Positions 1-64,000 of a stretch of 64,000 nucleotides of DNA are shown here, in pieces. The DNA lies in contig NZ_CP042163.1 in the NCBI RefSeq assembly GCF_007725405.1, positions 62,001 through 126,000 on the forward strand. Reading direction: 5' to 3'. The notes beneath the pieces are model-generated. The model worked only from the letters and a program-made list of their open reading frames with translations, was not told the origin of the DNA and made no database searches. Source of the DNA: Shouchella miscanthi. GTDB taxonomy: Bacteria; Bacillota; Bacilli; Bacillales; Bacillaceae_D. A program made the position numbers and the translations under genes. How positions within the stretch are numbered: the first letter of the stretch is position 1; each line of letters starts with the position of its first letter.

Positions 1-1
1 A

Positions 2-496
2 GAACAAGCACAATGGGAGTCTATTCGCACATTTGGCATCATTGAAGCAGGCACAAAAGTTAGCAAAGGCACACCCGTTTTTCCACGTTTAGATGTGGAG
101 AAAGAAGTCGAGTATATTGTTGAACTCATGGGAGGAAAAGCAGATCCTGAGCCTGAAGAAATTGAAGATGAAAACCAAATTACAATCGACGATTTTTCAA
201 AGGTAGAATTAAAGGTGGCTGAAGTCATTGGTGCAGAGCCAGTCGAGGGCGCAGATCGTCTGTTGAAAATACAATTAGACTTAGGTAGTGAAAAACGACA
301 AGTTGTATCTGGTATCGCAAAATACTATTCACCAGAAGAATTAAAGGGCAAAAAAGTCATTTGTGTCACGAATTTGAAGCCAGTTAAGCTTCGTGGTGAG
401 GTATCACAAGGTATGATATTAGCTGGGTCAAAAGGGAAAAAGCTTCAACTTGCTACAGTAGACGGAAATTTACCAAACGGTGCTCAAGTCAAATAA
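2..496 (+). CDS. metG: Methionyl-tRNA synthetase, C-terminal part (partial)
   Basis: The reading frame is open from the window edge, so this is only the last 164 codons of the gene. The visible protein holds the end of the helical anticodon-binding part, an acidic linker (PEPEEIEDE), and then a Trbp111/EMAPII-type OB-fold tRNA-binding domain (from about ITIDDFSKVELKVAEV to the end, with VSGIAKYYSPEEL and SQGMILAG). This appended domain is typical of the Bacillus-type MetRS and increases tRNA affinity and dimerisation. The enzyme charges tRNA-Met with methionine in the cytosol. In B. subtilis the next gene is tatD; here about 19 kb of other genes intervene. An internal GTG at 95 is not the real start. 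Confidence 0.93.
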   Translation, partial: EQAQWESIRTFGIIEAGTKVSKGTPVFPRLDVEKEVEYIVELMGGKADPEPEEIEDENQITIDDFSKVELKVAEVIGAEPVEGADRLLKIQLDLGSEKRQVVSGIAKYYSPEELKGKKVICVTNLKPVKLRGEVSQGMILAGSKGKKLQLATVDGNLPNGAQVK

Positions 497-507
497 AATG
501 ATTACTA

Positions 508-538
508 GGGAGCGGTGGAAACGAACCGCTCTCTTTTT
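508..538 (+). terminator. Rho-independent terminator of metG
   Basis: GAGCGGT (510-516) pairs with ACCGCTC (525-531) around an 8-nt loop and is followed by a run of T. It separates metG from the sugar locus. Confidence 0.85.
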
Positions 539-623
539 ACATTGCCCTGAAATCTTAGGAACCAAGTGTTGAAACGATCCAATAAAATGAACAGAAAATA
601 AAAAAATAAATTAAAATTAACTA

Positions 624-638
624 TTGAAATCGCTTTCA
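624..638 (+). promoter_or_regulatory. Catabolite-responsive element (cre) over the -35
   Basis: TTGAAATCGCTTTCA matches every position of the Bacillus cre consensus WTGNAANCGNWNNCW. It overlaps the -35 hexamer of the locus promoter, so CcpA with HPr-Ser-P should repress transcription when preferred sugars are present. The match is directly visible; CcpA binding is inferred. Confidence 0.72.
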
Positions 639-652
639 CTATCGATTATGAT
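624..652 (+). promoter_or_regulatory. Sigma-A promoter of the sugar-utilisation locus
   Basis: A -35 TTGAAA (624-629), a 17-nt spacer and a -10 TATGAT (647-652) put the expected transcription start near 659. It lies upstream of the lacI-type gene, and no other comparably good promoter was seen before the downstream sugar genes. The whole 16-kb block may be read from here, which is inference. Confidence 0.65.
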
Positions 653-656
653 CTTA

Positions 657-670
657 TTGAAACGTTTCAA
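657..670. promoter_or_regulatory. Palindromic LacI-type operator
   Basis: TTGAAACGTTTCAA is a perfect 14-bp palindrome with the central CG typical of LacI/GalR-family operators. It lies over the predicted transcription start, immediately upstream of the lacI-type gene, so it is the likely autoregulatory operator. Its half-site resembles the cre half-site, so CcpA could also touch it. Confidence 0.7.
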
Positions 671-690
671 TTGAAAAGAGGAATATGTGA

Positions 691-1665
691 ATGCCCACAT
701 TAAAAGATGTAGCAAAAAAAGCAAAAGTAAGTGTGTCGACGGCTTCTTACGCTATGAATGGTAGCTCGTTAATCTTACCTGAAACAAAAAAAAGGGTTCA
801 TGATGCCGCAAAAGAGCTTGGTTATCGGATTAATGGATCTGCAAAAAATTTAAAAAAAAGTAAAACCGAAATTGTAGCTGTATTTATTAGTGGATTTACT
901 GGACCAGTTTTTAACGAAATGTTAGAAGGGGTTCACGAGTACATTGCGAAGCACGGTTATGAATTAGTTGTTTGTGCGTCTAATGATAAACATAGATTGA
1001 TTGTAGAAAATCATTTTGATGGGGCAATTATCCTTAATTACCATATGGAAAATGATCTATTAGAGATGATTGCGTCAGAGAAGATGCCAATTATTGTACT
1101 AGATCGAGAAAGCCAGCACCCCCATATCCACTCATTGCTATTGCCAAATGATAAAGGTGTACAACAAATTATGGAAGCGATTACAAAGTCAGGTCATGAG
1201 CGGATAGGCTTTATGGCTGGTCAAGGATCATCGTTTGATGGAGAAAAACGACTTGAAGCATTTCAATCATTTATGCAAGAGAGGGATTTACCTATTTATT
1301 TGAGCGATTTTATTCGTGCTGATTTTACAGAAGAGAGCGGATACCACTGTATGGCAGCTTATTTAGAAAAAACAAGTGGAAAATCGCAAGCAACAGCCTT
1401 TGTTTGTGCCAATGATGAGATGGCAATCGGAGCCATTCGTGCGAGTAAAGAAAAAGGCATGCGAATTCCAGAAGACATTGCCATTGTAGGTTTTGATGAT
1501 ATACCCATTGCTATGTACACAGACCCCCCGTTAACAACGGTTCGGGTGAATAAGAAGCAATGGGGCAAAGAGGCAGCAAGACAACTACTGGATCGTATCG
1601 AAAAGAATCCAACTGAATTACCTCGAGAAACGATGGTTGAGTTAGTGAACCGCGGATCTTTATAA
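691..1665 (+). CDS. LacI/GalR-family transcriptional regulator
   Basis: A 324-residue LacI-family repressor. Residues 1-50 form the helix-turn-helix and hinge (TLKDVAKKAKVSVSTASYAMNG); residues from about 60 form the periplasmic-binding-protein-like effector domain, with the usual FVCANDEMAIGAIRA and IAIVGFDDIPIAMYTDPPLTTV motifs near the C terminus. The start follows AAGAGG at good spacing. It is the first gene of the sugar locus and sits directly behind a palindromic operator, so it is probably a local, autoregulated, sugar-responsive repressor. The effector cannot be read from sequence but is presumably the imported oligosaccharide or a product. It is not CcpA, because it is linked to a substrate-specific cluster. 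Confidence 0.9.
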   Translation: MPTLKDVAKKAKVSVSTASYAMNGSSLILPETKKRVHDAAKELGYRINGSAKNLKKSKTEIVAVFISGFTGPVFNEMLEGVHEYIAKHGYELVVCASNDKHRLIVENHFDGAIILNYHMENDLLEMIASEKMPIIVLDRESQHPHIHSLLLPNDKGVQQIMEAITKSGHERIGFMAGQGSSFDGEKRLEAFQSFMQERDLPIYLSDFIRADFTEESGYHCMAAYLEKTSGKSQATAFVCANDEMAIGAIRASKEKGMRIPEDIAIVGFDDIPIAMYTDPPLTTVRVNKKQWGKEAARQLLDRIEKNPTELPRETMVELVNRGSL

Positions 1666-1706
1666 GCTACGATTAATAATGCCCATAAAGGTGAGGAGAG
1701 ATTATC

Positions 1707-3068
1707 ATGAAAAAGTTCTTACTAATGCCAGTTGGAATAATGCTAATTACATTAGCGGCATGTGGAGGAAATGATTCAGCAACAGAAGAAAACGGCGGAG
1801 ACGATCAAGTTACCATTACATACGCTAGCTGGGGAATTGGTCAAGATGGAGAAGAAAACCTCGATACGCTAATGATTGACGCTTTTATGGAGGAATATCC
1901 GCATATTAAGGTTGATATTGACCGGTCGCTTGACCCTGCTGATTGGAATAGCTCACTAGCTTCGGCTGCTAGCGCAAGTACAATGCCAGATGTGTTTACC
2001 ATTGCCGAAGTACCATTGGGTTTAAGTAATAATTGGCTTCTTGATTTAAATGGGTTGACGGAAGCGGATGAGGAGTTTGGTGAAATACCAGAAGCAATTC
2101 GACTTGCAGTCAACTACAACGATTCTATCTATGCAGTGCCATCAGGAACGCAGATGCTTGGCTATTTCGTCAATAAAGATTTATTCAACCAAGGCAATTT
2201 AACGATTCCGAAGTATGGCTATAGCTTAGACGAATTTTCTACGGCCATTCGGGAAACATCCGATGTTCAGCAAGGTGTATCAGGTATTAATCAAATTTTT
2301 TCAATTCCAGACTGGTATCCATCGGTTGTAGATGAAACAGCGGGCTGGTATACATTTAATGATGCTACAGGCTATGATCTCGCTAGTTCCAACTTCATTA
2401 ATGGAGTGCAATTAGCATCTGATCTTGCAAATGGAAACTATGCGTATGATTCGTTAGATGATGCACAAAAGGAGCGCTTTGCAGGAGACAATGCAGAAGA
2501 AGTATGGTTGAACGGCGATATTGCGCTTAAATGGGATGGTACATGGAGTCTCGAAGGATTAAACAATGATGCAGAGTTTGATTGGGATTTTGTCGGTATT
2601 CCAGGCGGGCGTCCGGTTGTAACAAATGATTACCTAGGCATTTCTAGTTCAACAGAGCATGAAGACGAAGCCTATTTATTTTCAAAATGGATGGCGTTTG
2701 GGAAAGAAGGCTTCTTAAAACGAATTGAACTTGCTGATGAAGCTGGCATTGTTGTGAATAAACTTCCAGTAACAGCTGACCAAGACGTATTGGATCAATT
2801 TTTTGCTAATATTGATGTTCCAGGAATAGAGCAAGCATATGAAGGTATTGAGAACGCGGTCATTGAACCAATGAAAACGGTTCCGGGATATGTAGATTCT
2901 CGTTGGGAAGCACCAACAGGCATTTCAATTGGGGATGAAGGAAATGCAACCATTGCAGCTCTTATCGATGCTGCAGTGCGTGGCGATATTAAAATAGAAG
3001 ATTATGCAGTTCAATTAAATGAGTTAGCGAATAGTCGTTATGAAGAAAGCAAAGAGGCAATCGAATAA
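1707..3068 (+). CDS. Sugar ABC transporter substrate-binding lipoprotein
   Basis: A 453-residue extracytoplasmic solute-binding protein of the MalE/cluster-B type. The N terminus is a lipoprotein signal peptide with lipobox LAAC (Cys19) followed by a Gly/Asp/Glu-rich tether. The mature part shows the family features: ITYASWGIG near the start, PDVFTIAEVP, YAVPSGTQMLGYFVNKDLF, and a late DIALKWDGTWSLEGL followed by YLFSKWMAFGKEGF. It is anchored on the outer membrane face and should deliver an oligosaccharide to one of the two permease pairs downstream. It lies about 40 nt after the regulator gene and is followed by a hairpin, a common arrangement for making binding protein in excess. The ligand is unknown. 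Confidence 0.9.
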   Translation: MKKFLLMPVGIMLITLAACGGNDSATEENGGDDQVTITYASWGIGQDGEENLDTLMIDAFMEEYPHIKVDIDRSLDPADWNSSLASAASASTMPDVFTIAEVPLGLSNNWLLDLNGLTEADEEFGEIPEAIRLAVNYNDSIYAVPSGTQMLGYFVNKDLFNQGNLTIPKYGYSLDEFSTAIRETSDVQQGVSGINQIFSIPDWYPSVVDETAGWYTFNDATGYDLASSNFINGVQLASDLANGNYAYDSLDDAQKERFAGDNAEEVWLNGDIALKWDGTWSLEGLNNDAEFDWDFVGIPGGRPVVTNDYLGISSSTEHEDEAYLFSKWMAFGKEGFLKRIELADEAGIVVNKLPVTADQDVLDQFFANIDVPGIEQAYEGIENAVIEPMKTVPGYVDSRWEAPTGISIGDEGNATIAALIDAAVRGDIKIEDYAVQLNELANSRYEESKEAIE

Positions 3069-3080
3069 ACAGTAAAAGAG

Positions 3081-3126
3081 AAAAAGCGCGTTAGACAACG
3101 TCATGAATTTGTTGTAAGCGCTTTTT
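3081..3126 (+). terminator. Intercistronic hairpin after the binding-protein gene
   Basis: AAAAAGCGC (3081-3089) pairs with GCGCTTTTT (3118-3126), with an inner ACAAC/GTTGT stem. The T-run is inside the stem and short, so it could be a partial terminator or an RNA-stabilising structure that raises the level of the upstream mRNA. Confidence 0.55.
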
Positions 3127-3180
3127 CATTTAAAAGACTTTCGAGCAGCTCCTTTTAAGTATGAAAGGAAATGGGGGGGT

Positions 3181-6066
3181 TTGATGTTAAAAAGAAGTTC
3201 TATTGTTTGTTTAACCATATTAGGTTTTCTAGCTTATTCGCAACCAACTGTAGCAGAGACGACTGAAACACTTGAAGAGCTGGAGCTATCATACGATGAG
3301 GTTTATCAGAGCAACAAAGATGAGTACGGTAACAAAATAAGTGATTCGCAACACTTTACTGTCAATCAATTTAAAGAATACGAAGGGATTGATCAGGACT
3401 ACATCAATTGGGCAACGGATGGTCGTTTTACAGTAGAGGTGGATGTGGCTGAAGCTGGTTTGTATGAGATCGGTGTTGCATATCGGGTAACAGAAGAAAC
3501 CCTCGTGCCTTCTGAAGGAGCTATTCTAATAAATGGTCATTATCCGTTCTCAGAGAGTAGAGGAATGATCTTTCCTAGTGAATGGATTCAAAATGAAACA
3601 ACGTTTGAGCAGGATCGCTATGGAGCAGATATTATGCCTAGTCAGAGTCAACTACAAGACTGGCAAACGTTTCGATTAGGTGATTCAAGAAGAGTGGAAC
3701 CATTTGCATTTGCGCTTGAGCAAGGACAGAACACGATAGAATTCAAACATGTCCGAGGCGAAATGGATATAGCCCATGTAACGATCGAGCCGGTGACAGA
3801 GATTTCAACTTACGATACATACATAAGTGACATAGACGACGAAGAGGTTATTAACGATTTAATTACAATTGAAGCCGAACACCCAAGCAAAAAAAACGAA
3901 TCCTCTATACGACCAATTGTGACGCAGGATCCTTCCGTTTCACCGTATGAGACTGGAGCAAGGCTACTTAATACATTCGGGGGTGACTCTTGGAAAGTAA
4001 GTGGTCAATCTGCCTGCTGGTCTTTTGAAATTTCCGAGAGCGGATTTTATTATATTACTTTTAAGGCACTGGCAAACAACGATGCCAATAAAGATATATA
4101 CCGTACCATTTATGTGAATGGAAGGATACCATTTGCAGAACTTAAGAGTTATCCATTTCCGCAAAGTGCTCATTGGGAGAACCAAACACTAGCTAATGAT
4201 GCCAATGAGCCGTTTCGTATTAATTTGGAAGCAGGCATGAATGAACTTTGTCTAAGGGTGGACGACACTCCTACGCAAGAGGTACAAAATGAGTTAACGC
4301 TCATTATGGCGGAAATGGATGAATTAACGTTATCAATTAAACAATTAACTGGAAATCAGCAAGATGCAAGTAGAGGATGGCGTATTGAAGATTATATTCC
4401 CGATGTGTCCAATCGGTTACGCTCTTGGGCTCAGAAGGTCGAGACTGGAGCTGATAAGCTAAGGGCTGCAAGTACAAGTGAAGGAGATAGCGTTCAAGGT
4501 GTGTCACTAAGAGTAGCAGGGGATCGTTTACGCTCTTTAGCGGAGACACCGAACGAATTACCGAACCGCTTAAATGAATTATCTGAAGGCTCCAGTTCGG
4601 TTTCTCAAGTACTCGGGGATGTGTCCATTGCTTTAAGAGAACAACCACTTCTGCTCGATCAACTGTTCATTCATGGCAAAACTTTGTTGCCGGATGCAGA
4701 AGCTGGGTTATGGATGAAAACCAAAGAATCGGTAAGTCGCTTTTTTCAATCATTCAGTGGCGACGATTTAACAACGGTAAATACAGAGCACGATGTTGTT
4801 GAAGTGTGGGTTAATCGACCACGTCAATATGTTGACTTAATGCAGTTAATGGCGGATCAACAATTTACACCGGAGACAGGAATTGAGGTCAGGTTTTCAC
4901 TTATGCCAGATGAACAAAAGTTAATTTTAGCAAGTGCAGCTGACAGTCAACCAGATTTGGCATTAGGGATTAGTAACTGGCTACCATACGAGTTAGCCAT
5001 TCGTGGTGCAGCGGTAGATTTAAGCCAATTCGACGATTTTGATGACTACATGAATCAATTTGCCCCAGGGGCATTTATGCCGTTAATGATTGAAGATTCA
5101 ATCTATGCGCTGCCAGAGACGCAAGATTTTTCGGTGTTGTTTTACAGAGAGGATTTAATGGATGCATTATCCCTACCTGTTCCTAATACATGGGGGGATG
5201 TGGTTGACATCTTACCAGAATTACAACGGTATGGTATGAACTTCTATTCATCAATTGCAGGAGGTGCAGCCTTCAAGCCTTTTGCAGCAACAGCACCGTT
5301 TATCTATCAATTTCAAGGTCAAATCTTTGAAAAAGATGGTATGGGTGTGGCCTTAAATGAAGATGAAGCACTGCAAGGTGTGCAGTTTATGGCTGATTTA
5401 AACACGATTTACAGTACACCCTTGCAAGTGCCAAACTTCTATAATCATTTTCGGTATGGCTCACTTCCTTTAGGGATTGGAAACTTTGCAACTTACGTGC
5501 AGTTAACCTCTGCAGCGCAAGAATTGACTGGCTGGGATATTGCCCTGCATCCTGGTGTCGAACAGGAAGATGGCTCTGTCTCTCGTTGGGCCAGTGGTGC
5601 CGCGCAAGCTGGCATGATGTTTAACGGAAGCGACAATCAAGAACAGGCATGGGCGTTGTTACAATGGTGGATGAGTAAAGAAACACAAAGGGAGTTTGCT
5701 CAAACCTTGCAAATGACGTACGGGGCAGAATACATGTGGAATACGGCTAACCTTGAAGCATTTAAAGAACTTCCATGGCCAGAGGAGCATAAAGACGTTA
5801 TTTTAACGCAATGGGAACAATTAATTGAAGTGCCCAAAACACCATATGCCTATATGGTTGAACGGGAGATAAGTAATGTTTGGAATAAGATGGTCTTTGA
5901 TGGTGAAAATGCTCGTTCGGCTGTTGATGATTCGATTATTACGATCGATCGCGAGCTGCGCAGAAAGATGGAAGAGTTTGGCTATATGCAAGATGGAGAA
6001 GTGATCCGTCCGTACCCAATTCCGACAATTGAAGCGATCAAACAGAAAACGAGGGAGAGCGAATGA
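3181..6066 (+). CDS. Large multidomain secreted sugar-binding protein (carbohydrate-binding modules + solute-binding domain)
   Basis: A 961-residue exported protein. The start can be TTG 3181 or, equally well, ATG 3184; a G-rich ribosome site lies just upstream. A classical signal peptide ends near TVAET, with no lipobox Cys. Residues about 30-205 and 215-375 look like two beta-sandwich carbohydrate-binding modules ([41 protein letters not shown]). Residues about 376-530 are a mostly helical linker. Residues about 539-950 are an extracellular solute-binding fold ([54 protein letters not shown]). Ordinary binding proteins are about 400-450 residues, so this one is more than twice as long. It overlaps the next permease gene by 4 nt (ATGA). 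It probably captures a polymer or long oligosaccharide at the surface and hands it to the transporter; substrate and surface attachment are unknown. Confidence 0.8.
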
Positions 6067-6956
6067 ATACACAACCAAGACAACACGTGAGCACTGCATT
6101 GTTCTTAGCTCCGTATTTACTCTTATTCATTCTCTTTATTGTCATACCAGTTCTTGCAGCAATTGTATTATCGTTTACGTATTTTAATGCAATTGAATTT
6201 CCAAGCTTTGTTGGCTTGGCGAATTATGTAAACGTATTAACGCAAGATAGTGTGTTTATGCAGTATGTCTTGCCAAATACTGTCATCTTTGCGCTTATCG
6301 TCGGACCAGGCGGTTATATCCTTGCATTTATTCTTGCGTGGATGCTAGCGCAAATCACAAAAGTGCCGAGAACGATTTTAGCGCTAATCATTTACTCACC
6401 ATCAATGACTTCTGGAATTGCGATGGCTGTTGTTTGGTCCATTATTTTTAGTGGCGACCAGAGTGGTTATTTAAACAGTCTCTTAATGCAGTGGGGAATG
6501 GTATTTGAACCAATTCAATGGTTACAGTCTCCACAGTATCTATTAGCGATTATGATTGTTGTTACTCTTTGGGGCAGTATGGGTGTCGGATTCTTAGCGA
6601 TGTTATCAGGGGTTATGAACATTAATAAAGAGATTTATGAAGCTGGTTATATTGACGGCATTAGCAATCGATTTCAAGAAATTATTTATATTACAATCCC
6701 ATCTATGCGACCGCAAATGTTGTTTGGCGCTGTGATGGCAATTGTGCAAACCTTTCAAGCTGGTGCGATTGGTGTCGCGCTATCTGGAGCGAATCCTACG
6801 CCTCAGTATGCAGGGCAGTTAATGGTTAACCACCTTGAAGATTTTGGTTTTATCCGCTACGAGATGGGCTATGCAGCTGCAATATCGGTTATCTTGCTTC
6901 TTTTTGTGTATCTTTTTTCGATCGTAGCAAGACGGTTATTTGCGGATAAAGATTAG
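6063..6956 (+). CDS. Sugar ABC transporter permease, MalF-type (pair 1)
   Basis: A 297-residue inner-membrane permease with about six hydrophobic helices. The cytoplasmic ATPase-docking EAA loop is visible as [25 protein letters not shown]. The start ATG overlaps the stop of the large binding-protein gene (ATGA), so translation is probably coupled and the two proteins are likely partners. It pairs with the MalG-type permease that follows 11 nt later. The ATPase is not encoded nearby. Confidence 0.92.
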
Positions 6957-6967
6957 GAGGAGCAGAC

Positions 6968-7849
6968 ATGGCGAGTTCGTTTCATGGGAGCAGAATGAAT
7001 CCCGATAAATTTCACCTAAGTCAGCTGAAATTTTACTTGTTTTTAATACCGCTTGCGATTTTTATGGCTATGCCAATCGTCTATATTTTTTCGCATGCAT
7101 TTAAACCAATTGATGAGTTATTTGCTTATCCCCCGAGGTTTTTTGTCGACAAACCAACGATACAAAATTTTGCTGATTTAATTAACAATCGAAGCGAATC
7201 TGGAGTACCAATGTCCCGTTATTTATTTAACAGTATTATCGTTACGCTTGTTGTTGTTGCCATTACCGTGTTTATTAGTTCAATGGCAGGCTACGTGCTA
7301 TCGAAAAAGAAATTCAAACTAAAAAAAATGATATTTGAACTAAATACTCTCGCTCTCATGTTTGTTCCTGCGGCTGTAGGAATTCCAACGTACTTGCTTA
7401 TCCAACAAATTGGTTTGCTCGATACATTTTGGGTTCACATCCTGCCAATGCTTGCTATGCCAGTCGGTTTATTCTTATTGAAACAATTTATCGACCAGAT
7501 TCCGAATGAGCTAATTGAAGCGGCACAAATGGATGGAGCGAAAGACATTCAAATCTATTGGAAAATTATTATGCCTTTGGTAGCTCCTGCACTGGCAACG
7601 GTAGCGATTTTATCTTTCCAAGCAGTATGGAACAGTGTAGAGGCATCAACATTGTATATCAACGACGAAAACTTAAAAACCTTTGCCTTTTACATGTCTA
7701 CTTTAACAAGTGATGCTGCAGGAAATACGGTAGCTGGACAAGGAATGGCTGCAGCTGCAGCGCTTATTATGTTTTTGCCAAACCTAGTAATTTTTATTAT
7801 TTTACAAAGCAAGGTAATGAATACGATGGCCCATTCAGGGATTAAGTAA
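6968..7849 (+). CDS. Sugar ABC transporter permease, MalG-type (pair 1)
   Basis: A 293-residue membrane permease with the MalG-type EAA loop [20 protein letters not shown] and about six membrane segments. The start follows AGGAGGAG. It forms the second half of the first heterodimeric channel, together with the preceding gene. Substrate specificity cannot be read from the permease alone. Confidence 0.92.
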
Positions 7850-7864
7850 GGGGGAAGGAACGAG

Positions 7865-9883
7865 ATGAAGCAAACACTGCTCACATGGCTCTTTATAATG
7901 ATTGTCTGTCTCTTGCCATTGAGCGCACAGGCATCCGTTGAGGTTCCTTATAAAACTTATACACTTACTGGTGAAGGCTATCCGATTGAAACCCAAGTTG
8001 CATACGTACCGGTTGGAAATATTGGGTTGACGGGTGATTTACTAGCGCCGGAAGATCTGTTTGTTGGGAAAGACAATTTGATTTATGTTGCCGATTCGGG
8101 TTTCCAGCACGTTGTTGTTTTTGACGAAGAGGGAAAACGGATTCGGGAAATTGGGACTGGACTATTAAGGGAGCCACTTGGTGTTTTTGTTAACGAAGAA
8201 GGTATTTATGTTGCAGACTACGCGCTTGAAGAAATCGTTTTATTTAATCATAGTGGTGACCTCATCAACACATTCGGCAAACCAGATACACCTTTATATG
8301 GGGAGCGTGCAGCCTTCAAGCCTCAAAAAATCACGGTGGATCGTAGAGGCAACCTTTACGTTGTTTCTGAGGGATCAACAAATGGGATTGTCCAACTAAG
8401 TGCAGAGGGTGATTTTCTTGGTTTCTTTGGTGTCAATCGCTTTGGAGGTTCATTGCTTTCCTTTTTACCGGATCTAATAACAAGCGAAACTCAGCGGGTA
8501 AATCAATTTTTACGGGTACCCCCTGCTCCAACGAACATAACGATCGATGAGCAGGGGCTCGTTTACACGGTAACGGCGGGTACGGATAATGAAGTCGTGC
8601 GGCGTTTGAATATTGCTGGTGCGAATATGCTTCCTTCTGATATAGCAGGTTCAAATCCAATGCGCGATGTGGCTGTTGGTGCAGCTGGTAATATGGTAAC
8701 CATCTCGACGGACGGAACCATTTATGAGCTCGATCCAGAAGGCTACACACTGTTTTACTTTGGTGGAAAAGAAGATGGTACCAGTCGGGCAGGCTTGTTT
8801 GTTCAGCCAAGTGCAATTGAGGTCGATCGTAACGGCCAGCTACTTGTAGCCGATCGAGAAAAAGGGACAGTCGAGCTATTTAATCCGACAGGTTTTACGA
8901 GGAATCTTCACGAGGGAATTCGCTTGTTCACAGAAGGTTACTATGTTGAAAGTGAAGCGATTTGGCAAGATGTCTTACAGTTAAATGCCTCCTTCGCCCT
9001 TGCCCACAATGCGATTGGCCAGTCTGAGTTTAAACAACAAAACTATAATAAGGCGATGGCTCGTTTTGAGCGTTCCAATAATTACAGTGCCTATTCTAAT
9101 GCATTCTGGGAAGTGCGTTACGAATGGATGCAAGAAAAGTTAAGTTTGTTGTTCGCTTCCATTATCGGATTAATAACACTCCGTTTCGGCATCATTTATA
9201 CAAACCGACGCTTTGGTTATTTAGCACCAGTAGAAAAAAGGTGGGTGCAGGTTAAGCGTTTAAAGTTATTTAATGAACTACTGTTTGTGTTTCGCTTTAT
9301 TCGTCACCCAATTGATAGTTTTTATTATGTAAAAGAAAATAAACGGGTTTCTATTTTATCAGCTTCTATTCTGTATGTGTCTCTATTTATCTCGTATTTG
9401 TTTTTCATCTACGGTCGAGGGTTTATTTTCAGACCAACACCACTAGAATACTTTTGGTTTACGTATGATTTACTCATATTTGCTACGCCGATCGTCTTTT
9501 TCTTACTTGTTAACTATTTGGTGAGCACCATTAGTGATGGTGAGGGACGCTTTCGAGAGCTGTATATTGGCTTTATATATGCGAGTGCCCCCTTGTTAAT
9601 AGGGCTCGTTCCTCTCGTATTCGTGTCCCGTATTTTAACGTTAAATGAAGCGTTTCTCTTTCAATTTAGTTTACTTAGCATGATTGTTTACGCACTAGTA
9701 ATTCTTTTTATCATGCTGAAGGAAATTCATGATTTCACATTTTGGGGTACGGTGAGAAATGTGGTCCTTACCATTTTTGGCATGATCTTGCTTGCTTTTG
9801 TGCTTATGATTGTTTATGTCCTATTTGATCAAGTCATCCAGTTTTTAGCATCCATTTGGCAGGAGGTGCTCTACCGTGTTTAA
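7865..9883 (+). CDS. Secreted NHL beta-propeller / TPR protein with C-terminal Yip1-like membrane domain
   Basis: A 672-residue protein with an unusual domain order. Residues 1-24 are a signal peptide (cleavage near AQASVEV). Residues about 45-345 are NHL-type propeller repeats (LIYVADSGFQHVVVFDEEGKRI, GIYVADYALEEIVLFNHSGDLI, QLLVADREKGTVELFNPTGF). Residues about 355-412 look like TPR helices (EGYYVESEAIWQDVLQ, QQNYNKAMARFERSNN). A membrane segment near 430 follows, and residues about 472-672 form a multi-helix Yip1-like domain. The propeller should face outwards. It starts 15 nt after the permease gene and overlaps the next gene by 8 nt, so it is part of the sugar operon. A role in binding a polymer or organising the transporter is inferred; no function is known to me. 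Confidence 0.75.
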   Translation: MKQTLLTWLFIMIVCLLPLSAQASVEVPYKTYTLTGEGYPIETQVAYVPVGNIGLTGDLLAPEDLFVGKDNLIYVADSGFQHVVVFDEEGKRIREIGTGLLREPLGVFVNEEGIYVADYALEEIVLFNHSGDLINTFGKPDTPLYGERAAFKPQKITVDRRGNLYVVSEGSTNGIVQLSAEGDFLGFFGVNRFGGSLLSFLPDLITSETQRVNQFLRVPPAPTNITIDEQGLVYTVTAGTDNEVVRRLNIAGANMLPSDIAGSNPMRDVAVGAAGNMVTISTDGTIYELDPEGYTLFYFGGKEDGTSRAGLFVQPSAIEVDRNGQLLVADREKGTVELFNPTGFTRNLHEGIRLFTEGYYVESEAIWQDVLQLNASFALAHNAIGQSEFKQQNYNKAMARFERSNNYSAYSNAFWEVRYEWMQEKLSLLFASIIGLITLRFGIIYTNRRFGYLAPVEKRWVQVKRLKLFNELLFVFRFIRHPIDSFYYVKENKRVSILSASILYVSLFISYLFFIYGRGFIFRPTPLEYFWFTYDLLIFATPIVFFLLVNYLVSTISDGEGRFRELYIGFIYASAPLLIGLVPLVFVSRILTLNEAFLFQFSLLSMIVYALVILFIMLKEIHDFTFWGTVRNVVLTIFGMILLAFVLMIVYVLFDQVIQFLASIWQEVLYRV

Positions 9884-12137
9884 AAAGCTCGTTCGTGTGA
9901 GTATAACTTTTGGTGTTATTCTTTTTGCTGGACAACAGCTTGTCTATGCGGAAGAGCAGGAGTCAGGAATAACCCCTTGGCAACGTTCAAATCAATTCAC
10001 GCAACCTGATCATGCAGAACAGGCTGAACTTCCAGTTGTGAACCCGGAAGATCATGGGTTTATAAAAATGGCAGAAACAGAAGAACTAATTCTTTATGTA
10101 GAGCACGAGTCACTCGGGATTGCGATTAAAGCCAAACAAACAGGCTATGTTTGGCAATCTGGCGTCCATGGTAATGAGGATGCCCAACTAAATGAAACGT
10201 GGCGAGATATGGCAAATTCAGCGCTAACTGTTGAGTACTTAGACCAGCGTGACACGATCCAAACAGAAAGTCTTGTTACATACAATCCTGACATACATGT
10301 GGAGCAAACGGACTCAGGCTTTAAAGCAGACGTTGTGTTTGGACGATCAAATATTGAATTGACACTATTGGTTTCGTTAGATGGTGAACGATTGCAACTT
10401 ACTATACCTGAAGAATCCATTGTAGAGGGTGATCGAGCTAAGCTTGTAACATTGCGCTTGTACCCGTTTCTAGGTGCTGCAGATGAGAACCTATCTGATG
10501 GATACTTATTTATTCCAGATGGAAGCGGTGCGTTAATTCGATTTGAAGAAGAAGCAAGAGCGACTTCGCCATATCGAGCCCCTGTTTACGGAGAAGACGC
10601 AGCATTTGAACGGAATCAAACAGCCGTTTCTTTATTAAATGAGCCCTTATCAATTTCTTACCCCGTATTTGGTGTTGTACATGGAGAGAAACAAAATGGG
10701 TTCGCAACCATACTTGGAGAGGGTAAGCATTATGCGACGATTTTGGCCTATCCAAAAGGAGCATCAACTGATTTTTATTGGGCGACTGCTTACTATACAT
10801 TTCGTCATGAGTATTATCAACCAACTAATCAAAGTGGTGATGGTTTTAATACGTACCAAACTGAGCGACTTTTATACGGAATTGAACAAGAGCGTGTGTT
10901 CTTACAAGAGGATCATGCTAGCTATGTGGGGATGGCCCATGCGTATCAAGAATACTTAGCAACAAATGAACGACTGCCTGAGCAAAAGGATCAAGTGCAG
11001 CTAAATGTAACCTTCTTAGGTGGGGAAACAAAACGGCGCTTTTTTTGGAGGACGGTTGAACCTGTAACCCCTGTTGCAGCTATTGCTAACCACGCTGCAG
11101 AACTGAATCAGGCAGGTGTGAAGAACATGCAAATTACGTATCGTGGTTGGCTGGCTGGAGGGTTGACAGGAACATTGCCGCGAAAGGATGGGTTTGAATC
11201 AGCACTTGGTACAACAGGTGAGCTTGCCTCTACACAACAGTATCTAGCGGATCTTAACATTCCTTTTTATTTTCAAACCGATTATACGAAAGCGTACGAT
11301 GGGGCTGCAGGCTTTTCAGGACAACATGATGTTGTGAGACGATTAAATGGTGAGGCAGCATTGGAGGTAAGAACGTTTTGGGATCATTTTTTGCTAACGC
11401 CTGAGTGGGCGCTTAACACTGTTGATGCAGATCTATCGATGTACAAAGAGAATGGCATTAACCGATTATCGATTGATACGACCGCTTCTGAATTGTTTAG
11501 TCATTATACAAAAAGGACGGTTATGCAGCGCGACGAAGTGCTTCAACAATATGAAATGCTATTCGAAAAACTACTATCTGAAGTTGGGCCATTAGCACTG
11601 AATCGACCGAATGATTATGCCTGGAAGTATGCCGAAAGCTTTCAACAGATTCCCCTTTACTCGTCCAATTACACGGTAGTAACCGATACGGTGCCGTTTC
11701 TGCAAATTGTTTTAAAGGGGCATGTACCTTACTTTGGAGAATTCTCTAATTTTCATAATCAAACCGAGCAAGACCTTCTTCGGATGATTGAATACGGTGC
11801 TTATCCATCGTTCTTGTTAACAACAGAGTCTCCAGATGTACTTTTCAATACGCCTTCCGAAGATTTATTTACGTCACAATTTTCTACGTGGAAAGAAGAT
11901 GTGACGAATCAATATGAATTAGCAATTCAAACTTTAGAACCTGTTGAGGGTGAACAGATTATAAACAGAGTTGTGCACGGAACGGGATTAATTGAAATGG
12001 TTTATTCAAACGGACTATCGGTAGTTGTGAACTATCGGCAAGCGGATGCAACTATTAATGGACTGGTACTTTCTCCGTTAAGCGCCAAGACCGTCCAGAG
12101 TTCAGAACTTGCTAGAGACAAGGAGGATCGCCCATGA
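9876..12137 (+). CDS. Secreted DUF5696-like protein, putative carbohydrate-active enzyme
   Basis: A 753-residue exported protein with an N-terminal signal peptide (to about residue 25, VYAEEQE). The first half is beta-rich (ESLGIAIKAKQTGYVWQSG, YLFIPDGSGALIRFEEEAR) and resembles the substrate-binding sandwich domains that precede catalytic barrels in some glycoside hydrolases. The second half (from about residue 380) has alternating patterns such as GVKNMQITYRGW, NIPFYFQTDYTKAYDG and NRLSIDTTASELFSHY that suggest a TIM barrel. I recall this family being called DUF5696 and lying in sugar ABC loci of Paenibacillus and Bacillus relatives, without an assigned reaction. An extracellular glycosidase role is inference. 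It overlaps neighbouring genes on both sides, which places it in the transporter operon. Confidence 0.65.
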   Translation: MFKKLVRVSITFGVILFAGQQLVYAEEQESGITPWQRSNQFTQPDHAEQAELPVVNPEDHGFIKMAETEELILYVEHESLGIAIKAKQTGYVWQSGVHGNEDAQLNETWRDMANSALTVEYLDQRDTIQTESLVTYNPDIHVEQTDSGFKADVVFGRSNIELTLLVSLDGERLQLTIPEESIVEGDRAKLVTLRLYPFLGAADENLSDGYLFIPDGSGALIRFEEEARATSPYRAPVYGEDAAFERNQTAVSLLNEPLSISYPVFGVVHGEKQNGFATILGEGKHYATILAYPKGASTDFYWATAYYTFRHEYYQPTNQSGDGFNTYQTERLLYGIEQERVFLQEDHASYVGMAHAYQEYLATNERLPEQKDQVQLNVTFLGGETKRRFFWRTVEPVTPVAAIANHAAELNQAGVKNMQITYRGWLAGGLTGTLPRKDGFESALGTTGELASTQQYLADLNIPFYFQTDYTKAYDGAAGFSGQHDVVRRLNGEAALEVRTFWDHFLLTPEWALNTVDADLSMYKENGINRLSIDTTASELFSHYTKRTVMQRDEVLQQYEMLFEKLLSEVGPLALNRPNDYAWKYAESFQQIPLYSSNYTVVTDTVPFLQIVLKGHVPYFGEFSNFHNQTEQDLLRMIEYGAYPSFLLTTESPDVLFNTPSEDLFTSQFSTWKEDVTNQYELAIQTLEPVEGEQIINRVVHGTGLIEMVYSNGLSVVVNYRQADATINGLVLSPLSAKTVQSSELARDKEDRP

Positions 12138-13000
12138 ATCGGTTAACGATGAAAACAAAAAAAACGCTAACTGGATATGGGTTTATACTTCCTTGGATCA
12201 TTGGATTCGCGATCTTCACGGCATTTCCATTATTTTATTCCATTTATTTAAGTTTTCATGATGTCATTATTACACCAAATGGCATTCAAACAACGTACAC
12301 ACATTTTTCAAATTATACGGATGCGTTTGTTGTCGATAGTCAATTTGTGCAAATTCTAGTAACGTACTTACGTGAATTCGCGTTTTCCGTACCGGTCATT
12401 TTAGTGTTCTCTTTAATTATTGCGCTACTTTTAAATCAGCCAATACGGTTTCGTGGATTGTTCCGGATGGTGTTCTTTCTGCCAGTTATTATTATAAGTG
12501 GGCCAGTGGTGAAACAATTAATTGATCAAGAAATGACAAGTATACCTGTTCCAGAAAATAATCTTCTTTTTGTGTATTTACTAGCAGGTGATGGTATAGT
12601 CAGCACCGTTTTTACGTATTTAATGGATAATCTCGTTATGACTCTTTGGTTTTCAGGTGTACAAATTTTAATTTTTCTAGCTGCTTTGCAGAAAATTGAT
12701 CGTCACATTTATGAAGCAGCAAAAATCGACGGTGCATCGAACTGGGAATGCTTCTGGAAAGTAACGCTTCCAAGTTTATTTCCGATTGTGGTAGTAAATA
12801 CCATCTATACTACGGTTATGTACTCCATTTTTGCATTAAATGGTGTTGTACTTCATATCCAAAGCCATATGTTTCGTGTAGAGACTGGATTTGGTTACGC
12901 CTCTGCCTTATCTTGGATTTACTTTGCTGTTATCTGCTTACTCTTACTTCTAATCGTTGGCTTTATGACAGTACGCGGACGTAAGGGGGGAGCATCATGA
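12134..13000 (+). CDS. Sugar ABC transporter permease, MalF-type (pair 2)
   Basis: A 288-residue membrane permease. The EAA loop reads EAAKIDGASNWECFWKVTLPSLFP. The N terminus LTGYGFILPWIIGFAIFTAFPLFYSIYLSF is typical of MalF-type subunits. It overlaps the DUF5696-like gene by 4 nt and the following MalG-type gene by 4 nt. It is a second, clearly different copy of the permease at 6063-6956, so the locus encodes two separate channels. Confidence 0.92.
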   Translation: MNRLTMKTKKTLTGYGFILPWIIGFAIFTAFPLFYSIYLSFHDVIITPNGIQTTYTHFSNYTDAFVVDSQFVQILVTYLREFAFSVPVILVFSLIIALLLNQPIRFRGLFRMVFFLPVIIISGPVVKQLIDQEMTSIPVPENNLLFVYLLAGDGIVSTVFTYLMDNLVMTLWFSGVQILIFLAALQKIDRHIYEAAKIDGASNWECFWKVTLPSLFPIVVVNTIYTTVMYSIFALNGVVLHIQSHMFRVETGFGYASALSWIYFAVICLLLLLIVGFMTVRGRKGGAS

Positions 13001-13953
13001 ATATACAAACTAAGAAAGTAAAGAAAAAGCGTTCCATCGTTGGTTTCACAAAAATAAGAAAGCTGTTAATAGGGAGCCAAGATAATAGCGGGTTCATACT
13101 AAAGATACTTGTTTATAGTTTATTAGTCGCAATCGGATATGTGTACTTATTTCCAGTGTTGTACATGGGTGTATTTAGCTTTAAACGTTTAGATGATTTA
13201 CTAAATCCTCTCGTCACTTGGATTCCGACAGGACTGTATTGGGAGAATTTCAGTAGAGCATTAGAGGTGCTTAATTTTTGGCCAACATTATGGCAAACCT
13301 TGTATGTCACTGTTTTACCAGCTGCTATTCAAACAGGTGTTGCTGCTGTTGTTGGTTATGGATTTGCAAGATTTTCATTCCCTTTTAAGAAAACACTGTT
13401 TGCGCTCGTATTAGTGACGTTTATTATTCCTCCTCAAGTTACGTTGATTCCGCGTTATGTGTTTTTTAACGACCTTGGGTTGCTCGGAAGCATTCAATCG
13501 TTCCTTTTACCAGCTTTGTTTGCTCAAGGGATTAACAGTGCCATATTCATTTTAATTTTCTATCAGTTTTTTCGATTACTGCCAGATTCACTTGAAGAGG
13601 CTGCACAACTTGATGGGGCGGGAAATGTACGCATTTTCTTAACCATTGCTTTACCAATGGCTGTACCAGCAATGATTATTTCATTTTTGTTTTCGCTCGT
13701 GTGGTATTGGAATGAAACGGGATTGGCAGCCATTTACTTTGGAAATAGTTTAACAACCTTACCACTTGAACTACAGCGTTTTTCTATTGTTTATGAACAA
13801 ATGTATGGTGGCGAAGGAAGTTTTGATTTTATTAATGAAGGCATTCAAATGGCGGGGACACTTATTACCATTCTGCCGCTGCTCATTATTTATTTTATTG
13901 CACAGCGATGGTTTGTTGAAGGTGTAGATCGATCAGGAATAGCAGGAGAATAA
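12997..13953 (+). CDS. Sugar ABC transporter permease, MalG-type (pair 2)
   Basis: A 318-residue permease with a basic N-terminal cytosolic extension of about 35 residues (NIQTKKVKKKRSIVG) before the first membrane helix. The EAA loop is EAAQLDGAGNVRIFLTIALPMAVP. It forms the second half of transporter pair 2. It is separated by only 14 nt from the glycosidase-like gene that follows, which suggests that the imported material is processed by those cytosolic proteins. Confidence 0.92.
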   Translation: MNIQTKKVKKKRSIVGFTKIRKLLIGSQDNSGFILKILVYSLLVAIGYVYLFPVLYMGVFSFKRLDDLLNPLVTWIPTGLYWENFSRALEVLNFWPTLWQTLYVTVLPAAIQTGVAAVVGYGFARFSFPFKKTLFALVLVTFIIPPQVTLIPRYVFFNDLGLLGSIQSFLLPALFAQGINSAIFILIFYQFFRLLPDSLEEAAQLDGAGNVRIFLTIALPMAVPAMIISFLFSLVWYWNETGLAAIYFGNSLTTLPLELQRFSIVYEQMYGGEGSFDFINEGIQMAGTLITILPLLIIYFIAQRWFVEGVDRSGIAGE

Positions 13954-13967
13954 GGGAGAGATTTACT

Positions 13968-15185
13968 TTGACTAGAGAAGACATTATTCAAGAAGAAGCG
14001 TATAGAAGTTTTTTATTTTTTTGGCAGGAGGCCAATACAGATTCATCTAGTCCTGGTTTTGGGTTAATACGGGATAAAACAGGTGACGACGCTGTTCATG
14101 TTGCCAGTATTGCATCGGTAGGATTTGGTTTGTCTGCAATCGTTATTGGAGTTGAGCGAGAATGGATTACGAAAGAAGAAGGATATAATCGAACGAAAGG
14201 GACATTAGAGACATTTCTGCATCGAGTGGAGCATATCGATGGTTTTTTCTATCATTTTCTTGATATGAGAACAGCTAAACGCTACAAAGAATACCATGAT
14301 TGTGCGTCTATTATTGATACATCTCTTTTTATAAACGGTGCCATTACGTCAGCTGAATATTTCGGTGGAGATATTGCTAAGTTAGTCGAGCAAATCTATG
14401 AGCGGATAAATTGGCAAACGTATTACAACAAAGAAACAAATCAATTCTATATGGGATTTGATGAAAAAACAGGTGGATTTGGTCAGTGGGATATGTACGC
14501 GGAGCAAATGATGCAATATATGCTTGGAACCGCGTCACCTTCATACCCAGTCCCAGTGAAGATTTATGACGGATTTGAACGTCAAGTAGGTACATACGGG
14601 GACTACACGTTTTATCACTCACCAGGAGGGCAACTATTTACACACCAGTTTTCACATGCATGGTTCCAATTTAAAGGAGTCGTTGATAAAGATGGAATTG
14701 ATTGGTTTGACAATTCGATTAAAGCGACTCTTGCTAGTAGACAACACGCCATTGATCATCAAGACTCTTTTCAAACGTGGTCAGAGCATTCTTGGGGGCT
14801 AACAGCTAGTGAAGGGCCAAATGGTTATCATGGGCACGGCACACCACCGTATCATCCACATGTTGATGTAAAAAATGATGGTACAGTAGCTCCATGTGCG
14901 GCTGCTGGTTCTATTGTCTTTACACCTGAACAATCGAAAGATGCTTTAGAACATTTTTATCGCAATCATCCTCAATTGTGGAGCAAATATGGGTTTTTAG
15001 ATGCTTTTAATTTAGATATGGATTCGCCGTGGTATTCAGAACGCGTCATTGGGATTGATAAAGGCATTACATTGTTAATGATTGAGAATGAACGTAGTGG
15101 CTTAATATGGGATCTTTATATGAACAATGCCATTATACAGAGAGCACAAAAGCTATTGGGGTTTAGAACATTACAAGAAGTTTAA
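13968..15185 (+). CDS. Glycoamylase-like (PF10091) protein, GH144-type candidate
   Basis: A 405-residue protein starting at TTG behind GGGAGAGA. It matches the PF10091 pattern throughout: a VDTALL-like IIDTSLFINGAI, WDMYAEQMMQYMLG, the block LFTHQFSHAWFQFKGVVDKDG, WGLTASEGPNGYHGHG, GTVAPCAAAGSIVFTPEQS, YGFLDAFNLD and IDKGITLLMIENERSGLIW. Characterised members of this fold include GH144 endo-beta-1,2-glucanases; older databases call the family glucoamylase. There is no signal peptide, so it should act in the cytosol on imported oligosaccharides. Beta-1,2-glucan is therefore a possible substrate but is not shown. It lies between permease pair 2 and a GH35-like gene. Confidence 0.75.
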   Translation: MTREDIIQEEAYRSFLFFWQEANTDSSSPGFGLIRDKTGDDAVHVASIASVGFGLSAIVIGVEREWITKEEGYNRTKGTLETFLHRVEHIDGFFYHFLDMRTAKRYKEYHDCASIIDTSLFINGAITSAEYFGGDIAKLVEQIYERINWQTYYNKETNQFYMGFDEKTGGFGQWDMYAEQMMQYMLGTASPSYPVPVKIYDGFERQVGTYGDYTFYHSPGGQLFTHQFSHAWFQFKGVVDKDGIDWFDNSIKATLASRQHAIDHQDSFQTWSEHSWGLTASEGPNGYHGHGTPPYHPHVDVKNDGTVAPCAAAGSIVFTPEQSKDALEHFYRNHPQLWSKYGFLDAFNLDMDSPWYSERVIGIDKGITLLMIENERSGLIWDLYMNNAIIQRAQKLLGFRTLQEV

Positions 15186-15199
15186 GAAGGGATGTTCCC

Positions 15200-17578
15200 A
15201 TGATCGAAATAAAAGAAAAAAAGATTTATATCGATGGCAAGCCCCAATTGATTCTATGTGGTGAAATTCATTATTTTCGGCTCGAAAAAACGGAATGGCA
15301 GGATCGAATAAACAAATTAAAAGCAGCAGGGTGTAATGCTGTAGCTACATATGTTCCATGGATTTGTCATGAGTCAGTGGAAGGAGAAATCGATTTAACA
15401 GGGGAGACAAGGTCGGAATTAGATTTGATTAGTTATATCAACCTCTGTCACGAAAATGATCTCTATTTCATTGTGAAGCCAGGTCCGTTCATTATGGCAG
15501 AAATGAAGAATGAAGGAATACCTTACTGGATTTACGAAAAGCATCCTCATATTGTACCAATTGGCTGGGATGGAAGAGCAGGTTCAACGCCAACTGTTGA
15601 TTATACGCACCCTGATTTTTTAAATGAAGCGAAGGGATGGTATAAAGAGGTCATGACAGCAATTGTACCCATGTTACATGAAAACGGTGGGCCTATTATT
15701 GCTGTTCAACTTGATAATGAAGTGGGGATGCTTGATTGGGTTAGCAACACACCAGATTTAACAGACCATGTTATTGCGTCATTTCTGAGCTGGTTAAGGG
15801 AAACGTATAGCGAAAGCGAGGATCGTTATCCGATTCCGCTAACCGCTGAAGCGATTCGTTCTCCAGATGAATCGTATACCGCTATGCTTCATTTGGACCT
15901 TGGCTATTTTATGCGACAACGATTTGCATTGTATATTAAGTGTTTACGAGGTTATGCGGAGATGTTTGGTGTACATGCTATCCCATTTATTGTTAACATT
16001 CATGGAACTGGTGGTGGGCGTGGCTTTACGTTTCCAATTGGCATTAGCCAACTTTATGAAAGTTATACCCAAGCACCTGGGTACTTGTCGGGTTCTGATA
16101 TCTATTTTGGGGATTTAACGATGGAAACATTCCAAGATTTGTATCTTATAAACGGAATGATGGATGCGGTTCATAGACCGGAACAACCCCTCTCATCTAT
16201 TGAATTTAATTGTGGAGATGGTAACTTTGGTGAGAATTATGGAGGGCGTTATGACCCTTCAGCAGCTGATTTAAAAGCAAGAATGTGTATAGCGCAAGGG
16301 AATCGGTTACTAAACTATTATTTATTTGCTGGTGGTCAAAATTATCGGTTTAATCAAGTGCACGGAGATGGAAATGATCGTATCGCTGCGACAGGGGAAC
16401 GGCATGGATTTGCTGCGCCAATTGACCCTGAAGGCTACGAAAATTATACATATCCACGTATGGCAGAATCCATTCAAACCGTAATGGCACAGAAGGAACA
16501 GCTTGCCGCGATGGAGGAAGAGCGAGATTCACTCGTGTTCGGCTTTATTCCTGATTATTTTATGACAGAATATCGCTACCCAAAGAGTCACAGGATGAAA
16601 ATGTTGTACCAAAATCTTGAAACTTACCGCGCTCATGGTGCATGGGAGATTATGGGCAGAGCGCTCTTGCTCGCTAACTATCGGTTTACAGGCCATGATG
16701 TTCAAAACAAGGAACTGGATCCTTCTGAACAAAAAGCAATTGTGCTCCCTTCGGCATCGTACATGAGTCGGTCGATTCAGAAAAAGCTCGTAACGTATAT
16801 GAAAAACGGGGGCACGGTTTTATTGTACGGAGAAGCACCCACGTATGATATGGAAGGGAACAAATGCCAACTCTTGCTTGAAGCGGCTAATGTGGAGGTT
16901 GTTAAGACGAGGCATGCAACTGAAAAGCAGTTTTTGTCTGTAGTGGCAAGGGGGCTAGCTTCTCCAAGACCTGAAGTGCGCACACACGTTGCACAAGTCT
17001 TTTCGAGTCAAGATGCAGAGCCGATCTTTCAGTTATACGGTACAGATGAGCTCACATCATTTAAAGAACAAGTAGGTCAAGGAACGCTAATGGTGATAGG
17101 AAATGCGTATCGTTGTGACATTGACTTGTTTCAAAAATTGCTAACATCCGTAGGTGTACAGCCAACCCTTTCTCACGATTACAAGCATCACGGTCTTTTT
17201 ATGACATCCACAAGAGATGAAAAGGGACAACGCTTTATTCATGTGCTCAACTTAGATGGGCTTGAGAAGTCTTTTGCCATTTATGAACATAAACAAATGT
17301 TATTTAATCGCGTGAATGTCCATCTTGATGCACGGGCAGGTTTGCTACTGCCGCTTAATGTTTCTTATGGTTCTGTGAAAATACTATACGCTACAGCAGA
17401 GGTAAAGTGGTATCAGAAAACTTCGATGACATTTAAAGGGAGTCGTAAAGGTTTTGTGATTTTTTTACAGACAAAACAAGTTGTTCAAGTCGGTTCTGGA
17501 GTAATGGTGAAGCGCTTGGAAAACCATCATTATTTACTGCAAGCAGAGCAAGCCGAATGTACAATAACGTTTAGGTAG
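15200..17578 (+). CDS. GH35-like beta-galactosidase family glycosidase
   Basis: A 792-residue protein with an N-terminal GH35 TIM barrel: LILCGEIHYFRLEKTEWQDRI, GCNAVATYVPW, FIVKPGPFIMAEMKNEGIP. The acid/base motif reads QLDNEVG (Glu174, usually QxENE) and the likely nucleophile is Glu335 in SIEFNCGDG. Beyond about residue 440 comes a large C-terminal part with a class-I-amidotransferase-like beta-galactosidase accessory region (KAIVLPSASYMSRSIQKKLVTYMKNGGTVLLYG) and beta-strand-rich ends. There is no signal peptide, so the enzyme is cytosolic. It probably removes terminal beta-linked sugars from imported oligosaccharides; galactose specificity is not certain. It is the last gene of the locus and has no clear strong terminator after it. 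Confidence 0.82.
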   Translation: MIEIKEKKIYIDGKPQLILCGEIHYFRLEKTEWQDRINKLKAAGCNAVATYVPWICHESVEGEIDLTGETRSELDLISYINLCHENDLYFIVKPGPFIMAEMKNEGIPYWIYEKHPHIVPIGWDGRAGSTPTVDYTHPDFLNEAKGWYKEVMTAIVPMLHENGGPIIAVQLDNEVGMLDWVSNTPDLTDHVIASFLSWLRETYSESEDRYPIPLTAEAIRSPDESYTAMLHLDLGYFMRQRFALYIKCLRGYAEMFGVHAIPFIVNIHGTGGGRGFTFPIGISQLYESYTQAPGYLSGSDIYFGDLTMETFQDLYLINGMMDAVHRPEQPLSSIEFNCGDGNFGENYGGRYDPSAADLKARMCIAQGNRLLNYYLFAGGQNYRFNQVHGDGNDRIAATGERHGFAAPIDPEGYENYTYPRMAESIQTVMAQKEQLAAMEEERDSLVFGFIPDYFMTEYRYPKSHRMKMLYQNLETYRAHGAWEIMGRALLLANYRFTGHDVQNKELDPSEQKAIVLPSASYMSRSIQKKLVTYMKNGGTVLLYGEAPTYDMEGNKCQLLLEAANVEVVKTRHATEKQFLSVVARGLASPRPEVRTHVAQVFSSQDAEPIFQLYGTDELTSFKEQVGQGTLMVIGNAYRCDIDLFQKLLTSVGVQPTLSHDYKHHGLFMTSTRDEKGQRFIHVLNLDGLEKSFAIYEHKQMLFNRVNVHLDARAGLLLPLNVSYGSVKILYATAEVKWYQKTSMTFKGSRKGFVIFLQTKQVVQVGSGVMVKRLENHHYLLQAEQAECTITFR

Positions 17579-17637
17579 AGACGGACCTGTTCATTTACAG
17601 AGCATTCTCTTAGCTAATCAAGTGGTTAGTAACTAAC

Positions 17638-17666
17638 TTTACATTTTTTAATTTTTCAGGTAATGT
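17638..17666 (+). promoter_or_regulatory. Possible promoter of the ABC-F leader
   Basis: TTTACA (17638-17643), a 17-nt spacer and TAATGT (17661-17666) make a weak sigma-A candidate. The same bases form an 8-bp inverted repeat (TTTACATT at 17638-17645 with AATGTAAA at 17662-17669). A repressor site or RNA hairpin is an equally good reading. Confidence 0.3.
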
Positions 17667-17695
17667 AAAAATGAATGAAGTAGGAGGTGAGTAGA

Positions 17696-17830
17696 TTGGA
17701 TTCTTTTAATGGTAGCCAGGCAAAACGATTAGCGTATTTATGGATGTGTCAGGCGATTTTTTCAGCAGTAGTTAAAAATTGGATTAGTCTGTCCGTTTTT
17801 AAACAACTGTATAGGAAAATAAACCATTAG
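17696..17830 (+). CDS. Short leader ORF upstream of the ABC-F gene
   Basis: A 44-residue ORF starting at TTG behind a very strong ribosome site (AGGAGGTGA, 17682-17690) and ending at TAG 17828-17830. An even shorter 7-codon ORF (ATG 17671, ending TAG 17692-17694) finishes just before it. Its residues (MDSFNGSQAKRLAYLW at the start) match no family I recognise. The strong ribosome site, and the position before a terminator hairpin and a ribosome-associated ABC-F gene, suggest that translation of the leader senses ribosome stalling. It could instead be a chance ORF. Confidence 0.45.
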   Translation: MDSFNGSQAKRLAYLWMCQAIFSAVVKNWISLSVFKQLYRKINH

Positions 17831-17870
17831 AAAGAAACACGTCTGTCTACTCGCATACGGTAACACATGC

Positions 17871-17895
17871 AGCAGCGATCTTTCGCTGCTTTTTT
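17871..17895 (+). terminator. Attenuator-like terminator in the ABC-F leader
   Basis: AGCAGCGA (17871-17878) pairs with TCGCTGCT (17883-17890) around a 4-nt loop, followed by T residues. It lies 41 nt after the leader ORF stop and 36 nt before the ABC-F start. Flanking AAAGAAACACG (17831-17841) can pair with CGTGT and GTTTCTTT just downstream (17896-17911), giving an outer or alternative structure. Confidence 0.6.
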
Positions 17896-17931
17896 CGTGT
17901 TTTGTTTCTTTCTTGACAAAAGGAGAAGCAA

Positions 17932-19557
17932 ATGATTGATTTTTACGGCAAGAATATGGGTCAAAATTATGCAGGGAATCAAATTTTTGAGCAAGTATCC
18001 CTTCAATTAAATGCAGGGGAGCGCGTTGGATTAGTTGGTAGGAACGGAGAGGGAAAGTCTACACTAGCTAAGTTGATAGCTGGTATAGAAAAGCCTTCTG
18101 CTGGTGAAGTGGGTTGGCGCAAGGGATTAACAAAAGCGTTGTTAAATCAGACGCCTGACTATAAGGGGCTTTCTGTAAAGGATGTGTTAGAACTTCCTTT
18201 TTCTTCATTAAAGGAATTAGAAAAAAAGTTGAAAGGTATTGAAGTGAACTTGAGTAAGCCGCTAAGTCAGAAAGTGCTGTCCCAGTTGCTAAACGAATAC
18301 GCGGAATTACAAGAACGGTATAGCAATAATGGTGGATATGACTACCAATCTACTATACGTAAAGTGCTTACAGGTCTAGGGTTGCAACAGTACTTGGATC
18401 AACAATGGGAATGGTTAAGTGGTGGAGAACGATCAAAAGTAGAACTTGCTTGCTTGATCGTAAAGAAGCCTGACCTTATTATTCTTGACGAACCCACTAA
18501 TCATTTAGATCTTCTTGCTGTAGACTGGTTAATTCATTGGTTGAACCAATATGATGGCAGTCTTGTCGTCATATCTCACGACCGCTTTTTTCTGGACCAA
18601 GTGATAACAAAAGTATGGGAAATGGATCAAGGTACGGTGTATGACTATAAGGGCAATTACACTAGTTTTATCCACCAGAGAGAAGAGCGATTGCTTAAAG
18701 CATTCCAGCATTATGAAAATCAGCAAAAGAAAATCAAAAAAATGAAAGAAACAATCAAGCGTTTAAAAGAATGGGCAAACCAAGCAAATCCACCTAATGC
18801 AGGTATGCATAGACAAGCAAAGAGTATGGAAAAAGCATTGAATCGAATACAACTTATACAAAAGCCTGTTCATGGAAAGAAGGTAGATCTGACTTTTACC
18901 GAATCCCACCGCAGTGGTCGAGATGTGTTTCAATTTAAGGGTGTTTTCTTTGCTTATCGTGACAACGTTATTCTTAAAGAAGCTCACTTTCTTGCGCGAC
19001 ACCAAGAGCGAATTGCCATTACTGGACCAAATGGGGCAGGGAAATCGACAATTTTTGAACTATTGCGCGGGAAATATTCTCCGCAACAAGGGAATGTTAT
19101 GGAGGGAGCCAGTGTTTCGGTAGGCTATTTGTCACAACATATTCCTGAATTAGTTAATGAAAAGACAGTTCTAGAAGCATATCGAGAATATGCCGCTATT
19201 GATATTGGAGCAGCTCGTTCAAAGCTGGCACAGTTTTTATTTTATGGTACGGATGTGTATAAGAAAACAGAGGACTTAAGTGGAGGAGAACGAATGCGTT
19301 TGCGGTTGGCTCAACTAATGGAAGAATCCCATAATGTGCTGCTTTTAGATGAGCCTACAAATCACCTTGATATTGAATCGAGAGAAGTGTTAGAAGAAGC
19401 AATCGATCAATATGTTGGAACGGTTATAACGGTCTCCCACGATCGGTATTTTCTGAATAAGTATTTTCCTGTTACGTACTGGTTACAAGAAGGGGTATTA
19501 ACACGATATGAAGGATCCATTTCATATGCACAAGACGTTCGAGCTAGAATGTCATAA
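17932..19557 (+). CDS. ABC-F family ATPase, possible ribosome-protection protein
   Basis: A 541-residue soluble protein with two ABC cassettes and no membrane segments, which defines the ABC-F family. Cassette 1 has Walker A GRNGEGKST (a Glu at the position usually Ala or Ser), signature LSGGERSKVELA and Walker B LIILDEPTNHLD. Cassette 2 has GPNGAGKST, LSGGERMRLRLA and LLLDEPTNHLD. The charged helical interdomain linker (about residues 245-300, FQHYENQQKKIKKMKETIKRLKEW) would reach into the ribosomal E site and towards the peptidyl-transferase centre. It differs clearly from my recollection of B. subtilis VmlR. The attenuator-like leader suggests induction by translation-inhibiting antibiotics; resistance is inference and a housekeeping role remains possible. 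Confidence 0.8.
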   Translation: MIDFYGKNMGQNYAGNQIFEQVSLQLNAGERVGLVGRNGEGKSTLAKLIAGIEKPSAGEVGWRKGLTKALLNQTPDYKGLSVKDVLELPFSSLKELEKKLKGIEVNLSKPLSQKVLSQLLNEYAELQERYSNNGGYDYQSTIRKVLTGLGLQQYLDQQWEWLSGGERSKVELACLIVKKPDLIILDEPTNHLDLLAVDWLIHWLNQYDGSLVVISHDRFFLDQVITKVWEMDQGTVYDYKGNYTSFIHQREERLLKAFQHYENQQKKIKKMKETIKRLKEWANQANPPNAGMHRQAKSMEKALNRIQLIQKPVHGKKVDLTFTESHRSGRDVFQFKGVFFAYRDNVILKEAHFLARHQERIAITGPNGAGKSTIFELLRGKYSPQQGNVMEGASVSVGYLSQHIPELVNEKTVLEAYREYAAIDIGAARSKLAQFLFYGTDVYKKTEDLSGGERMRLRLAQLMEESHNVLLLDEPTNHLDIESREVLEEAIDQYVGTVITVSHDRYFLNKYFPVTYWLQEGVLTRYEGSISYAQDVRARMS

Positions 19558-19608
19558 TAACTGCTGGATCGATTGATTTACCGTTTTGAAAAGCACGAGC
19601 GAAAAAAG

Positions 19609-19672
19609 AAAAAAGTGCTTTCGACGAAACTGCTGTGGAAACAACAGCTAACCTGTCGTTAGCACTTTTTTT
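19609..19672. terminator. Convergent terminator after the ABC-F gene
   Basis: AAAAAAGTGCT (19609-19619) pairs with AGCACTTTTTT (19661-19671), with further pairing inside (CGACGA/TCGT, GCTGT/ACAGC). The A-run and T-run allow use on both strands, which suits the convergent gene that follows. Confidence 0.75.
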
Positions 19673-19692
19673 AGGGTGGTTGCATAACCGTG

Positions 19693-20355
19693 TCAACGAT
19701 CTACTTCTTCATCATCATCGATGTCGGTTAAACTAGCTACTTTCCCATCATCAACTCGTACCTCTAAAAGTTGGTCATCTTTTTTTAGGGCAAAGATTCC
19801 ACTATTAAAATCGGTTTGTAAATGTTTGAAGAAAATACCTTCATATGTTTGTCCGTCTAAGTCATCAAAATGAAGGTCAAAGGTGCCTTCTTCATCTTCT
19901 ACTAAGTATGCATGAACACCGCGTTCAAAATTCCAGTCCTCTGTTTCCTCAGCACGCTCTTTCGGAACGACATGAAGATCAGCAAATGGGGCTTCTTCTA
20001 ATAATTCGTGCACGATTGATCCACCAAGTAACTTCGCCCAAATGCTTTCGATAAACTGGCCAATTACAATTTGCGACGCGTGCAATTCTTTTGCTTTCGT
20101 TGTAATGACTTTTGTAATATCGTGATAATGTGATTTTTCTACAATAAGAGTAGCGTTAAATGTACCAGCTAATTCACGAAATAATGTCATATCCACTTCT
20201 TTATCATTTTTAAATTCTTCATCAGGTAAAGAATCAAAAACAAGTATAGTTAAAGGGGCGTTTAACTGCTTAGCTAGTCCAGCACCTCGAGTAATGAGCT
20301 TTTTTCCATTGTGTCCATAATTTACGCAAACGAGTATGTTTTCTTTTATTGACAT
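19693..20355 (-). CDS. Universal stress protein-like (KdpD USP-like) protein
   Basis: A 220-residue soluble protein. Residues 5-140 match the universal-stress-protein alpha/beta fold as found in the sensor domain of KdpD: ILVCVNYGHNGKKLITRGAGLAKQLNAPLTILVF, and KAKELHASQIVIGQFIESIWAKLLGGSIVHELLEEAPFADLHVVP. The C-terminal acidic segment (about 145-220, ending DIDDDEEVDR) is an extension not typical of USPs and may be a separate small domain. There is no kinase domain, so it is a stand-alone sensor or binding protein, possibly for nucleotides. The start is preceded by GGAAGGAG. It is transcribed towards the ABC-F gene and divergently from tatD. Confidence 0.72.
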   Translation of the reverse strand: MSIKENILVCVNYGHNGKKLITRGAGLAKQLNAPLTILVFDSLPDEEFKNDKEVDMTLFRELAGTFNATLIVEKSHYHDITKVITTKAKELHASQIVIGQFIESIWAKLLGGSIVHELLEEAPFADLHVVPKERAEETEDWNFERGVHAYLVEDEEGTFDLHFDDLDGQTYEGIFFKHLQTDFNSGIFALKKDDQLLEVRVDDGKVASLTDIDDDEEVDR

Positions 20356-20445
20356 GTATATACACTCCTTCCATCACTAAGCGATATTATTCCCTGATTT
20401 ACAAGGGTTAAACGCGTTTTAAGCTCTCTAAAACAGACCCCGAAT

Positions 20446-20474
20446 TTGAAATGCTTATCCATTTTATTTAAAAT
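20446..20474 (+). promoter_or_regulatory. Sigma-A promoter of tatD
   Basis: TTGAAA (20446-20451), a 17-nt spacer and TAAAAT (20469-20474), located 22 nt before the tatD start codon. Confidence 0.6.
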
Positions 20475-20496
20475 GCGTACAGAGAGGTGAAAAATC

Positions 20497-21270
20497 ATGT
20501 TGATTGATACACATGTACATTTAAATGCAGATCAGTTTGAGGATGACGTAAACGAAACGATTTTGCGAGCAAGAGAAGCTGGCGTTAAGGAAATGGTTGT
20601 AGTCGGTTTCGATGAGAAAACCATTAATCGAGCAATGGAACTAATTGAAAAAGATGATCATATATATGCGGCTATTGGCTGGCACCCAGTGGATGCAGTT
20701 GATATGACAGATGATCATTTAAGTTGGATTGAAGAACTCTCAAAGCATCCAAAAGTAGTCGCACTCGGCGAAATGGGCTTGGATTATTATTGGGATAAAT
20801 CGCCAAAAGAGGTGCAAAAAGACGTTTTTCGAAAGCAAATCGCTCTGGCAAAAAAAGTGAAGCTTCCGATTATCATTCATAATAGAGATGCGGATCAAGA
20901 CGTTGTGGATTTATTAGAAGAGGAGCAGGCAAAAGAAGTGGGTGGCGTCATGCATTGTTTCGGAGGAAGTGTTGAAACTGCTGAACGTTGTATAAAGAAT
21001 AACTTTTATATTGGCTTAGGAGGACCAGTTACGTTTAAGAATGCAAAGCGGCCAAAAGAAGTGGCTAAGCAAATTCCATTGAATCGATTAGTAGTGGAAA
21101 CAGATGCACCGTTTCTCGCGCCTCATCCGTACCGTGGAAAGCGAAATGAGCCTGCTTATGTGAAACGAGTAGCAGAGGATATCGCTGATATACGTGAAAT
21201 GTCATTTGAGGAATTGTGTCAAAAAACAACTGAAAATGCAAAGAAATTATTTGGATTAAATGAACAATAG
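20497..21270 (+). CDS. tatD: TatD-family metal-dependent DNase
   Basis: A 257-residue TIM-barrel hydrolase, the counterpart of B. subtilis YabD. Metal-ligand motifs are visible: DTHVHLN at the start, GEMGLDYYW (metal-bridging Glu), PIIIHNRDADQDVVDLL, MHCFGG and VVETDAPFLAPHP. TatD proteins are 3'-5' exonucleases or deoxyribonucleases acting in the cytosol. The length is normal for the family. The start follows GAGAGGTG. In B. subtilis it directly follows metG; here that link is broken by the accessory block. Confidence 0.93.
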   Translation: MLIDTHVHLNADQFEDDVNETILRAREAGVKEMVVVGFDEKTINRAMELIEKDDHIYAAIGWHPVDAVDMTDDHLSWIEELSKHPKVVALGEMGLDYYWDKSPKEVQKDVFRKQIALAKKVKLPIIIHNRDADQDVVDLLEEEQAKEVGGVMHCFGGSVETAERCIKNNFYIGLGGPVTFKNAKRPKEVAKQIPLNRLVVETDAPFLAPHPYRGKRNEPAYVKRVAEDIADIREMSFEELCQKTTENAKKLFGLNEQ

Positions 21271-21342
21271 AAAACAAATAATGCAGGGATAATGCAGAAA
21301 AATGTCAAAGATTACTGGAATATTACGTTTATGTAACGTCTG

Positions 21343-21371
21343 TTGACAGTGTACAGGTTGGTCTTTATAAT
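21343..21371 (+). promoter_or_regulatory. Strong sigma-A promoter of yabE
   Basis: TTGACA (21343-21348), a 17-nt spacer and TATAAT (21366-21371), both perfect consensus hexamers. Confidence 0.85.
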
Positions 21372-21395
21372 TCAGTCCTTGAGGAGGGACTGAAA

Positions 21396-22697
21396 ATGGA
21401 CCAATTGTCAAAACACGTTGATTTAACAAATAATCGACTTCCATTACAAACAAAAACGTTTCTCGTAGTTGGCCTATTTATTGCTCTTATTTTATTTTTT
21501 ACTGGCTTATACGAATGGAACAAAAAATCCGTTATTATTAACGTAAACGGGGAAGAGTCGGTTATAACAACGCATGCACAATCAATAGAAGAACTACTTT
21601 TTAGTTTAGACATAGACGTAACCGAGCATGATCTGGTCGTACCACATCTTGAGACAGAATTATCTGATGACATGAACATTCTTTACAAGCAAGCGCATAT
21701 GGTCACTTTAGAAGTGAACGATGAACAAGTTCAAGTGCCGACTACGGTGGACACCATCTATGATTTTATACAGGAACAAGGATATGATTATCGCTCAGAA
21801 GACCAATTAGTACCTCATGGTGAATCAGCTATTGAAGACGGTTTGACTATTACATATAAACCTTCAGTTGAGCTTCATTTTGCATATGATGGAACGGAAG
21901 ATACATACTGGAGTGCATCAGCGACTGTCGCTGACTTTTTGAAAGAAGCAAATGTGGAACTAGGTGAAGAAGACCGAGTAGAACCAAGTCTTAATGAAAT
22001 CCTTGAAGAGGGCTTATCCATACAGCTAATTAGAGTTGAAAAAGTCACCGATGTCATTGAGGAGTCAACGGCGTACGAGACAATTCGTGAAAATGACGAC
22101 ACACTTAAAACAGGTGTAGAGCGAGTTGTTGAACAAGGCGAGCGCGGAAAACAAGAGCTTCATTATGAGATTACGTATGAAAATGGCGAAGAAATTAGCC
22201 GCAAGTTAATTGATACAAAAATGGTAGCAGAGCCAAAAGAGCGAATTATTGCTGTAGGAACAAAAGAAGAAGAGGCGAAACAGTTTGTTGCGGAAACAAA
22301 AACAGCTAACGCTACCGTTAGTCAGCCGACAAAAACGAGCACGTCAAGTTCTTCAAATGAAACCAATAAACCAAAAGAACCTAGTCAACCAAAAGAAATG
22401 AATCAGGCAAAAACGATTCAAATGACAGCAACGGCTTATTCAGCTGAATGTAATGGCTGTAGCGGGATTACGGCAACAGGCATTAATCTTTTAAGTGACC
22501 GCAATATGAAAGTTGTAGCGGTTGATCCAAGTGTAATTCCATTAGGGTCTAGAGTTCATGTAGAAGGTTATGGAGAAGCGATTGCTGGGGATACTGGTGG
22601 TGCAATTACTGGAAACAAAATTGATCTCCATGTTCCGACAAGTAGTGAAGCAATGAGTTACGGACGTAAGACAGTCAATGTAACCATCCTTGATTAA
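21396..22697 (+). CDS. yabE: YabE-like cell-wall protein (DUF348 repeats, G5, 3D domain)
   Basis: A 433-residue protein with an N-terminal membrane anchor (residues 24-41, FLVVGLFIALILFFTGLY). Ubiquitin-like DUF348 repeats follow (about 46-85, 102-140, 160-200; e.g. VEDGLTITYKPSVEL-like segments), then a G5 domain (about 205-285), a Ser/Thr/Pro/Lys-rich linker (about 300-340) and a C-terminal 3D domain (about 343-433, TATAYSAECNGCSGITATG, VAVDPSVIPLGSRVHVEGYG, AIAGDTGGAITGNKIDLHV) with the three conserved Asp residues. It resembles resuscitation-promoting factor-type peptidoglycan-active proteins; the 3D domain is thought to be a lytic-transglycosylase-like fold. It acts outside the membrane. 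It is expressed alone from a consensus promoter and followed by a strong terminator. Confidence 0.9.
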   Translation: MDQLSKHVDLTNNRLPLQTKTFLVVGLFIALILFFTGLYEWNKKSVIINVNGEESVITTHAQSIEELLFSLDIDVTEHDLVVPHLETELSDDMNILYKQAHMVTLEVNDEQVQVPTTVDTIYDFIQEQGYDYRSEDQLVPHGESAIEDGLTITYKPSVELHFAYDGTEDTYWSASATVADFLKEANVELGEEDRVEPSLNEILEEGLSIQLIRVEKVTDVIEESTAYETIRENDDTLKTGVERVVEQGERGKQELHYEITYENGEEISRKLIDTKMVAEPKERIIAVGTKEEEAKQFVAETKTANATVSQPTKTSTSSSSNETNKPKEPSQPKEMNQAKTIQMTATAYSAECNGCSGITATGINLLSDRNMKVVAVDPSVIPLGSRVHVEGYGEAIAGDTGGAITGNKIDLHVPTSSEAMSYGRKTVNVTILD

Positions 22698-22705
22698 ACC
22701 ATGAA

Positions 22706-22738
22706 AAGAAGCGAACGCTAGTCGCTTCTTTTTTTTTT
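22706..22738 (+). terminator. Terminator of yabE
   Basis: AAGAAGCGA (22706-22714) pairs with TCGCTTCTT (22722-22730), followed by a long T-run. Confidence 0.9.
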
Positions 22739-22792
22739 GGTATAAAACAGCTAAAATAAAAGGAGTATATGTGATACATGAAAGAGGAAAAA

Positions 22793-24237
<1,445 letters not shown>

Positions 24238-24292
24238 AACGAGTCACAGCCCCCTATATACTCACATAGGCTAGACGAGAGGGGGCAACGTG

Positions 24293-25174
24293 ATGACAGT
24301 GAAAACGGGTGATATAGTTGGTCGTCTCTCTTATAAATGTGATCTTTTATTTCGAGTATTGACCATTTCGAATGATGTAGTAACCCTTGTAGGGGAAGAA
24401 ATGCGCTTACTTGCCGATGCGCCAATGGATGATTTAAAAGTGATGACGTTGAAGGAACGAGAAGAGGATAAAAATAAAGTGAAAGAGCAAGAAGAAGCCT
24501 CTTATCGTTTATTTCGTCAGGACGCAAAGCTCATGAAACGCAGACAAGATTATCAAACACATGCTGGTTATGAAGAAACATCACATTTCTTTGAGTTAAG
24601 AGGAAGAGTGTTACACCTCGATGGTGATGCGAACTATTTAAATCGATGTACAGATATTTACAATAAATTAGGAGTTCCTGTTTACGGTGTTCATCTTGCG
24701 GAAAAAGAGATGCCGTCCCAATTAGCTTCTTTATTAAAAATGGTGCAACCAGATATTTTAGTGGTCACAGGTCATGATGCGTATTCAAAAGCAAAAGGAA
24801 ATCGAAATGACCTAAAGGCTTATCGTCACACAAAGTATTTCGCTGAATGTGTGCGTATTGCCCGTAATCATACAAAAGACCTCGATCGTTTACTAATCTT
24901 TGCCGGCGCGTGTCAGTCTCATTTTGAAACGTTAATACGAGCTGGAGCGAATTTTGCGTCTTCACCGGATCGTGTCAATATCCACGCCTTAGACCCTGTA
25001 TATATAGCTTCTAAATTAAGTCGAACATCATTTTCTGATACGGTTAATTTATGGGATATTATTCGAAATACCATTACCGGCCAAAAAGGTCTTGGTGGAA
25101 TTGAAACGAAAGGTAGCATGAGACTCGGATTACCATACAAAGAAGAATACGAAGATGAAATAGATCCTTCTTAG
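24293..25174 (+). CDS. yabG: Sporulation-specific protease YabG
   Basis: A 293-residue protein that matches B. subtilis YabG along its length: VKTGDIVGRLSYKCDLLFRV at the start, GRVLHLDGDANYLNRC, KLGVPVYGVHLAEKEMPSQL, PDILVVTGHDAYSKAKGN, LLIFAGACQSHFETLIRAGANFASSP and GLGGIETKGSMRLGLPYK. YabG is a cysteine-type spore-coat protease that trims coat proteins such as SpoIVA and acts late in the mother cell. The conserved CQSHFE is the likely catalytic region. ATG 24293 was chosen over GTG 24290 for its spacing from the G-rich ribosome site. That site (AGGGGGC, 24280-24286) is exactly complementary to GCCCCCT at 24249-24255. Confidence 0.93.
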   Translation: MTVKTGDIVGRLSYKCDLLFRVLTISNDVVTLVGEEMRLLADAPMDDLKVMTLKEREEDKNKVKEQEEASYRLFRQDAKLMKRRQDYQTHAGYEETSHFFELRGRVLHLDGDANYLNRCTDIYNKLGVPVYGVHLAEKEMPSQLASLLKMVQPDILVVTGHDAYSKAKGNRNDLKAYRHTKYFAECVRIARNHTKDLDRLLIFAGACQSHFETLIRAGANFASSPDRVNIHALDPVYIASKLSRTSFSDTVNLWDIIRNTITGQKGLGGIETKGSMRLGLPYKEEYEDEIDPS

Positions 25175-25454
25175 CTACTGGATGAACCGGCAGGAACTTG
25201 AGGAATAACAACATGAATGACGGGCGCTTCGATTATGAGCAACGTCAAAGCTCTTTTGAAAGCATGTCCGTCATCTTCTTACGCTATTGTTATTCTTTTT
25301 CCATGCGCGGCTTTAACGGATTTATTTACTGATGAAAGGCATGCCAAATTATCAATGGGTATATTTTTTTAAAAAAATTAATGAAAAGATGTCAATTTCT
25401 AATAAAATTGGACAAAAAACATATACTATCTACAACATATTACAATATTAGTCA
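25175..25454. other. Gene-free stretch between yabG and the veg promoters
   Basis: About 280 nt in which I see no conserved gene. One 40-codon ATG ORF (25213-25335) has a weak ribosome site and no recognisable family. The 3' half is very AT-rich (25366-25450), as is usual upstream of a strong promoter. Confidence 0.5.
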
Positions 25455-25483
25455 TTGACACAAGCATGGAACGTTGTTAAAAT
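25455..25483 (+). promoter_or_regulatory. veg upstream sigma-A promoter
   Basis: TTGACA (25455-25460), a 17-nt spacer and TAAAAT (25478-25483); the first of two tandem promoters. Confidence 0.7.
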
Positions 25484-25491
25484 TATTTATT

Positions 25492-25520
25492 TTGACTTTC
25501 AAACCATTCCTTGGTATAAT
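25492..25520 (+). promoter_or_regulatory. veg downstream sigma-A promoter
   Basis: TTGACT (25492-25497), a 17-nt spacer and TATAAT (25515-25520), 25 nt before the veg start. B. subtilis veg is known for a very strong vegetative promoter. Confidence 0.8.
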
Positions 25521-25545
25521 GTCTATAGTGAGGTGGTTGTGGAAA

Positions 25546-25809
25546 ATGGCAAAGACGTTAATTGACATTAAGCGAGCACTAGATAGTAACATTGGAAAGA
25601 AAATAACAATTAAAGCAAATGGAGGACGTAAAAAATCGTCTGAACAGTCAGGTATGATTGAAGAGACGTATCCGTCTGTATTTATTGTTAAGCTAGATGA
25701 AGATCAAAATTCTGTTGAGCGTGTTTCTTATAGTTATGCAGATGTTTTAACGGAAACTGTACAATTACTATTACCAGGTGACAGCGGTAAGCCCGCAACG
25801 CTCATCTAA
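25546..25809 (+). CDS. veg: Veg protein (biofilm-related, highly expressed small protein)
   Basis: An 87-residue protein beginning [18 protein letters not shown] and containing [29 protein letters not shown] and [16 protein letters not shown], a near full-length match to B. subtilis Veg. Veg promotes biofilm matrix gene expression, reportedly by antagonising SinR. ATG 25546 is chosen because homologues start MAKTL and GAGGTGG lies 9 nt upstream; an upstream in-frame extension would run through the promoter and is not real. It is monocistronic between tandem promoters and a strong terminator. Confidence 0.95.
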
Positions 25810-25815
25810 GAAACG

Positions 25816-25852
25816 AGACTTTCTTTCCAAAAAAAAGAAAGTCTTTTTTTTT
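25816..25852 (+). terminator. Terminator of veg
   Basis: AGACTTTCTTT (25816-25826) pairs perfectly with AAAGAAAGTCT (25834-25844), followed by T residues. Confidence 0.92.
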
Positions 25853-25907
25853 GGATTTGTGCACACTATAAACGCAGTTAATAATCAAGCAAAGGGGCGG
25901 TTTTATC

Positions 25908-26084
25908 ATGAGCAGAAGACGAGGCGTTATGTCCGATCGCTTAAAGGAAGAAATTGCAAAAGAGCTTGGCTTTTATGACACTGTAGAAAAAGAAGGTTGG
26001 GGCGGCATTAAAGCAAAGGATGCCGGCAACATGGTAAAGCGAGCAATTGAGCTGGCTGAACAAAACCTTCATGCACGAAAATAA
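25908..26084 (+). CDS. sspF: Small acid-soluble spore protein SspF (alpha/beta-type)
   Basis: A 58-residue protein starting [20 protein letters not shown] and containing [31 protein letters not shown], which matches the alpha/beta-type SASP pattern including the GPR-protease-like [10 protein letters not shown] segment. It binds and protects forespore DNA. A G-rich ribosome site (AAAGGGGCGG) lies upstream. The position between veg and ispE is the same as in B. subtilis. Confidence 0.93.
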
Positions 26085-26094
26085 TTACTGTGGT

Positions 26095-26135
26095 CTATGG
26101 TTCAGTGGTATTCCCACTGAATCGTAGATTTTTTG
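26095..26135 (+). terminator. Terminator of sspF
   Basis: TTCAGTGG (26101-26108) pairs with CCACTGAA (26114-26121), with an outer CTA/TAG extension through wobble pairs, followed by a T-run. Confidence 0.85.
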
Positions 26136-26197
26136 TTTAAACAATCTCTATTTGGGAATAGTAATACTACTAACCTATTAAATTGGAGATGATGAAA

Positions 26198-26281
26198 ATG
26201 AGTTTACAAGAATATATTACCGAAATTAACAATATGTTGGAAGAAGCGAAGACACCTGTACATAATGAGAATAACGAGTAA
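26198..26281 (+). CDS. 27-residue peptide gene between sspF and ispE
   Basis: A 27-codon ORF (MSLQEYITEINNMLEEA at the start) with a ribosome site (GGAGATGATG, 26185-26194) and its own terminator directly after the stop. The peptide is acidic and looks like one amphipathic helix followed by a polar tail. It is bounded by terminators on both sides, so it is a separate short transcript. I do not recognise it, and B. subtilis has no gene at this point that I recall. A sporulation role is suggested only by its neighbours. It could be a small structural or regulatory peptide. Confidence 0.6.
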   Translation: MSLQEYITEINNMLEEAKTPVHNENNE

Positions 26282-26283
26282 AT

Positions 26284-26312
26284 CACCCTTTTTTCACTAA
26301 GGGTGTTTTTTT
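26284..26312 (+). terminator. Terminator of the 27-residue peptide gene
   Basis: CACCCTT (26284-26290) pairs with AAGGGTG (26299-26305), followed by seven T. Confidence 0.85.
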
Positions 26313-26401
26313 ATGATGCATCGAACAGGAGAAAAGGTGGTATGTTCGATTCACAAGTGATAAAATAACCTCAGCATTATGCATGTATAGAAGGTGAGAA
26401 A

Positions 26402-27295
26402 GTGAAGGTTTCCATTAAGGCACCGGCAAAGATTAATTTGTCATTAGATGTATTAAGAAAGCGTAACGATGGTTATCATGAAGTAAAAATGATTATGACC
26501 ATGGTTGATTTAGCGGACCGAATTGATTTAACAAGTTGTGACTCTGGAAAAATAACGGTGGATGTTTCAGAGGGTTTTGTTCCAAATGACGAACGGAACT
26601 TTGCTTACCAAGCGGCCGCTTTGTTAAAGAAGAAATACAAGGTATCAGCAGGTGTTCATATTTATATTACAAAGCGTATACCTGTAGCTGCAGGACTTGC
26701 AGGCGGAAGTAGCGATGCAGCAGCAACGTTGAAAGGGTTAAATCAGCTATGGGAGCTTGGTTTGACGCTGGATCAACTAGCTGAATTAGGTGCTGAAATT
26801 GGCTCTGATGTTTCTTTTTGTGTGTATGGCGGAACTGCGCTTGCCACAGGTAGAGGTGAAATCATTGAATCCATTCCATCTCCACCACCGTTATGGGTCA
26901 TCCTTGCTAAGCCACCAATTGGTGTTTCAACTAAGGAAATCTACGGTAATGTAAAGCTTCATCGGGCTAAGCATGCGGATACTGAAGCGATGCTTACAGC
27001 GCTTGAGAATCAAGATACAGACGGCATTTTCGCCCATCTTCATAATACGTTAGAAGATGTGACACTCGAATTGTATCCAGAAGTAAAGCATTTAAAGGAC
27101 CAGATGAAACGATTTGGTGCAGATGCTGTGTTAATGAGTGGAAGTGGGCCAACTGTTTTTGGTTTAGTGAAAACAGAATCAAGAGTGAATCGAATTTATA
27201 ACGGATTAAGAGGTTTTTGCGAAGAAGTTCACGCTGTTCGATTAATTCGTACAAGCAATACTTGTCCAAAACCGGATGAAAGTGATATCTTATAA
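26402..27295 (+). CDS. ispE: 4-diphosphocytidyl-2-C-methyl-D-erythritol kinase
   Basis: A 297-residue GHMP-family kinase of the MEP isoprenoid pathway; it phosphorylates CDP-methylerythritol in the cytosol. Motifs: [26 protein letters not shown] at the N terminus, the ATP-binding [40 protein letters not shown], and the C-terminal [13 protein letters not shown]. It starts at GTG behind AAGGTGAG. Isoprenoid supply feeds undecaprenyl phosphate and quinone synthesis. The gene order ispE-purR-ridA is conserved with B. subtilis. Confidence 0.95.
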
Positions 27296-27299
27296 GTAT

Positions 27300-27312
27300 A
27301 TAATTCGGTTAT
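27300..27312 (-). promoter_or_regulatory. Candidate PurBox upstream of purR
   Basis: On the minus strand the 13 bases read ATAACCGAATTAT, matching AWWWCCGAACWWT at 12 of 13 positions. A poorer direct copy lies at 27268-27280. PurR autoregulation is known in B. subtilis; the pair spacing here (19 nt) is a little longer than usual. Confidence 0.35.
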
Positions 27313-27326
27313 GGCTCGGAGGGATT

Positions 27327-28154
27327 ATGAAAAAATTAAAACGTAGTTCACGTCTGGTTGATATGACGTATTTTTTGCTCCAACATCCACATGAAGTAAT
27401 CTCATTAACGCATTTTTCGGAGCGTTACCAAGCAGCGAAGTCATCTATTAGTGAGGATTTAGTTATTATTAAAGAAATGTTTGAAGATGAAGGCTATGGA
27501 GCGCTGTTAACGATCCCAGGGGCAAGTGGCGGTGTGAAATATATGCCGAGAATGAATAAGGAAGAAGCAGAAACGCTTGTTCATCAACTAGTCCTTGATC
27601 TAAATAAGCCGGAACGTATTTTACCTGGCGGGTATCTGTACATGATGGATGTATTAGGAAATCCTAAATTGTTACATGAAGTCGGTCGATTATTTGCGGC
27701 TGCGCTGTATGATAAAGAGATTGATGCTGTTATGACGGTTGCCACAAAAGGTATTCCACTTGCATATGCAGTAGGTCAGCACTTAGGAGTACCGGTTAGT
27801 ATTGTGCGGCGTGATCATAGAATTACGGAAGGATCGATGGTGAGCATTAATTATGCTTCAGGTTCATCAGACCGTATTCAAACCATGACTTTAGCTAGAC
27901 GAAGCTTAGCTGCTGGTTCTAAAGTATTCATTGTGGACGATTTTATGAAAGCTGGTGGAACTATTCGCGGAATGGTTGATCTATTAGCAGAATTTGATGC
28001 AGATCTAGTAGGGATCGGCGTGCTAGTTGAAGCGGCTGAGGTGTCTGAACGGTTGGTCGATGATTACGTGTCGTTAACGAAGCTAACGAATGTCGATGCT
28101 CGCGAAAAGCAGATTGAATTGTTAAGTGGGAATATATTAGATCGATTACATTAA
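27327..28154 (+). CDS. purR: Pur operon repressor PurR
   Basis: A 275-residue regulator: an N-terminal winged-helix domain ([40 protein letters not shown]) followed by a phosphoribosyltransferase-like effector domain with the PRPP loop [17 protein letters not shown]. It represses purine biosynthesis and transport genes, and PRPP relieves repression. I chose ATG 27327 because GGAGGG precedes it and homologues start MKxxRSxRLVD; an ORF extension upstream overlaps ispE and is unlikely. The [10 protein letters not shown]-like segment ([12 protein letters not shown]) is typical of the family. Confidence 0.95.
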
Positions 28155-28168
28155 AAGGGGACAAAAAA

Positions 28169-28540
28169 ATGAAAATTGTTCATACGACGAATGCACCACA
28201 AGCAATTGGACCTTACTCACAAGGAATGATTGTAAACAATATGTTCTACAGCTCTGGTCAAATTCCTCTAACAGCGGAAGGCGAACTTATAAAAGGAACA
28301 GTTGAAGAGCAAACGCATCAAGTTTTCCATAACCTTAAAGCGGTTTTAAAGGAAGCCGGTTCTTCTCTTGATAAGGTAATTAAAGCAACCGTATTCATTA
28401 AAGATATGAATGATTTTCCACGCATTAATGAGGTTTATGGAGAATACTTCTCGGAGCATAAACCAGCCCGTTCATGTGTTGAAGTTGCTCGTTTACCGAA
28501 AGATGTATTAATTGAAATTGAAGTAATTGCTTTAGTATAA
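28169..28540 (+). CDS. ridA: RidA family enamine/imine deaminase (YabJ)
   Basis: A 123-residue YjgF/YER057c/UK114-type protein. Conserved parts: [69 protein letters not shown] and [19 protein letters not shown] (the substrate-binding Arg is in PARSCVEV). It hydrolyses reactive enamine and imine intermediates formed by PLP enzymes, and in B. subtilis it affects purR-linked regulation. It lies 14 nt after purR in the same operon and ends at a strong terminator. Confidence 0.96.
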
Positions 28541-28545
28541 AAAAG

Positions 28546-28593
28546 AAAAAGCTAAGCGAAACGAAAGCTTCTCTGTTTTGCTAGCTTTTTTTT
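28546..28593 (+). terminator. Terminator of purR-ridA
   Basis: AAAAAGCTA...AGCGAAAC (28546-28562) pairs with GTTTTGCTAGCTTTTT (28575-28590), with one bulge and one wobble, followed by T residues. Confidence 0.85.
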
Positions 28594-28731
28594 GTAAAAG
28601 GAATGACGTTTATATGGAGCGATTAAAGTTGTTTTAACGTTTGTTTCTTATTACGGTTCTTGGTACGTTGTACTGAAACGAGGATGAATGTAATTATTTT
28701 TTGAAAAATCGTAAAAAAACTTCAATTGTTT

Positions 28732-28758
28732 GAAGGAAAAAGGAAACCTCTCTAGAAT
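28732..28758 (+). promoter_or_regulatory. Sigma-H-like promoter of spoVG
   Basis: A -35 GAAGGAAAA (28732-28740) fits RNAGGAWWW. Eleven nt later a -10 region with GAAT (28755-28758) partly fits RNNGAATWW. B. subtilis spoVG is a classic sigma-H gene, which supports the reading. Confidence 0.6.
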
Positions 28759-28794
28759 GTAGTATACAGATAATCTATAAGAGAGGTGACCATC

Positions 28795-29091
28795 ATGGAA
28801 ATTACTGACGTAAGGTTACGGCGTGTCCAAACGGAAGGGCGTATGCGGGCAATTGCATCTATAACAATTGACCATGAATTCGTTGTTCACGATATTCGTG
28901 TAATCGATGGAAACAACGGCCTATTCGTTGCAATGCCGAGCAAGAGAACACCTGACGGAGAATTTAGAGACATTGCACACCCAATCTCCTCTAAAACTAG
29001 GGAAAAGATTCAAGTGGCTGTTATAGACGAGTACGAGCGAGTAGGAGAATATGAAGACGCTACCAATTATGAAGAAGCTGGTGCTTCGTAA
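28795..29091 (+). CDS. spoVG: SpoVG, RNA-binding septation/sporulation regulator
   Basis: A 98-residue protein nearly identical in pattern to B. subtilis Spo[66 protein letters not shown]. It is an RNA/DNA-binding protein affecting asymmetric septation and many stationary-phase genes. I use ATG 28795 rather than GTG 28786, because homologues start MEVTDVR and AGAGAGGTG fits this start. It is monocistronic with a sigma-H-like promoter and its own terminator. Confidence 0.96.
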
Positions 29092-29107
29092 CAATAGGTT
29101 GAAGCTA

Positions 29108-29141
29108 AACCAGTCTGTGCAAAACGCAGGCTGGTTTTTTT
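29108..29141 (+). terminator. Terminator of spoVG
   Basis: AACCAGTCTG (29108-29117) pairs with CAGGCTGGTT (29127-29136), followed by T residues. Confidence 0.9.
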
Positions 29142-29241
29142 GTATATTTTTCAAGTATGTAAAGACGTCCAGAGATATTGAAATACGTGGTGGTTTCAAG
29201 TATAGTTTTAATGATGAACATGAACGAGTGTGGAGGGGAAT

Positions 29242-30606
29242 ATGAGCGGACGATATGCAATTGTTCTTGCTGCTGGGCAAGGAACAAGAATGAAGTCAAA
29301 GCTTTATAAAGTGTTACACCCAGTTTGTGGAAAACCAATGGTCGAACACGTTGTAGATCAAGCGAAAGCGGTCGGCTTTGATGACATCGCAGTTGTTGTT
29401 GGTCACGGTGCGGAGCAAGTAAAAGAAGCGATCCCAACTGGCGCTTCCTTTGTACTGCAAAATGAGCAACTTGGTACTGGGCATGCGGTACAGTGTGCAG
29501 AATCATTGTTGAAAGGGAAGAACGGTACAACAGTGGTCCTGTGTGGTGATACGCCATTAATAACAGCCGAAACGTTAAAGACTCTGATTGCGTTTCATGA
29601 ACAGGAAGCAGCAAAAGCAACTATCTTAACAGCATATGCCGACAATCCACATGGATATGGACGAATTATTCGTGGCTCAAACGGTGAAGTCGATAAAATA
29701 GTTGAACAAAAAGATGCATCTAGCGAAGAGCTTCGTGTGAATGAGATTAATACAGGTATTTACTGTTTTGATAACAATACGTTATTTGACGTATTACAAA
29801 TGGTGACAAATGAGAATAAACAAGGTGAATACTACTTACCAGACGTAATTGGACTCTTAAATAAAAAAGAGGAAAAAGTGTGTGCCTATGTTACACCAAC
29901 AATGGAAGAAACCATTGGTGTAAATGATCGAGTTGCCCTAGCGCAAGCCGAAAAAGCGATGCAAGCACGAATTAACATGTATTGGATGACACAAGGGGTT
30001 ACGTTCATTGATCCGAACACGACATATATATCCGTTGATGCAACACTAGCACAAGATACGACACTATTTCCGAACGTTAGTATAAAGGGTAACTCTAACA
30101 TTGGTGAAGATTGCATCATAGAGTCAGGTAGTGAAATTCACCATTCTGTCATTGAGAAAGGCGTTCACATTCGATCCTCTTATATTTATAATAGTTATGT
30201 ACACGAAGGTGCTACTATTGGACCTTTTGCTCATATACGGCCTGATTCGACTGTCGGTAAAGAGGTTAAAGTCGGTAATTTTGTGGAATTGAAGAAAGCA
30301 AGCATCAATGACCGTAGTAAAGTATCCCATCTAACGTACATTGGTGATGCGGATATTGGCAAAGATGTTAACATTGGATGTGGGGTCGTGACGGTCAATT
30401 ACGATGGCACAAACAAGCATCAAACAATCGTGCATGACGGTGCGTTTATTGGCTCAGGATCAAACCTAGTCGCACCTGTTGAGATTGGGAAGCATGCATT
30501 TGTAGCAGCTGGTTCAACGATAACAAATCATGTAACGGATTACTCACTGGCTATAGCACGAGCTAGACAAGTAGATAAAACAAATTATATAAAAAAAGAT
30601 CAATAA
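29242..30606 (+). CDS. glmU: Bifunctional UDP-N-acetylglucosamine pyrophosphorylase / glucosamine-1-phosphate acetyltransferase
   Basis: A 454-residue bifunctional enzyme making UDP-GlcNAc for peptidoglycan and teichoic acids. The N-terminal half is a uridylyltransferase (AIVLAAGQGTRMKSKLYKVLHPVCGKPMVEH, VVLCGDTPL, GYGRIIRG). The C-terminal half is a left-handed beta helix with hexapeptide repeats (IGPFAHIRPDSTVGKEVKVGNFVELKKASI, VNYDGTNKHQTIVHDGAFIGSGSNLVAPVEIGKHAFVAAGSTIT). ATG 29242 is chosen because GGAGGGG precedes it and homologues begin four residues before AVVLAAGQG. It is followed by prs, 24 nt downstream, as in B. subtilis. Confidence 0.97.
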   Translation: MSGRYAIVLAAGQGTRMKSKLYKVLHPVCGKPMVEHVVDQAKAVGFDDIAVVVGHGAEQVKEAIPTGASFVLQNEQLGTGHAVQCAESLLKGKNGTTVVLCGDTPLITAETLKTLIAFHEQEAAKATILTAYADNPHGYGRIIRGSNGEVDKIVEQKDASSEELRVNEINTGIYCFDNNTLFDVLQMVTNENKQGEYYLPDVIGLLNKKEEKVCAYVTPTMEETIGVNDRVALAQAEKAMQARINMYWMTQGVTFIDPNTTYISVDATLAQDTTLFPNVSIKGNSNIGEDCIIESGSEIHHSVIEKGVHIRSSYIYNSYVHEGATIGPFAHIRPDSTVGKEVKVGNFVELKKASINDRSKVSHLTYIGDADIGKDVNIGCGVVTVNYDGTNKHQTIVHDGAFIGSGSNLVAPVEIGKHAFVAAGSTITNHVTDYSLAIARARQVDKTNYIKKDQ

Positions 30607-30630
30607 CATTTACTGGAGGTAACACAAGAA

Positions 30631-31581
30631 ATGGCAAACTATAGCGACCCAAGCTTAAAGGTCTTTACTCTTAATTCTAACAAGGCTTTGGCTGAAGAAA
30701 TCGCTCGACATATTGGAGTTTCTCTTGGAAAGAATTCTGTCATGCGCTTTAGTGATGGTGAAGTTCAAATTAACATTGAAGAAAGTATTCGTGGCTGTGA
30801 TGTATACTTAATTCAATCAACATCGGCTCCAGCGAACGAACACTTAATGGAACTCTTAATTATGATTGATGCAGTAAAACGAGCTTCAGCGCGTACGATC
30901 AACATTGTTATGCCTTATTACGGCTATGCGAGACAAGATCGAAAAGCACGGGCGCGAGAACCAATCACAGCTAAACTTGTGGCTAATCTGCTTGAAACGG
31001 CTGGTGCAACTCGTGTTTTAACAATTGACCTCCATGCAACTCAAATTCAAGGTTTCTTTGATATCCCAGTTGACCAGTTAATGGGTGTACCAATTTTATC
31101 TGATTATTTTAGCAGCAAAGGGCTTGACGATATTGTTGTTGTTTCACCGGATCATGGTGGAGTGGTACGAGCTCGTAAAATGGCCGACCGCTTAAAAGCA
31201 CCAATTGCTATTATTGATAAACGTCGACCAAGACCAAACGTGTCAGAAGTAATGAATATTGTTGGTAATATTGAAGGAAAGACAGCCATTATTATTGATG
31301 ATATTATTGATACAGCAGGAACAATTACACTTGCGGCGAATGCTTTAGTAGAACAAGGAGCAAAAGAAGTATATGCTTGCTGTACGCACCCTGTTCTATC
31401 TGGTCCAGCAGTAGATCGAATTCGCAACTCTAAGATTAAAGAATTGGTTGTAACGAATACAATTGATTTGGATGAAGAGAAAAAAGGTGCCAACATTACA
31501 GAGTTGTCTGTAGCGGAGTTGATGGCTGAGGCTATTATTCGCGTACATGAAGATGCTTCTGTATCCACCTTATTCGATTGA
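30631..31581 (+). CDS. prs: Ribose-phosphate pyrophosphokinase (PRPP synthetase)
   Basis: A 316-residue enzyme making PRPP from ribose-5-phosphate and ATP. Motifs: [88 protein letters not shown] and the PRPP loop [25 protein letters not shown] is the substrate for purines, pyrimidines, His, Trp and NAD, and the effector of PurR encoded nearby. Normal length; it probably shares a transcript with glmU. Confidence 0.97.
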
Positions 31582-31630
31582 TTTTTGTTATCACCCTAGA
31601 GAGAACTTACGAAAAAGAACAAGGAATTCT

Positions 31631-31656
31631 GTTTGAAAACTGACCTTTAAGGGAAC
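31631..31656 (+). promoter_or_regulatory. Candidate sigma-B promoter of ctc
   Basis: GTTTGA (31631-31636), a 14-nt spacer and GGGAAC (31651-31656) resemble GTTTAA-N12-14-GGGWAW. B. subtilis ctc is a classic sigma-B gene, which supports the assignment; the -10 misses the last consensus base. Confidence 0.5.
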
Positions 31657-31698
31657 ACAATTAACAGACGTGTAAAACTAAGATGAGGTGAAAGAAAG

Positions 31699-32355
31699 AT
31701 GACAGTATTACAAGCTCGTGATCGTAAAGACTTAACAGGACAAGAAACAAGAAATATTCGTCTAAATGGTTTTGTGCCAGGCGTACTATATGGTAATAAA
31801 ATTGAGAGTCAGCCGGTTTCAGTAGAAAGTGTTGCTTTCTTAAAAACAATGAGAGAAGTAGGCCAAAACGGTTTATTTGATCTTGAATTAGAAAACGGTA
31901 AAAAGCACCACGTAATGGTGCAAGAAGTTCAAGTGGACCCTTTGAAAAATCATTACACGCATATTGATTTCTTCGAAGTGAACATGAAAGAAAAACGTGA
32001 TGCAAATGTACCTGTTCATTTAGAAGGGGAAGCGCCAGGAGCAAGCGAAGGCGGTATTGTGAACCATCTTCTTTATGAAATTACTGTACATTGTTTACCG
32101 GCGGATATTCCGGAAAGCATTACGGTAGACATTTCAAATTTAAACGTTGGAGATACGCTATCAATTTCAGAGATGCGTTCCACTGTTTCTGTGGACATCG
32201 TGAATGAAGATGACGAAGCGGTTGTAACGGTACAAGCGCCAACGGTAACAGAAGATCCAGATGAAACAGAAGAAGATGGTACGACTGCGCTAGGTGTAGA
32301 AGCAACAGAAGAGCGTGAGGATGACGACAAAGATCGTCCGGGTCGTGTTGAATAG
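31699..32355 (+). CDS. ctc: General stress protein Ctc / 50S ribosomal protein bL25
   Basis: A 218-residue bL25/TL5/CTC-type protein. The N-terminal 5S-rRNA-binding domain (LQARDRKDLTGQETRNIRLNGFVPGVLYGNKIESQ) is followed by the TL5 C-terminal beta domain (HYTHIDFFEVNMKEKRDANVPVHLEGEAPG, ADIPESITVDISNLNVGDTLSISEM). The tail (about residues 180-218) is very acidic, longer and more charged than in B. subtilis, where the protein is a little shorter. It binds 5S rRNA in the 50S subunit, particularly under stress. Confidence 0.95.
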   Translation: MTVLQARDRKDLTGQETRNIRLNGFVPGVLYGNKIESQPVSVESVAFLKTMREVGQNGLFDLELENGKKHHVMVQEVQVDPLKNHYTHIDFFEVNMKEKRDANVPVHLEGEAPGASEGGIVNHLLYEITVHCLPADIPESITVDISNLNVGDTLSISEMRSTVSVDIVNEDDEAVVTVQAPTVTEDPDETEEDGTTALGVEATEEREDDDKDRPGRVE

Positions 32356-32363
32356 TAAATAAA

Positions 32364-32406
32364 GTGACGAAAGGTATGACCCTTTGGGGTTATGCCTTTT
32401 TCGTCA
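32364..32406 (+). terminator. Terminator of ctc
   Basis: TGACGAAAGGTATGACCC pairs with GGGTTATGCCTTTTTCGTCA over a tiny loop near 32384-32387. The long stem has an internal T-run. Confidence 0.8.
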
Positions 32407-32428
32407 AGTTTGAATAAAGGAGTTACGC

Positions 32429-32989
32429 ATGAAGTTAATTGTGGGGTTGGGAAATCCTGGTAAACAGTTTGATAACACAAGACATAATATAGGTTTCGAC
32501 AGTGTTGACCTCATAGCTGAACAATTCGATTCTTCTCTTACTAAGCAAAAATTCAACGGCTTATATGGAGAAACGATTGTAAATGGTGAGAAAGTAATGT
32601 TGCTAAAACCTTTAACGTATATGAACCTTTCTGGAGAGTGTGTTCGGCCGTTTATGGATTATTTCAACGTAAGCTTAGAAGAGCTTGTTGTCTTGTATGA
32701 TGATTTAGATATACCGCCAGGAAAAATACGTTTACGCCAAAAGGGTAGTGCAGGTGGTCATAACGGAATTAAATCACTTATTCATCATTTAGGAACCCAA
32801 GAATTTAACCGGGTTCGTATTGGTGTGGGACGTCCTACTAACAATGAACCAGTTGTGAAATACGTCTTAAACCGTGCCGCAGGTAATGAGAAAGCGCTTT
32901 TAGAGGATGCCATTAAAAAGACGGCACAATCAATTGAAGCATGGATGACAAAGCCGTTCCTTGAAGTGATGAATGTATACAACCGATAG
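32429..32989 (+). CDS. pth: Peptidyl-tRNA hydrolase
   Basis: A 186-residue enzyme (SpoVC in B. subtilis) that frees tRNA from stalled peptidyl-tRNA. Motifs: IVGLGNPGKQFDNTRHNIGFDSVD (catalytic His), LLKPLTYMNLSGECV, VLYDDLDIPPGKIRLRQKGSAGGHNGIKSLI (catalytic Asp and GGHNG), FNRVRIGVGRP. Essential in most bacteria; a temperature-sensitive allele in B. subtilis blocks sporulation, hence the spo name. Normal length. Confidence 0.96.
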   Translation: MKLIVGLGNPGKQFDNTRHNIGFDSVDLIAEQFDSSLTKQKFNGLYGETIVNGEKVMLLKPLTYMNLSGECVRPFMDYFNVSLEELVVLYDDLDIPPGKIRLRQKGSAGGHNGIKSLIHHLGTQEFNRVRIGVGRPTNNEPVVKYVLNRAAGNEKALLEDAIKKTAQSIEAWMTKPFLEVMNVYNR

Positions 32990-33053
32990 GATAATGTCTC
33001 ATTCTTTTGATCATACTGTAAACAAGAATATCTGTTTACAAGGAGTGATTAAA

Positions 33054-33281
33054 ATGGCTGTGCATTATGGTTGTAAGTACTGTCAAAAACAAATGGCAAC
33101 GCTGGAAAATCAATATACTTTCGAGGAATTAGGGATAAGCAAATTAGGTGCCGTGGATCAGTTAGAGAGCGTTCGAGTAACTCAAGAAGGCGATGTCCAT
33201 ATTGCGGCAATTTGCGAGGATTGTTACCAAGCTTTTCAATTAAATCCGCTTTTGCACGAAACTCAAAATGTGATTCATTAA
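33054..33281 (+). CDS. fin: Anti-sigma-F factor Fin (YabK)
   Basis: A 75-residue zinc-binding-type protein with two CxxC motifs (CKYC near the start and CEDC near the end), AVHYGCKYCQKQMATLE and EGDVHIAAICEDCYQAF. It matches B. subtilis Fin, which inhibits sigma-F-dependent transcription in the forespore to allow the switch to sigma-G. ATG 33054 follows AAGGAG at 8 nt. The sequence is fairly divergent, but size, motifs and position between pth and mfd agree. Confidence 0.88.
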   Translation: MAVHYGCKYCQKQMATLENQYTFEELGISKLGAVDQLESVRVTQEGDVHIAAICEDCYQAFQLNPLLHETQNVIH

Positions 33282-33291
33282 TAGCAACAAA

Positions 33292-33324
33292 GCTTTGGTA
33301 TCCTTAAAGACCAAGGCATTTTTC
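33292..33324 (+). terminator. Terminator of fin
   Basis: GCTTTGGT (33292-33299) pairs with ACCAAGGC (33310-33317), followed by a short T-run. Confidence 0.65.
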
Positions 33325-33404
33325 AATTAAAACGAGCGTAGGATTGATAATACAAACGATATAGTGAAGTGCAAATCGTGTTAGCGAAATCAGGGGGAAA
33401 AGAA

Positions 33405-36400
33405 ATGTTAGGATTGCAACAGTTTGTCAGTGGAACGAATGAGCTACAAACCATTGCTAACGGAATAGAAAAAGGTCAAAGTGAACAGGTGCTATCAGGC
33501 TTAACAGGTTCATCAAGAACAGTTGCGAGCGCTTCTCTTTATCGGGAAACGCAGCGCAATCAGCTCATTGTGACACATAATTTATTCCAAGCACAAAAAA
33601 TGTACGAAGATCTTGTTGACTTATTAGGGGAAGAAAAAGTTTATCTTTATCCAGTAAATGAATTAATCTCAGCAGAAATTGCCGTTGCTAGTCCTGAAAT
33701 GAAAGCGCAACGCATTGATGTGTTAAATCGACTTGTAAATGGGTTTTCAGGAATTATTGTCGTTCCTCTAGCGGGGGTTCGCCGTTTACTACCGCCGAAA
33801 ACATTATGGGCTCAGTATCAGCTGGATGTAACGGTTGGAACAGACGTTCAAGAACTTGATTCGTTTATTAGTCAGCTGGTGTCAATGGGTTATAGAAGAA
33901 CCGATATGGTTTCAGCGCCTGGTGAAATGAGTGTCCGTGGTGGCATCATTGATTTGTATCCACTCACTGAAGAACATCCCATTAGAATAGAACTTTTTGA
34001 TACAGAGATTGATTCTTTACGATACTTCTCGTTAGAAACGCAGCGCTCTGAGGGACAGCTGGAAACAATTAAAATTGGACCTGCGGAAGAAGTATTGTTA
34101 ACCTCAACACACTATAGTCATGCAGCTTCTGTTTTAGAAGAACAACTAAGCGTAACAACTAAGAAAGTATCGAATAAAAAAACACGAGAATCTTTGCAAG
34201 AGCGAATTCCGTTTGAAATTGCGCAATTAAAGCAAGGACAACCGTTTGAAGGTATGTATAAATACATGTCGTTTTATTATGAGAGTCCGCATACGCTTCT
34301 CTCCTATATGTCAGAACACGCTGTTATTTGGATTGATGAAATGACTCGTGTAAAAGAGATGTCGGAAAACCTTATTAAAGAGGAAGCAGAGTGGCATACA
34401 AGCATGATTGAACAAGGGGCCATTGTGCACGGCGCAGAAATGTCCTATGAACTGCTAAATCGGTTACAAGAAGTCCCTCAATCAATTGTTTACTCAGCTT
34501 TATTTCAAAAACAAATTCCAGGGACAAAACCGCAACAGGTGCTTAATGTCTCTTGTAAATCCATGCAAAATTTTCATGGACAAATGGATTTGCTCACATC
34601 AGAAATCAATCGCTGGATTGCTAACCACTATACGGTTCTGTTTATTGCTGGAACAGAAGATCGGGCAAAACGACTTTCGTTAAATCTTTCTGATGAGAAT
34701 ATTGACGCTCATCTTATAGAAGGAAAAACAACTTTAACGAGTGGAACGGTGCAAATTTACACGGGTCATTTGCATGCTGGGTTTGAATTACCTGAGCAAA
34801 AGCTTGTTGTTATTACAGAAGAAGAAGTGTTTGCCAAACAAGCAAGAAAGCCAAAGCGCCGTCAAACAATGTCCAATGCAGAACGAATTAAAAGTTACTC
34901 AGAACTCGCTGTTGGAGACTTAGTTGTTCACGTTAATCATGGTGTTGGGAAGTACTTAGGTGTTGAAACCTTAGAAATAAATGGCGTTCATAAAGATTAC
35001 TTAAATTTGCGTTACGCTGGAAATGACAAGCTGTATGTTCCAGTAGAACAAATCGACCAAGTCCAGAAATATGTAGGATCTGAGGAAAAAGATCCAAAAA
35101 TTTATGCGCTTGGCGGAAACGATTGGAAAAAAGTAAAGAGTAAGGTGAAGTCGTCTGTTGAAGATATCGCAGATGATTTAATCAAGCTTTATGCAGAAAG
35201 AGAAGCGAGCGTTGGGCACAAATTCTCAGAAGATGGGCCCGAACAGGGTGATTTTGAAGGTTCCTTCCCTTATCAAGAAACGGAAGATCAAACACGTGCC
35301 ATTGCAGAGATAAAAGAAGACATGGAAAAGCAACGTCCGATGGATCGCTTGCTTTGTGGTGATGTAGGTTATGGTAAGACGGAAGTAGCAATTCGTGCTG
35401 CCTTTAAAGCCATTATGGATGGAAAACAAGTGGCAATCCTTGTCCCAACAACGATATTAGCGCAGCAACATTTTGAAACCATTTCAGAACGGTTCTCAGA
35501 GTTCCCAATTACGGTTGGTGTGCTTAGCAGATTCCGCTCGAGAAAAGAGCAAACGGAAGTACTAAAAGGCTTAAAGGCAGGTTCTGTGGACTTGGTTGTT
35601 GGAACCCATCGCTTATTATCGAAGGATATTGTGTTTAAAGACCTCGGCCTGTTAATTGTCGATGAAGAACAGCGATTTGGCGTCACGCATAAGGAAAAAA
35701 TCAAACAATTAAAATCGAACATAGACGTATTAACCTTAACAGCAACGCCAATACCAAGGACGCTCCATATGTCCATGCTAGGCGTACGTGACTTATCCAT
35801 TATTGAGACACCTCCAGAAAATCGCTTCCCCGTTCAAACATATGTGGTGGAATACAATCCATCCATTGTACGAGAAGCCATTGAGCGTGAAATGACTCGG
35901 GGTGGTCAAGTCTACGTTCTCTACAACCGCGTAGAAGATATTGAAAGAATGACTGAACAAATAGCCATGCTCGTTCCAGATGCAAAGGTTTCCTATGCGC
36001 ACGGACAAATGAATGAACGTGAGCTAGAATCGATTATTTTAAGTTTCTTAGAAGGTGAGAGTGACGTATTGGTCACTACGACAATCATTGAAACAGGTGT
36101 CGATATTCCGAATGTTAATACACTCATCGTTAGTAATGCCGATAAAATGGGTCTATCACAGCTTTATCAAATTCGTGGTCGAGTTGGTCGTTCAAATCGT
36201 GTTGCGTATTCATACTTTACGTACCAACAAGACAAGGTGTTAACGGAAGTAGCTGAGCGTCGACTTCAATCTATTAAAGAATTCACGGAACTTGGTTCTG
36301 GGTTTAAGATTGCGATGAGGGATTTAACGATTCGAGGCGCAGGTAATCTTTTAGGAGCCCAGCAGCATGGATTTATTGATTCGGTTGGTTTTGACTTGTA

Positions 36401-36947
36401 CTCTCAAATGCTAAAAGAAGCAATTGATGAGCGGAAAGGAACAGGAGCGAAAGAAGAGACGTTCCAGTCAGAGTTGTCAATTAGTGTAGACGCTTATATT
36501 CCAGAGCGCTATATTCCTGATGCGAAGCAAAAGATTGAAATGTATAAGCGATTCAAAGGTATTGAAACAATGGATGACCTAACCGATCTTCAAGATGAAT
36601 TAATTGATCGGTTTGGTGAATATCCGAAGCAAGTTGAATACTTGTTAGGTCTTACGAAAATAAAGCACCTTGCTGATCAATATAAAGTAGAGAAAATCAA
36701 TGAAGCGAAAGATGCCATTGTCATTCTCCTTTCAAATGAGACAACACAATCGATCAAAATTGCGTCATTCATGGAATCTGCTCGCGCCATCGGTCGATTT
36801 ATAACAGTCGGAACTCAAGGGGATCAGTTGAAAGTAACGATAAAAACAAAGAGTATGTTAGCAGAACAAATGCTAGATACGACGTTTGAAGTCCTACAAG
36901 CTGTGAAGCGAGCTCATCTAAGCCAAGATCACGTTACCGTTAGCTAG
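33405..36947 (+). CDS. mfd: Transcription-repair coupling factor
   Basis: A 1180-residue DNA translocase that removes RNA polymerase stalled at DNA lesions and recruits UvrA. Domain order: UvrB-like N-terminal module (ITHNL-like VTHNLFQAQKMYEDL, LYPVNELISAEIAVASPEMKAQR), RNAP-interacting domain (VGDLVVHVNHGVGKYLGVETLEI), helicase motifs (Walker A CGDVGYGKTEVAIRAAF, IVDEEQRFGVTHKE, TLTATPIPRTL, QIRGRVGRSNRVAYSYFTY) and a C-terminal TRCF domain (ERYIPDAKQKIEMYKRF). I chose ATG 33405 because it follows GGGGG and aligns with the B. subtilis start; GTG 33369 is less likely. Confidence 0.96.
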   Translation: MLGLQQFVSGTNELQTIANGIEKGQSEQVLSGLTGSSRTVASASLYRETQRNQLIVTHNLFQAQKMYEDLVDLLGEEKVYLYPVNELISAEIAVASPEMKAQRIDVLNRLVNGFSGIIVVPLAGVRRLLPPKTLWAQYQLDVTVGTDVQELDSFISQLVSMGYRRTDMVSAPGEMSVRGGIIDLYPLTEEHPIRIELFDTEIDSLRYFSLETQRSEGQLETIKIGPAEEVLLTSTHYSHAASVLEEQLSVTTKKVSNKKTRESLQERIPFEIAQLKQGQPFEGMYKYMSFYYESPHTLLSYMSEHAVIWIDEMTRVKEMSENLIKEEAEWHTSMIEQGAIVHGAEMSYELLNRLQEVPQSIVYSALFQKQIPGTKPQQVLNVSCKSMQNFHGQMDLLTSEINRWIANHYTVLFIAGTEDRAKRLSLNLSDENIDAHLIEGKTTLTSGTVQIYTGHLHAGFELPEQKLVVITEEEVFAKQARKPKRRQTMSNAERIKSYSELAVGDLVVHVNHGVGKYLGVETLEINGVHKDYLNLRYAGNDKLYVPVEQIDQVQKYVGSEEKDPKIYALGGNDWKKVKSKVKSSVEDIADDLIKLYAEREASVGHKFSEDGPEQGDFEGSFPYQETEDQTRAIAEIKEDMEKQRPMDRLLCGDVGYGKTEVAIRAAFKAIMDGKQVAILVPTTILAQQHFETISERFSEFPITVGVLSRFRSRKEQTEVLKGLKAGSVDLVVGTHRLLSKDIVFKDLGLLIVDEEQRFGVTHKEKIKQLKSNIDVLTLTATPIPRTLHMSMLGVRDLSIIETPPENRFPVQTYVVEYNPSIVREAIEREMTRGGQVYVLYNRVEDIERMTEQIAMLVPDAKVSYAHGQMNERELESIILSFLEGESDVLVTTTIIETGVDIPNVNTLIVSNADKMGLSQLYQIRGRVGRSNRVAYSYFTYQQDKVLTEVAERRLQSIKEFTELGSGFKIAMRDLTIRGAGNLLGAQQHGFIDSVGFDLYSQMLKEAIDERKGTGAKEETFQSELSISVDAYIPERYIPDAKQKIEMYKRFKGIETMDDLTDLQDELIDRFGEYPKQVEYLLGLTKIKHLADQYKVEKINEAKDAIVILLSNETTQSIKIASFMESARAIGRFITVGTQGDQLKVTIKTKSMLAEQMLDTTFEVLQAVKRAHLSQDHVTVS

Positions 36948-36986
36948 GAAGTAGTCATCAAATCAATAAGATATTTCATCAATTGG

Positions 36987-37016
36987 TGAATAGTTCTTAA
37001 AAAAGGAAGGATACTA
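36987..37016 (+). promoter_or_regulatory. Candidate sigma-G promoter of spoVT
   Basis: TGAATA (36987-36992), a 17-nt spacer and GATACTA (37010-37016) resemble the forespore sigma-G consensus (GNATR ... CATNNTA). SpoVT is a known sigma-G target in B. subtilis. Confidence 0.55.
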
Positions 37017-37083
37017 CAGTTATAACAAATTGTATTCTTCCTAAATGATTTGATTTTACATCTTAGAAAGCGAGGCTTTATGT

Positions 37084-37623
37084 ATGAAAGCAACTGGAAT
37101 TGTAAGACGTATTGACGATCTTGGCAGGGTTGTTATACCTAAAGAAATAAGAAGAACGTTACGCATTCGTGAAGGCGATCCGCTCGAAATATTTGTTGAT
37201 CGAGAAGGTGAAGTGATTCTAAAGAAATACTCACCAATCTCTGAGTTAGGTGACTTCGCAAAGGAATATGCCGAGGCCTTATACGATAGTTTAAATCAAT
37301 ATGTGTTAATTTCTGATCGTGATACATATATTGCGGTAGCTGGCGCTTCTAAAAAAGAATATGCAAACAAGGCCGTTGGTGAAGTAATTGAAACTGTAAT
37401 GGCTAACCGTAAATCTCACATGGAAGCGAATGCAGGCGAATATAACCTTGTTGGCGATCACAAAGATGATTATAAAGGCTACGTGGCGGCACCAATCATT
37501 GCTAGTGGTGATCCTATTGGTGCAGTTGTGATCTTTTCAAAGTCAGAAGCGCTATCAGGAAAACTAGAACAGAAAATGGCTGAAACCGCAGCTGGCTTTT
37601 TAGCCCGTCAAATGGAACAATAG
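37084..37623 (+). CDS. spoVT: Stage V sporulation regulator SpoVT
   Basis: A 179-residue forespore transcription factor. Residues 1-50 are an AbrB/MazE-type swapped-hairpin DNA-binding domain (KATGIVRRIDDLGRVVIPKEIRRTLRIREGDPLEIF). Residues 56-179 are a GAF-like domain (YVLISDRDTYIAVAGASKKEY, KGYVAAPIIASGDPIGAVVIFSKSE). It fine-tunes sigma-G genes, including coat and germination functions. Full length and very similar to B. subtilis. It sits between mfd and an accessory insertion. Confidence 0.97.
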   Translation: MKATGIVRRIDDLGRVVIPKEIRRTLRIREGDPLEIFVDREGEVILKKYSPISELGDFAKEYAEALYDSLNQYVLISDRDTYIAVAGASKKEYANKAVGEVIETVMANRKSHMEANAGEYNLVGDHKDDYKGYVAAPIIASGDPIGAVVIFSKSEALSGKLEQKMAETAAGFLARQMEQ

Positions 37624-37628
37624 TGTCA

Positions 37629-37662
37629 AAAAACATATGAGCGAGATCGCTCATATGTTTTT
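37629..37662 (+). terminator. Terminator of spoVT
   Basis: AAAAACATATGAGCGA (37629-37644) pairs perfectly with TCGCTCATATGTTTTT (37647-37662). It could work on both strands. Confidence 0.92.
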
Positions 37663-37716
37663 CTTTATTTCATTTAGTAGCCATGTAGAATAAAATAAAG
37701 AAAAAGGGAGGTTTAT

Positions 37717-38352
37717 ATGAGTACATTCTTTAAAGTTTGGATAAATCCGAGAGGGGTTATTCGTAACAAAATTGAGCAGGAAGCACAGGCACAACCATTT
37801 GGTAAATACTTACTTCTTGCCTACATATCTGGAATTTTTTCGATTATGTTTTCCTTTGAAATGGAAGCGCCTTTTTCAGCTTCAGTGTTTAGTCTTTCTG
37901 TATTTCTTGGTGCTATTGTTACGTCTGTGTTATCGGTATTTTTAATGCCCGTTTTGTTTAAATGGTTTGGTAGTTGGGTTGGAGGTAGAGGTTCGTTAGC
38001 AGAAGTGAGAGTCGCTGTTATTTATACACAAGTGTTACCTCAGATTTTTATTGGCATTTTACTATTACCTTTTATCTTACTAATTGGTGAGAGCTACTTC
38101 TTAGTTTTTGAAAATTCTTTAGAGCCCCAGCTTAGCGGCTTACAAAATTGGGCACTACTTGTTGCATCCTTACTTCTGATTGTGTTATTTATATGGCAAT
38201 TTATTGTAATGCTACAAGGGTTAGGAGAGGCACATGGTTTTTCAGCGTGGAAGTCATTACTCGTCTATATTATTTTTACTGTTTTATTAACCATCTTCTT
38301 AGTCATTGTTGGTTTAATCTTGGCGTTAACGATTGGCATACTGTTTATTTAG
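37717..38352 (+). CDS. Yip1-family integral membrane protein
   Basis: A 211-residue membrane protein with about five hydrophobic helices and the Yip1 family layout: WINPRGVIRNKIEQE at the N terminus, an amphipathic FKWFGSWVGGRGSLAEVRVAVIYTQVLPQI loop, and GLGEAHGFSAWKSLLVY. The function of bacterial Yip1 proteins is unknown. It is a paralogue of the minus-strand gene at 39490-40098 (shared WxxPR and GGxG...R(V/K)xV segments). There is no counterpart at this point in B. subtilis. It is followed by a strong bidirectional terminator. Confidence 0.8.
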   Translation: MSTFFKVWINPRGVIRNKIEQEAQAQPFGKYLLLAYISGIFSIMFSFEMEAPFSASVFSLSVFLGAIVTSVLSVFLMPVLFKWFGSWVGGRGSLAEVRVAVIYTQVLPQIFIGILLLPFILLIGESYFLVFENSLEPQLSGLQNWALLVASLLLIVLFIWQFIVMLQGLGEAHGFSAWKSLLVYIIFTVLLTIFLVIVGLILALTIGILFI

Positions 38353-38358
38353 ACGATA

Positions 38359-38395
38359 GAAAAGGCCCCCAGTCTACTAGACAGGGGGCCTTTTC
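38359..38395. terminator. Bidirectional terminator between yip1 and the murG paralogue
   Basis: GAAAAGGCCCCC (38359-38370) pairs perfectly with GGGGGCCTTTTC (38384-38395), with inner GTCT/AGAC pairing. It serves converging genes. Confidence 0.9.
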
Positions 38396-38404
38396 TCGTA
38401 CAGA

Positions 38405-39463
38405 TTAGATTCGGTTTAGTTGTTCAATAATGAGAGGAACGGCGCGAGTTGCTTCGCTTTTCTGCATCGTTGTTAATATAGGCTCGCGATTCGCATATAA
38501 AGCGTGGATTTCTTTTACGAGTGCATCGCCTTTCATAGATTCTTCCTCTAGCATGTGGGCATAGCCATTCTTTACAAACGTTTGTGCGTTCAAAATTTGG
38601 TCACCACGGCTACTCTGTCTCGACAACGGGATAATAAGCATAGGGATTTGCAATGCAAGAAATTCAAAAATAGCATTTGACCCACCCCGGGTGACAACGA
38701 TATCTGCGGCTTGCATGAGGTGGGGAAGCTCTTCATGCACATATTCATATTGTTTATAGCCACGCTTCCCTTCTAGTGCGGGATCAAGATGGCCTTTTCC
38801 ACAGATATGAATGATTTGATACGTATTAAGCAAATCCTCTAGTGATTGACGAATGCCTTCATTAATCGCCTTAGCCCCTAAACTTCCACCCATTACGAGT
38901 AGTACGGGTTTCTGTTTAATAAAGTCAGTGAGTGCCAACCCTTGTGTACGTGAACCAGACATTAAATCATCACGGATGGGTGAGCCGACAACGTTTGTTT
39001 GTTCGCTAGGAAAGTGTTTTGCTGTTTCAGCAAATGACGTGTAGAACATCTTTGTAAAGCGCTTGGCAATTCGATTGGCTAAGCCGGGCGTTAAGTCACT
39101 TTCATGTAAGTGAACAGGAATGCCAAGTGAATAAGCTGCAATCACAACTGGAACCGTTACGAACCCGCCTTTAGAGAAGACCACATCAGGTTTCTCTTTT
39201 TTTAAAATTTTACGAGCCTGTCTAAGGCCGTTTGAGATTCGAGCAAGATCTGTTACATTTTTCATATCGAAATAGCGTCTTAATTTGCCACTAGAAATTC
39301 CAAAATAAGGAATATTGTTTTTCTCCACAAGTTCTCTTTCAATGCCATCGTAAGAACCAATATAAGCGATGGACCACTTGCTTCGATCCATCTGATGAAT
39401 AATCGCTAAGTTCGGTGTTACGTGTCCTGCGGTTCCTCCACCAGTAAAAATAATTTTTTTCAT
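38405..39463 (-). CDS. murG: MurG-like UDP-GlcNAc:undecaprenyl-PP-MurNAc-pentapeptide transferase (paralogue)
   Basis: A 352-residue GT28 glycosyltransferase. The N-terminal glycine loop KIIFTGGGTAGHVTPNLAII and the acceptor side FSKGGFVTVPVVIAAYSLGIPVHLHESDLTPGLANR match MurG. The C-terminal half has VMGGSLGAKAINEGIR, MQAADIVVTRGGSNAIFEFLAL and PMLIIPLSRQSSRGDQILNAQ, the UDP-GlcNAc site. MurG makes lipid II on the inner membrane face. The usual murG lies in the dcw cluster, so this is probably a second copy (like murG2 of the B. cereus group), perhaps used in sporulation. It lies between two Yip1 genes and close to the yabM flippase gene. The start follows GAGAGGT. Confidence 0.88.
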   Translation of the reverse strand: MKKIIFTGGGTAGHVTPNLAIIHQMDRSKWSIAYIGSYDGIERELVEKNNIPYFGISSGKLRRYFDMKNVTDLARISNGLRQARKILKKEKPDVVFSKGGFVTVPVVIAAYSLGIPVHLHESDLTPGLANRIAKRFTKMFYTSFAETAKHFPSEQTNVVGSPIRDDLMSGSRTQGLALTDFIKQKPVLLVMGGSLGAKAINEGIRQSLEDLLNTYQIIHICGKGHLDPALEGKRGYKQYEYVHEELPHLMQAADIVVTRGGSNAIFEFLALQIPMLIIPLSRQSSRGDQILNAQTFVKNGYAHMLEEESMKGDALVKEIHALYANREPILTTMQKSEATRAVPLIIEQLNRI

Positions 39464-39489
39464 TCCATACCTCTCCGTCTATTTCAATC

Positions 39490-40098
39490 TTAACCGATTA
39501 GTAAGTGTGCTAGTAAATCGACTACAATGTACAGCCCTGCAAGACATCCAATCATGGCGATGATGACAAGCAGGGCTTTCAAGATACCAATCTTTTGTGC
39601 TTCGGAATAAGCAATCAAAAAAATGGCGAAAACCCAAACGACTGTTAAGTCAATCATGACTGAGCCGAAACTAACGATCGTACGTAAGATCGGCGTTTGG
39701 GCTTGAAGGGTGAGTAAAGCGAGACCAAATAGAATCAAATTAATTAAACCAACAAAAATGCCAGGCATAAACAAAGCGTAAACAAATACTTTTCGTGTCG
39801 CTTTGACGTCACCGTTTCCTCCATACCAACCGCCTACATGGCCAAACGCAAAACTAAAGCCGTAATAAAGGATCGGTCCAGTAAATGCCCCAATTAAAAT
39901 GGTAATGACAAGTGGAAGGAAATTACCTGTAGAAGCTAGAAGCAACGTTTCACTTCTAGAAAACCAAAAACTGGTTAACCCTCCAAAAATAATGGATAGT
40001 ATGAGAGTCGCTTGTTTATGTATATCACTTTTTAATGTATCTTTCATTGTTTGGCGAGGCGCAACCCATATGGCGAGCCATGGATTTGTTTGTTTCAA
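39490..40098 (-). CDS. Yip1-family integral membrane protein
   Basis: A 202-residue membrane protein with about five helices, a paralogue of the protein at 37717-38352. I chose TTG 40098 as start because AGGTGA lies 4 nt upstream and the N terminus (KQTNPWLAIWVAPRQTMKD) then lines up with the paralogue. An ATG 87 nt upstream would add a poorly conserved 29-residue extension. It lies upstream of, and probably in one transcript with, the murG paralogue. Function unknown. Confidence 0.75.
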   Translation of the reverse strand: MKQTNPWLAIWVAPRQTMKDTLKSDIHKQATLILSIIFGGLTSFWFSRSETLLLASTGNFLPLVITILIGAFTGPILYYGFSFAFGHVGGWYGGNGDVKATRKVFVYALFMPGIFVGLINLILFGLALLTLQAQTPILRTIVSFGSVMIDLTVVWVFAIFLIAYSEAQKIGILKALLVIIAMIGCLAGLYIVVDLLAHLLIG

Positions 40099-40275
40099 GC
40101 AATCACCTACTATATCATATCTTTTGTTCTTATCATACCATGTTTTATGATTATGTATGAATAGGCTGAAAAAAGAATTAAACATGATAAGAATTCTAGT
40201 TCAATTTCGTGATGAGATAAGTTCGACAACATGCAAGGATGATGCTATTTTAGAAAGGTAAAGGGGGAAGAGTAC

Positions 40276-41868
40276 TTGAATACATCACACGTGCTAAAAG
40301 GGGCTTTCCTCTTATCGGTTGCTGCACTCGTAACGAAATTATTAAGTGCTGTCTACCGAATTCCTTTTCAAAATATGGCTGGAGATCTAGGTTTTTATGT
40401 CTATCAGCAAGTCTATCCTTTCTTTGGCATGATGACAATCCTAGCCTTATATGGTTTTCCTGTTGTGCTGTCAAGGCAAATTGCTGAGAAAAAAGCACAA
40501 GGAAAAGATGAAGAAGTCAACGAATTATTAAGCTATACGTTTTTAGGATTATCGCTAGTATCCATTGTGATATGCGCGCTCTTTATAGTCTTTTCACGCC
40601 AACTTGCTTTATTTATCGGGGATGAATCTCTTACAGATGTCATTCGACTTGTTGGGTTTGGGTTTTTATTTCTACCTGTTTTAAGTATTTTTAGAGGAGC
40701 TGGGCAAGGGATAAATCATATGACGCCGACAGCACTATCGCAAGTAAGCGAGCAATTTGTTCGGGTGCTAGCCATTCTTGTTTTAACGTATGTGTTAGCC
40801 TCTAGAGGATATGATGCCTACGTAATAGGGGAAGGTGCTATCTATGCCTCTCTTCTAGGTAGCGTAGTTGGCTGTGCTTTTTTACTTGTGCTAGCGAATA
40901 AAAAAGATATGCGTTTTCATACTCAACTTTCTTTCAAAAAGTTTTTCCGCCATCAGGCTGTTTTTTTAAAGCAAAGCTTGTTTATTTGTTTAAATTCACT
41001 TATTTTATTGCTATTTCAAGTTGTTGACGTTATGACCGTTGTACGCTCCTTACAAGCAACATCGATGTCCGATGTCGCGATCTACACAGCAAAAGGAGTC
41101 TATGATCGCGGCCAGCCTTTAATTCAATTAGGGACCATTTTAATTACATCGATTGCTCTAGCCGTTGTACCATTATTATCAAACGCCCTCGCAACGAAAA
41201 GGTACAAGGATGCGCGACGCTATCGCGATGTCATGATGAGACTAACGATTCTGCTAGGTGGTGGGGCAACAATTGGGCTGTTTTTATTAATGGATTCAAT
41301 TAACACCATGCTTTTTACAAACCAAGCAGGTACCGAAGTATTAAGAGTGTTTGTTTTGTCCATTTTTCCTTGTTCTATCTATTTGGCTGGGGCTGCTATT
41401 ATTCAAGGGTATGGACGCATCCATATTCCGGTCTATGCAATCGTTGCAGGTATAGGAACAAAAATAATTGGAAATGTGATGTTTATAACGGTAATGAAGT
41501 CTACGATGGGTGCAGCCCTTGCAAATGTGTTAGCCTTTACAGTGATGATGGGCATTGTGCTGTATTCGCTAAAAAAGATTGATCAGCGACTGTTTGTACA
41601 AAAGCAATCATATGTAATATTGCTTATCGTGCTGCTCAGTATGGGGGTACTCGTACTTGGGGTTAAGGCAGGAATGAATCAATGGCTTTCTTTACCAAGT
41701 CAACGAAGTGTTCATGCAATCCAAGCCCTTACTCTTGCAGGAATTGGTGCAGGTTATGTAGGGGTGGCAGTATTGTTTAGCAATATTTTTACGGTGCGAG
41801 AATGGGCTAGTGCGCCTAAATTAGCGGCTTTACGGAAACAGGTTATTCAAAAGTTTATTAACAAATAG
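40276..41868 (+). CDS. yabM: YabM, MurJ/SpoVB-type polysaccharide flippase
   Basis: A 530-residue MOP-superfamily membrane protein with about 14 helices. Family features: LSVAALVTKLLSAVYRIPFQNMAGDLGFYVYQQVYPFF near the start and VGFGFLFLPVLSIFRGAGQGINHMTPTALSQVSEQFVR. It belongs to the group that includes SpoVB, YtgP and YabM, candidates for lipid II or other undecaprenyl-linked sugar flipping. It starts at TTG with GGGGGAAG upstream. It lies before mazG as in B. subtilis. Confidence 0.9.
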   Translation: MNTSHVLKGAFLLSVAALVTKLLSAVYRIPFQNMAGDLGFYVYQQVYPFFGMMTILALYGFPVVLSRQIAEKKAQGKDEEVNELLSYTFLGLSLVSIVICALFIVFSRQLALFIGDESLTDVIRLVGFGFLFLPVLSIFRGAGQGINHMTPTALSQVSEQFVRVLAILVLTYVLASRGYDAYVIGEGAIYASLLGSVVGCAFLLVLANKKDMRFHTQLSFKKFFRHQAVFLKQSLFICLNSLILLLFQVVDVMTVVRSLQATSMSDVAIYTAKGVYDRGQPLIQLGTILITSIALAVVPLLSNALATKRYKDARRYRDVMMRLTILLGGGATIGLFLLMDSINTMLFTNQAGTEVLRVFVLSIFPCSIYLAGAAIIQGYGRIHIPVYAIVAGIGTKIIGNVMFITVMKSTMGAALANVLAFTVMMGIVLYSLKKIDQRLFVQKQSYVILLIVLLSMGVLVLGVKAGMNQWLSLPSQRSVHAIQALTLAGIGAGYVGVAVLFSNIFTVREWASAPKLAALRKQVIQKFINK

Positions 41869-41877
41869 AGGTGTACG

Positions 41878-43332
41878 ATGGGAATGATTAAAGTAGTTGG
41901 TTTAGGAGCAGGAGAATTAGATCAGATGCCACTAGGTGTGTATCGTACCTTGAAGGGAGCACCGGATGTCCGTGTGCGTACCCTTGATCACCCGGTTGTG
42001 GCAGACTTGCAGCAAGAAGGCGTAACGTTTGAGTCCTACGACGAAACGTACGAGCGATTTGATTCGTTTGAAGCCGTATACAAAACAATAGTAAACGACT
42101 TAATCGATCGTGCTCAAGTGGAGGATGTTGTATATGCAGTACCAGGTCATCCGTTTGTGGCAGAGAAGACCGTTCAGCTCTTACAAGATGCAGCCGATCA
42201 CCATCAGGTAAAGCTAGAAGTTGTTGGAGGGACATCTTTTCTCGATCAAATGTATACGAGCCTTAGAATTGATCCAATCGAAGGCTGTCAAATTCTTGAT
42301 GGAACGGTATTGAAGCAAGAGGAAATTCAAATGCGTCATCATCTTATTATTGTCCAAGTGTATGATAGCCTCATTGCATCAGATGTTAAGCTTACGCTAA
42401 TGGAAAGCTATCCAGACGATTATGAGGTGACAATCTGTACGGCTGCGGGTACGGCAGAAGAGGAGCTTGTACGCGTACCGTTATATGAGCTTGATCATCA
42501 AACGGAAGTAAATAATTTAACTGCTGTGTACGTGCCGCCAGTTCAGGATGAAAAACTCCTTTATAAGGACATACAGTATTTAAAGGGCGTTATTGCTCGG
42601 TTACGGAGTCCAGAAGGTTGCCCTTGGGATCGAAAACAAACGCATCAATCATTGAAGCGATTCTTATTAGAGGAATCGTATGAAGTGCTCGAGGCGATTG
42701 ATCAAGAAGATGATGAACAGTTAACTGAAGAACTTGGGGATGTGCTCCTGCAAGTTCTCCTGCACGCACAAATTGGTGAAGAGGCAGGGTATTTTCAGCT
42801 TGCAGATGTTATTGAGACGTTGACAGAAAAAATGATTCGTCGACACCCGCATGTATTTGGGGACAAGTCTGTGCAGTCTGCTGAAGATGTGACATCGGTC
42901 TGGGAAGAAGTGAAACGAAAAGAAAAGGCAGACAGCAACATGTCACAGCCGAAGCGGTCGATTTCTTCCTTTCCTTCTATGTTGGCAGCAGCGGAAACGA
43001 TGCAGAAAGACATTGCGAAAACCGGATTTGAATATGAAGCCATTGAACAAGTGTATGATAAAGTGTTAGAAGAGCTGAATGAAGTAAAAGCGGCTGAGGA
43101 CCTAGAACTGGAGAAAGAATATGGTGATTTACTGCTCGCAGTTGTGAGCTTAGGTCGATTTATTAAGCAATCACCAGAAGTATCCCTGCATAAGGCATTA
43201 ACGACTTTTCTAACAAGATTTGAGTATGTTGAAGCTCAAGCAGAAAAAGCAAGCATGACAATCGATGATGTGAATGTGACTACGCTGGACGCATGGTGGA
43301 AAGAAGCCAAGCGTTTAGAAAGCGATGAATAA
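41878..43332 (+). CDS. mazG: YabN: tetrapyrrole methylase-like + MazG nucleotide pyrophosphohydrolase
   Basis: A 484-residue two-domain protein. Residues 1-225 are a tetrapyrrole-methylase-like domain (IKVVGLGAGELDQMPLGVYRTL, VVYAVPGHPFVAEKTVQLL, VVGGTSFLDQMYTSL). Residues about 240-484 are two MazG repeats (LRSPEGCPWDRKQTHQSLKRFLLEESYEVLEAI, EELGDVLLQVLLHAQI with ExxE-12-28-ExxD metal motifs; AEDLELEKEYGDLLLAVVSL). MazG cleaves NTPs to NMP plus PPi, cleaning damaged nucleotides. The fusion is standard for Bacillus YabN. It starts behind AGAGGTG. Confidence 0.95.
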   Translation: MGMIKVVGLGAGELDQMPLGVYRTLKGAPDVRVRTLDHPVVADLQQEGVTFESYDETYERFDSFEAVYKTIVNDLIDRAQVEDVVYAVPGHPFVAEKTVQLLQDAADHHQVKLEVVGGTSFLDQMYTSLRIDPIEGCQILDGTVLKQEEIQMRHHLIIVQVYDSLIASDVKLTLMESYPDDYEVTICTAAGTAEEELVRVPLYELDHQTEVNNLTAVYVPPVQDEKLLYKDIQYLKGVIARLRSPEGCPWDRKQTHQSLKRFLLEESYEVLEAIDQEDDEQLTEELGDVLLQVLLHAQIGEEAGYFQLADVIETLTEKMIRRHPHVFGDKSVQSAEDVTSVWEEVKRKEKADSNMSQPKRSISSFPSMLAAAETMQKDIAKTGFEYEAIEQVYDKVLEELNEVKAAEDLELEKEYGDLLLAVVSLGRFIKQSPEVSLHKALTTFLTRFEYVEAQAEKASMTIDDVNVTTLDAWWKEAKRLESDE

Positions 43333-43344
43333 AGGAGCCAACTT

Positions 43345-43599
43345 ATGAGACTTGATAAATTTTTAAAGGTATCCCGTTTGATTAAAAGACGAACATTAGC
43401 TAAAGAGATTAGTGATCAAGGTAGAATTACGGTGAACGGTCAAACAGCAAAGGCCGGTACCACAGTTAAGCCCGGAGATGAGCTTTCTATTCGTTTTGGT
43501 CAAAAGCTCGTCACCGTTGAAATTAACGACCTAAGAGAAACAACGAAGAAAGACACAGCAGCAGAAATGTATACTATTGTGAAAGAGGAATCGGTCTAA
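43345..43599 (+). CDS. rqcP: RqcP (YabO), S4-domain ribosome quality control factor
   Basis: An 84-residue S4 RNA-binding protein (MRLDKFLKVSRLIKRRTLAKEISDQGRITVNGQTAKAGTTVKPGDEL). RqcP works with RqcH on stalled 50S subunits to add alanine tails in bacterial ribosome quality control, and is related to Hsp15. Full length and well conserved. The stop overlaps the next start by 1 nt (TAATG), so the HAD gene is translationally linked. Confidence 0.95.
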   Translation: MRLDKFLKVSRLIKRRTLAKEISDQGRITVNGQTAKAGTTVKPGDELSIRFGQKLVTVEINDLRETTKKDTAAEMYTIVKEESV

Positions 43600-44228
43600 T
43601 GAAAGCATTTATTTTTGACATGGATGGGGTCATTATTAATAGCGAACCTCTGCACTTTGCCGTTGAAGCGGAACTTGCAAAGGAGAAGGGCATTACGTTA
43701 AAAGAAGGAGAGCTCGAATCCTACGTCGGTACACGCGCAGATGAGATGTGGTCTTCCTTGAAAGCAGAGCACCAGGCAGACTTTGATGTAGATACGCTGT
43801 TACAAGAGGCAAATGAAAAAAAATTAGCCTATTTACGCGACGCCAACATGGAACCCATTGATGGTATTCGAGAGTTACTTGAACAATTAAAAGAAAAAGG
43901 CTACAAGATTGGCCTAGGATCGTCGTCAACTGTTGCTTTTATTGATGCAGTCTTAACCGGATTCTCCATAAAAGATCAATTTGATGTTGTCTTAAGTGGG
44001 GAACAAGTAGCAAAAGGGAAGCCTGCGCCAGACATTTATTTAACAGTAGCTGATCGTCTAGGGGTTAGTCCTCAGCACTGCACGGTTTTAGAGGATGCTG
44101 CACACGGTGTTCAAGCAGGAAAAGCAGCTGGAATGACTGTCATTGGGTATGTGAATCCACATTCAGGAAATCAAGACTTGTCTAAGGCTGATTTACGTGT
44201 TGAAGACATCGCAGCTATTACCATCTAA
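43599..44228 (+). CDS. HAD-superfamily phosphatase (beta-phosphoglucomutase-like)
   Basis: A 209-residue HAD hydrolase. Motif I is FIFDMDGVIINSEPLHF (nucleophile Asp), motif II is LGSSST, motif III is the Lys in GKPAPDIYL, and motif IV is TVLEDAAHGVQAGKAAGM. The four-helix cap (about residues 16-85) places it with the beta-phosphoglucomutase/YhcW-like subgroup. The substrate is not readable. It follows rqcP with a 1-nt overlap; this gene is not at this point in B. subtilis. Confidence 0.85.
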   Translation: MKAFIFDMDGVIINSEPLHFAVEAELAKEKGITLKEGELESYVGTRADEMWSSLKAEHQADFDVDTLLQEANEKKLAYLRDANMEPIDGIRELLEQLKEKGYKIGLGSSSTVAFIDAVLTGFSIKDQFDVVLSGEQVAKGKPAPDIYLTVADRLGVSPQHCTVLEDAAHGVQAGKAAGMTVIGYVNPHSGNQDLSKADLRVEDIAAITI

Positions 44229-44244
44229 GTAGGTAATATACATC

Positions 44245-44276
44245 AAAAAAGCGTACCATGGGGTACGCTTTTTTTT
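44245..44276. terminator. Bidirectional terminator after the HAD gene
   Basis: AAAAAAGCGTACC (44245-44257) pairs with GGTACGCTTTTTT (44262-44274). It serves the HAD gene and the converging dehydrogenase gene, whose stop lies inside it. Confidence 0.92.
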
Positions 44277-45246
44277 AGCCTTTAACAACATCGGTCGGTG
44301 TTTCGCCTTTAGCACCAGCGACAAGATTTTGAATGGCACGCATCGCCATCGCTTCTCTCGTAGCTGCAGTAGCCGAGCCGATATGAGGAGTAAGAGTAAC
44401 ATTTTTCATTGTTAAAAATGGGTGATCATGCGGTAATGGTTCGGTTTCAAACACATCGAGGGCTGCTCCAAAGATCTCGTTATTTTGTAAAGCCTCTATA
44501 AGTGCTCTTTCATCGATGACACTACCGCGAGCTCCATTAACGAGTAATGCGGTTGATTTCATCTTGCGTAAAGCGTCTTTATCAATGAGGTGCTTCGTTT
44601 CATCTGTCAGAGGAACCATTAATACGACGATATCTGAGCGTGAGAGCAGATCATCTAATTCCACTTTTTCAGCGTTATAGCGTTTCTCTGCTTCAGGTCG
44701 ATGAGAACGATTGTGATAGAGGATGTTCATGCCAAATCCTTCCTTGGCTCGATGGGCGATTTTCTCACCAATTCGGCCCATCCCAACGATACCGAGTGTC
44801 TTCTCGTAAACATCTTGTCCAAATAAAGCGTCTGACGCTGTTTCTTTGCTCCATTCCCCGTTTTGAATGTGCGTATGTAATTCAGCGATTCTTCTAGAGC
44901 CGGATAAAATAAGACCGAACAGAAGGTCAGCTACCGTCTCGTCTAGTACATAAGGGGTATTGGTAAGCAACACACCCTCGTTTGCTAATCCTGTAGGGTC
45001 AAATTTGTCATAACCAACAGTTGCCGTACTAATCACTTTTAATCGGTCGCACCCTTCTACAAGCGCTGCATCCACTGCATGACCGGTAAGCAACGCACCA
45101 TCAACTTGTTTCAAGATGGCTCTTAAATCATCCTGTTGCAGTGTCTTCTGTTGATCCCATATCGTATAAGAACAATGCTGGGAAAGGTACGTTAATGCGC
45201 TTTCAGGAACAGGGTGTGCTAAGAATACTTTAGGTTTGCTCAACAT
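44275..45246 (-). CDS. D-2-hydroxyacid dehydrogenase (glyoxylate/hydroxypyruvate reductase-like)
   Basis: A 323-residue NAD(P)-dependent enzyme of the D-2-hydroxyacid dehydrogenase family, closest in pattern to GhrB/gluconate 2-dehydrogenase. Seen: ISTATVGYDKFDPTGLANEGVLLTNTPYVLDETVADLLFGLIL, the nucleotide-binding LGIVGMGRIGEKIAHRA, catalytic Arg in LVNGARGSVIDERALIEAL, Glu in ALDVFETEPLP and His in VTLTPHIGSATAATREAM. It reduces glyoxylate, hydroxypyruvate or 2-ketogluconate in the cytosol. YvcT of B. subtilis is similar but lies elsewhere. The start follows TAGGAGTG. Confidence 0.88.
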   Translation of the reverse strand: MLSKPKVFLAHPVPESALTYLSQHCSYTIWDQQKTLQQDDLRAILKQVDGALLTGHAVDAALVEGCDRLKVISTATVGYDKFDPTGLANEGVLLTNTPYVLDETVADLLFGLILSGSRRIAELHTHIQNGEWSKETASDALFGQDVYEKTLGIVGMGRIGEKIAHRAKEGFGMNILYHNRSHRPEAEKRYNAEKVELDDLLSRSDIVVLMVPLTDETKHLIDKDALRKMKSTALLVNGARGSVIDERALIEALQNNEIFGAALDVFETEPLPHDHPFLTMKNVTLTPHIGSATAATREAMAMRAIQNLVAGAKGETPTDVVKG

Positions 45247-45403
45247 AAATCACTCCTAAGGGTGCCTTTTCTAGTAACTATAAGGCTTACGCAAATAGAA
45301 ATCAAAAGAAAACCTTACCGTTGCCAATGAGGAAAATGACACGATTGTGTAAAATGTTTGACTTGAAATTCAAGCGATTGTTGCATACACTGTATTTATA
45401 TAT

Positions 45404-45422
45404 GAGAATGATTTTCATTATC
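45404..45422 (+). promoter_or_regulatory. Fur box upstream of the ferredoxin-NADP reductase gene
   Basis: GAGAATGATTTTCATTATC matches the 19-bp Fur box GATAATGATTATCATTATC at about 16-17 of 19 positions and lies 24 nt before the start codon. Iron repression is the natural reading; PerR or Zur binding cannot be fully excluded. Confidence 0.75.
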
Positions 45423-45445
45423 CTGGCGAAATTGGAGGAAGGACC

Positions 45446-46510
45446 GTGCAACAAAACGAGATGTACGATCTTACAATTATTGGTGCTGGGCCTGCTGGGC
45501 TGTACAGTACGTTTTATGCGGGAATGCGAGACTTAAAAGTAAAATTAATTGAATATAATAGCGAATTGGGCGGAAAGATTCTCTTTTACCCGGAAAAAAT
45601 TATTTGGGATGTAGGAGGCATGCCACCTACACCGGGGGCAACTCTTATCGATCAATTAGTTAATCAAGCAAATACATTTGATCCAACGATTTGTACAAAC
45701 GAACATATTGAGAAGATGGTGCGTGAGCCTGACGGAACGTTTACACTTTTTAATGATAAAGGTGATAAGCATTATAGCAAAACGGTTTTGCTAGCTTCAG
45801 GTCACGGAATTCCTGTTATGCAGAAGTTAGAGCTAGAGGGTGCAGATCGTTTTGAGGTGTCTAATCTTCATTATACGGTAACTCAAATTGAAAGTTTTCG
45901 AGATAAGCGCGTGTTAATATCAGGTGGCGGAAACGCTGCGGTGGATTGGGCAAATGAATTAGTCGGTGTAGCAAAAGAAGTCATTGTCTGCCACAGAAGG
46001 CACGATTTTGGAGGACACGAAAAAAACGTCGCTCATATGAAATCAAAAGTAGAGCTGCGAACACCGTTTCAAATTAAAGAGCTACATGGTGAGCTAGCAG
46101 CCATTGATTCAGTGACTCTCGCGCATTGTGATACTCAACTTGAGGAGCGGTTTGACATTGATGCTGTCATTGTAAACCACGGTATGAAGATGGACGGGTG
46201 TTTTCTAATGGAAGCGGGCTTAGAGTTAGAGGCAGATGGATTTGTCCGTGTTTCGCCATGCATGGAAACCAGTCAGCCTGGAATCTTTGCTGCTGGAGAT
46301 GTGACAAGGCATGCAGGCAAGCTTCAATTAATTTCAGGTGCATTTGTTGAAGGGGCTACAGCTGTGAACGGCGTTAAGCAATACCTTGATCCTGCTGCGA
46401 CTAAACAAGCGTACGTTTCTTCTCATAATGAAAAGTTCAAACAACGAAACCAAGAAATTAAAATTGAACATAAGCATAAAGATAAACGAAAGAAACTAGA
46501 ATTTACGTAA
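45446..46510 (+). CDS. Ferredoxin-NADP reductase type 2 (thioredoxin-reductase-like)
   Basis: A 354-residue FAD/NAD(P) flavoprotein of the YumC/YcgT type. FAD motif YDLTIIGAGPAGLYSTFYAGM, NADP motif VLISGGGNAAVDWANEL, HRRHDFGGHEKN and the C-terminal FAD motif GIFAAGDVTRHAGKLQLISGAFVEGATAVNGVKQYLDP. There is no CxxC between the domains, which separates it from thioredoxin reductase. The C-terminal tail (KHKDKRKKLEFT) is basic. GTG start behind GGAGGAAGG. The Fur box suggests the YcgT-like, iron-regulated paralogue, perhaps for iron release from siderophores or ferredoxin/flavodoxin reduction. It is an insertion relative to B. subtilis. Confidence 0.88.
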   Translation: MQQNEMYDLTIIGAGPAGLYSTFYAGMRDLKVKLIEYNSELGGKILFYPEKIIWDVGGMPPTPGATLIDQLVNQANTFDPTICTNEHIEKMVREPDGTFTLFNDKGDKHYSKTVLLASGHGIPVMQKLELEGADRFEVSNLHYTVTQIESFRDKRVLISGGGNAAVDWANELVGVAKEVIVCHRRHDFGGHEKNVAHMKSKVELRTPFQIKELHGELAAIDSVTLAHCDTQLEERFDIDAVIVNHGMKMDGCFLMEAGLELEADGFVRVSPCMETSQPGIFAAGDVTRHAGKLQLISGAFVEGATAVNGVKQYLDPAATKQAYVSSHNEKFKQRNQEIKIEHKHKDKRKKLEFT

Positions 46511-46549
46511 GATATGTAGGGCGATTCTGTCCACTACATATCTTTTTTT
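46511..46549 (+). terminator. Terminator of the ferredoxin-NADP reductase gene
   Basis: GATATGTAG (46511-46519) pairs with CTACATATC (46534-46542), followed by seven T. Confidence 0.85.
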
Positions 46550-46550
46550 A

Positions 46551-47033
46551 TTACCCTTGCTGTAACTCGGCGATGACTTGTTGAATGGAACGTGGATCTT
46601 TAGCACTCATTGAATCTCTTGTGAGACGAAAATAAGTCCGTTGACGATAGAGATAGAGAGTCGTAACCTGTTGGTTTTGAAATATCTTACGGACTGCTTG
46701 TATCTCATTTTGTTCACCTGTTAATGGCTGTAGCTGGAAGTCAGGTACAATGAGGGCGCTCATATAGCGCAAAAAAGATAGAAGCGTAGTATGGACATGA
46801 TAGGAAAAAATCGTGTTCTCGTTCATTATGAGAACCGCTTGATTAGGCCAGCTGCTTTTTTGTAAAGCGGCGTATAGAAGAGCGGCGTCGTCGGATTCAG
46901 TCAAATAAGAAGACGTGCACAAAACAAGGTTAGCACCAGTACATTTGACGTCGTTGAACGTATGGATGTGCTGGATCTGTGGCGACATCAAGCTCTGTTC
47001 ATCCATCGTCTCTGTGAGCAAATAGACGGTCAT
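46551..47033 (-). CDS. Unrecognised 160-residue protein
   Basis: A soluble-looking 160-residue protein I do not recognise. It starts TVYLLTETMDEQSL, has CTSSYLTESDDAALLYAAL and a hydrophobic-rich TLLSFLRYMSALIVPDF in the middle, and ends IQQVIAELQQG. The alternating pattern and the ALIVPDFQLQPLTGEQNEIQAV stretch faintly recall flavodoxin-fold FMN reductases, but no flavin-binding loop is visible. There is no signal peptide or clear membrane segment. AAGGAGA lies 7 nt before the start. It points away from yabP and towards the ferredoxin reductase gene. Its codon usage looks like its neighbours. Confidence 0.65.
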   Translation of the reverse strand: MTVYLLTETMDEQSLMSPQIQHIHTFNDVKCTGANLVLCTSSYLTESDDAALLYAALQKSSWPNQAVLIMNENTIFSYHVHTTLLSFLRYMSALIVPDFQLQPLTGEQNEIQAVRKIFQNQQVTTLYLYRQRTYFRLTRDSMSAKDPRSIQQVIAELQQG

Positions 47034-47135
47034 TTGTCATTCTCCTTCTTGTCGGAATAAATAGCTTGTTCTACCATACTTAAGCACTGCATAAGTATCA
47101 AGTAAAGAACTGTTTTTTCGAGGAGCGTGCATAGT

Positions 47136-47450
47136 ATGGATCAAACAAACTACGAGTTTGGAGCACCAATGGGAAGGGAAAGAAAAAACAATGACCACGA
47201 TATTACGATTAAAGGTCGCAAACAATTAGATATTACAGGTGTGAAGCAAGTAGATAGTTTTGATAATGAAGAGTTTTTATTGGAAACGGTCATGGGGTAC
47301 TTATCAATTAAAGGTCAAAATTTGCATATGAAAAATTTGAATGTCGAGCAAGGGAATGTGTCAATAGAAGGAAAGATTTACGACCTTATTTATGTAGACC
47401 AGAATCAGCAAGGGAAATCAAAAGGATTATTTGGAAAGCTATTTAAATAA
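47136..47450 (+). CDS. yabP: Sporulation protein YabP
   Basis: A 104-residue protein with the YabP/YqfC family core HDITIKGRKQLDITGVKQVDSFDNEEFLLETVMGYLSIKGQNLHMKNLNVEQG. B. subtilis yabP is a sporulation gene required with yabQ for normal spore formation in the mother cell. ATG 47136 is preferred because AGGAG lies 10 nt upstream; GTG 47127 is too close to the ribosome site. The stop overlaps the yabQ start (TAATG). Confidence 0.94.
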   Translation: MDQTNYEFGAPMGRERKNNDHDITIKGRKQLDITGVKQVDSFDNEEFLLETVMGYLSIKGQNLHMKNLNVEQGNVSIEGKIYDLIYVDQNQQGKSKGLFGKLFK

Positions 47451-48007
47451 TGACACTAACTGTGCAGTTTCTATCAATGTTATCAATGGCCGCGATGGGC
47501 GTATGGCTCGGAGCGGCTTTAGATACCTATCATCGGTTTATTGGTAAGAAACATTCCTTCGACATTCAAACAGCAGTAGCAGATTTTTGTTTTTGGACGG
47601 TACAGGCTCTACTCGTTTTCTATATCCTTTATCAGGTTAATTTTGGAGAAGTTCGCATTTTTGTATTCATTGCTTTGATGCTAGGGTTTGCTGCATATCA
47701 AGCAATGTTTAAACATGTATACAACAAAATTCTTACCGGGATCATCTTTTTCTTCAAAAAACTTTTCGCTTTCTTAGTGTATGTTATAAAGACGCTATTG
47801 TTTAATCCTGTAAAATGGTTATTGCACATTTGTAGGCGTTTCGCTATGATGATAGTACTTACATTGTGGAGTCTTATCTTCTATTTGTTATGGAAACCAC
47901 TTTATTTTGTCCTGTCTCTTCTAGGCGTTGTCAAAGTTGCCAAGAAAGGACAGCCTATCTTTGGAAAAATAAAGGGTTTCTGCGACCGTTTAATGAAGAA
48001 GAAGTAG
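47450..48007 (+). CDS. yabQ: Spore cortex protein YabQ
   Basis: A 185-residue membrane protein with several helices: TVQFLSMLSMAAMGVWLGAALDTYHRFIG, DFCFWTVQALLVFYILYQVNFGEVRIFVFIALMLGFAAYQAMF, and a C-terminal hydrophobic region. In B. subtilis, YabQ sits in the outer forespore membrane and is needed for cortex formation. It is coupled to yabP by a 1-nt overlap and followed by divIC 11 nt later. Confidence 0.93.
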   Translation: MTLTVQFLSMLSMAAMGVWLGAALDTYHRFIGKKHSFDIQTAVADFCFWTVQALLVFYILYQVNFGEVRIFVFIALMLGFAAYQAMFKHVYNKILTGIIFFFKKLFAFLVYVIKTLLFNPVKWLLHICRRFAMMIVLTLWSLIFYLLWKPLYFVLSLLGVVKVAKKGQPIFGKIKGFCDRLMKKK

Positions 48008-48018
48008 AGGTGAGTAGT

Positions 48019-48396
48019 GTGGCGTCTAAACGAGCAACAATCAGAGAAATTGATACAAAGTATATGGAACAACGGCAGCAGGAGTTAGATCGACAATCAA
48101 AGCGACGTAAAGGGTTATACAGACGCTTAACATTTATGGGCGTCGTGTTTGGGGTTCTAATGATTGTATGCGGTATTACCTTGTTTAAACAATCGGCTCA
48201 AATTAGCGAGAAAAAGGCAGAGGTTGAGAGTTTGCAAACCGAGCAAGCAACGTTATTGGAAGAACGAGATTTCTTAAAGCAAGAGATTGAAAACTATCAA
48301 GACGTAGAGTATATTATGGAAATTGCAAGAAGAGATTATTTCCTTACATTGCCTGGTGAGCAAAGAATTAACGTAACGAAGCAAAACAGCGATTGA
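48019..48396 (+). CDS. divIC: Cell-division protein DivIC (FtsB-like)
   Basis: A 125-residue bitopic protein: basic cytosolic N terminus (SKRATIREIDTKYMEQRQQELDRQSKRRKGLYRRL), one membrane helix (about residues 38-60, MGVVFGVLMIVCGITLF), and an outer coiled coil (SEKKAEVESLQTEQATLLEERDFLKQEIENYQDVEYIMEIARRDYFL). It pairs with FtsL and DivIB at the septum. I chose GTG 48019, preceded by AGAGGTGAG, because homologues begin a few residues before this point; longer readings overlap yabQ. Confidence 0.95.
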   Translation: MASKRATIREIDTKYMEQRQQELDRQSKRRKGLYRRLTFMGVVFGVLMIVCGITLFKQSAQISEKKAEVESLQTEQATLLEERDFLKQEIENYQDVEYIMEIARRDYFLTLPGEQRINVTKQNSD

Positions 48397-48422
48397 CACG
48401 TTTTTTTGCTGTCGAGTATAAT
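48393..48422 (+). promoter_or_regulatory. Sigma-A promoter of yabR
   Basis: TTGACA (48393-48398), overlapping the divIC stop, then an 18-nt spacer and TATAAT (48417-48422). Confidence 0.75.
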
Positions 48423-48472
48423 GTTTTCAAGTATGGAATTTACCTAAAATTTTAAGGAGGATGTACGTTTTC

Positions 48473-48925
48473 ATGTCCATAGAAGCAGGCAGCAAGCTGC
48501 AAGGCAAGGTTACTGGTATTACACACTTTGGTGCATTCGTTGAATTACCAGAAGGAAAAACAGGACTTGTGCACATTAGTGAGGTTGCGGATCACTATGT
48601 TAAAGATATTAATGAACTATTAAAAGTCGGCGATGAGGTTACCGTTAAAGTCGTCAATGTAGAAAATGATGGCAAAATCGGACTCTCTATCCGCAAGGCT
48701 ATTGACAAACCAGTAGAAGAAAAGAGACCGCCTCGCCCTTCTCATTCTGATTCACCGCGTCCGAATCGTCAGTCAGGTGGTTTCCGAGGTGGAAGTAAAC
48801 CGCGTGTCACACCATCTTTTGAAGATAAGATGAGCCGTTTCTTAAAAGATAGTGAGGAACGCCTAACAACGATTAAACGTCAAACAGAATCAAAACGTGG
48901 CGGCAGAGGTGCGAAACGAGGTTAG
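48473..48925 (+). CDS. yabR: S1-domain RNA-binding protein YabR
   Basis: A 150-residue protein with an N-terminal S1 RNA-binding domain (IEAGSKLQGKVTGITHFGAFVELPEGKTGLVHISEVADHYVKDI, VKVVNVENDGKIGLSIRKA) and a long basic, Pro/Arg/Gly/Ser-rich disordered tail (from about residue 80, RPPRPSHSDSPRPNRQSGGFR). It resembles general stress protein 13/YabR. ATG 48473 matches homologues (MSIEVGSK); AAGGAGG lies 12 nt upstream. ATG 48461 is too close to the ribosome site. Confidence 0.93.
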   Translation: MSIEAGSKLQGKVTGITHFGAFVELPEGKTGLVHISEVADHYVKDINELLKVGDEVTVKVVNVENDGKIGLSIRKAIDKPVEEKRPPRPSHSDSPRPNRQSGGFRGGSKPRVTPSFEDKMSRFLKDSEERLTTIKRQTESKRGGRGAKRG

Positions 48926-48976
48926 CATGCAGCTTGTGTAACGTATCGTCCGTTATATAGAACGAATGGTTAAGAG

Positions 48977-49002
48977 AAAGAGTGAAAAGATCACTCTTTT
49001 TT
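48977..49002 (+). terminator. Terminator of yabR
   Basis: AAAGAGTGA (48977-48985) pairs with TCACTCTTT (48991-48999), followed by T residues. Confidence 0.88.
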
Positions 49003-49015
49003 CTTTTAATTCCTA

Positions 49016-49044
49016 TTGACTTCAATAAAAAAAAGAAGTATATT
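49016..49044 (+). promoter_or_regulatory. Promoter of the tRNA-Met gene
   Basis: TTGACT (49016-49021), a 17-nt spacer and TATATT (49039-49044), 22 nt before the tRNA. Confidence 0.7.
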
Positions 49045-49065
49045 AATAAGCGTCGTGAAAAACAT

Positions 49066-49139
49066 GGCGGTGTAGCTCAGCTGGCTAGAGCGTACGGTTC
49101 ATACCCGTGAGGTCGGGGGTTCGATCCCCTCCGCCGCTA
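49066..49139 (+). tRNA. tRNA-Met (anticodon CAT, elongator type)
   Basis: A 74-nt cloverleaf. Acceptor stem GGCGGTG with CGCCGCT (two wobble pairs), D arm GCTCAGCTGGCTAGAGC, anticodon stem-loop with CAT at 49100-49102, T arm GGGGGTTCGATCCCCTC, discriminator A at 49139. CCA is not encoded. Position 1-72 is G-T rather than the unpaired C-A of initiator tRNA, and the anticodon stem lacks three GC pairs, so it is the elongator form. B. subtilis has trnSL-Met1 at the same place, followed by a tRNA-Glu that is absent here. Confidence 0.95.
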
Positions 49140-49145
49140 TCAAAG

Positions 49146-49183
49146 AAAAAAGATGACTCTCGTAAAGAGGGTCATCTTTTTTT
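49146..49183 (+). terminator. Terminator of the tRNA-Met gene
   Basis: AAAAAAGATGAC (49146-49157) pairs with GTCATCTTTTTT (49171-49182), with inner TCTC/GAGG pairing. Confidence 0.88.
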
Positions 49184-49383
49184 ATGTTATAGCTAGTGTG
49201 ATGGATGATGGTAGAACCCATTTTTCTATTCTTAAACGTACTTTTGTCCGTCATTTGTTGGCAAAGGTAGTGTAAACTAGCAAGAATATGCTAGTCACCT
49301 TCTTAAAATTCTTACTTTTTGTGATTTTTTTTTGCTAGTTAAGCCGAAGAAGGTCGAAAGTCTTTTTTAACGCGTTACGTAAT

Positions 49384-49417
49384 TCTGACAAATTCTGTTC
49401 TTTACAGTTGGTATAGT
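49384..49417 (+). promoter_or_regulatory. Spo0A-type sigma-A promoter of spoIIE (21-nt spacer)
   Basis: A -35-like CTGACA (49385-49390) and -10 TATAGT (49412-49417) are 21 nt apart, the unusual spacing known from Spo0A-activated spoIIE and spoIIG promoters. A reverse 0A-box-like TTTGTCAGA (49384-49392) covers the -35, and GGTCGAA (49352-49358) matches 6 of 7 bases of TGTCGAA further upstream. The rest of the gene-free stretch 49184-49450 shows nothing else I can name. Confidence 0.7.
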
Positions 49418-49452
49418 GACACTACGATATCTAAATAGGTGGTGGCGCAATC

Positions 49453-51972
49453 GTGAAAACAGAGAAGTCAAACGGAACGCTTTTAGCTACAGGTGCTTTT
49501 GAAAGAATAAATCATGTACAAGCCCGGTTACAAGTAAGTGGACAAGCTTTGAAAAACATGAGCAAAACACTTTTCTTTGAATGGGGTTTATTAATCGCTC
49601 TTGTTGGTTTTCTTCTAGGAAGAGCGATGATCTTAGCTGAGCTTACACCGTTTATCTTGCCATTTTTGGCTTCGGTCTTTTTACTGCGACGAAATCATGC
49701 TCTGATAGCTAGTATAGCGTTACTAGCGGGTACAGTATTTAGTTATCATGGAGAAATCTTCTTTGCTTTAATAGGAATGGCAATCTTTCTTTTATTATAT
49801 AGAGGTGCCAAAACATTTTTGGATCAACCAGGAAAAGCCCTACCTTACTTAGTCTTTGGGGCGAGTATACTGACTCGACTTGGTTTAGTATTTGTCACAA
49901 CTGGAACGATTAGTCAGTATGCCTTAATGATGGCAACCGTTGAGGCAGGCTTAAGCTTTATTTTGACAATGATCTTCGTACAGAGCATTCCGCTTATTAC
50001 GGGAAAACGGGGCGGACAAGCTTTGCGAAACGAGGAGATTATCTGTCTTATTATTTTGCTTGCTTCCGTCATGACGGGGACGATAGGGTGGGCATTAAAT
50101 GATGTTGTCATGCAGCATAGTCTTGCTCGCTACTTAGTGCTAATCTTCGCATTTGTAGGCGGTGCGGCGATTGGGTCTACCGTAGGTGTTGTAACGGGAT
50201 TAATTTTGAGTTTGGCTAGTGTGGCGAGCTTGTATCAAATGAGTTTGCTTGCATTTGCTGGTTTATTAGGTGGTTTACTAAAAGAAGGAAACCGTATCGG
50301 TGTTGCCTTTGGGCTACTAGTTGGTACCTTATTAATAGGACTGTATGGGGATGGAGGCGGCAGTATTTTCGCTACTGTAGCCGAAACAGGTATTGCCATT
50401 GCGCTATTTCTACTGACCCCAAGAAGTTGGCTTCGATCAATAGCAAAGTATATACCTGGTACTGTTGAACACGCTCAAGAACAACAGCAGTACTTACGAA
50501 AAGTTCGAGATGCAACAGCAGGACGAGTCGAGCGCTTCTCTTCGCTTTTCCAAACGCTATCGAACAGCTTTAAAGTCCAGCAAAAAAGTGATGAAGAACA
50601 ACATTCAAACGATGTGGATGTGTTGCTTAGTCACGTCACGGAAAAAACATGCCAAACGTGTATGATGAAGGAAAAATGTTGGGTTCAAAATTTTAATCAA
50701 ACGTACGATTCAATGGCGAAGATGGTTGAACATATTGAAGTGAATGGGACAATGAATGATCCGAAATTGCAACGTCAGTGGAGAAGCCATTGTCGCAAGC
50801 CTGATCAAGTTATTGCAGCGATTCATATGGAGACAAATCAATATCGAGCTAATAAAGAATTAAAACGGCAAGTTCAGGAAAGCCAGCGCTTAGTAGCAGA
50901 TCAATTATTAGGGGTATCTAGAGTGATGGGGGATTTCGCTAAAGAAATTCAAAAAGAAAAGCAGCCTCATTTAATTCAAGAAGAATATATGGTCGATGCA
51001 TTGCGTGGTGCGGGAATTGATGTTGGTCATATCGACATTTATAGTATTGAAAGTGGGCGAATTGAAATTGAAATGAGCGTTCAATGTGATCATGATAATG
51101 GCGAGGCTGAAAAAATTATTGCACCGATGCTGTCAGACTTAGTAAAGGAGACCATCATATTAAAACGGGAGGAACCGCGTTTTTACGCGAATGGCTACAG
51201 TCATCTATCATTTGGTTCCGCTCAAGCATTTGTTATGGAATCAGGTGTAGCAAAAGTTGCAAAAGGAGGCGAATGGTTATCCGGGGACAATTATTCGATG
51301 ATTGAGCTCAATAGCGATAAATATGCCATTGCTATTAGTGATGGGATGGGGAATGGTGAGAAAGCGTACTTAGAGAGTAGTGAAACGTTGGCACTTTTGC
51401 AAAAGGTACTTCAATCGGGTATAGAAGAAACCGTAGCGATTAAGTCAGTGAACTCCATTTTGTCTCTGCGCAATACAGAGGAAATGTTTTCGACATTAGA
51501 TCTGGCGATGATTGATATGAACGATGCACACGCTAAATTTCTGAAAATTGGATCGACACCGAGTTTCATAAAGCGTGGAAACCGAGTATCAAAAGTGGAA
51601 GCTGGTAACTTACCGATGGGGATTATTCCCGAATTTGAAGTGGAAGTCGTGCAAGAGCAACTGCGAGATGGCGATTTACTTATTATGTGTAGCGATGGTG
51701 TGCTAGAAGCGAAGCGGTCTGTTGAGAACCGAGAACAGTGGATGAAGCGAATTATTTCTGAGATCGCGACAGACGATCCGCAAGAAGTTGCCGATATTAT
51801 TTTGGAGCGGGTTATTCGCTCAGAGGATGGAAACATTATAGAAGATGACATGACGATTGTCGTCACACAAATAAAGCTACACAAGCCGAAGTGGACTTCC
51901 ATTCCTATTCATCCTAAAGTTCAGAAGCAAAAGAAAAGCAGAGCGTTCTTTAAGCAAGCAACTGGAACGTAA
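49453..51972 (+). CDS. spoIIE: Stage II sporulation protein E (PP2C phosphatase)
   Basis: An 839-residue sporulation phosphatase. Residues about 40-340 hold around ten membrane helices (LLIALVGFLLGRAMIL ... YQMSLLAFAGLLGGLLKEGNRIG), followed by TVEHAQEQQQYLRKVRDATA, an oligomerisation/FtsZ-binding region with paired Cys (CQTCMMKEKCWV), and a C-terminal PP2C domain (GVAKVAKGGEWLSGDNYSM, IAISDGMGNGEKAYLES, LLIMCSDGVLEAKRS, DDMTIVV with metal-binding Asp). It localises to the polar septum and dephosphorylates SpoIIAA to free sigma-F. It starts at GTG behind AGGTGGTGG. Length is normal (B. subtilis 827). Confidence 0.97.
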   Translation: MKTEKSNGTLLATGAFERINHVQARLQVSGQALKNMSKTLFFEWGLLIALVGFLLGRAMILAELTPFILPFLASVFLLRRNHALIASIALLAGTVFSYHGEIFFALIGMAIFLLLYRGAKTFLDQPGKALPYLVFGASILTRLGLVFVTTGTISQYALMMATVEAGLSFILTMIFVQSIPLITGKRGGQALRNEEIICLIILLASVMTGTIGWALNDVVMQHSLARYLVLIFAFVGGAAIGSTVGVVTGLILSLASVASLYQMSLLAFAGLLGGLLKEGNRIGVAFGLLVGTLLIGLYGDGGGSIFATVAETGIAIALFLLTPRSWLRSIAKYIPGTVEHAQEQQQYLRKVRDATAGRVERFSSLFQTLSNSFKVQQKSDEEQHSNDVDVLLSHVTEKTCQTCMMKEKCWVQNFNQTYDSMAKMVEHIEVNGTMNDPKLQRQWRSHCRKPDQVIAAIHMETNQYRANKELKRQVQESQRLVADQLLGVSRVMGDFAKEIQKEKQPHLIQEEYMVDALRGAGIDVGHIDIYSIESGRIEIEMSVQCDHDNGEAEKIIAPMLSDLVKETIILKREEPRFYANGYSHLSFGSAQAFVMESGVAKVAKGGEWLSGDNYSMIELNSDKYAIAISDGMGNGEKAYLESSETLALLQKVLQSGIEETVAIKSVNSILSLRNTEEMFSTLDLAMIDMNDAHAKFLKIGSTPSFIKRGNRVSKVEAGNLPMGIIPEFEVEVVQEQLRDGDLLIMCSDGVLEAKRSVENREQWMKRIISEIATDDPQEVADIILERVIRSEDGNIIEDDMTIVVTQIKLHKPKWTSIPIHPKVQKQKKSRAFFKQATGT

Positions 51973-52035
51973 GCGTATAAAAGCGTACCTTCATGGCGAT
52001 GCTTGTAAGACTAAAAGCTAGCTGGAGGGAATGCA

Positions 52036-52761
52036 ATGAAAGGGACTTTAAAGCAAATCTTACTTATAACAGATGGCTATTCAAATGATGGAGAAGATCC
52101 AATCGCGATTGCTCGACTAGCACAGGAGTTCGGAATCGCCGTCAACGTCATCGGTATTATGGGTGATCAAAAAGAAAATGCGCATGGATTAAACGAAGTA
52201 GAAGCGATTGCTGATGCTGGTGGCGGTGTAAGTGAGATTGTATATGCAAGACAATTATCGCAAACGGTTCAAGTGGTGACGCAGAAAGCGATGACGCAAA
52301 CTTTACATGGCGTTATTAACCAAGAGTTAAAGCAAATCTTAGGTAAAGGAGAAGAAATGGATTCACTTCCCCCTGAAAAAAGAGGCGAGGTAATGGAGGT
52401 CGTAGACGAAATTAGTGAAACGGCTCATTTAGAAGTCTGTATTCTCATTGATACGAGTGCTAGTATGGCGAATAAACTTACTAAAGTTCAAGAAGCATTG
52501 GAAGATCTTTCAATTGGTTTACACTCTAGAACCGGGGATACGTCTTTCGCCGTTTATACATTTCCTGGACGAAAACATCCAATCGAAAAAGTAATGGATT
52601 TTTCGCCGACGTTAAACCGTTTAACGAAATTGCTAAGCAAGTTATCTTCAGGTGGGATGACGCCGACTGGTCCGGCATTAAAAGCGGCTCTTTCCGTTAT
52701 GAAAGAAAGCGGCTCAAGAAGGAGAGTCATTGGACATGAAGACGACCAACTCTTCGGCTAA
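52036..52761 (+). CDS. yabS: YabS, von Willebrand factor A-domain protein
   Basis: A 241-residue VWA-type protein. LLITDGYSNDGEDPIAIARLAQEFGIAVNVIGIMGD at the N terminus and a second metal-site-like VCILIDTSASMANKLTKVQEALEDL (DxSxS MIDAS motif), with GGMTPTGPALKAAL later. In B. subtilis, YabS and the kinase YabT are neighbours and expressed in sporulation. The gene overlaps yabT by about 26 nt. The partner or substrate is unknown. Confidence 0.88.
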   Translation: MKGTLKQILLITDGYSNDGEDPIAIARLAQEFGIAVNVIGIMGDQKENAHGLNEVEAIADAGGGVSEIVYARQLSQTVQVVTQKAMTQTLHGVINQELKQILGKGEEMDSLPPEKRGEVMEVVDEISETAHLEVCILIDTSASMANKLTKVQEALEDLSIGLHSRTGDTSFAVYTFPGRKHPIEKVMDFSPTLNRLTKLLSKLSSGGMTPTGPALKAALSVMKESGSRRRVIGHEDDQLFG

Positions 52762-53701
52762 GCAAAAGCTGCTTACTCCTGGAACTGTTGTTACTGGAAA
52801 ATGGAACCGACAGCATTATTCGATTGTGCGCAAGTTAGGTGAAGGGATAACAGGGGCAGTTTATCTTGCTCACTCAACCGAGCGGAAAGTGGCAATAAAG
52901 TTTGGCAATGATCAAATGTCCATTGCTCAAGAAGTCAATGTACTCAAAGAATTAAGTAAGGTTCAAGATACTTGTCTTGGGCCTTATTTATATGAAGTAG
53001 ACGATTATGTAGAAGCAGGAAGCAAGTCAATCGTCCCTTTTTATGTGATGGAATATATTCAAGGGGTCGATTTTTTACGCTTTATGGAAGGGAAGGGCAG
53101 TGAATGGCTCTCTGTTGTCGTTTTACAGCTGCTTGATCAACTTCAAGGTCTACATGATCGCGGTTGGATATTTGGTGATATAAAACCAGAAAATATTATC
53201 GTCACAAAAAATGCGACAAGCGTTCGTTTGTTAGATGTAGGTGGTACAACAAAAAAAGATCGGGCCATTAAAGAGTACACAGAATTATATGATCGAGGGT
53301 ACTGGCTCGGTGAAAGCCGGAAGGCAGAAGTAAGTTATGATCTTTTTTCTGTTGCCATTTTAATGATTCACTGTGCTTATCCCCAACAATTAAGAAAACA
53401 GCCTGGGAAGCCGCTTGCACAGTTAAAGAAAATGATTGAATCGTCGGAGCAATTAAAGCCGTTTAAGAAAAGTATGATTGGGGCACTTCATGGACACTAT
53501 ATACAAGCAGGTGATATGAAACAGGATTTATTGCGAACTCAATACCAAACGGAACCCTCATCTACACTTGATCGTCACTCTAATACAAGAATGTCACGAG
53601 CCAAAAAGCAGAAAAAAAGGCATGGGTATACAGAGTTATTTCTACTCATGACTTTTGTTGGTCTATTAATTACACTATACTTAGTGTTACAGATGTTGTA
53701 G
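52736..53701 (+). CDS. yabT: YabT, membrane-anchored Hanks-type Ser/Thr kinase
   Basis: A 321-residue kinase. ATP-binding KLGEGITGAVYLAHSTERKVAIKFG (Gly loop and catalytic Lys), HRD-like catalytic loop RGWIFGDIKPENIIV, DFG-equivalent LLDVGGT, and a C-terminal membrane helix (ELFLLMTFVGLLITLYLVLQML) that anchors it with the kinase in the cytosol. B. subtilis YabT is activated by DNA and phosphorylates RecA and other proteins during spore development. The middle of the HRD motif reads FGD, as in B. subtilis YabT. ATG 52736 is used; TTG 52730 is possible. Confidence 0.93.
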   Translation: MKTTNSSAKQKLLTPGTVVTGKWNRQHYSIVRKLGEGITGAVYLAHSTERKVAIKFGNDQMSIAQEVNVLKELSKVQDTCLGPYLYEVDDYVEAGSKSIVPFYVMEYIQGVDFLRFMEGKGSEWLSVVVLQLLDQLQGLHDRGWIFGDIKPENIIVTKNATSVRLLDVGGTTKKDRAIKEYTELYDRGYWLGESRKAEVSYDLFSVAILMIHCAYPQQLRKQPGKPLAQLKKMIESSEQLKPFKKSMIGALHGHYIQAGDMKQDLLRTQYQTEPSSTLDRHSNTRMSRAKKQKKRHGYTELFLLMTFVGLLITLYLVLQML

Positions 53702-53719
53702 GTAGGGCGTGATTGAACA

Positions 53720-55102
53720 GTGGAGCAAGAAGTGCAGCGTTTTATGACAGACAATCAATTGGTGGAAAAAGGGAATACGGTACTTGTAGCTGTCTCCGGC
53801 GGTGCCGATTCAATGGCTCTATTATCGTTGCTTGCTGACATGAGAGCGGAATGGTCGCTGACGATTTATGTTGTCCATGTAAATCATCAGTTGCGTGGAG
53901 AAGAGTCGGAGAAAGATTGCATGTTTGTGCAGAATTGGTGTCGAAAAAGGGGCGTTCATTTTCAAGATTACCGCGTCGATGTGAATGCACAAAAACAGAC
54001 AGAAAAAGTGGGTACACAAGCTGCAGCTCATACGTTACGCTATCAGGCGTTTTCGACAGAAATGAATCGTGTGAGCGCCGATGTTTTAGCAACAGCCCAT
54101 CATGGAGATGATAGTACGGAATCTGTTCTAATGAAGTTAAACCGAGGCACAACTCCTTATCTAAGATTAGGAATCGCCGCTAAAAGAGACTTTGAACAAG
54201 GGAGCCTCATTAGACCACTTCTTTGTGTAACAAAAGAAGCTATTCTTAAGTATTGTAACGAGAAAGAAATTCTCTATCGAGACGATTCAAGCAATGAGTC
54301 TGAAGGCTATACAAGAAACCGATTCCGGAAATACGTTGTCCCTGAATTAAAAAAGGAAAATCCGTTAAATCACATACATATTAGACGTTTTGAAGAGTGG
54401 CAACATGACGATAATAAAGTACTAATGGAGCTTGCAGAGGATCAATTAGCCAAAATAGTCATGGTAAAAGAGAAGGATACAGTCATAATTGATAAAGATC
54501 GCTATCTTAAACTAGCGATTCCTTTACAAAGAAGGGTGATTCATCTAATATTAAATTGTCTGTATAACAAAGGGATAGTCCGTGACTTCTCTTCATACAT
54601 AGAGCAAATTGAGCTTTTCCTGCAAAGCCATTCGAACTTCGCATCAATTGACTTACGCAATGGATTAAAAGTTTACCGAGAAAACAATTGCTACAGGTTT
54701 ACGCAAGAGGTTTATGTGGAATCAGATAATTACTGTTTAGAACTAAATGTGCCAGGGATGATCTCGACGCCGTTAGGAATGGTTGGTACGGAACTTCTTC
54801 CAACTATTGGTGAAGAGACAGTTGAATGTATGTATATCCCAGTATCGAGTTTTTCGTCTCCTTTATTTATAAGGAATCGACGACCGGGGGACCGTTTCAA
54901 TCCAAAAGGTTTGAACGGTTCAAAGAAAGTAAATCGTGTTTTCATTGACCGAAAAATTGATTTACCCCGTAGGCATGACTGGCCATTACTGGTTGATTCG
55001 GCAGGTAACATACTGTGGATTCTTTTACTACATAAGGCTGAATTGCCTAAACAACAAGCATTTGACCACTATGTACGAATCGCGTTTGTAGGGAACACTT
55101 AA
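53720..55102 (+). CDS. tilS: tRNA(Ile)-lysidine synthase
   Basis: A 460-residue enzyme that converts C34 of tRNA-Ile (CAU) to lysidine. PP-loop motif [30 protein letters not shown], and [25 protein letters not shown], with the C-terminal tRNA-binding domain ending [31 protein letters not shown]. It starts at GTG 53720 with a modest ribosome site. The enzyme is essential and the neighbour hpt is the usual one. Sequence is more divergent than most core genes here, as is typical of TilS. Confidence 0.95.
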
Positions 55103-55142
55103 AAAAAGCAAATGGTATATAACAGGAGGTACAAGACGGTTG

Positions 55143-55682
55143 ATGAAGAACGACATGAAAGAGATTTTACTAACCGAAGAACAGATCCAGAAGAAAATTA
55201 AAGAATTAGGGCATACTATTACGGAAGAGTATAAAGACCGCTTTCCTTTGTTCGTAGGTGTCTTAAAAGGTGCGCTTCCATTTATGGCTGATTTAGTTAA
55301 AGCTGTCGATACACACCTTGAAATGGATTTTATGGATGTTTCAAGTTATGGCAAAAGTATGGTTTCCTCAGGTGAAGTGAAAATCGTCAAAGATCTAGAT
55401 ACAAAAGTAGAAGGTCGAGATGTCCTCATTGTAGAAGATATTATTGATAGTGGTTTAACGTTAAGCTATTTAATTGAGCTTTTTAAATACCGCAAAGCAA
55501 AGTCTGTAAAAGTGGTTACCCTTCTTGATAAGCCTGAAGGAAGAAAAGTTGATTTAGTGCCGGATTTAACCGGGTTTATTGTACCAGACGAATTTGTTGT
55601 TGGGTATGGATTAGACTTCGCAGAACGCTACCGAAATTTACCGTACGTAGGCATCTTAAAGCCAGAAGTTTATGAAGGCTAA
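55143..55682 (+). CDS. hpt: Hypoxanthine-guanine phosphoribosyltransferase
   Basis: A 179-residue purine-salvage enzyme. Motifs: [70 protein letters not shown] (PRPP loop with the DS motif) and [27 protein letters not shown]. It makes IMP and GMP from hypoxanthine and guanine using PRPP, and in B. subtilis is in one operon with tilS and forms a functional link with FtsH. ATG 55143 is used; TTG 55140 gives one more Met. Confidence 0.96.
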
Positions 55683-55751
55683 TTATTGGTGTCCACGAAC
55701 GTGTTATGGTAAGATAGGTGCAGTTTTGTTGGATGTGGGAGGAGGTAAAGG

Positions 55752-57740
55752 ATGAAAGGACGTACGTTGCGTACTGTCTTAATTTTAGTTCTTGTCATGG
55801 TCGTTGTAATTGCTGCAGTGAATGCTGTGACAAGTGATCAATCTGAGACAACTCAAGTACGATACGATGAATTTATTGAAAGACTTGAGCAAGGCGAGGT
55901 TGAAAGCATAAACGTTCAACCAGAGCGTGGTGTTCTTATTGTAACAGGACGTTTCACAGATCAAAATGAAGATGAAAACTTCTCTACATCTGTTTTTAAC
56001 TCTGAGGTTACGACTGGTTTCTTAGCAGAGATTGATAACGTTGAGATCTCTATCGAACCAGAAGAAGAGCAGAGCAACTGGTTTACAACTATATTATTTA
56101 TTGCCCCATTCTTACTTATCGTCTTAATTATTATCTTTATGATGAGTTCGGCTCAAGGTGGTGGCGGCGGTGGTGGAAACCGCGTCATGAACTTTGGTAA
56201 GAGCAAAGCGAAGATGGTTAGTGATGAGAAGAAAAAAGCGAAATTTAAAGACGTTGCTGGTGCAGACGAAGAAAAGCAAGAGCTTGTTGAAGTGGTTGAA
56301 TTCTTAAAAGACCCAAGACGGTTCTCGGCGATTGGCGCACGTATTCCTAAAGGTGTCCTCTTAGTAGGTCCTCCAGGTACGGGTAAAACATTGTTAGCTC
56401 GCGCTGTTGCAGGTGAAGCTGGTGTTCCTTTCTTCTCTATCAGTGGTTCTGACTTCGTTGAAATGTTTGTCGGTGTCGGTGCATCTCGTGTGCGTGACCT
56501 TTTTGAAAATGCGAAGAAAAACTCTCCTTGTATTATCTTTATTGATGAGATTGATGCAGTTGGACGCCAACGTGGAGCAGGTCTTGGTGGCGGTCACGAT
56601 GAACGTGAACAAACGCTGAACCAATTGCTTGTTGAAATGGATGGTTTTAGTGCAAATGAGGGTATTATCATTATTGCTGCGACAAACCGTGCAGATATTC
56701 TCGATCCAGCGTTATTACGTCCAGGTCGTTTTGACAGACAAATTCAAGTTAATGCTCCTGACGTAAAAGGGCGTGAAGAAGTTCTTCATGTACATGCACG
56801 TAACAAGCCTTTACGCGAAGACGTTAAGCTTGATTTAATTGCTGTACGAACGCCAGGTTTCTCAGGTGCTGATTTAGAAAATCTTTTAAATGAAGCGGCA
56901 CTCGTCGCTGCAAGAGATAATAAAAAAGAAATTGGTATGGAACATATTGAAGAAGCTATTGACCGTGTCATTGCTGGTCCTGCTAAGAAAAGCCGTGTGA
57001 TATCCGCGAAGGAGAAAAACATTGTTGCTTGGCATGAAGCAGGTCATACTGTCGTAGGTGTGAAGCTAGAAAGTGCTGACACTGTTCATAAAGTAACAAT
57101 TGTTCCACGAGGTATGGCAGGCGGGTATGCGATGATGCTTCCAAAAGAAGATCGCTACTTTATGACCAAACCTGAACTACTTGACAAGATTGTCGGACTT
57201 CTTGGTGGACGTGTAGCTGAGGAAGTGCAATTTGGAGAAGTATCTACTGGAGCTCATAATGACTTCCAACGTGCAACTGCTATTGCGAGAAAGATGGTAA
57301 CAGAGTACGGCATGAGCGATAAGCTCGGACCAATGCAATTTGGTTCAACTTCTGGTGGTCAAGTTTTCTTAGGAAGAGATATCCAAAACGAGCAAAACTA
57401 TTCAGATGCAATTGCCCATGAGATTGATTTAGAAGTACAGCGTATTATTAAGGACTCTTATGAGCGCTGTAAACAAATTCTTATTGAAAATAAAGATAGT
57501 CTAGACCTTGTGGCGCAAAAACTAATTGAATTAGAAACGCTAGATGCGGAACAAATTCAGTCTCTTATTAACGAAGGGAAGCTTCCTGAAAATCATCATG
57601 CAAATCGAAAAGATGATGACGTGAAAGTGAACATTCAATCAAAAGATGAGTCAGAGGATTTAAAAGGTGCTTATGAAGAGACGACGAATATGGAAGAAAA
57701 TCGTCCTGCTTCCGAGGATCTGAACGATCGAAAAGAATAA
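55752..57740 (+). CDS. ftsH: ATP-dependent zinc metalloprotease FtsH
   Basis: A 662-residue membrane-bound AAA+ protease. Two membrane helices (about residues 7-26 and 110-133) flank a small outer domain. A Gly-rich linker precedes the AAA module: Walker [20 protein letters not shown], Walker [43 protein letters not shown]. The zinc protease motif is HEAGHTVVG, with a later Glu. The C-terminal tail is acidic and variable. It degrades membrane and regulatory proteins and is needed for sporulation and stress tolerance. Confidence 0.98.
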
Positions 57741-57746
57741 CACCTA

Positions 57747-57773
57747 AAGAGAGTGCATCTGCACTCTCTTTTT
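57747..57773 (+). terminator. Terminator of ftsH
   Basis: AAGAGAGTGCA (57747-57757) pairs perfectly with TGCACTCTCTT (57760-57770), followed by T residues. Confidence 0.9.
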
Positions 57774-57790
57774 GTTCAGGGGGAGACTAA

Positions 57791-58558
57791 ATGATTTTAA
57801 CGATTGATATTGGAAACTCATCCATTGTAACAGGAATCTTCCGGGAAAATGAGCTTGAAACCCTTTTTCGAATGGCAAAGGCGACAGAAAAAACAAGCGA
57901 CGAATACGGTATGCTTCTATATAGCTTTTTTCAACATCAGGACTATTCTCTTTCAGATGTGGAAGGCGTTATTCTTTCATCGGTTGTGCCAAGTATGATG
58001 CATCGTTTTAAGCGAATGTGCAGAGACTATTTTAACGTTGAGCCAGTTATTATTGGTCCAGGTGTGAAGACAGGCCTTAATATTCTTTACGAAGACCCTA
58101 AAGAAGTAGGGTCGGATCGAATTGCGAACGCTGTTGCCGCTCTATCAATGTATCAAGCTCCTTGTATCGTGGTTGATATTGGGACGGCAACAACCTTTTG
58201 TTACATTGATGAAAAGCACCGCTATCGTGGTGGAGTGATAGCGCCAGGTCCCGCGCTGTCAGTTGATGCCTTGTCTGAAAATGCTTCTAGGCTTCCACGT
58301 GTCGAATTGCAAAAGCCGGAAAGGATTATTAATAAGACAACCCTTAGCTCCATTCATAGTGGTACATATTACGGGTATTTATGCTTAATTGATGGTATGA
58401 TTGAACGCATGAAAAAAGAGGTGTCACAACCTCACGCCGTTGTGATTGCAACTGGAGGTCTTGTCCATTTGTATGCAGAAGATTCGACGCAGATTCAATA
58501 CGTGGATCAAAATCTAACACATAAAGGTCTGAAGCAAATATATGATCGAAATAAGTAA
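57791..58558 (+). CDS. coaX: Type III pantothenate kinase
   Basis: A 255-residue kinase of the ASKHA superfamily; first step of coenzyme A synthesis. Motifs: LTIDIGNSSIVTGIFRENEL (phosphate 1), GPGVKTGLNILYEDPKEVGSDRIANAVAAL, CIVVDIGTATTFCYIDEKHRYRGGVIAPGPALSVDAL and VVIATGGLVHLYAED. Type III enzymes are not inhibited by CoA. The position after ftsH is conserved in B. subtilis (yacB). Confidence 0.96.
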   Translation: MILTIDIGNSSIVTGIFRENELETLFRMAKATEKTSDEYGMLLYSFFQHQDYSLSDVEGVILSSVVPSMMHRFKRMCRDYFNVEPVIIGPGVKTGLNILYEDPKEVGSDRIANAVAALSMYQAPCIVVDIGTATTFCYIDEKHRYRGGVIAPGPALSVDALSENASRLPRVELQKPERIINKTTLSSIHSGTYYGYLCLIDGMIERMKKEVSQPHAVVIATGGLVHLYAEDSTQIQYVDQNLTHKGLKQIYDRNK

Positions 58559-58573
58559 GAAGGAGTGTAGGCA

Positions 58574-59452
58574 ATGAATGATTATTTAGTAAGAGCAACA
58601 GCATATAACGGAGAAGTAAGAGCAATTGCTTTAACAGCAACCGATATGGTGTCTGAAGCATGTAGAAGGCAAGGAACATGGCCAACGGCATCAGCTGCTC
58701 TTGGTCGTGCGATGATGGGCGGTACAATGATGGCTTCTATGCTAAAGGGTGAGGCGAAATTAACGGTTCGAATCGAAGGAAACGGTCCAATTGGGCAAGT
58801 TATTGTTGATAGCCATGCAGATGGATCAACAAGAGGAACGGTAACAAACCCTCACGTCAGTCCTGATTTAAACAGCCACGGTAAATTGGATGTAGCCCGT
58901 GTTGTTGGAACGGACGGAACGCTGTCTGTTGTGAAAGATTTAGGAATGAAAGAGCCTTTTACAGGTAGTGTCCCGCTTGTATCTGGGGAAATTGGTGATG
59001 ATTTCACCTATTACTTCGCTAATTCCGAACAAACGCCATCCTCTGTTGGCGTCGGTGTTCTTGTTAACCCTGATGAAACCATTCTTGCAGCTGGTGGATT
59101 CGTCATTCAAATGATGCCAGGAGCGCAAGAAAGTACAATTATTGATATTGAACAACGTTTATCCAATGTCCCTGCTGTTTCGAAGCTTGTTGAAAAGGGT
59201 TTATCACCAGAAGAGATTCTTTATACGCTCTTAGGTGAAAGCAATGTAAAGTTACTAGAAACCAAACCTGTACAGTTTCAATGTTCATGTTCAAAAGAAA
59301 GAATCGCCAATGCCATTATTAGCTTAGGTCAAGCGGAAATCGACGCGATGATTAAAGAAGATCAAGGAGCCGAGACGACGTGTAATTTTTGTAACGAGAC
59401 GTATACATTTACAGAAGATGAGCTTGTGTCGCTGCTCGATAATGCAAAATAA
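58574..59452 (+). CDS. hslO: Redox-regulated chaperone Hsp33
   Basis: A 292-residue cytosolic holdase. N-terminal domain [27 protein letters not shown], central [25 protein letters not shown] and [44 protein letters not shown], and C-terminal zinc switch with CSCSKER and [10 protein letters not shown] (CxC and CxxC). Oxidation forms disulphides, releases zinc and activates the chaperone. The next B. subtilis gene, yacD, is missing; a terminator and a cysK promoter follow instead. Confidence 0.96.
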
Positions 59453-59485
59453 AAAAGGTTGGAGCGTTAGCGTTCCAGCCTTTTT
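59452..59485 (+). terminator. Terminator of hslO
   Basis: AAAAAGGTTGGAGCG pairs with CGTTCCAGCCTTTTT around a short loop, with wobble pairs, and ends in a T-run. Confidence 0.85.
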
Positions 59486-59506
59486 GGTTCACACTGTTCT
59501 TTTTGA

Positions 59507-59535
59507 TTGACTTATCAGAAAATGTCTGCTATTAT
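59507..59535 (+). promoter_or_regulatory. Sigma-A promoter of cysK
   Basis: TTGACT (59507-59512), a 17-nt spacer and TATTAT (59530-59535), 53 nt before the cysK start. I saw no convincing CymR site. Confidence 0.7.
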
Positions 59536-59588
59536 TTTTGTAAATCGCATAAAAATACTAGGAATTAATCTAGAGGAGGCTTTTCAGT

Positions 59589-60527
59589 ATGACGGTCGTC
59601 AACAACATTACTGAATTAATTGGTAATACCCCATTGGTTAAGTTAAATCGTTTAACATCAGAAGAGCATGCAGATGTTTACTTGAAGTTAGAATATCAAA
59701 ACCCTGGAAGCAGTGTAAAAGACCGAATTGCCCTTGCTATGATTAATGCAGCAGAAGAAGCTGGAGAGTTAAAGCCTGGAACTGTTATTGTCGAGCCAAC
59801 TAGTGGTAACACAGGAATTGGTCTAGCGATGGTTGCAGCGGCGAAAGGATACAAGACTAAGCTTGTTATGCCGGAAACGATGAGCTTAGAAAGAAGAAAC
59901 TTATTAAGAGCATACGGTGCAGACCTTGTATTAACACCTGGGCCAGAAGGTATGGGTGGAGCCATTCGTAAGGCAACAGAACTAGCTAGTGAAGATGGCC
60001 ATTTCATGCCGCAACAATTTGAAAACGGTGCAAACCCTAAAATTCACCGTGAGACAACAGGAAAAGAGTTGTTACAACAAGTAGATGGTCAACTTGACGG
60101 TTTTGTGGCTGGTATTGGAACTGGGGGAACGATTACAGGGGCTGGCGGCTTGTTAAAAGAAAACTTCCCACACTTAAAGGTAGTTGCTATTGAACCTCAG
60201 GATTCACCGGTTTTATCTGGTGGAAAGCCTGGTCCCCATAAATTGCAGGGAATTGGACCTGGATTTGTTCCTGGTATCTTAAATACAGAAATATATGATG
60301 AAGTACTAAAAGTATCAACGGATGAAGCGTTTGAGTATGCAAGAAGAGCAGCAAAAGAAGAGGGGATTTTAGGTGGAATTTCTTCTGGTGCAGCTATTTA
60401 TGGAGCGCTTCAACTGGCGAAGGAATTAGGTCCAGGAAAAAAAGTGGTTGCGATTATCCCTTCAAATGGAGAGCGTTACCTAAGCACACCGCTGTATCAA
60501 TTTGAAGAAGAAGAAGCAAAAGCATAA
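59589..60527 (+). CDS. cysK: Cysteine synthase A
   Basis: A 312-residue PLP enzyme making cysteine from O-acetylserine and sulphide. Motifs: [33 protein letters not shown] (PLP Lys in SSVKDR), [37 protein letters not shown] and [17 protein letters not shown]. In B. subtilis, CysK also binds CymR to sense O-acetylserine. It is monocistronic with its own promoter and terminator. Confidence 0.97.
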
Positions 60528-60560
60528 TAGGGGATTTTTTACTTCCCGGGAAATAAAAAG

Positions 60561-60587
60561 AAGCAGGCTCAATAAGAGTCTGCTTTT
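60561..60587 (+). terminator. Terminator of cysK
   Basis: AAGCAGGCTC (60561-60570) pairs with GAGTCTGCTT (60576-60585), with one wobble, followed by T residues. Confidence 0.8.
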
Positions 60588-60644
60588 ATTATTGTTGGTA
60601 GTTTAGTAAAATGAGTCCATATAGTTATGGACGGGGGAAAGAAT

Positions 60645-62069
60645 GTGTCTGATCGTTTAACAAAGACAATGACATTGCCAATGCCATCAAATGAATGGTT
60701 TGGCGCATTTCGACGACTAACAGAAAAAGAACAACATTATGCTGTATTAGAAAGTGGACGTTCTGGACGATATAGCATTATGGGACTAAAACCAGAAGCC
60801 ATTATTGAAGGGAAAGATAGAACGTTAACTGTTCAAACAAATGGAACAACGAAAACGTATGACGGGGAATTATTAGAGAGTGTCGAACTCGTTTTAAAAT
60901 CGTATCAAGTGAATGAACCATTGCTAGGGGAAGGCCCCCCTATTCAAGGGGGAGCGCTAGGCTATATTAGCTATGATTATGTACGCCAAATTGAAACATT
61001 AGCGACAAATGCAGTAGACGATTTACAATTGCCCGAAGTGTATTTTATGATCTTCGAAAATGTTTTTGTGTATGACCATGAACAAAAAGTGCTTTGGATT
61101 TGTGTGAATGGCAATGATGAAAGGGAATTAGAAAAGCGGTTAATGGATTATGAAACCATTTGGTCCCAGGGAGGGCTACAGCCGACAGAGCATGACCATG
61201 ACACCTTTGCTGGTTCTGAGGAATCGTCTTCATTGGTTGGCACAATGAGTGAAGAAGAATTTGCAAAAGCGGTTGAGCGAATACAGACGTATATTAGCGA
61301 GGGAGATGTCTTCCAAGTAAACCTGTCTGTCCGTCATCATAAACGAAACAACATTCCGCCTATTTACATCTATGAAGCATTAAGAGAGCTTAATCCTTCT
61401 CCGTATATGAGCTACATTCATGCTCCAGAACGACAAGTTGTTAGTGCTTCTCCTGAACTACTAGTGAAAAAAAGAAACGGTGAATTGAGTACAAGGCCAA
61501 TTGCCGGTACACGATCAAGAGGCAAGACCGAAGCAGAAGATCAACGTCTTAAAGAAGAACTTCTCGCTAACGAAAAAGAAATCGCTGAGCACGTAATGCT
61601 TGTGGATTTAGAGCGAAACGACCTTGGAAGAGTGAGTGAATATGGGAGTGTTGAAGTAGACGAACTACTAGTAGTGGAAAAATACTCTCACGTCATGCAC
61701 TTAGTTTCAAATGTTAAAAGCAAGCTTGCGGAAGGTCATTCGTTGTATGACTGTATTCGGGCTGTTTTTCCTGGAGGCACGATTACAGGAGCGCCAAAAG
61801 TGAGGACGATGGAAATTATTGAAGAGTTAGAACCTGTAAGAAGAGGTCTATACACAGGTGCGATCGGGTGGATTGGTTTCCATGGTGATATGGAGTTAAA
61901 TATCGTCATTCGCACGATGATTTGCCAAGGTGATTATGCTTATGTTCAAGCCGGTGCCGGTGTTGTCATTGATTCAAATCCACTAGCCGAGTACAAGGAA
62001 TCCCTAAAAAAAGCAAAAGCACTGTGGCGTGCTTATGATATTGCTAAAGAAAGGGCGAAAACCGAATAA
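60645..62069 (+). CDS. pabB: Aminodeoxychorismate synthase component I
   Basis: A 474-residue chorismate-binding enzyme of p-aminobenzoate (folate) synthesis. N-terminal domain [21 protein letters not shown] and [18 protein letters not shown]-terminal catalytic domain [131 protein letters not shown] 60645 follows GGGGGAAAG. The stop overlaps the pabA start. [10 protein letters not shown] and the TITGAPK motif place it with the PabB/TrpE family; the neighbours show it is PabB. Confidence 0.95.
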
Positions 62070-62665
62070 TGATCTTAATGATTGATAACTATGATTCCTT
62101 TACGTATAACCTAGTGCAATATTTAGGAGAAATGGGCGAAGAACTAGTTGTTCGACGCAATGATAAAATTGAGATTGAAGAAATTGAAACGGTGCTGAAA
62201 CCAGAAATGATTATGATTTCGCCAGGCCCTTGTACGCCGAATGAGGCAGGTATTAGCTTGGATGTCATTCGTACGTTTAGTGGAAGGATACCGATATTAG
62301 GCGTCTGTCTTGGTCATCAAGCTATTGCACAAGCATTCGGTGGAGTTGTAAAGAAGGCTGATCAGCTCATGCATGGTAAAACCTCTTACATTCAACATGA
62401 CAAACGAACGTTATTTAAAGAGTTGCATCAGCCACTAAGAGTAACCCGGTATCACTCTCTTATCGTTGAACGGGAAACCCTCCCGTCTTGCTTTGACATA
62501 AGTGCAGAGACAGCATCAGGAGAAATTATGGCGATTCGTCATAAAGAGTATGCGTTAGAGGGCGTTCAATTCCATCCGGAAGCGATCCTGACGAGTGAAG
62601 GAAAGAGGATGTTGCGTCAATTTGTCGAAACGTATAAAGGTGGGGTTTCGTGTACATTAGTGTAA
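62069..62665 (+). CDS. pabA: Glutamine amidotransferase component II (PabA/TrpG)
   Basis: A 198-residue class I glutamine amidotransferase that supplies ammonia to PabB and, in B. subtilis, also to TrpE (shared subunit). Seen: [51 protein letters not shown] (catalytic Cys), and [17 protein letters not shown] (catalytic His and Glu). The start overlaps the pabB stop (TAATG) and the end overlaps pabC by 16 nt, so translation is coupled. Confidence 0.95.
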
Positions 62666-63498
62666 ACGGGCAAATTGTACAGGATACAGAAGCATCTATA
62701 TCACCCTACGACCATGGTTTTCTTTATGGATTAGGGTTATTTGAAACATTTGCTGTAAGAAATGATGCTATTTTTCTTCTAGATCATCATCTGACACGGC
62801 TTAATGTAAGTGTTAAAGAATTAGGGTTTAACTACGTTCTTACAGAAGACGTTGTCTATCGTACTGTTCGCAAGCTTCTTAAGAAAAATGGGTTACAAGA
62901 AGCTTATATACGCTGGAATGTGTCAGCTGGTATTCGGGAGATTGGGTTGGCTAACGAGCCATTCCTCGACCCGCAGGAAATTGTATATGTAAAAGTATTA
63001 CCCCCCTTGCCTGTCGCAGCCAAGCGGTTGGTTTCGTTAAAGCTTAACAGAAATTCAATTGAGGGGATAAGGCGTTATAAATCACATCATTATTTAAACA
63101 ATGTGTTGGCTAAAAAAGAACTAGGTAATCAACCGAATACAGAAGGGCTTTTTTATACAGCAGAAGGATATGCAGCAGAGGGGATTGTTTCAAATCTGTT
63201 TTTTGTGAAAAACGATAGCGTGTATACACCGAGCCTTGAAACGGGTATTTTAAATGGAGTGACTCGGCAATACGTGATAGCGTGGTGCGAACAGAATCAA
63301 AAGAGAGTCGAAGAAGGTTTTTACACAAAAGAAGAGATTGCTCAAGCTGACGAAGTATTTTTAACAAATGCTATACAAGGCATTGTGGCTGTTCATACAT
63401 TTGATCATCAATCGCTACCGAGCAATACGATTACGGAGCAACTAGCAACATCGTACCAATTAGCGATAAAGATGGAAGAGAGGATAGAGAATGAGTAA
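62650..63498 (+). CDS. pabC: 4-amino-4-deoxychorismate lyase
   Basis: A 282-residue fold-type IV PLP enzyme that releases pyruvate to give p-aminobenzoate. Motifs: [23 protein letters not shown] at the N terminus, [19 protein letters not shown] (PLP Lys), [35 protein letters not shown] and [16 protein letters not shown]. It starts at GTG with AAGGTGG upstream, and it overlaps folP by 8 nt. D-amino acid aminotransferase is the nearest alternative, but the context fixes the function. Confidence 0.94.
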
Positions 63499-64000
63499 GC
63501 GGCTTGATATGGAAGTAAAGCAAGGATCAAGAACGAAAATAATGGGAATTCTTAACGTAACGCCAGATTCATTTTCTGATGGGGGTAAATTTAATCAGGT
63601 CGATGCAGCGATTGATCGAGTAGCTGATATGATTGAAGCAGGCGCTGATTTAATTGATATTGGCGGTGAATCAACCCGTCCTGGATACACGCCAGTCTCT
63701 GTAGAAGAAGAAATTGAACGGACCAGTCCGGTGATCGAACAATTAGTTGAGCGCTTTGAGGTTCCCATTTCCATTGATACGTTTAAAGCAAAAACAGCAG
63801 AAGCGGCATTAAAAGCAGGGGCTTCTATAATTAATGATGTTTGGGGTGCAAAGGCGGATCCGCAAATGGCTCGTATAGCTGTTGAATACGAAGTACCCAT
63901 TATTTTGATGCATAATCGGGATCAAACTCCGTACGGGGTGTTTATGAATGATGTGTTAGCCGATTTATCACAAAGTATATCTATTTGTACAAATGCTGGT
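63491..64000 (+). CDS. folP: Dihydropteroate synthase (partial, cut by window end)
   Basis: The first 170 codons of the sul/folP gene. The start is ATG 63491 inside the end of pabC. Motifs: MGILNVTPDSFSDGGKF (pterin/phosphate loop), ADLIDIGGESTRPGYTPVS (sulphonamide-site STRPG), PISIDTFKAKTAEAALKAGASIINDVWG, and VPIILMHNR. The enzyme joins p-aminobenzoate with dihydropterin pyrophosphate and is the sulphonamide target. It is the fourth gene of the folate operon; folB and folK should follow outside the window. Confidence 0.96.
   Translation, partial: MSKRLDMEVKQGSRTKIMGILNVTPDSFSDGGKFNQVDAAIDRVADMIEAGADLIDIGGESTRPGYTPVSVEEEIERTSPVIEQLVERFEVPISIDTFKAKTAEAALKAGASIINDVWGAKADPQMARIAVEYEVPIILMHNRDQTPYGVFMNDVLADLSQSISICTNAG

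Follow-up and report, generated by a model that had tools for sequence, protein, structure and literature searches.

Layout and regulation of the locus

The window, a 64,000-nucleotide stretch of the Shouchella miscanthi genome, contains 11 open reading frames (ORFs) on the plus strand between positions 691 and 17578, flanked by terminator-like hairpins. ORFs overlap at 6063-6066 (4 nt), 9876-9883 (8 nt), 12134-12137 (4 nt), and 12997-13000 (4 nt), and Pfam and NCBIfam profile searches back the labels given to the 11 genes earlier. These data agree with a preliminary description of the region as a single co-directional block of overlapping genes of the named families. Its placement as an insertion between metG and tatD held on one side: the upstream neighbour is a tRNA_bind ORF (the C-terminal part of metG), but tatD (20497-21270) is separated from the cluster by an ABC-F-like ATPase gene (17932-19557) and a Usp-like gene on the minus strand (19693-20355).

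The upstream boundary is formed by a terminator-like hairpin 3' of the tRNA_bind ORF (507-534, plus strand; 10-pair stem, T-run). A promoter-like site, TTGAAA-17-TATGAT, is located at 624-652 (plus strand), and a second terminator-like hairpin (17871-17890, plus strand; 8-pair stem, TTTTT) ends the operon. As the scans gave no excess over shuffled sequences (28 promoter sites versus a shuffle mean of 46.8; 15 terminators versus 13.7), these calls rest on position. The promoter-like site overlaps a cre-like sequence at 625-638. The perfect palindrome ATTGAAACGTTTCAAT (656-671) is a candidate operator for the LacI-family regulator (324 aa; 691-1665, plus strand; Pfam LacI and Peripla_BP_3). Its 14-base core was present exactly in 27 of 80 related loci, counted anywhere in the locus, as compared with a mean of 0.035 and a maximum of 3 loci for shuffled palindromes (n = 200). 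The genome holds six more matches to the core with one mismatch. A regulon reaching past the operon was considered and rejected: the second exact copy of the core in the genome sits within a coding ORF (L192).

Proteins for binding and transport

The stand-alone sugar-binding protein SBP1 (SBP_bac_1; 453 aa; 1707-3068, plus strand) has PDB 22hh as its closest structure (E = 2.6e-90). A hairpin of -19.4 kcal/mol (3080-3127, plus strand; z = -3.86, with 0 of 200 shuffles equally stable) lies between its gene and that of SBP2, a fusion protein of 961 aa (3181-6066, plus strand). SBP2 has a signal-like N-terminus followed by two predicted beta-sandwich domains (approximately residues 57-204 and 227-360), a helical linker (approximately 363-526), and a C-terminal SBP domain (approximately 554-843). 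Identification of its N-terminal domains as carbohydrate-binding modules was abandoned, as only sub-threshold scores, CBM35-like and similar, were obtained. The top PDB match of SBP2 by sequence was Lin1841, the beta-1,2-glucooligosaccharide-binding protein of Listeria (E = 1.8e-14). By fold, the SBP domain was nearest to a cycloisomaltooligosaccharide-binding protein, and the beta-1,2-glucan binder came fifth, with other glucan-binding proteins scoring equal to or above it; the model used was of moderate quality (pLDDT 74; the other four models, 57-64).

Two permease pairs of the BPD_transp_1 family are encoded on the plus strand, PermA1 (6063-6956) with PermA2 (6968-7849) and PermB1 (12134-13000) with PermB2 (12997-13953). 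The EAA pattern was found among relatives in 111 of 112 A1, 102 of 112 A2, 112 of 132 B1, and 124 of 130 B2 sequences; as both pairs carry EAA-type loops, both should be able to dock an ATPase. PermA was more identical to its counterpart in the window than PermB in 12/12 loci. Pfam and NCBIfam profiles detected no MalK-type ATPase among the 11 operon genes, and three are encoded elsewhere in the genome. Binding proteins, MalFG-like permeases with an EAA-type loop, and a MalK-type ATPase, the features of CUT1 ABC importers, are all present. The earlier view of the region as a single locus for carbohydrate import, in which two binding proteins and two pairs of permeases are combined with cytosolic enzymes, is supported.

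Between the two pairs lie the genes of an NHL/TPR/Yip1 protein (672 aa; 7865-9883, plus strand; NHL E = 7.9e-11, Yip1 E = 3.5e-7) and a DUF5696 protein (753 aa; 9876-12137, plus strand; PF18952 E = 1.3e-171). In the former, an NHL-repeat region precedes a membrane Yip1 region (the TPR label stems from the preliminary description); in many relatives, it is split into two separate genes. Structure prediction (pLDDT 79.5, pTM 0.83) gave the DUF5696 protein a GH129/GH101-like fold. With Foldseek, the model matched 5opq with E = 3.4e-30 (TMt 0.69, rmsd 6.6, 12 % identity) and GH129 and GH129-like chains in general with a probability of 1.00 (TMt 0.68-0.71, rmsd 5.9-7.2, 12-13 % identity); GH101 and GH36 enzymes were also matched.

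Predicted cytosolic enzymes and the favoured substrate

The last two genes encode enzymes that both lack a signal-like N-terminus. The GH144-type protein (405 aa; 13968-15185, plus strand; PF10091 E = 1.3e-71) is, by sequence, a predicted cytosolic endo-beta-1,2-glucanase of the SGL clan. Its closest PDB entry is 8xul, the GH144 endo-glucanase XcSGL (E = 2.9e-50), and it also matches 5gzh, named endo-beta-1,2-glucanase (E = 8.6e-43). The second enzyme, a GH35 protein of 792 aa with a GLMA-type second domain in Pfam and NCBIfam (15200-17578, plus strand), is closest to the beta-1,2-glucosyltransferase IaSGT (7vkx, E = 5.4e-60), the next family being GlmA (5gsm, E = 1.1e-53), and is predicted to be a cytosolic beta-1,2-glucosyl transferase or glucosidase. 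Key residues were compared with those given in the available portions of PMC8861115 and PMC12102758. The GH144-type enzyme keeps the Glu and Phe positions (E179, F224), no counterpart of Tyr367 being placed. In the GH35 protein, N173/E174 and E335 correspond to N175/E176 and E343 of IaSGT, as counted by hand on a HMMER alignment. It has no equivalent of Arg349, which fixes subsite +1 in IaSGT and is missing from many homologues, as stated in the accessible part of PMC8861115.

As the GH144-type enzyme, the GH35 enzyme, and SBP2 each have a beta-1,2-glucan protein as their closest PDB entry by sequence, beta-1,2-glucan is the favoured substrate. Of the two substrates guessed at previously, this one has gained ground, while a galactose-bearing glucan is unsupported; galactan was rejected because the GH35 protein is nearest to a glucosyltransferase and not to beta-galactosidases. 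The GH94 phosphorylase SOGP appears to be absent, PF17167 giving 0 matches in the genome and the same search being positive in 2 of 14 control genomes. Related loci combine the genes described below with GH144 and GH3 or with GH3 (GH3 in L024 and L025).

A seven-gene module and its possible role

The seven genes between those of SBP1 and the GH144-type enzyme are a separate module. This core consists of block A (SBP2-PermA1-PermA2) and block B (NHL/Yip1-DUF5696-PermB1-PermB2), and its gene order recurs in nearly all relatives, far above chance. Among 55 full-length DUF5696 genes from sampled Bacillota genomes (at most three scored per genome), NHL or Yip1 lay immediately upstream in 54 and PermB1 immediately downstream in 53, the exceptions (one upstream, two downstream) falling at contig ends. 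The full order was present at 28 of these 55 loci, and B was followed by A at 6; for named loci, the full order, including two permease pairs, was seen in 73 of 80. SBP2 of the 961-aa fusion type was found in all 36 other genomes with a full-length DUF5696 protein and in 3 of the 361 genomes that lack one (Fisher 5e-48) or, counted by genus, in 19/19 versus 3/247, although such p-values overstate independence because the genomes are related. Elsewhere, the core neighbours genes for GH10, GH26, GH28, GH30, GH42, and GH43 enzymes and for alginate, pectate, and chondroitin lyases, so that it is paired with xylan-, mannan-, pectin-, and alginate-type enzymes. A signal-like N-terminus was present in 23 of 49 neighbours of at least 500 aa in other loci, some of which are not enzymes.

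In five genomes of one family, the fetched stretch contained block A but no block B. In three of these, DUF5696 outnumbers SBP2 (10 versus 4, 10 versus 4, and 8 versus 4 copies), as it does in two fragmented drafts (11 versus 6 and 19 versus 10); three other genomes have 3 and 3, 1 and 1, and 4 and 4. In one draft genome, 13 of the 19 DUF5696 matches were full-length or nearly so. It looks as if block A is the general component and substrate specificity lies in block B together with the enzymes and the stand-alone SBPs, the notion of one A with many B resting mainly on the three genomes, from one genus, and the two fragmented drafts.

On balance, sequence comparison leans towards a LacI-regulated beta-1,2-glucan utilisation operon around the conserved core, acting as a composite ABC importer. 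SBP1, SBP2 including its beta-sandwiches, DUF5696 as a non-catalytic GH129-like holder, and the Yip1-anchored NHL region would capture a long or cyclic glycan extracellularly. Inward movement of the chain through the PermA and PermB pairs would be powered by the MalK-type ATPases encoded elsewhere; in the cytosol, the GH144-type enzyme would cleave it and the GH35 enzyme would process the short pieces. A wider proposal, possible but put forward tentatively, is that the core represents a new Bacillota class of composite ABC importer drawing polymer-sized or cyclic glycans in for intracellular digestion, with two permease heterodimers, a multi-domain SBP, a Yip1-anchored NHL region, and a pseudo-glycosidase, one block A serving many blocks B.

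It was originally proposed that two importers each take up products. The operon could house two independent CUT1-type importers for different-sized products of the same glycan, each permease pair working with its own binding protein (SBP1 or SBP2), and NHL/Yip1 and DUF5696 would then be accessory surface proteins. The two binding proteins, the apparently complete permease pairs with EAA-type loops, and the occurrence in some genomes of A without B and B without A at separate places argue for this arrangement, and the co-occurrence of the blocks is compatible with two importers under one regulator as well as with one complex. We nevertheless consider it rather doubtful and have revised the proposal: one functional unit fits better because the core is constant beside unrelated enzymes, where occasional loss of a second importer would be expected, and because its blocks co-occur in 36/36 genomes.

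The case for surface trimming of the polymer, as first suggested, is weakened: besides the DUF5696 candidate, profile searches recognised no secreted hydrolase in the operon. A role as a catalytically active member of a new glycosidase family, trimming the polymer before uptake, is unlikely for this protein: in 146 aligned sequences, no Asp or Glu position of the barrel reached 90 % conservation, the protein in the window has T and H at two mostly acidic columns (379 and 543), and DUF5696 occurs alongside enzymes of xylan, mannan, alginate, and glucan type alike. Its fold does match active enzymes, several barrel positions are 82-87 % acidic, and D215 (98 %) and D241 (93 %) are conserved, albeit outside the barrel limits set here. 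Absent conservation is no proof of inactivity, since the catalytic acids are not the same in all active enzymes with this fold; in the accessible accounts, DagB has just one of the two catalytic acids of NagBb and additionally employs an Asp from the partner monomer, both enzymes being active. A glycan-holding pseudoenzyme is the likelier role on the modelled fold, an unusual active site being conceivable. Still less probable is that the glycan imported and degraded is galactan, an alpha-glucan, or a different beta-glucan and that the beta-1,2-glucan signal is no more than distant homology. The resemblance of the SBP2 fold to several glucan-binding proteins, the missing Arg349 equivalent, and the absence of GH94 would suit it; against it, three separate proteins point to beta-1,2-glucan, and catalytic and subsite -1 residues are kept.

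CUT1 importers (MalEFGK/MsmX type) usually have one permease pair per system. The operon shares with them SBPs, MalF/MalG-type permeases with EAA-type loops, and a separate ATPase but differs in having two permease pairs, an SBP fusion of 961 aa, and two accessory proteins that are constant. AlgQ-AlgM1M2SS of Sphingomonas is a Gram-negative ABC importer of alginate with a single permease pair; a polymer-sized glycan is imported and cut inside, making it a possible analogue. GH129 NagBb, GH129-like DagB, and GH101 resemble DUF5696 in fold, but DUF5696 has no barrel carboxylate reaching 90 % conservation among 146 sequences and is encoded in an importer operon. The lin1839-lin1841 beta-1,2-glucan cluster of Listeria innocua (SOGP, GH3 glucosidase, Sopn-binding protein) has a homologous binding protein but also a GH94 phosphorylase; the available part of its account is silent on DUF5696, on NHL/Yip1, and on the presence of two permease pairs. 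According to the available sections of PMC8861115, the Ignavibacterium album IaSGT cluster shares homologues of GH144 and the Sopn-binding protein and an IaSGT-type GH35 but differs in its proposed TonB-dependent uptake and GH94; DUF5696, NHL/Yip1, and paired permeases are not mentioned there. In the open-access PMC literature, no paper naming DUF5696 was found, nor did any title or abstract start describe the module (terms covering Yip1/NHL/solute-binding, polysaccharide import, Paenibacillus, and Bacillota clusters); the main text of PMC8579813 on Caldicellulosiruptor bescii contains "Yip1" and "two ABC" 0 times.

The proposed seven-gene importer, combined by other Bacillota with enzymes for many sugar polymers, is apparently undescribed. 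If the proposal is true, a widespread glycan-uptake system of the Bacillota has been overlooked because its defining proteins lack functional annotation, and DUF5696, the NHL/Yip1 protein, and the fusion SBP would acquire a role. Sus-type systems import large glycans in Bacteroidetes, and the core would be their Bacillota counterpart and would help to predict, from gene clusters, which glycans are consumed across the phylum. For S. miscanthi, a vague carbohydrate locus would become a directly testable beta-1,2-glucan pathway.

Layout and regulation of the operon

Eleven genes running in a single direction occupy positions 691-17578. By profile search, they encode a LacI regulator, the sugar-binding protein SBP1, the 961-aa fusion SBP2, the permease pair PermA1/A2, an NHL/Yip1 protein, a DUF5696 protein, a second permease pair (PermB1/B2), and two enzymes, one matching PF10091 and the other GH35. 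Neighbouring genes are joined by four overlaps of 4-8 nt each. Terminator-like hairpins were located by scan at 507-534 and 17871-17890, terminator-like sites overall being no more frequent than in shuffled sequences. A stable intercistronic hairpin between the SBP1 and SBP2 genes (3080-3127; -19.4 kcal/mol, z -3.86) could set the expression of SBP1 higher than that of the downstream genes. In front of lacI lies a promoter-like site that shares bases with a sequence we take to be cre-like; the palindrome ATTGAAACGTTTCAAT follows. Its 14-base core was found exactly in 27 of 80 related loci, whatever the position relative to the genes, as compared with a mean of 0.035 loci (maximum 3) for 200 shuffled palindromes. 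The palindrome is likely the operator of the operon's LacI regulator.

The preliminary description had the cluster inserted between metG and tatD, a placement that has to be corrected: an ABC-F-like ATPase gene (17932-19557) and a minus-strand Usp-like gene (19693-20355) lie in between, so the cluster does not directly adjoin tatD. A search of the window against Rfam at gathering thresholds gave a single hit, a tRNA gene at 49066-49139. Within the genus the operon is patchy, with long SBP2 matches in 2 of 11 other genomes (G001, and G006 in broken frames). The frames of the operon are broken in Bacillus sp. JCM 19041 (loci L023 and L073), where SBP1, SBP2, NHL/Yip1, DUF5696, PermB2, and GH35 are in pieces, as a consequence of either draft errors or decay.

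The seven-gene core and its two blocks

The order SBP2-PermA1-PermA2 (block A) followed by NHL/Yip1-DUF5696-PermB1-PermB2 (block B) was present in all 13 loci picked by SBP2 similarity; NHL/Yip1 was split in two in five of these (L030-L034), and frames were broken at L023. Among the best 80 of 578 named loci encoding a DUF5696 relative, 73 had the full order, the other seven comprising four contig-end cuts, one case of broken frames, and two loci without one member (L099, L106). In a search not chosen by neighbour, the DUF5696 profile alone was run against 398 Bacillota genomes, with at most three candidates scored per genome. Counting the own genome, it matched 46 genomes, of which 39 passed the cut-off; 37 with full-length matches were kept, and nine with short weak matches were left out. 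NHL or Yip1 was directly upstream in 54 and PermB1 directly downstream in 53 of the 55 full-length matches fetched outside the own genome, all three misses being contig ends. The full order was seen in 28 of these loci, block B followed by block A in six, and a partial arrangement in three; the remaining 18 had no block A in the stretch, which reached at least 8 kb on both sides in only six (L124, L127, L128, L139, L145, L147).

An SBP2 profile searched against the same 398 genomes, with at most two candidates scored per genome, gave 46 matches at 1e-30; six in which the SBP domain alone matched (148-305 bits) were left out. With respect to INTERDEPENDENCE of blocks A and B, all 36 genomes that encode full-length DUF5696 also have SBP2, versus 3 of the 361 that do not (own genome excluded); in these three (G139, partial; G163; and G213) the contig concerned is shorter than 4.4 kb. 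Fisher p was 5e-48 by genome and 3e-26 by genus (19/19 versus 3/247), values that overstate independence, the genomes being related. In five genomes of family f86 (L174, L176, L178, L179, L184), the stretch fetched contained block A but lacked block B; in four of them the ORFs upstream of block A were of similar length (329, ~340, and ~355 aa). The nearest DUF5696 gene on the block-A contig of G224 was ~21 kb off. When eight genomes were scored in full, fragments counted, DUF5696 versus SBP2 matches numbered 10 and 4 in both G121 and G194, 8 and 4 in G224, 3 and 3 in G160, 4 and 4 in G401, and 1 and 1, on different contigs, in G299; the fragmented genomes G099 and G141 gave 11 and 6, and 19 and 10, respectively. 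The numbers in G141, a single draft genome with six of its 19 DUF5696 matches partial, amount to a strong expansion of the module.

The EAA-type pattern was seen in 111/112 PermA1, 102/112 PermA2, 112/132 PermB1, and 124/130 PermB2 sequences. Profile searches revealed no ATPase among the 11 operon genes; three MalK-type ATPases are encoded elsewhere in the own genome. We lean slightly towards the seven genes forming one composite importer. The main rival, two importers under one regulator, as had been proposed before, appears rather unlikely. PermA was more similar to its window counterpart than PermB in 12 of 12 loci (A1>B1, A2>B2; L023 excluded for its broken frames), which points to a general role for block A and a substrate-specific one for block B.

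Enzymes beside the core and the role of DUF5696

Scanning of 20 chosen neighbours at the SBP2-similar loci revealed GH144 with GH35 at L022 and L023 (by similarity) and at L026 (a different GH35), GH144 with GH3 at L025, GH3 at L024, GH43 at L027 and L034, a GH13 amylase at L029, GH10 with GH43 at L030, and GH9 at L033; no glycan-degrading enzyme was recognised among the neighbours scanned at L028, L031, and L032. The L026 enzyme (17018-19387 of that locus) is a GLMA-type GH35 with 29 % identity to that of the window, located upstream of SBP1, with GH144 downstream. In the unbiased set, 110 of 152 co-directional flanking ORFs were scanned, 36 of which encode SBP_bac_1 proteins. Among the matches listed (the first 25 of 48 and of 56 families) were GH2, GH3, GH10, GH26, GH28, GH30, GH31, GH35, GH42, GH43, and GH130, as well as alpha-L-fucosidase, alginate lyase, pectic acid lyase, chondroitinase B, and PF10091; we take the substrates of these families to be those usually assigned to them. 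Unrelated genes, e.g., for an rRNA methyltransferase, also flank the core. Ten flanking ORFs scanned singly include two GH26, GH43, GH3, GH30, three SBPs, a GDSL lipase, and a ricin-type lectin. A signal-like N-terminus was missing from 9 of 12 enzymes examined at L024-L034 and present in 23 of 49 neighbours of at least 500 aa, not all of them enzymes, in the unbiased set; because of these counts, digestion inside the cell would seem usual near the window's relatives, albeit not universal.

The DUF5696 model (pLDDT 79.5, pTM 0.83; 12-sequence alignment) matches the fold of the GH129-like DagB (5opq; E 3.4e-30, TMt 0.69, rmsd 6.6), and also NagBb, GH101, and GH36. Weak profile matches below the cut-off in the Thermotoga maritima and Lactococcus lactis controls are perhaps GH36-like relatives of this fold. 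According to PMC5698469, DagB requires four acidic residues, one from the partner monomer, and has just one of the two catalytic residues of NagBb in common with it. Among 146 DUF5696 sequences, no carboxylate in the barrel (limits set at 376-660) was conserved at 90 % or more; the top acidic columns were E639 (87 %), 379 (86 %), 604 (82 %), and 543 (82 %), and the window protein has T at 379 and H at 543. Conserved Asp residues lie outside the barrel, namely D215 (98 %, in the PDGSG motif at 214-218) and D241 (93 %). Our reading of DUF5696 is that of a pseudoenzyme that holds glycans, the main reason being that a single protein goes with so many unrelated enzyme sets. An unusual active site is less likely, and trimming of the polymer at the surface, as put forward in the preliminary description, is improbable.

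In the open-access PMC literature, no paper naming DUF5696 was found, and topic searches listed none on the seven-gene module. The earlier view of an undescribed system holds in a wider form for the importer core, which appears to be the novel part; the enzymes are of known kinds.

Binding proteins, enzymes, and the probable substrate

The SBP domain of SBP2 has Lin1841, a Listeria beta-1,2-glucooligosaccharide-binding protein, as its best sequence match (E 1.8e-14); by fold, in a moderate model, the closest match is a cycloisomaltooligosaccharide-binding protein, with Lin1841 in fifth place. In this model (pLDDT 74), two N-terminal beta-sandwich domains and a helical linker precede the SBP domain; a search for the CBM identity of the sandwiches gave CBM35-like scores, all sub-threshold. 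SBP1 is closely related to PDB 22hh (E 2.6e-90). A hydrophobic N-terminal stretch was present in 106/110 SBP2, 124/127 NHL, and 127/134 DUF5696 sequences, in line with predicted export or N-terminal anchoring; a lipobox is rare (2, 4, and 7 sequences, respectively).

The best solved relative of the PF10091 (GH144-type) protein is XcSGL (8xul, E 2.9e-50). Six other PDB matches are three entries named 'putative glucoamylase', the endo-beta-1,2-glucanase 5gzh, CpSGL (5gzk, listed as uncharacterized), and BDI_3064. E179 and F224 of the window protein align with two of the residues, Glu, Phe, and Tyr, given as defining the SGL clan in PMC12102758, a mapping that presumes a 14-residue numbering offset and Gln in the crystal at the Glu site; the Tyr was not placed. 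The GH35 protein is most similar to IaSGT (7vkx, E 5.4e-60), followed by the glucosaminidase 5gsm (E 1.1e-53). Its N173, E174, and E335 correspond to Asn175, Glu176, and Glu343 of IaSGT, as numbered in PMC8861115; the glucosaminidase has Asp at the Asn175 position. Met replaces Leu100, as in many IaSGT homologues according to the same paper, and in the alignment to IaSGT no equivalent of Arg349 is present. No match to GH94 was obtained in the own genome. From sequence comparison, beta-1,2-glucan is very probably the substrate of the operon. A simple hydrophobicity score gave no signal-like N-terminus in the GH144-type or the GH35 enzyme. A predicted cytosolic endo-glucanase suggests that long or cyclic chains may enter the cell whole.
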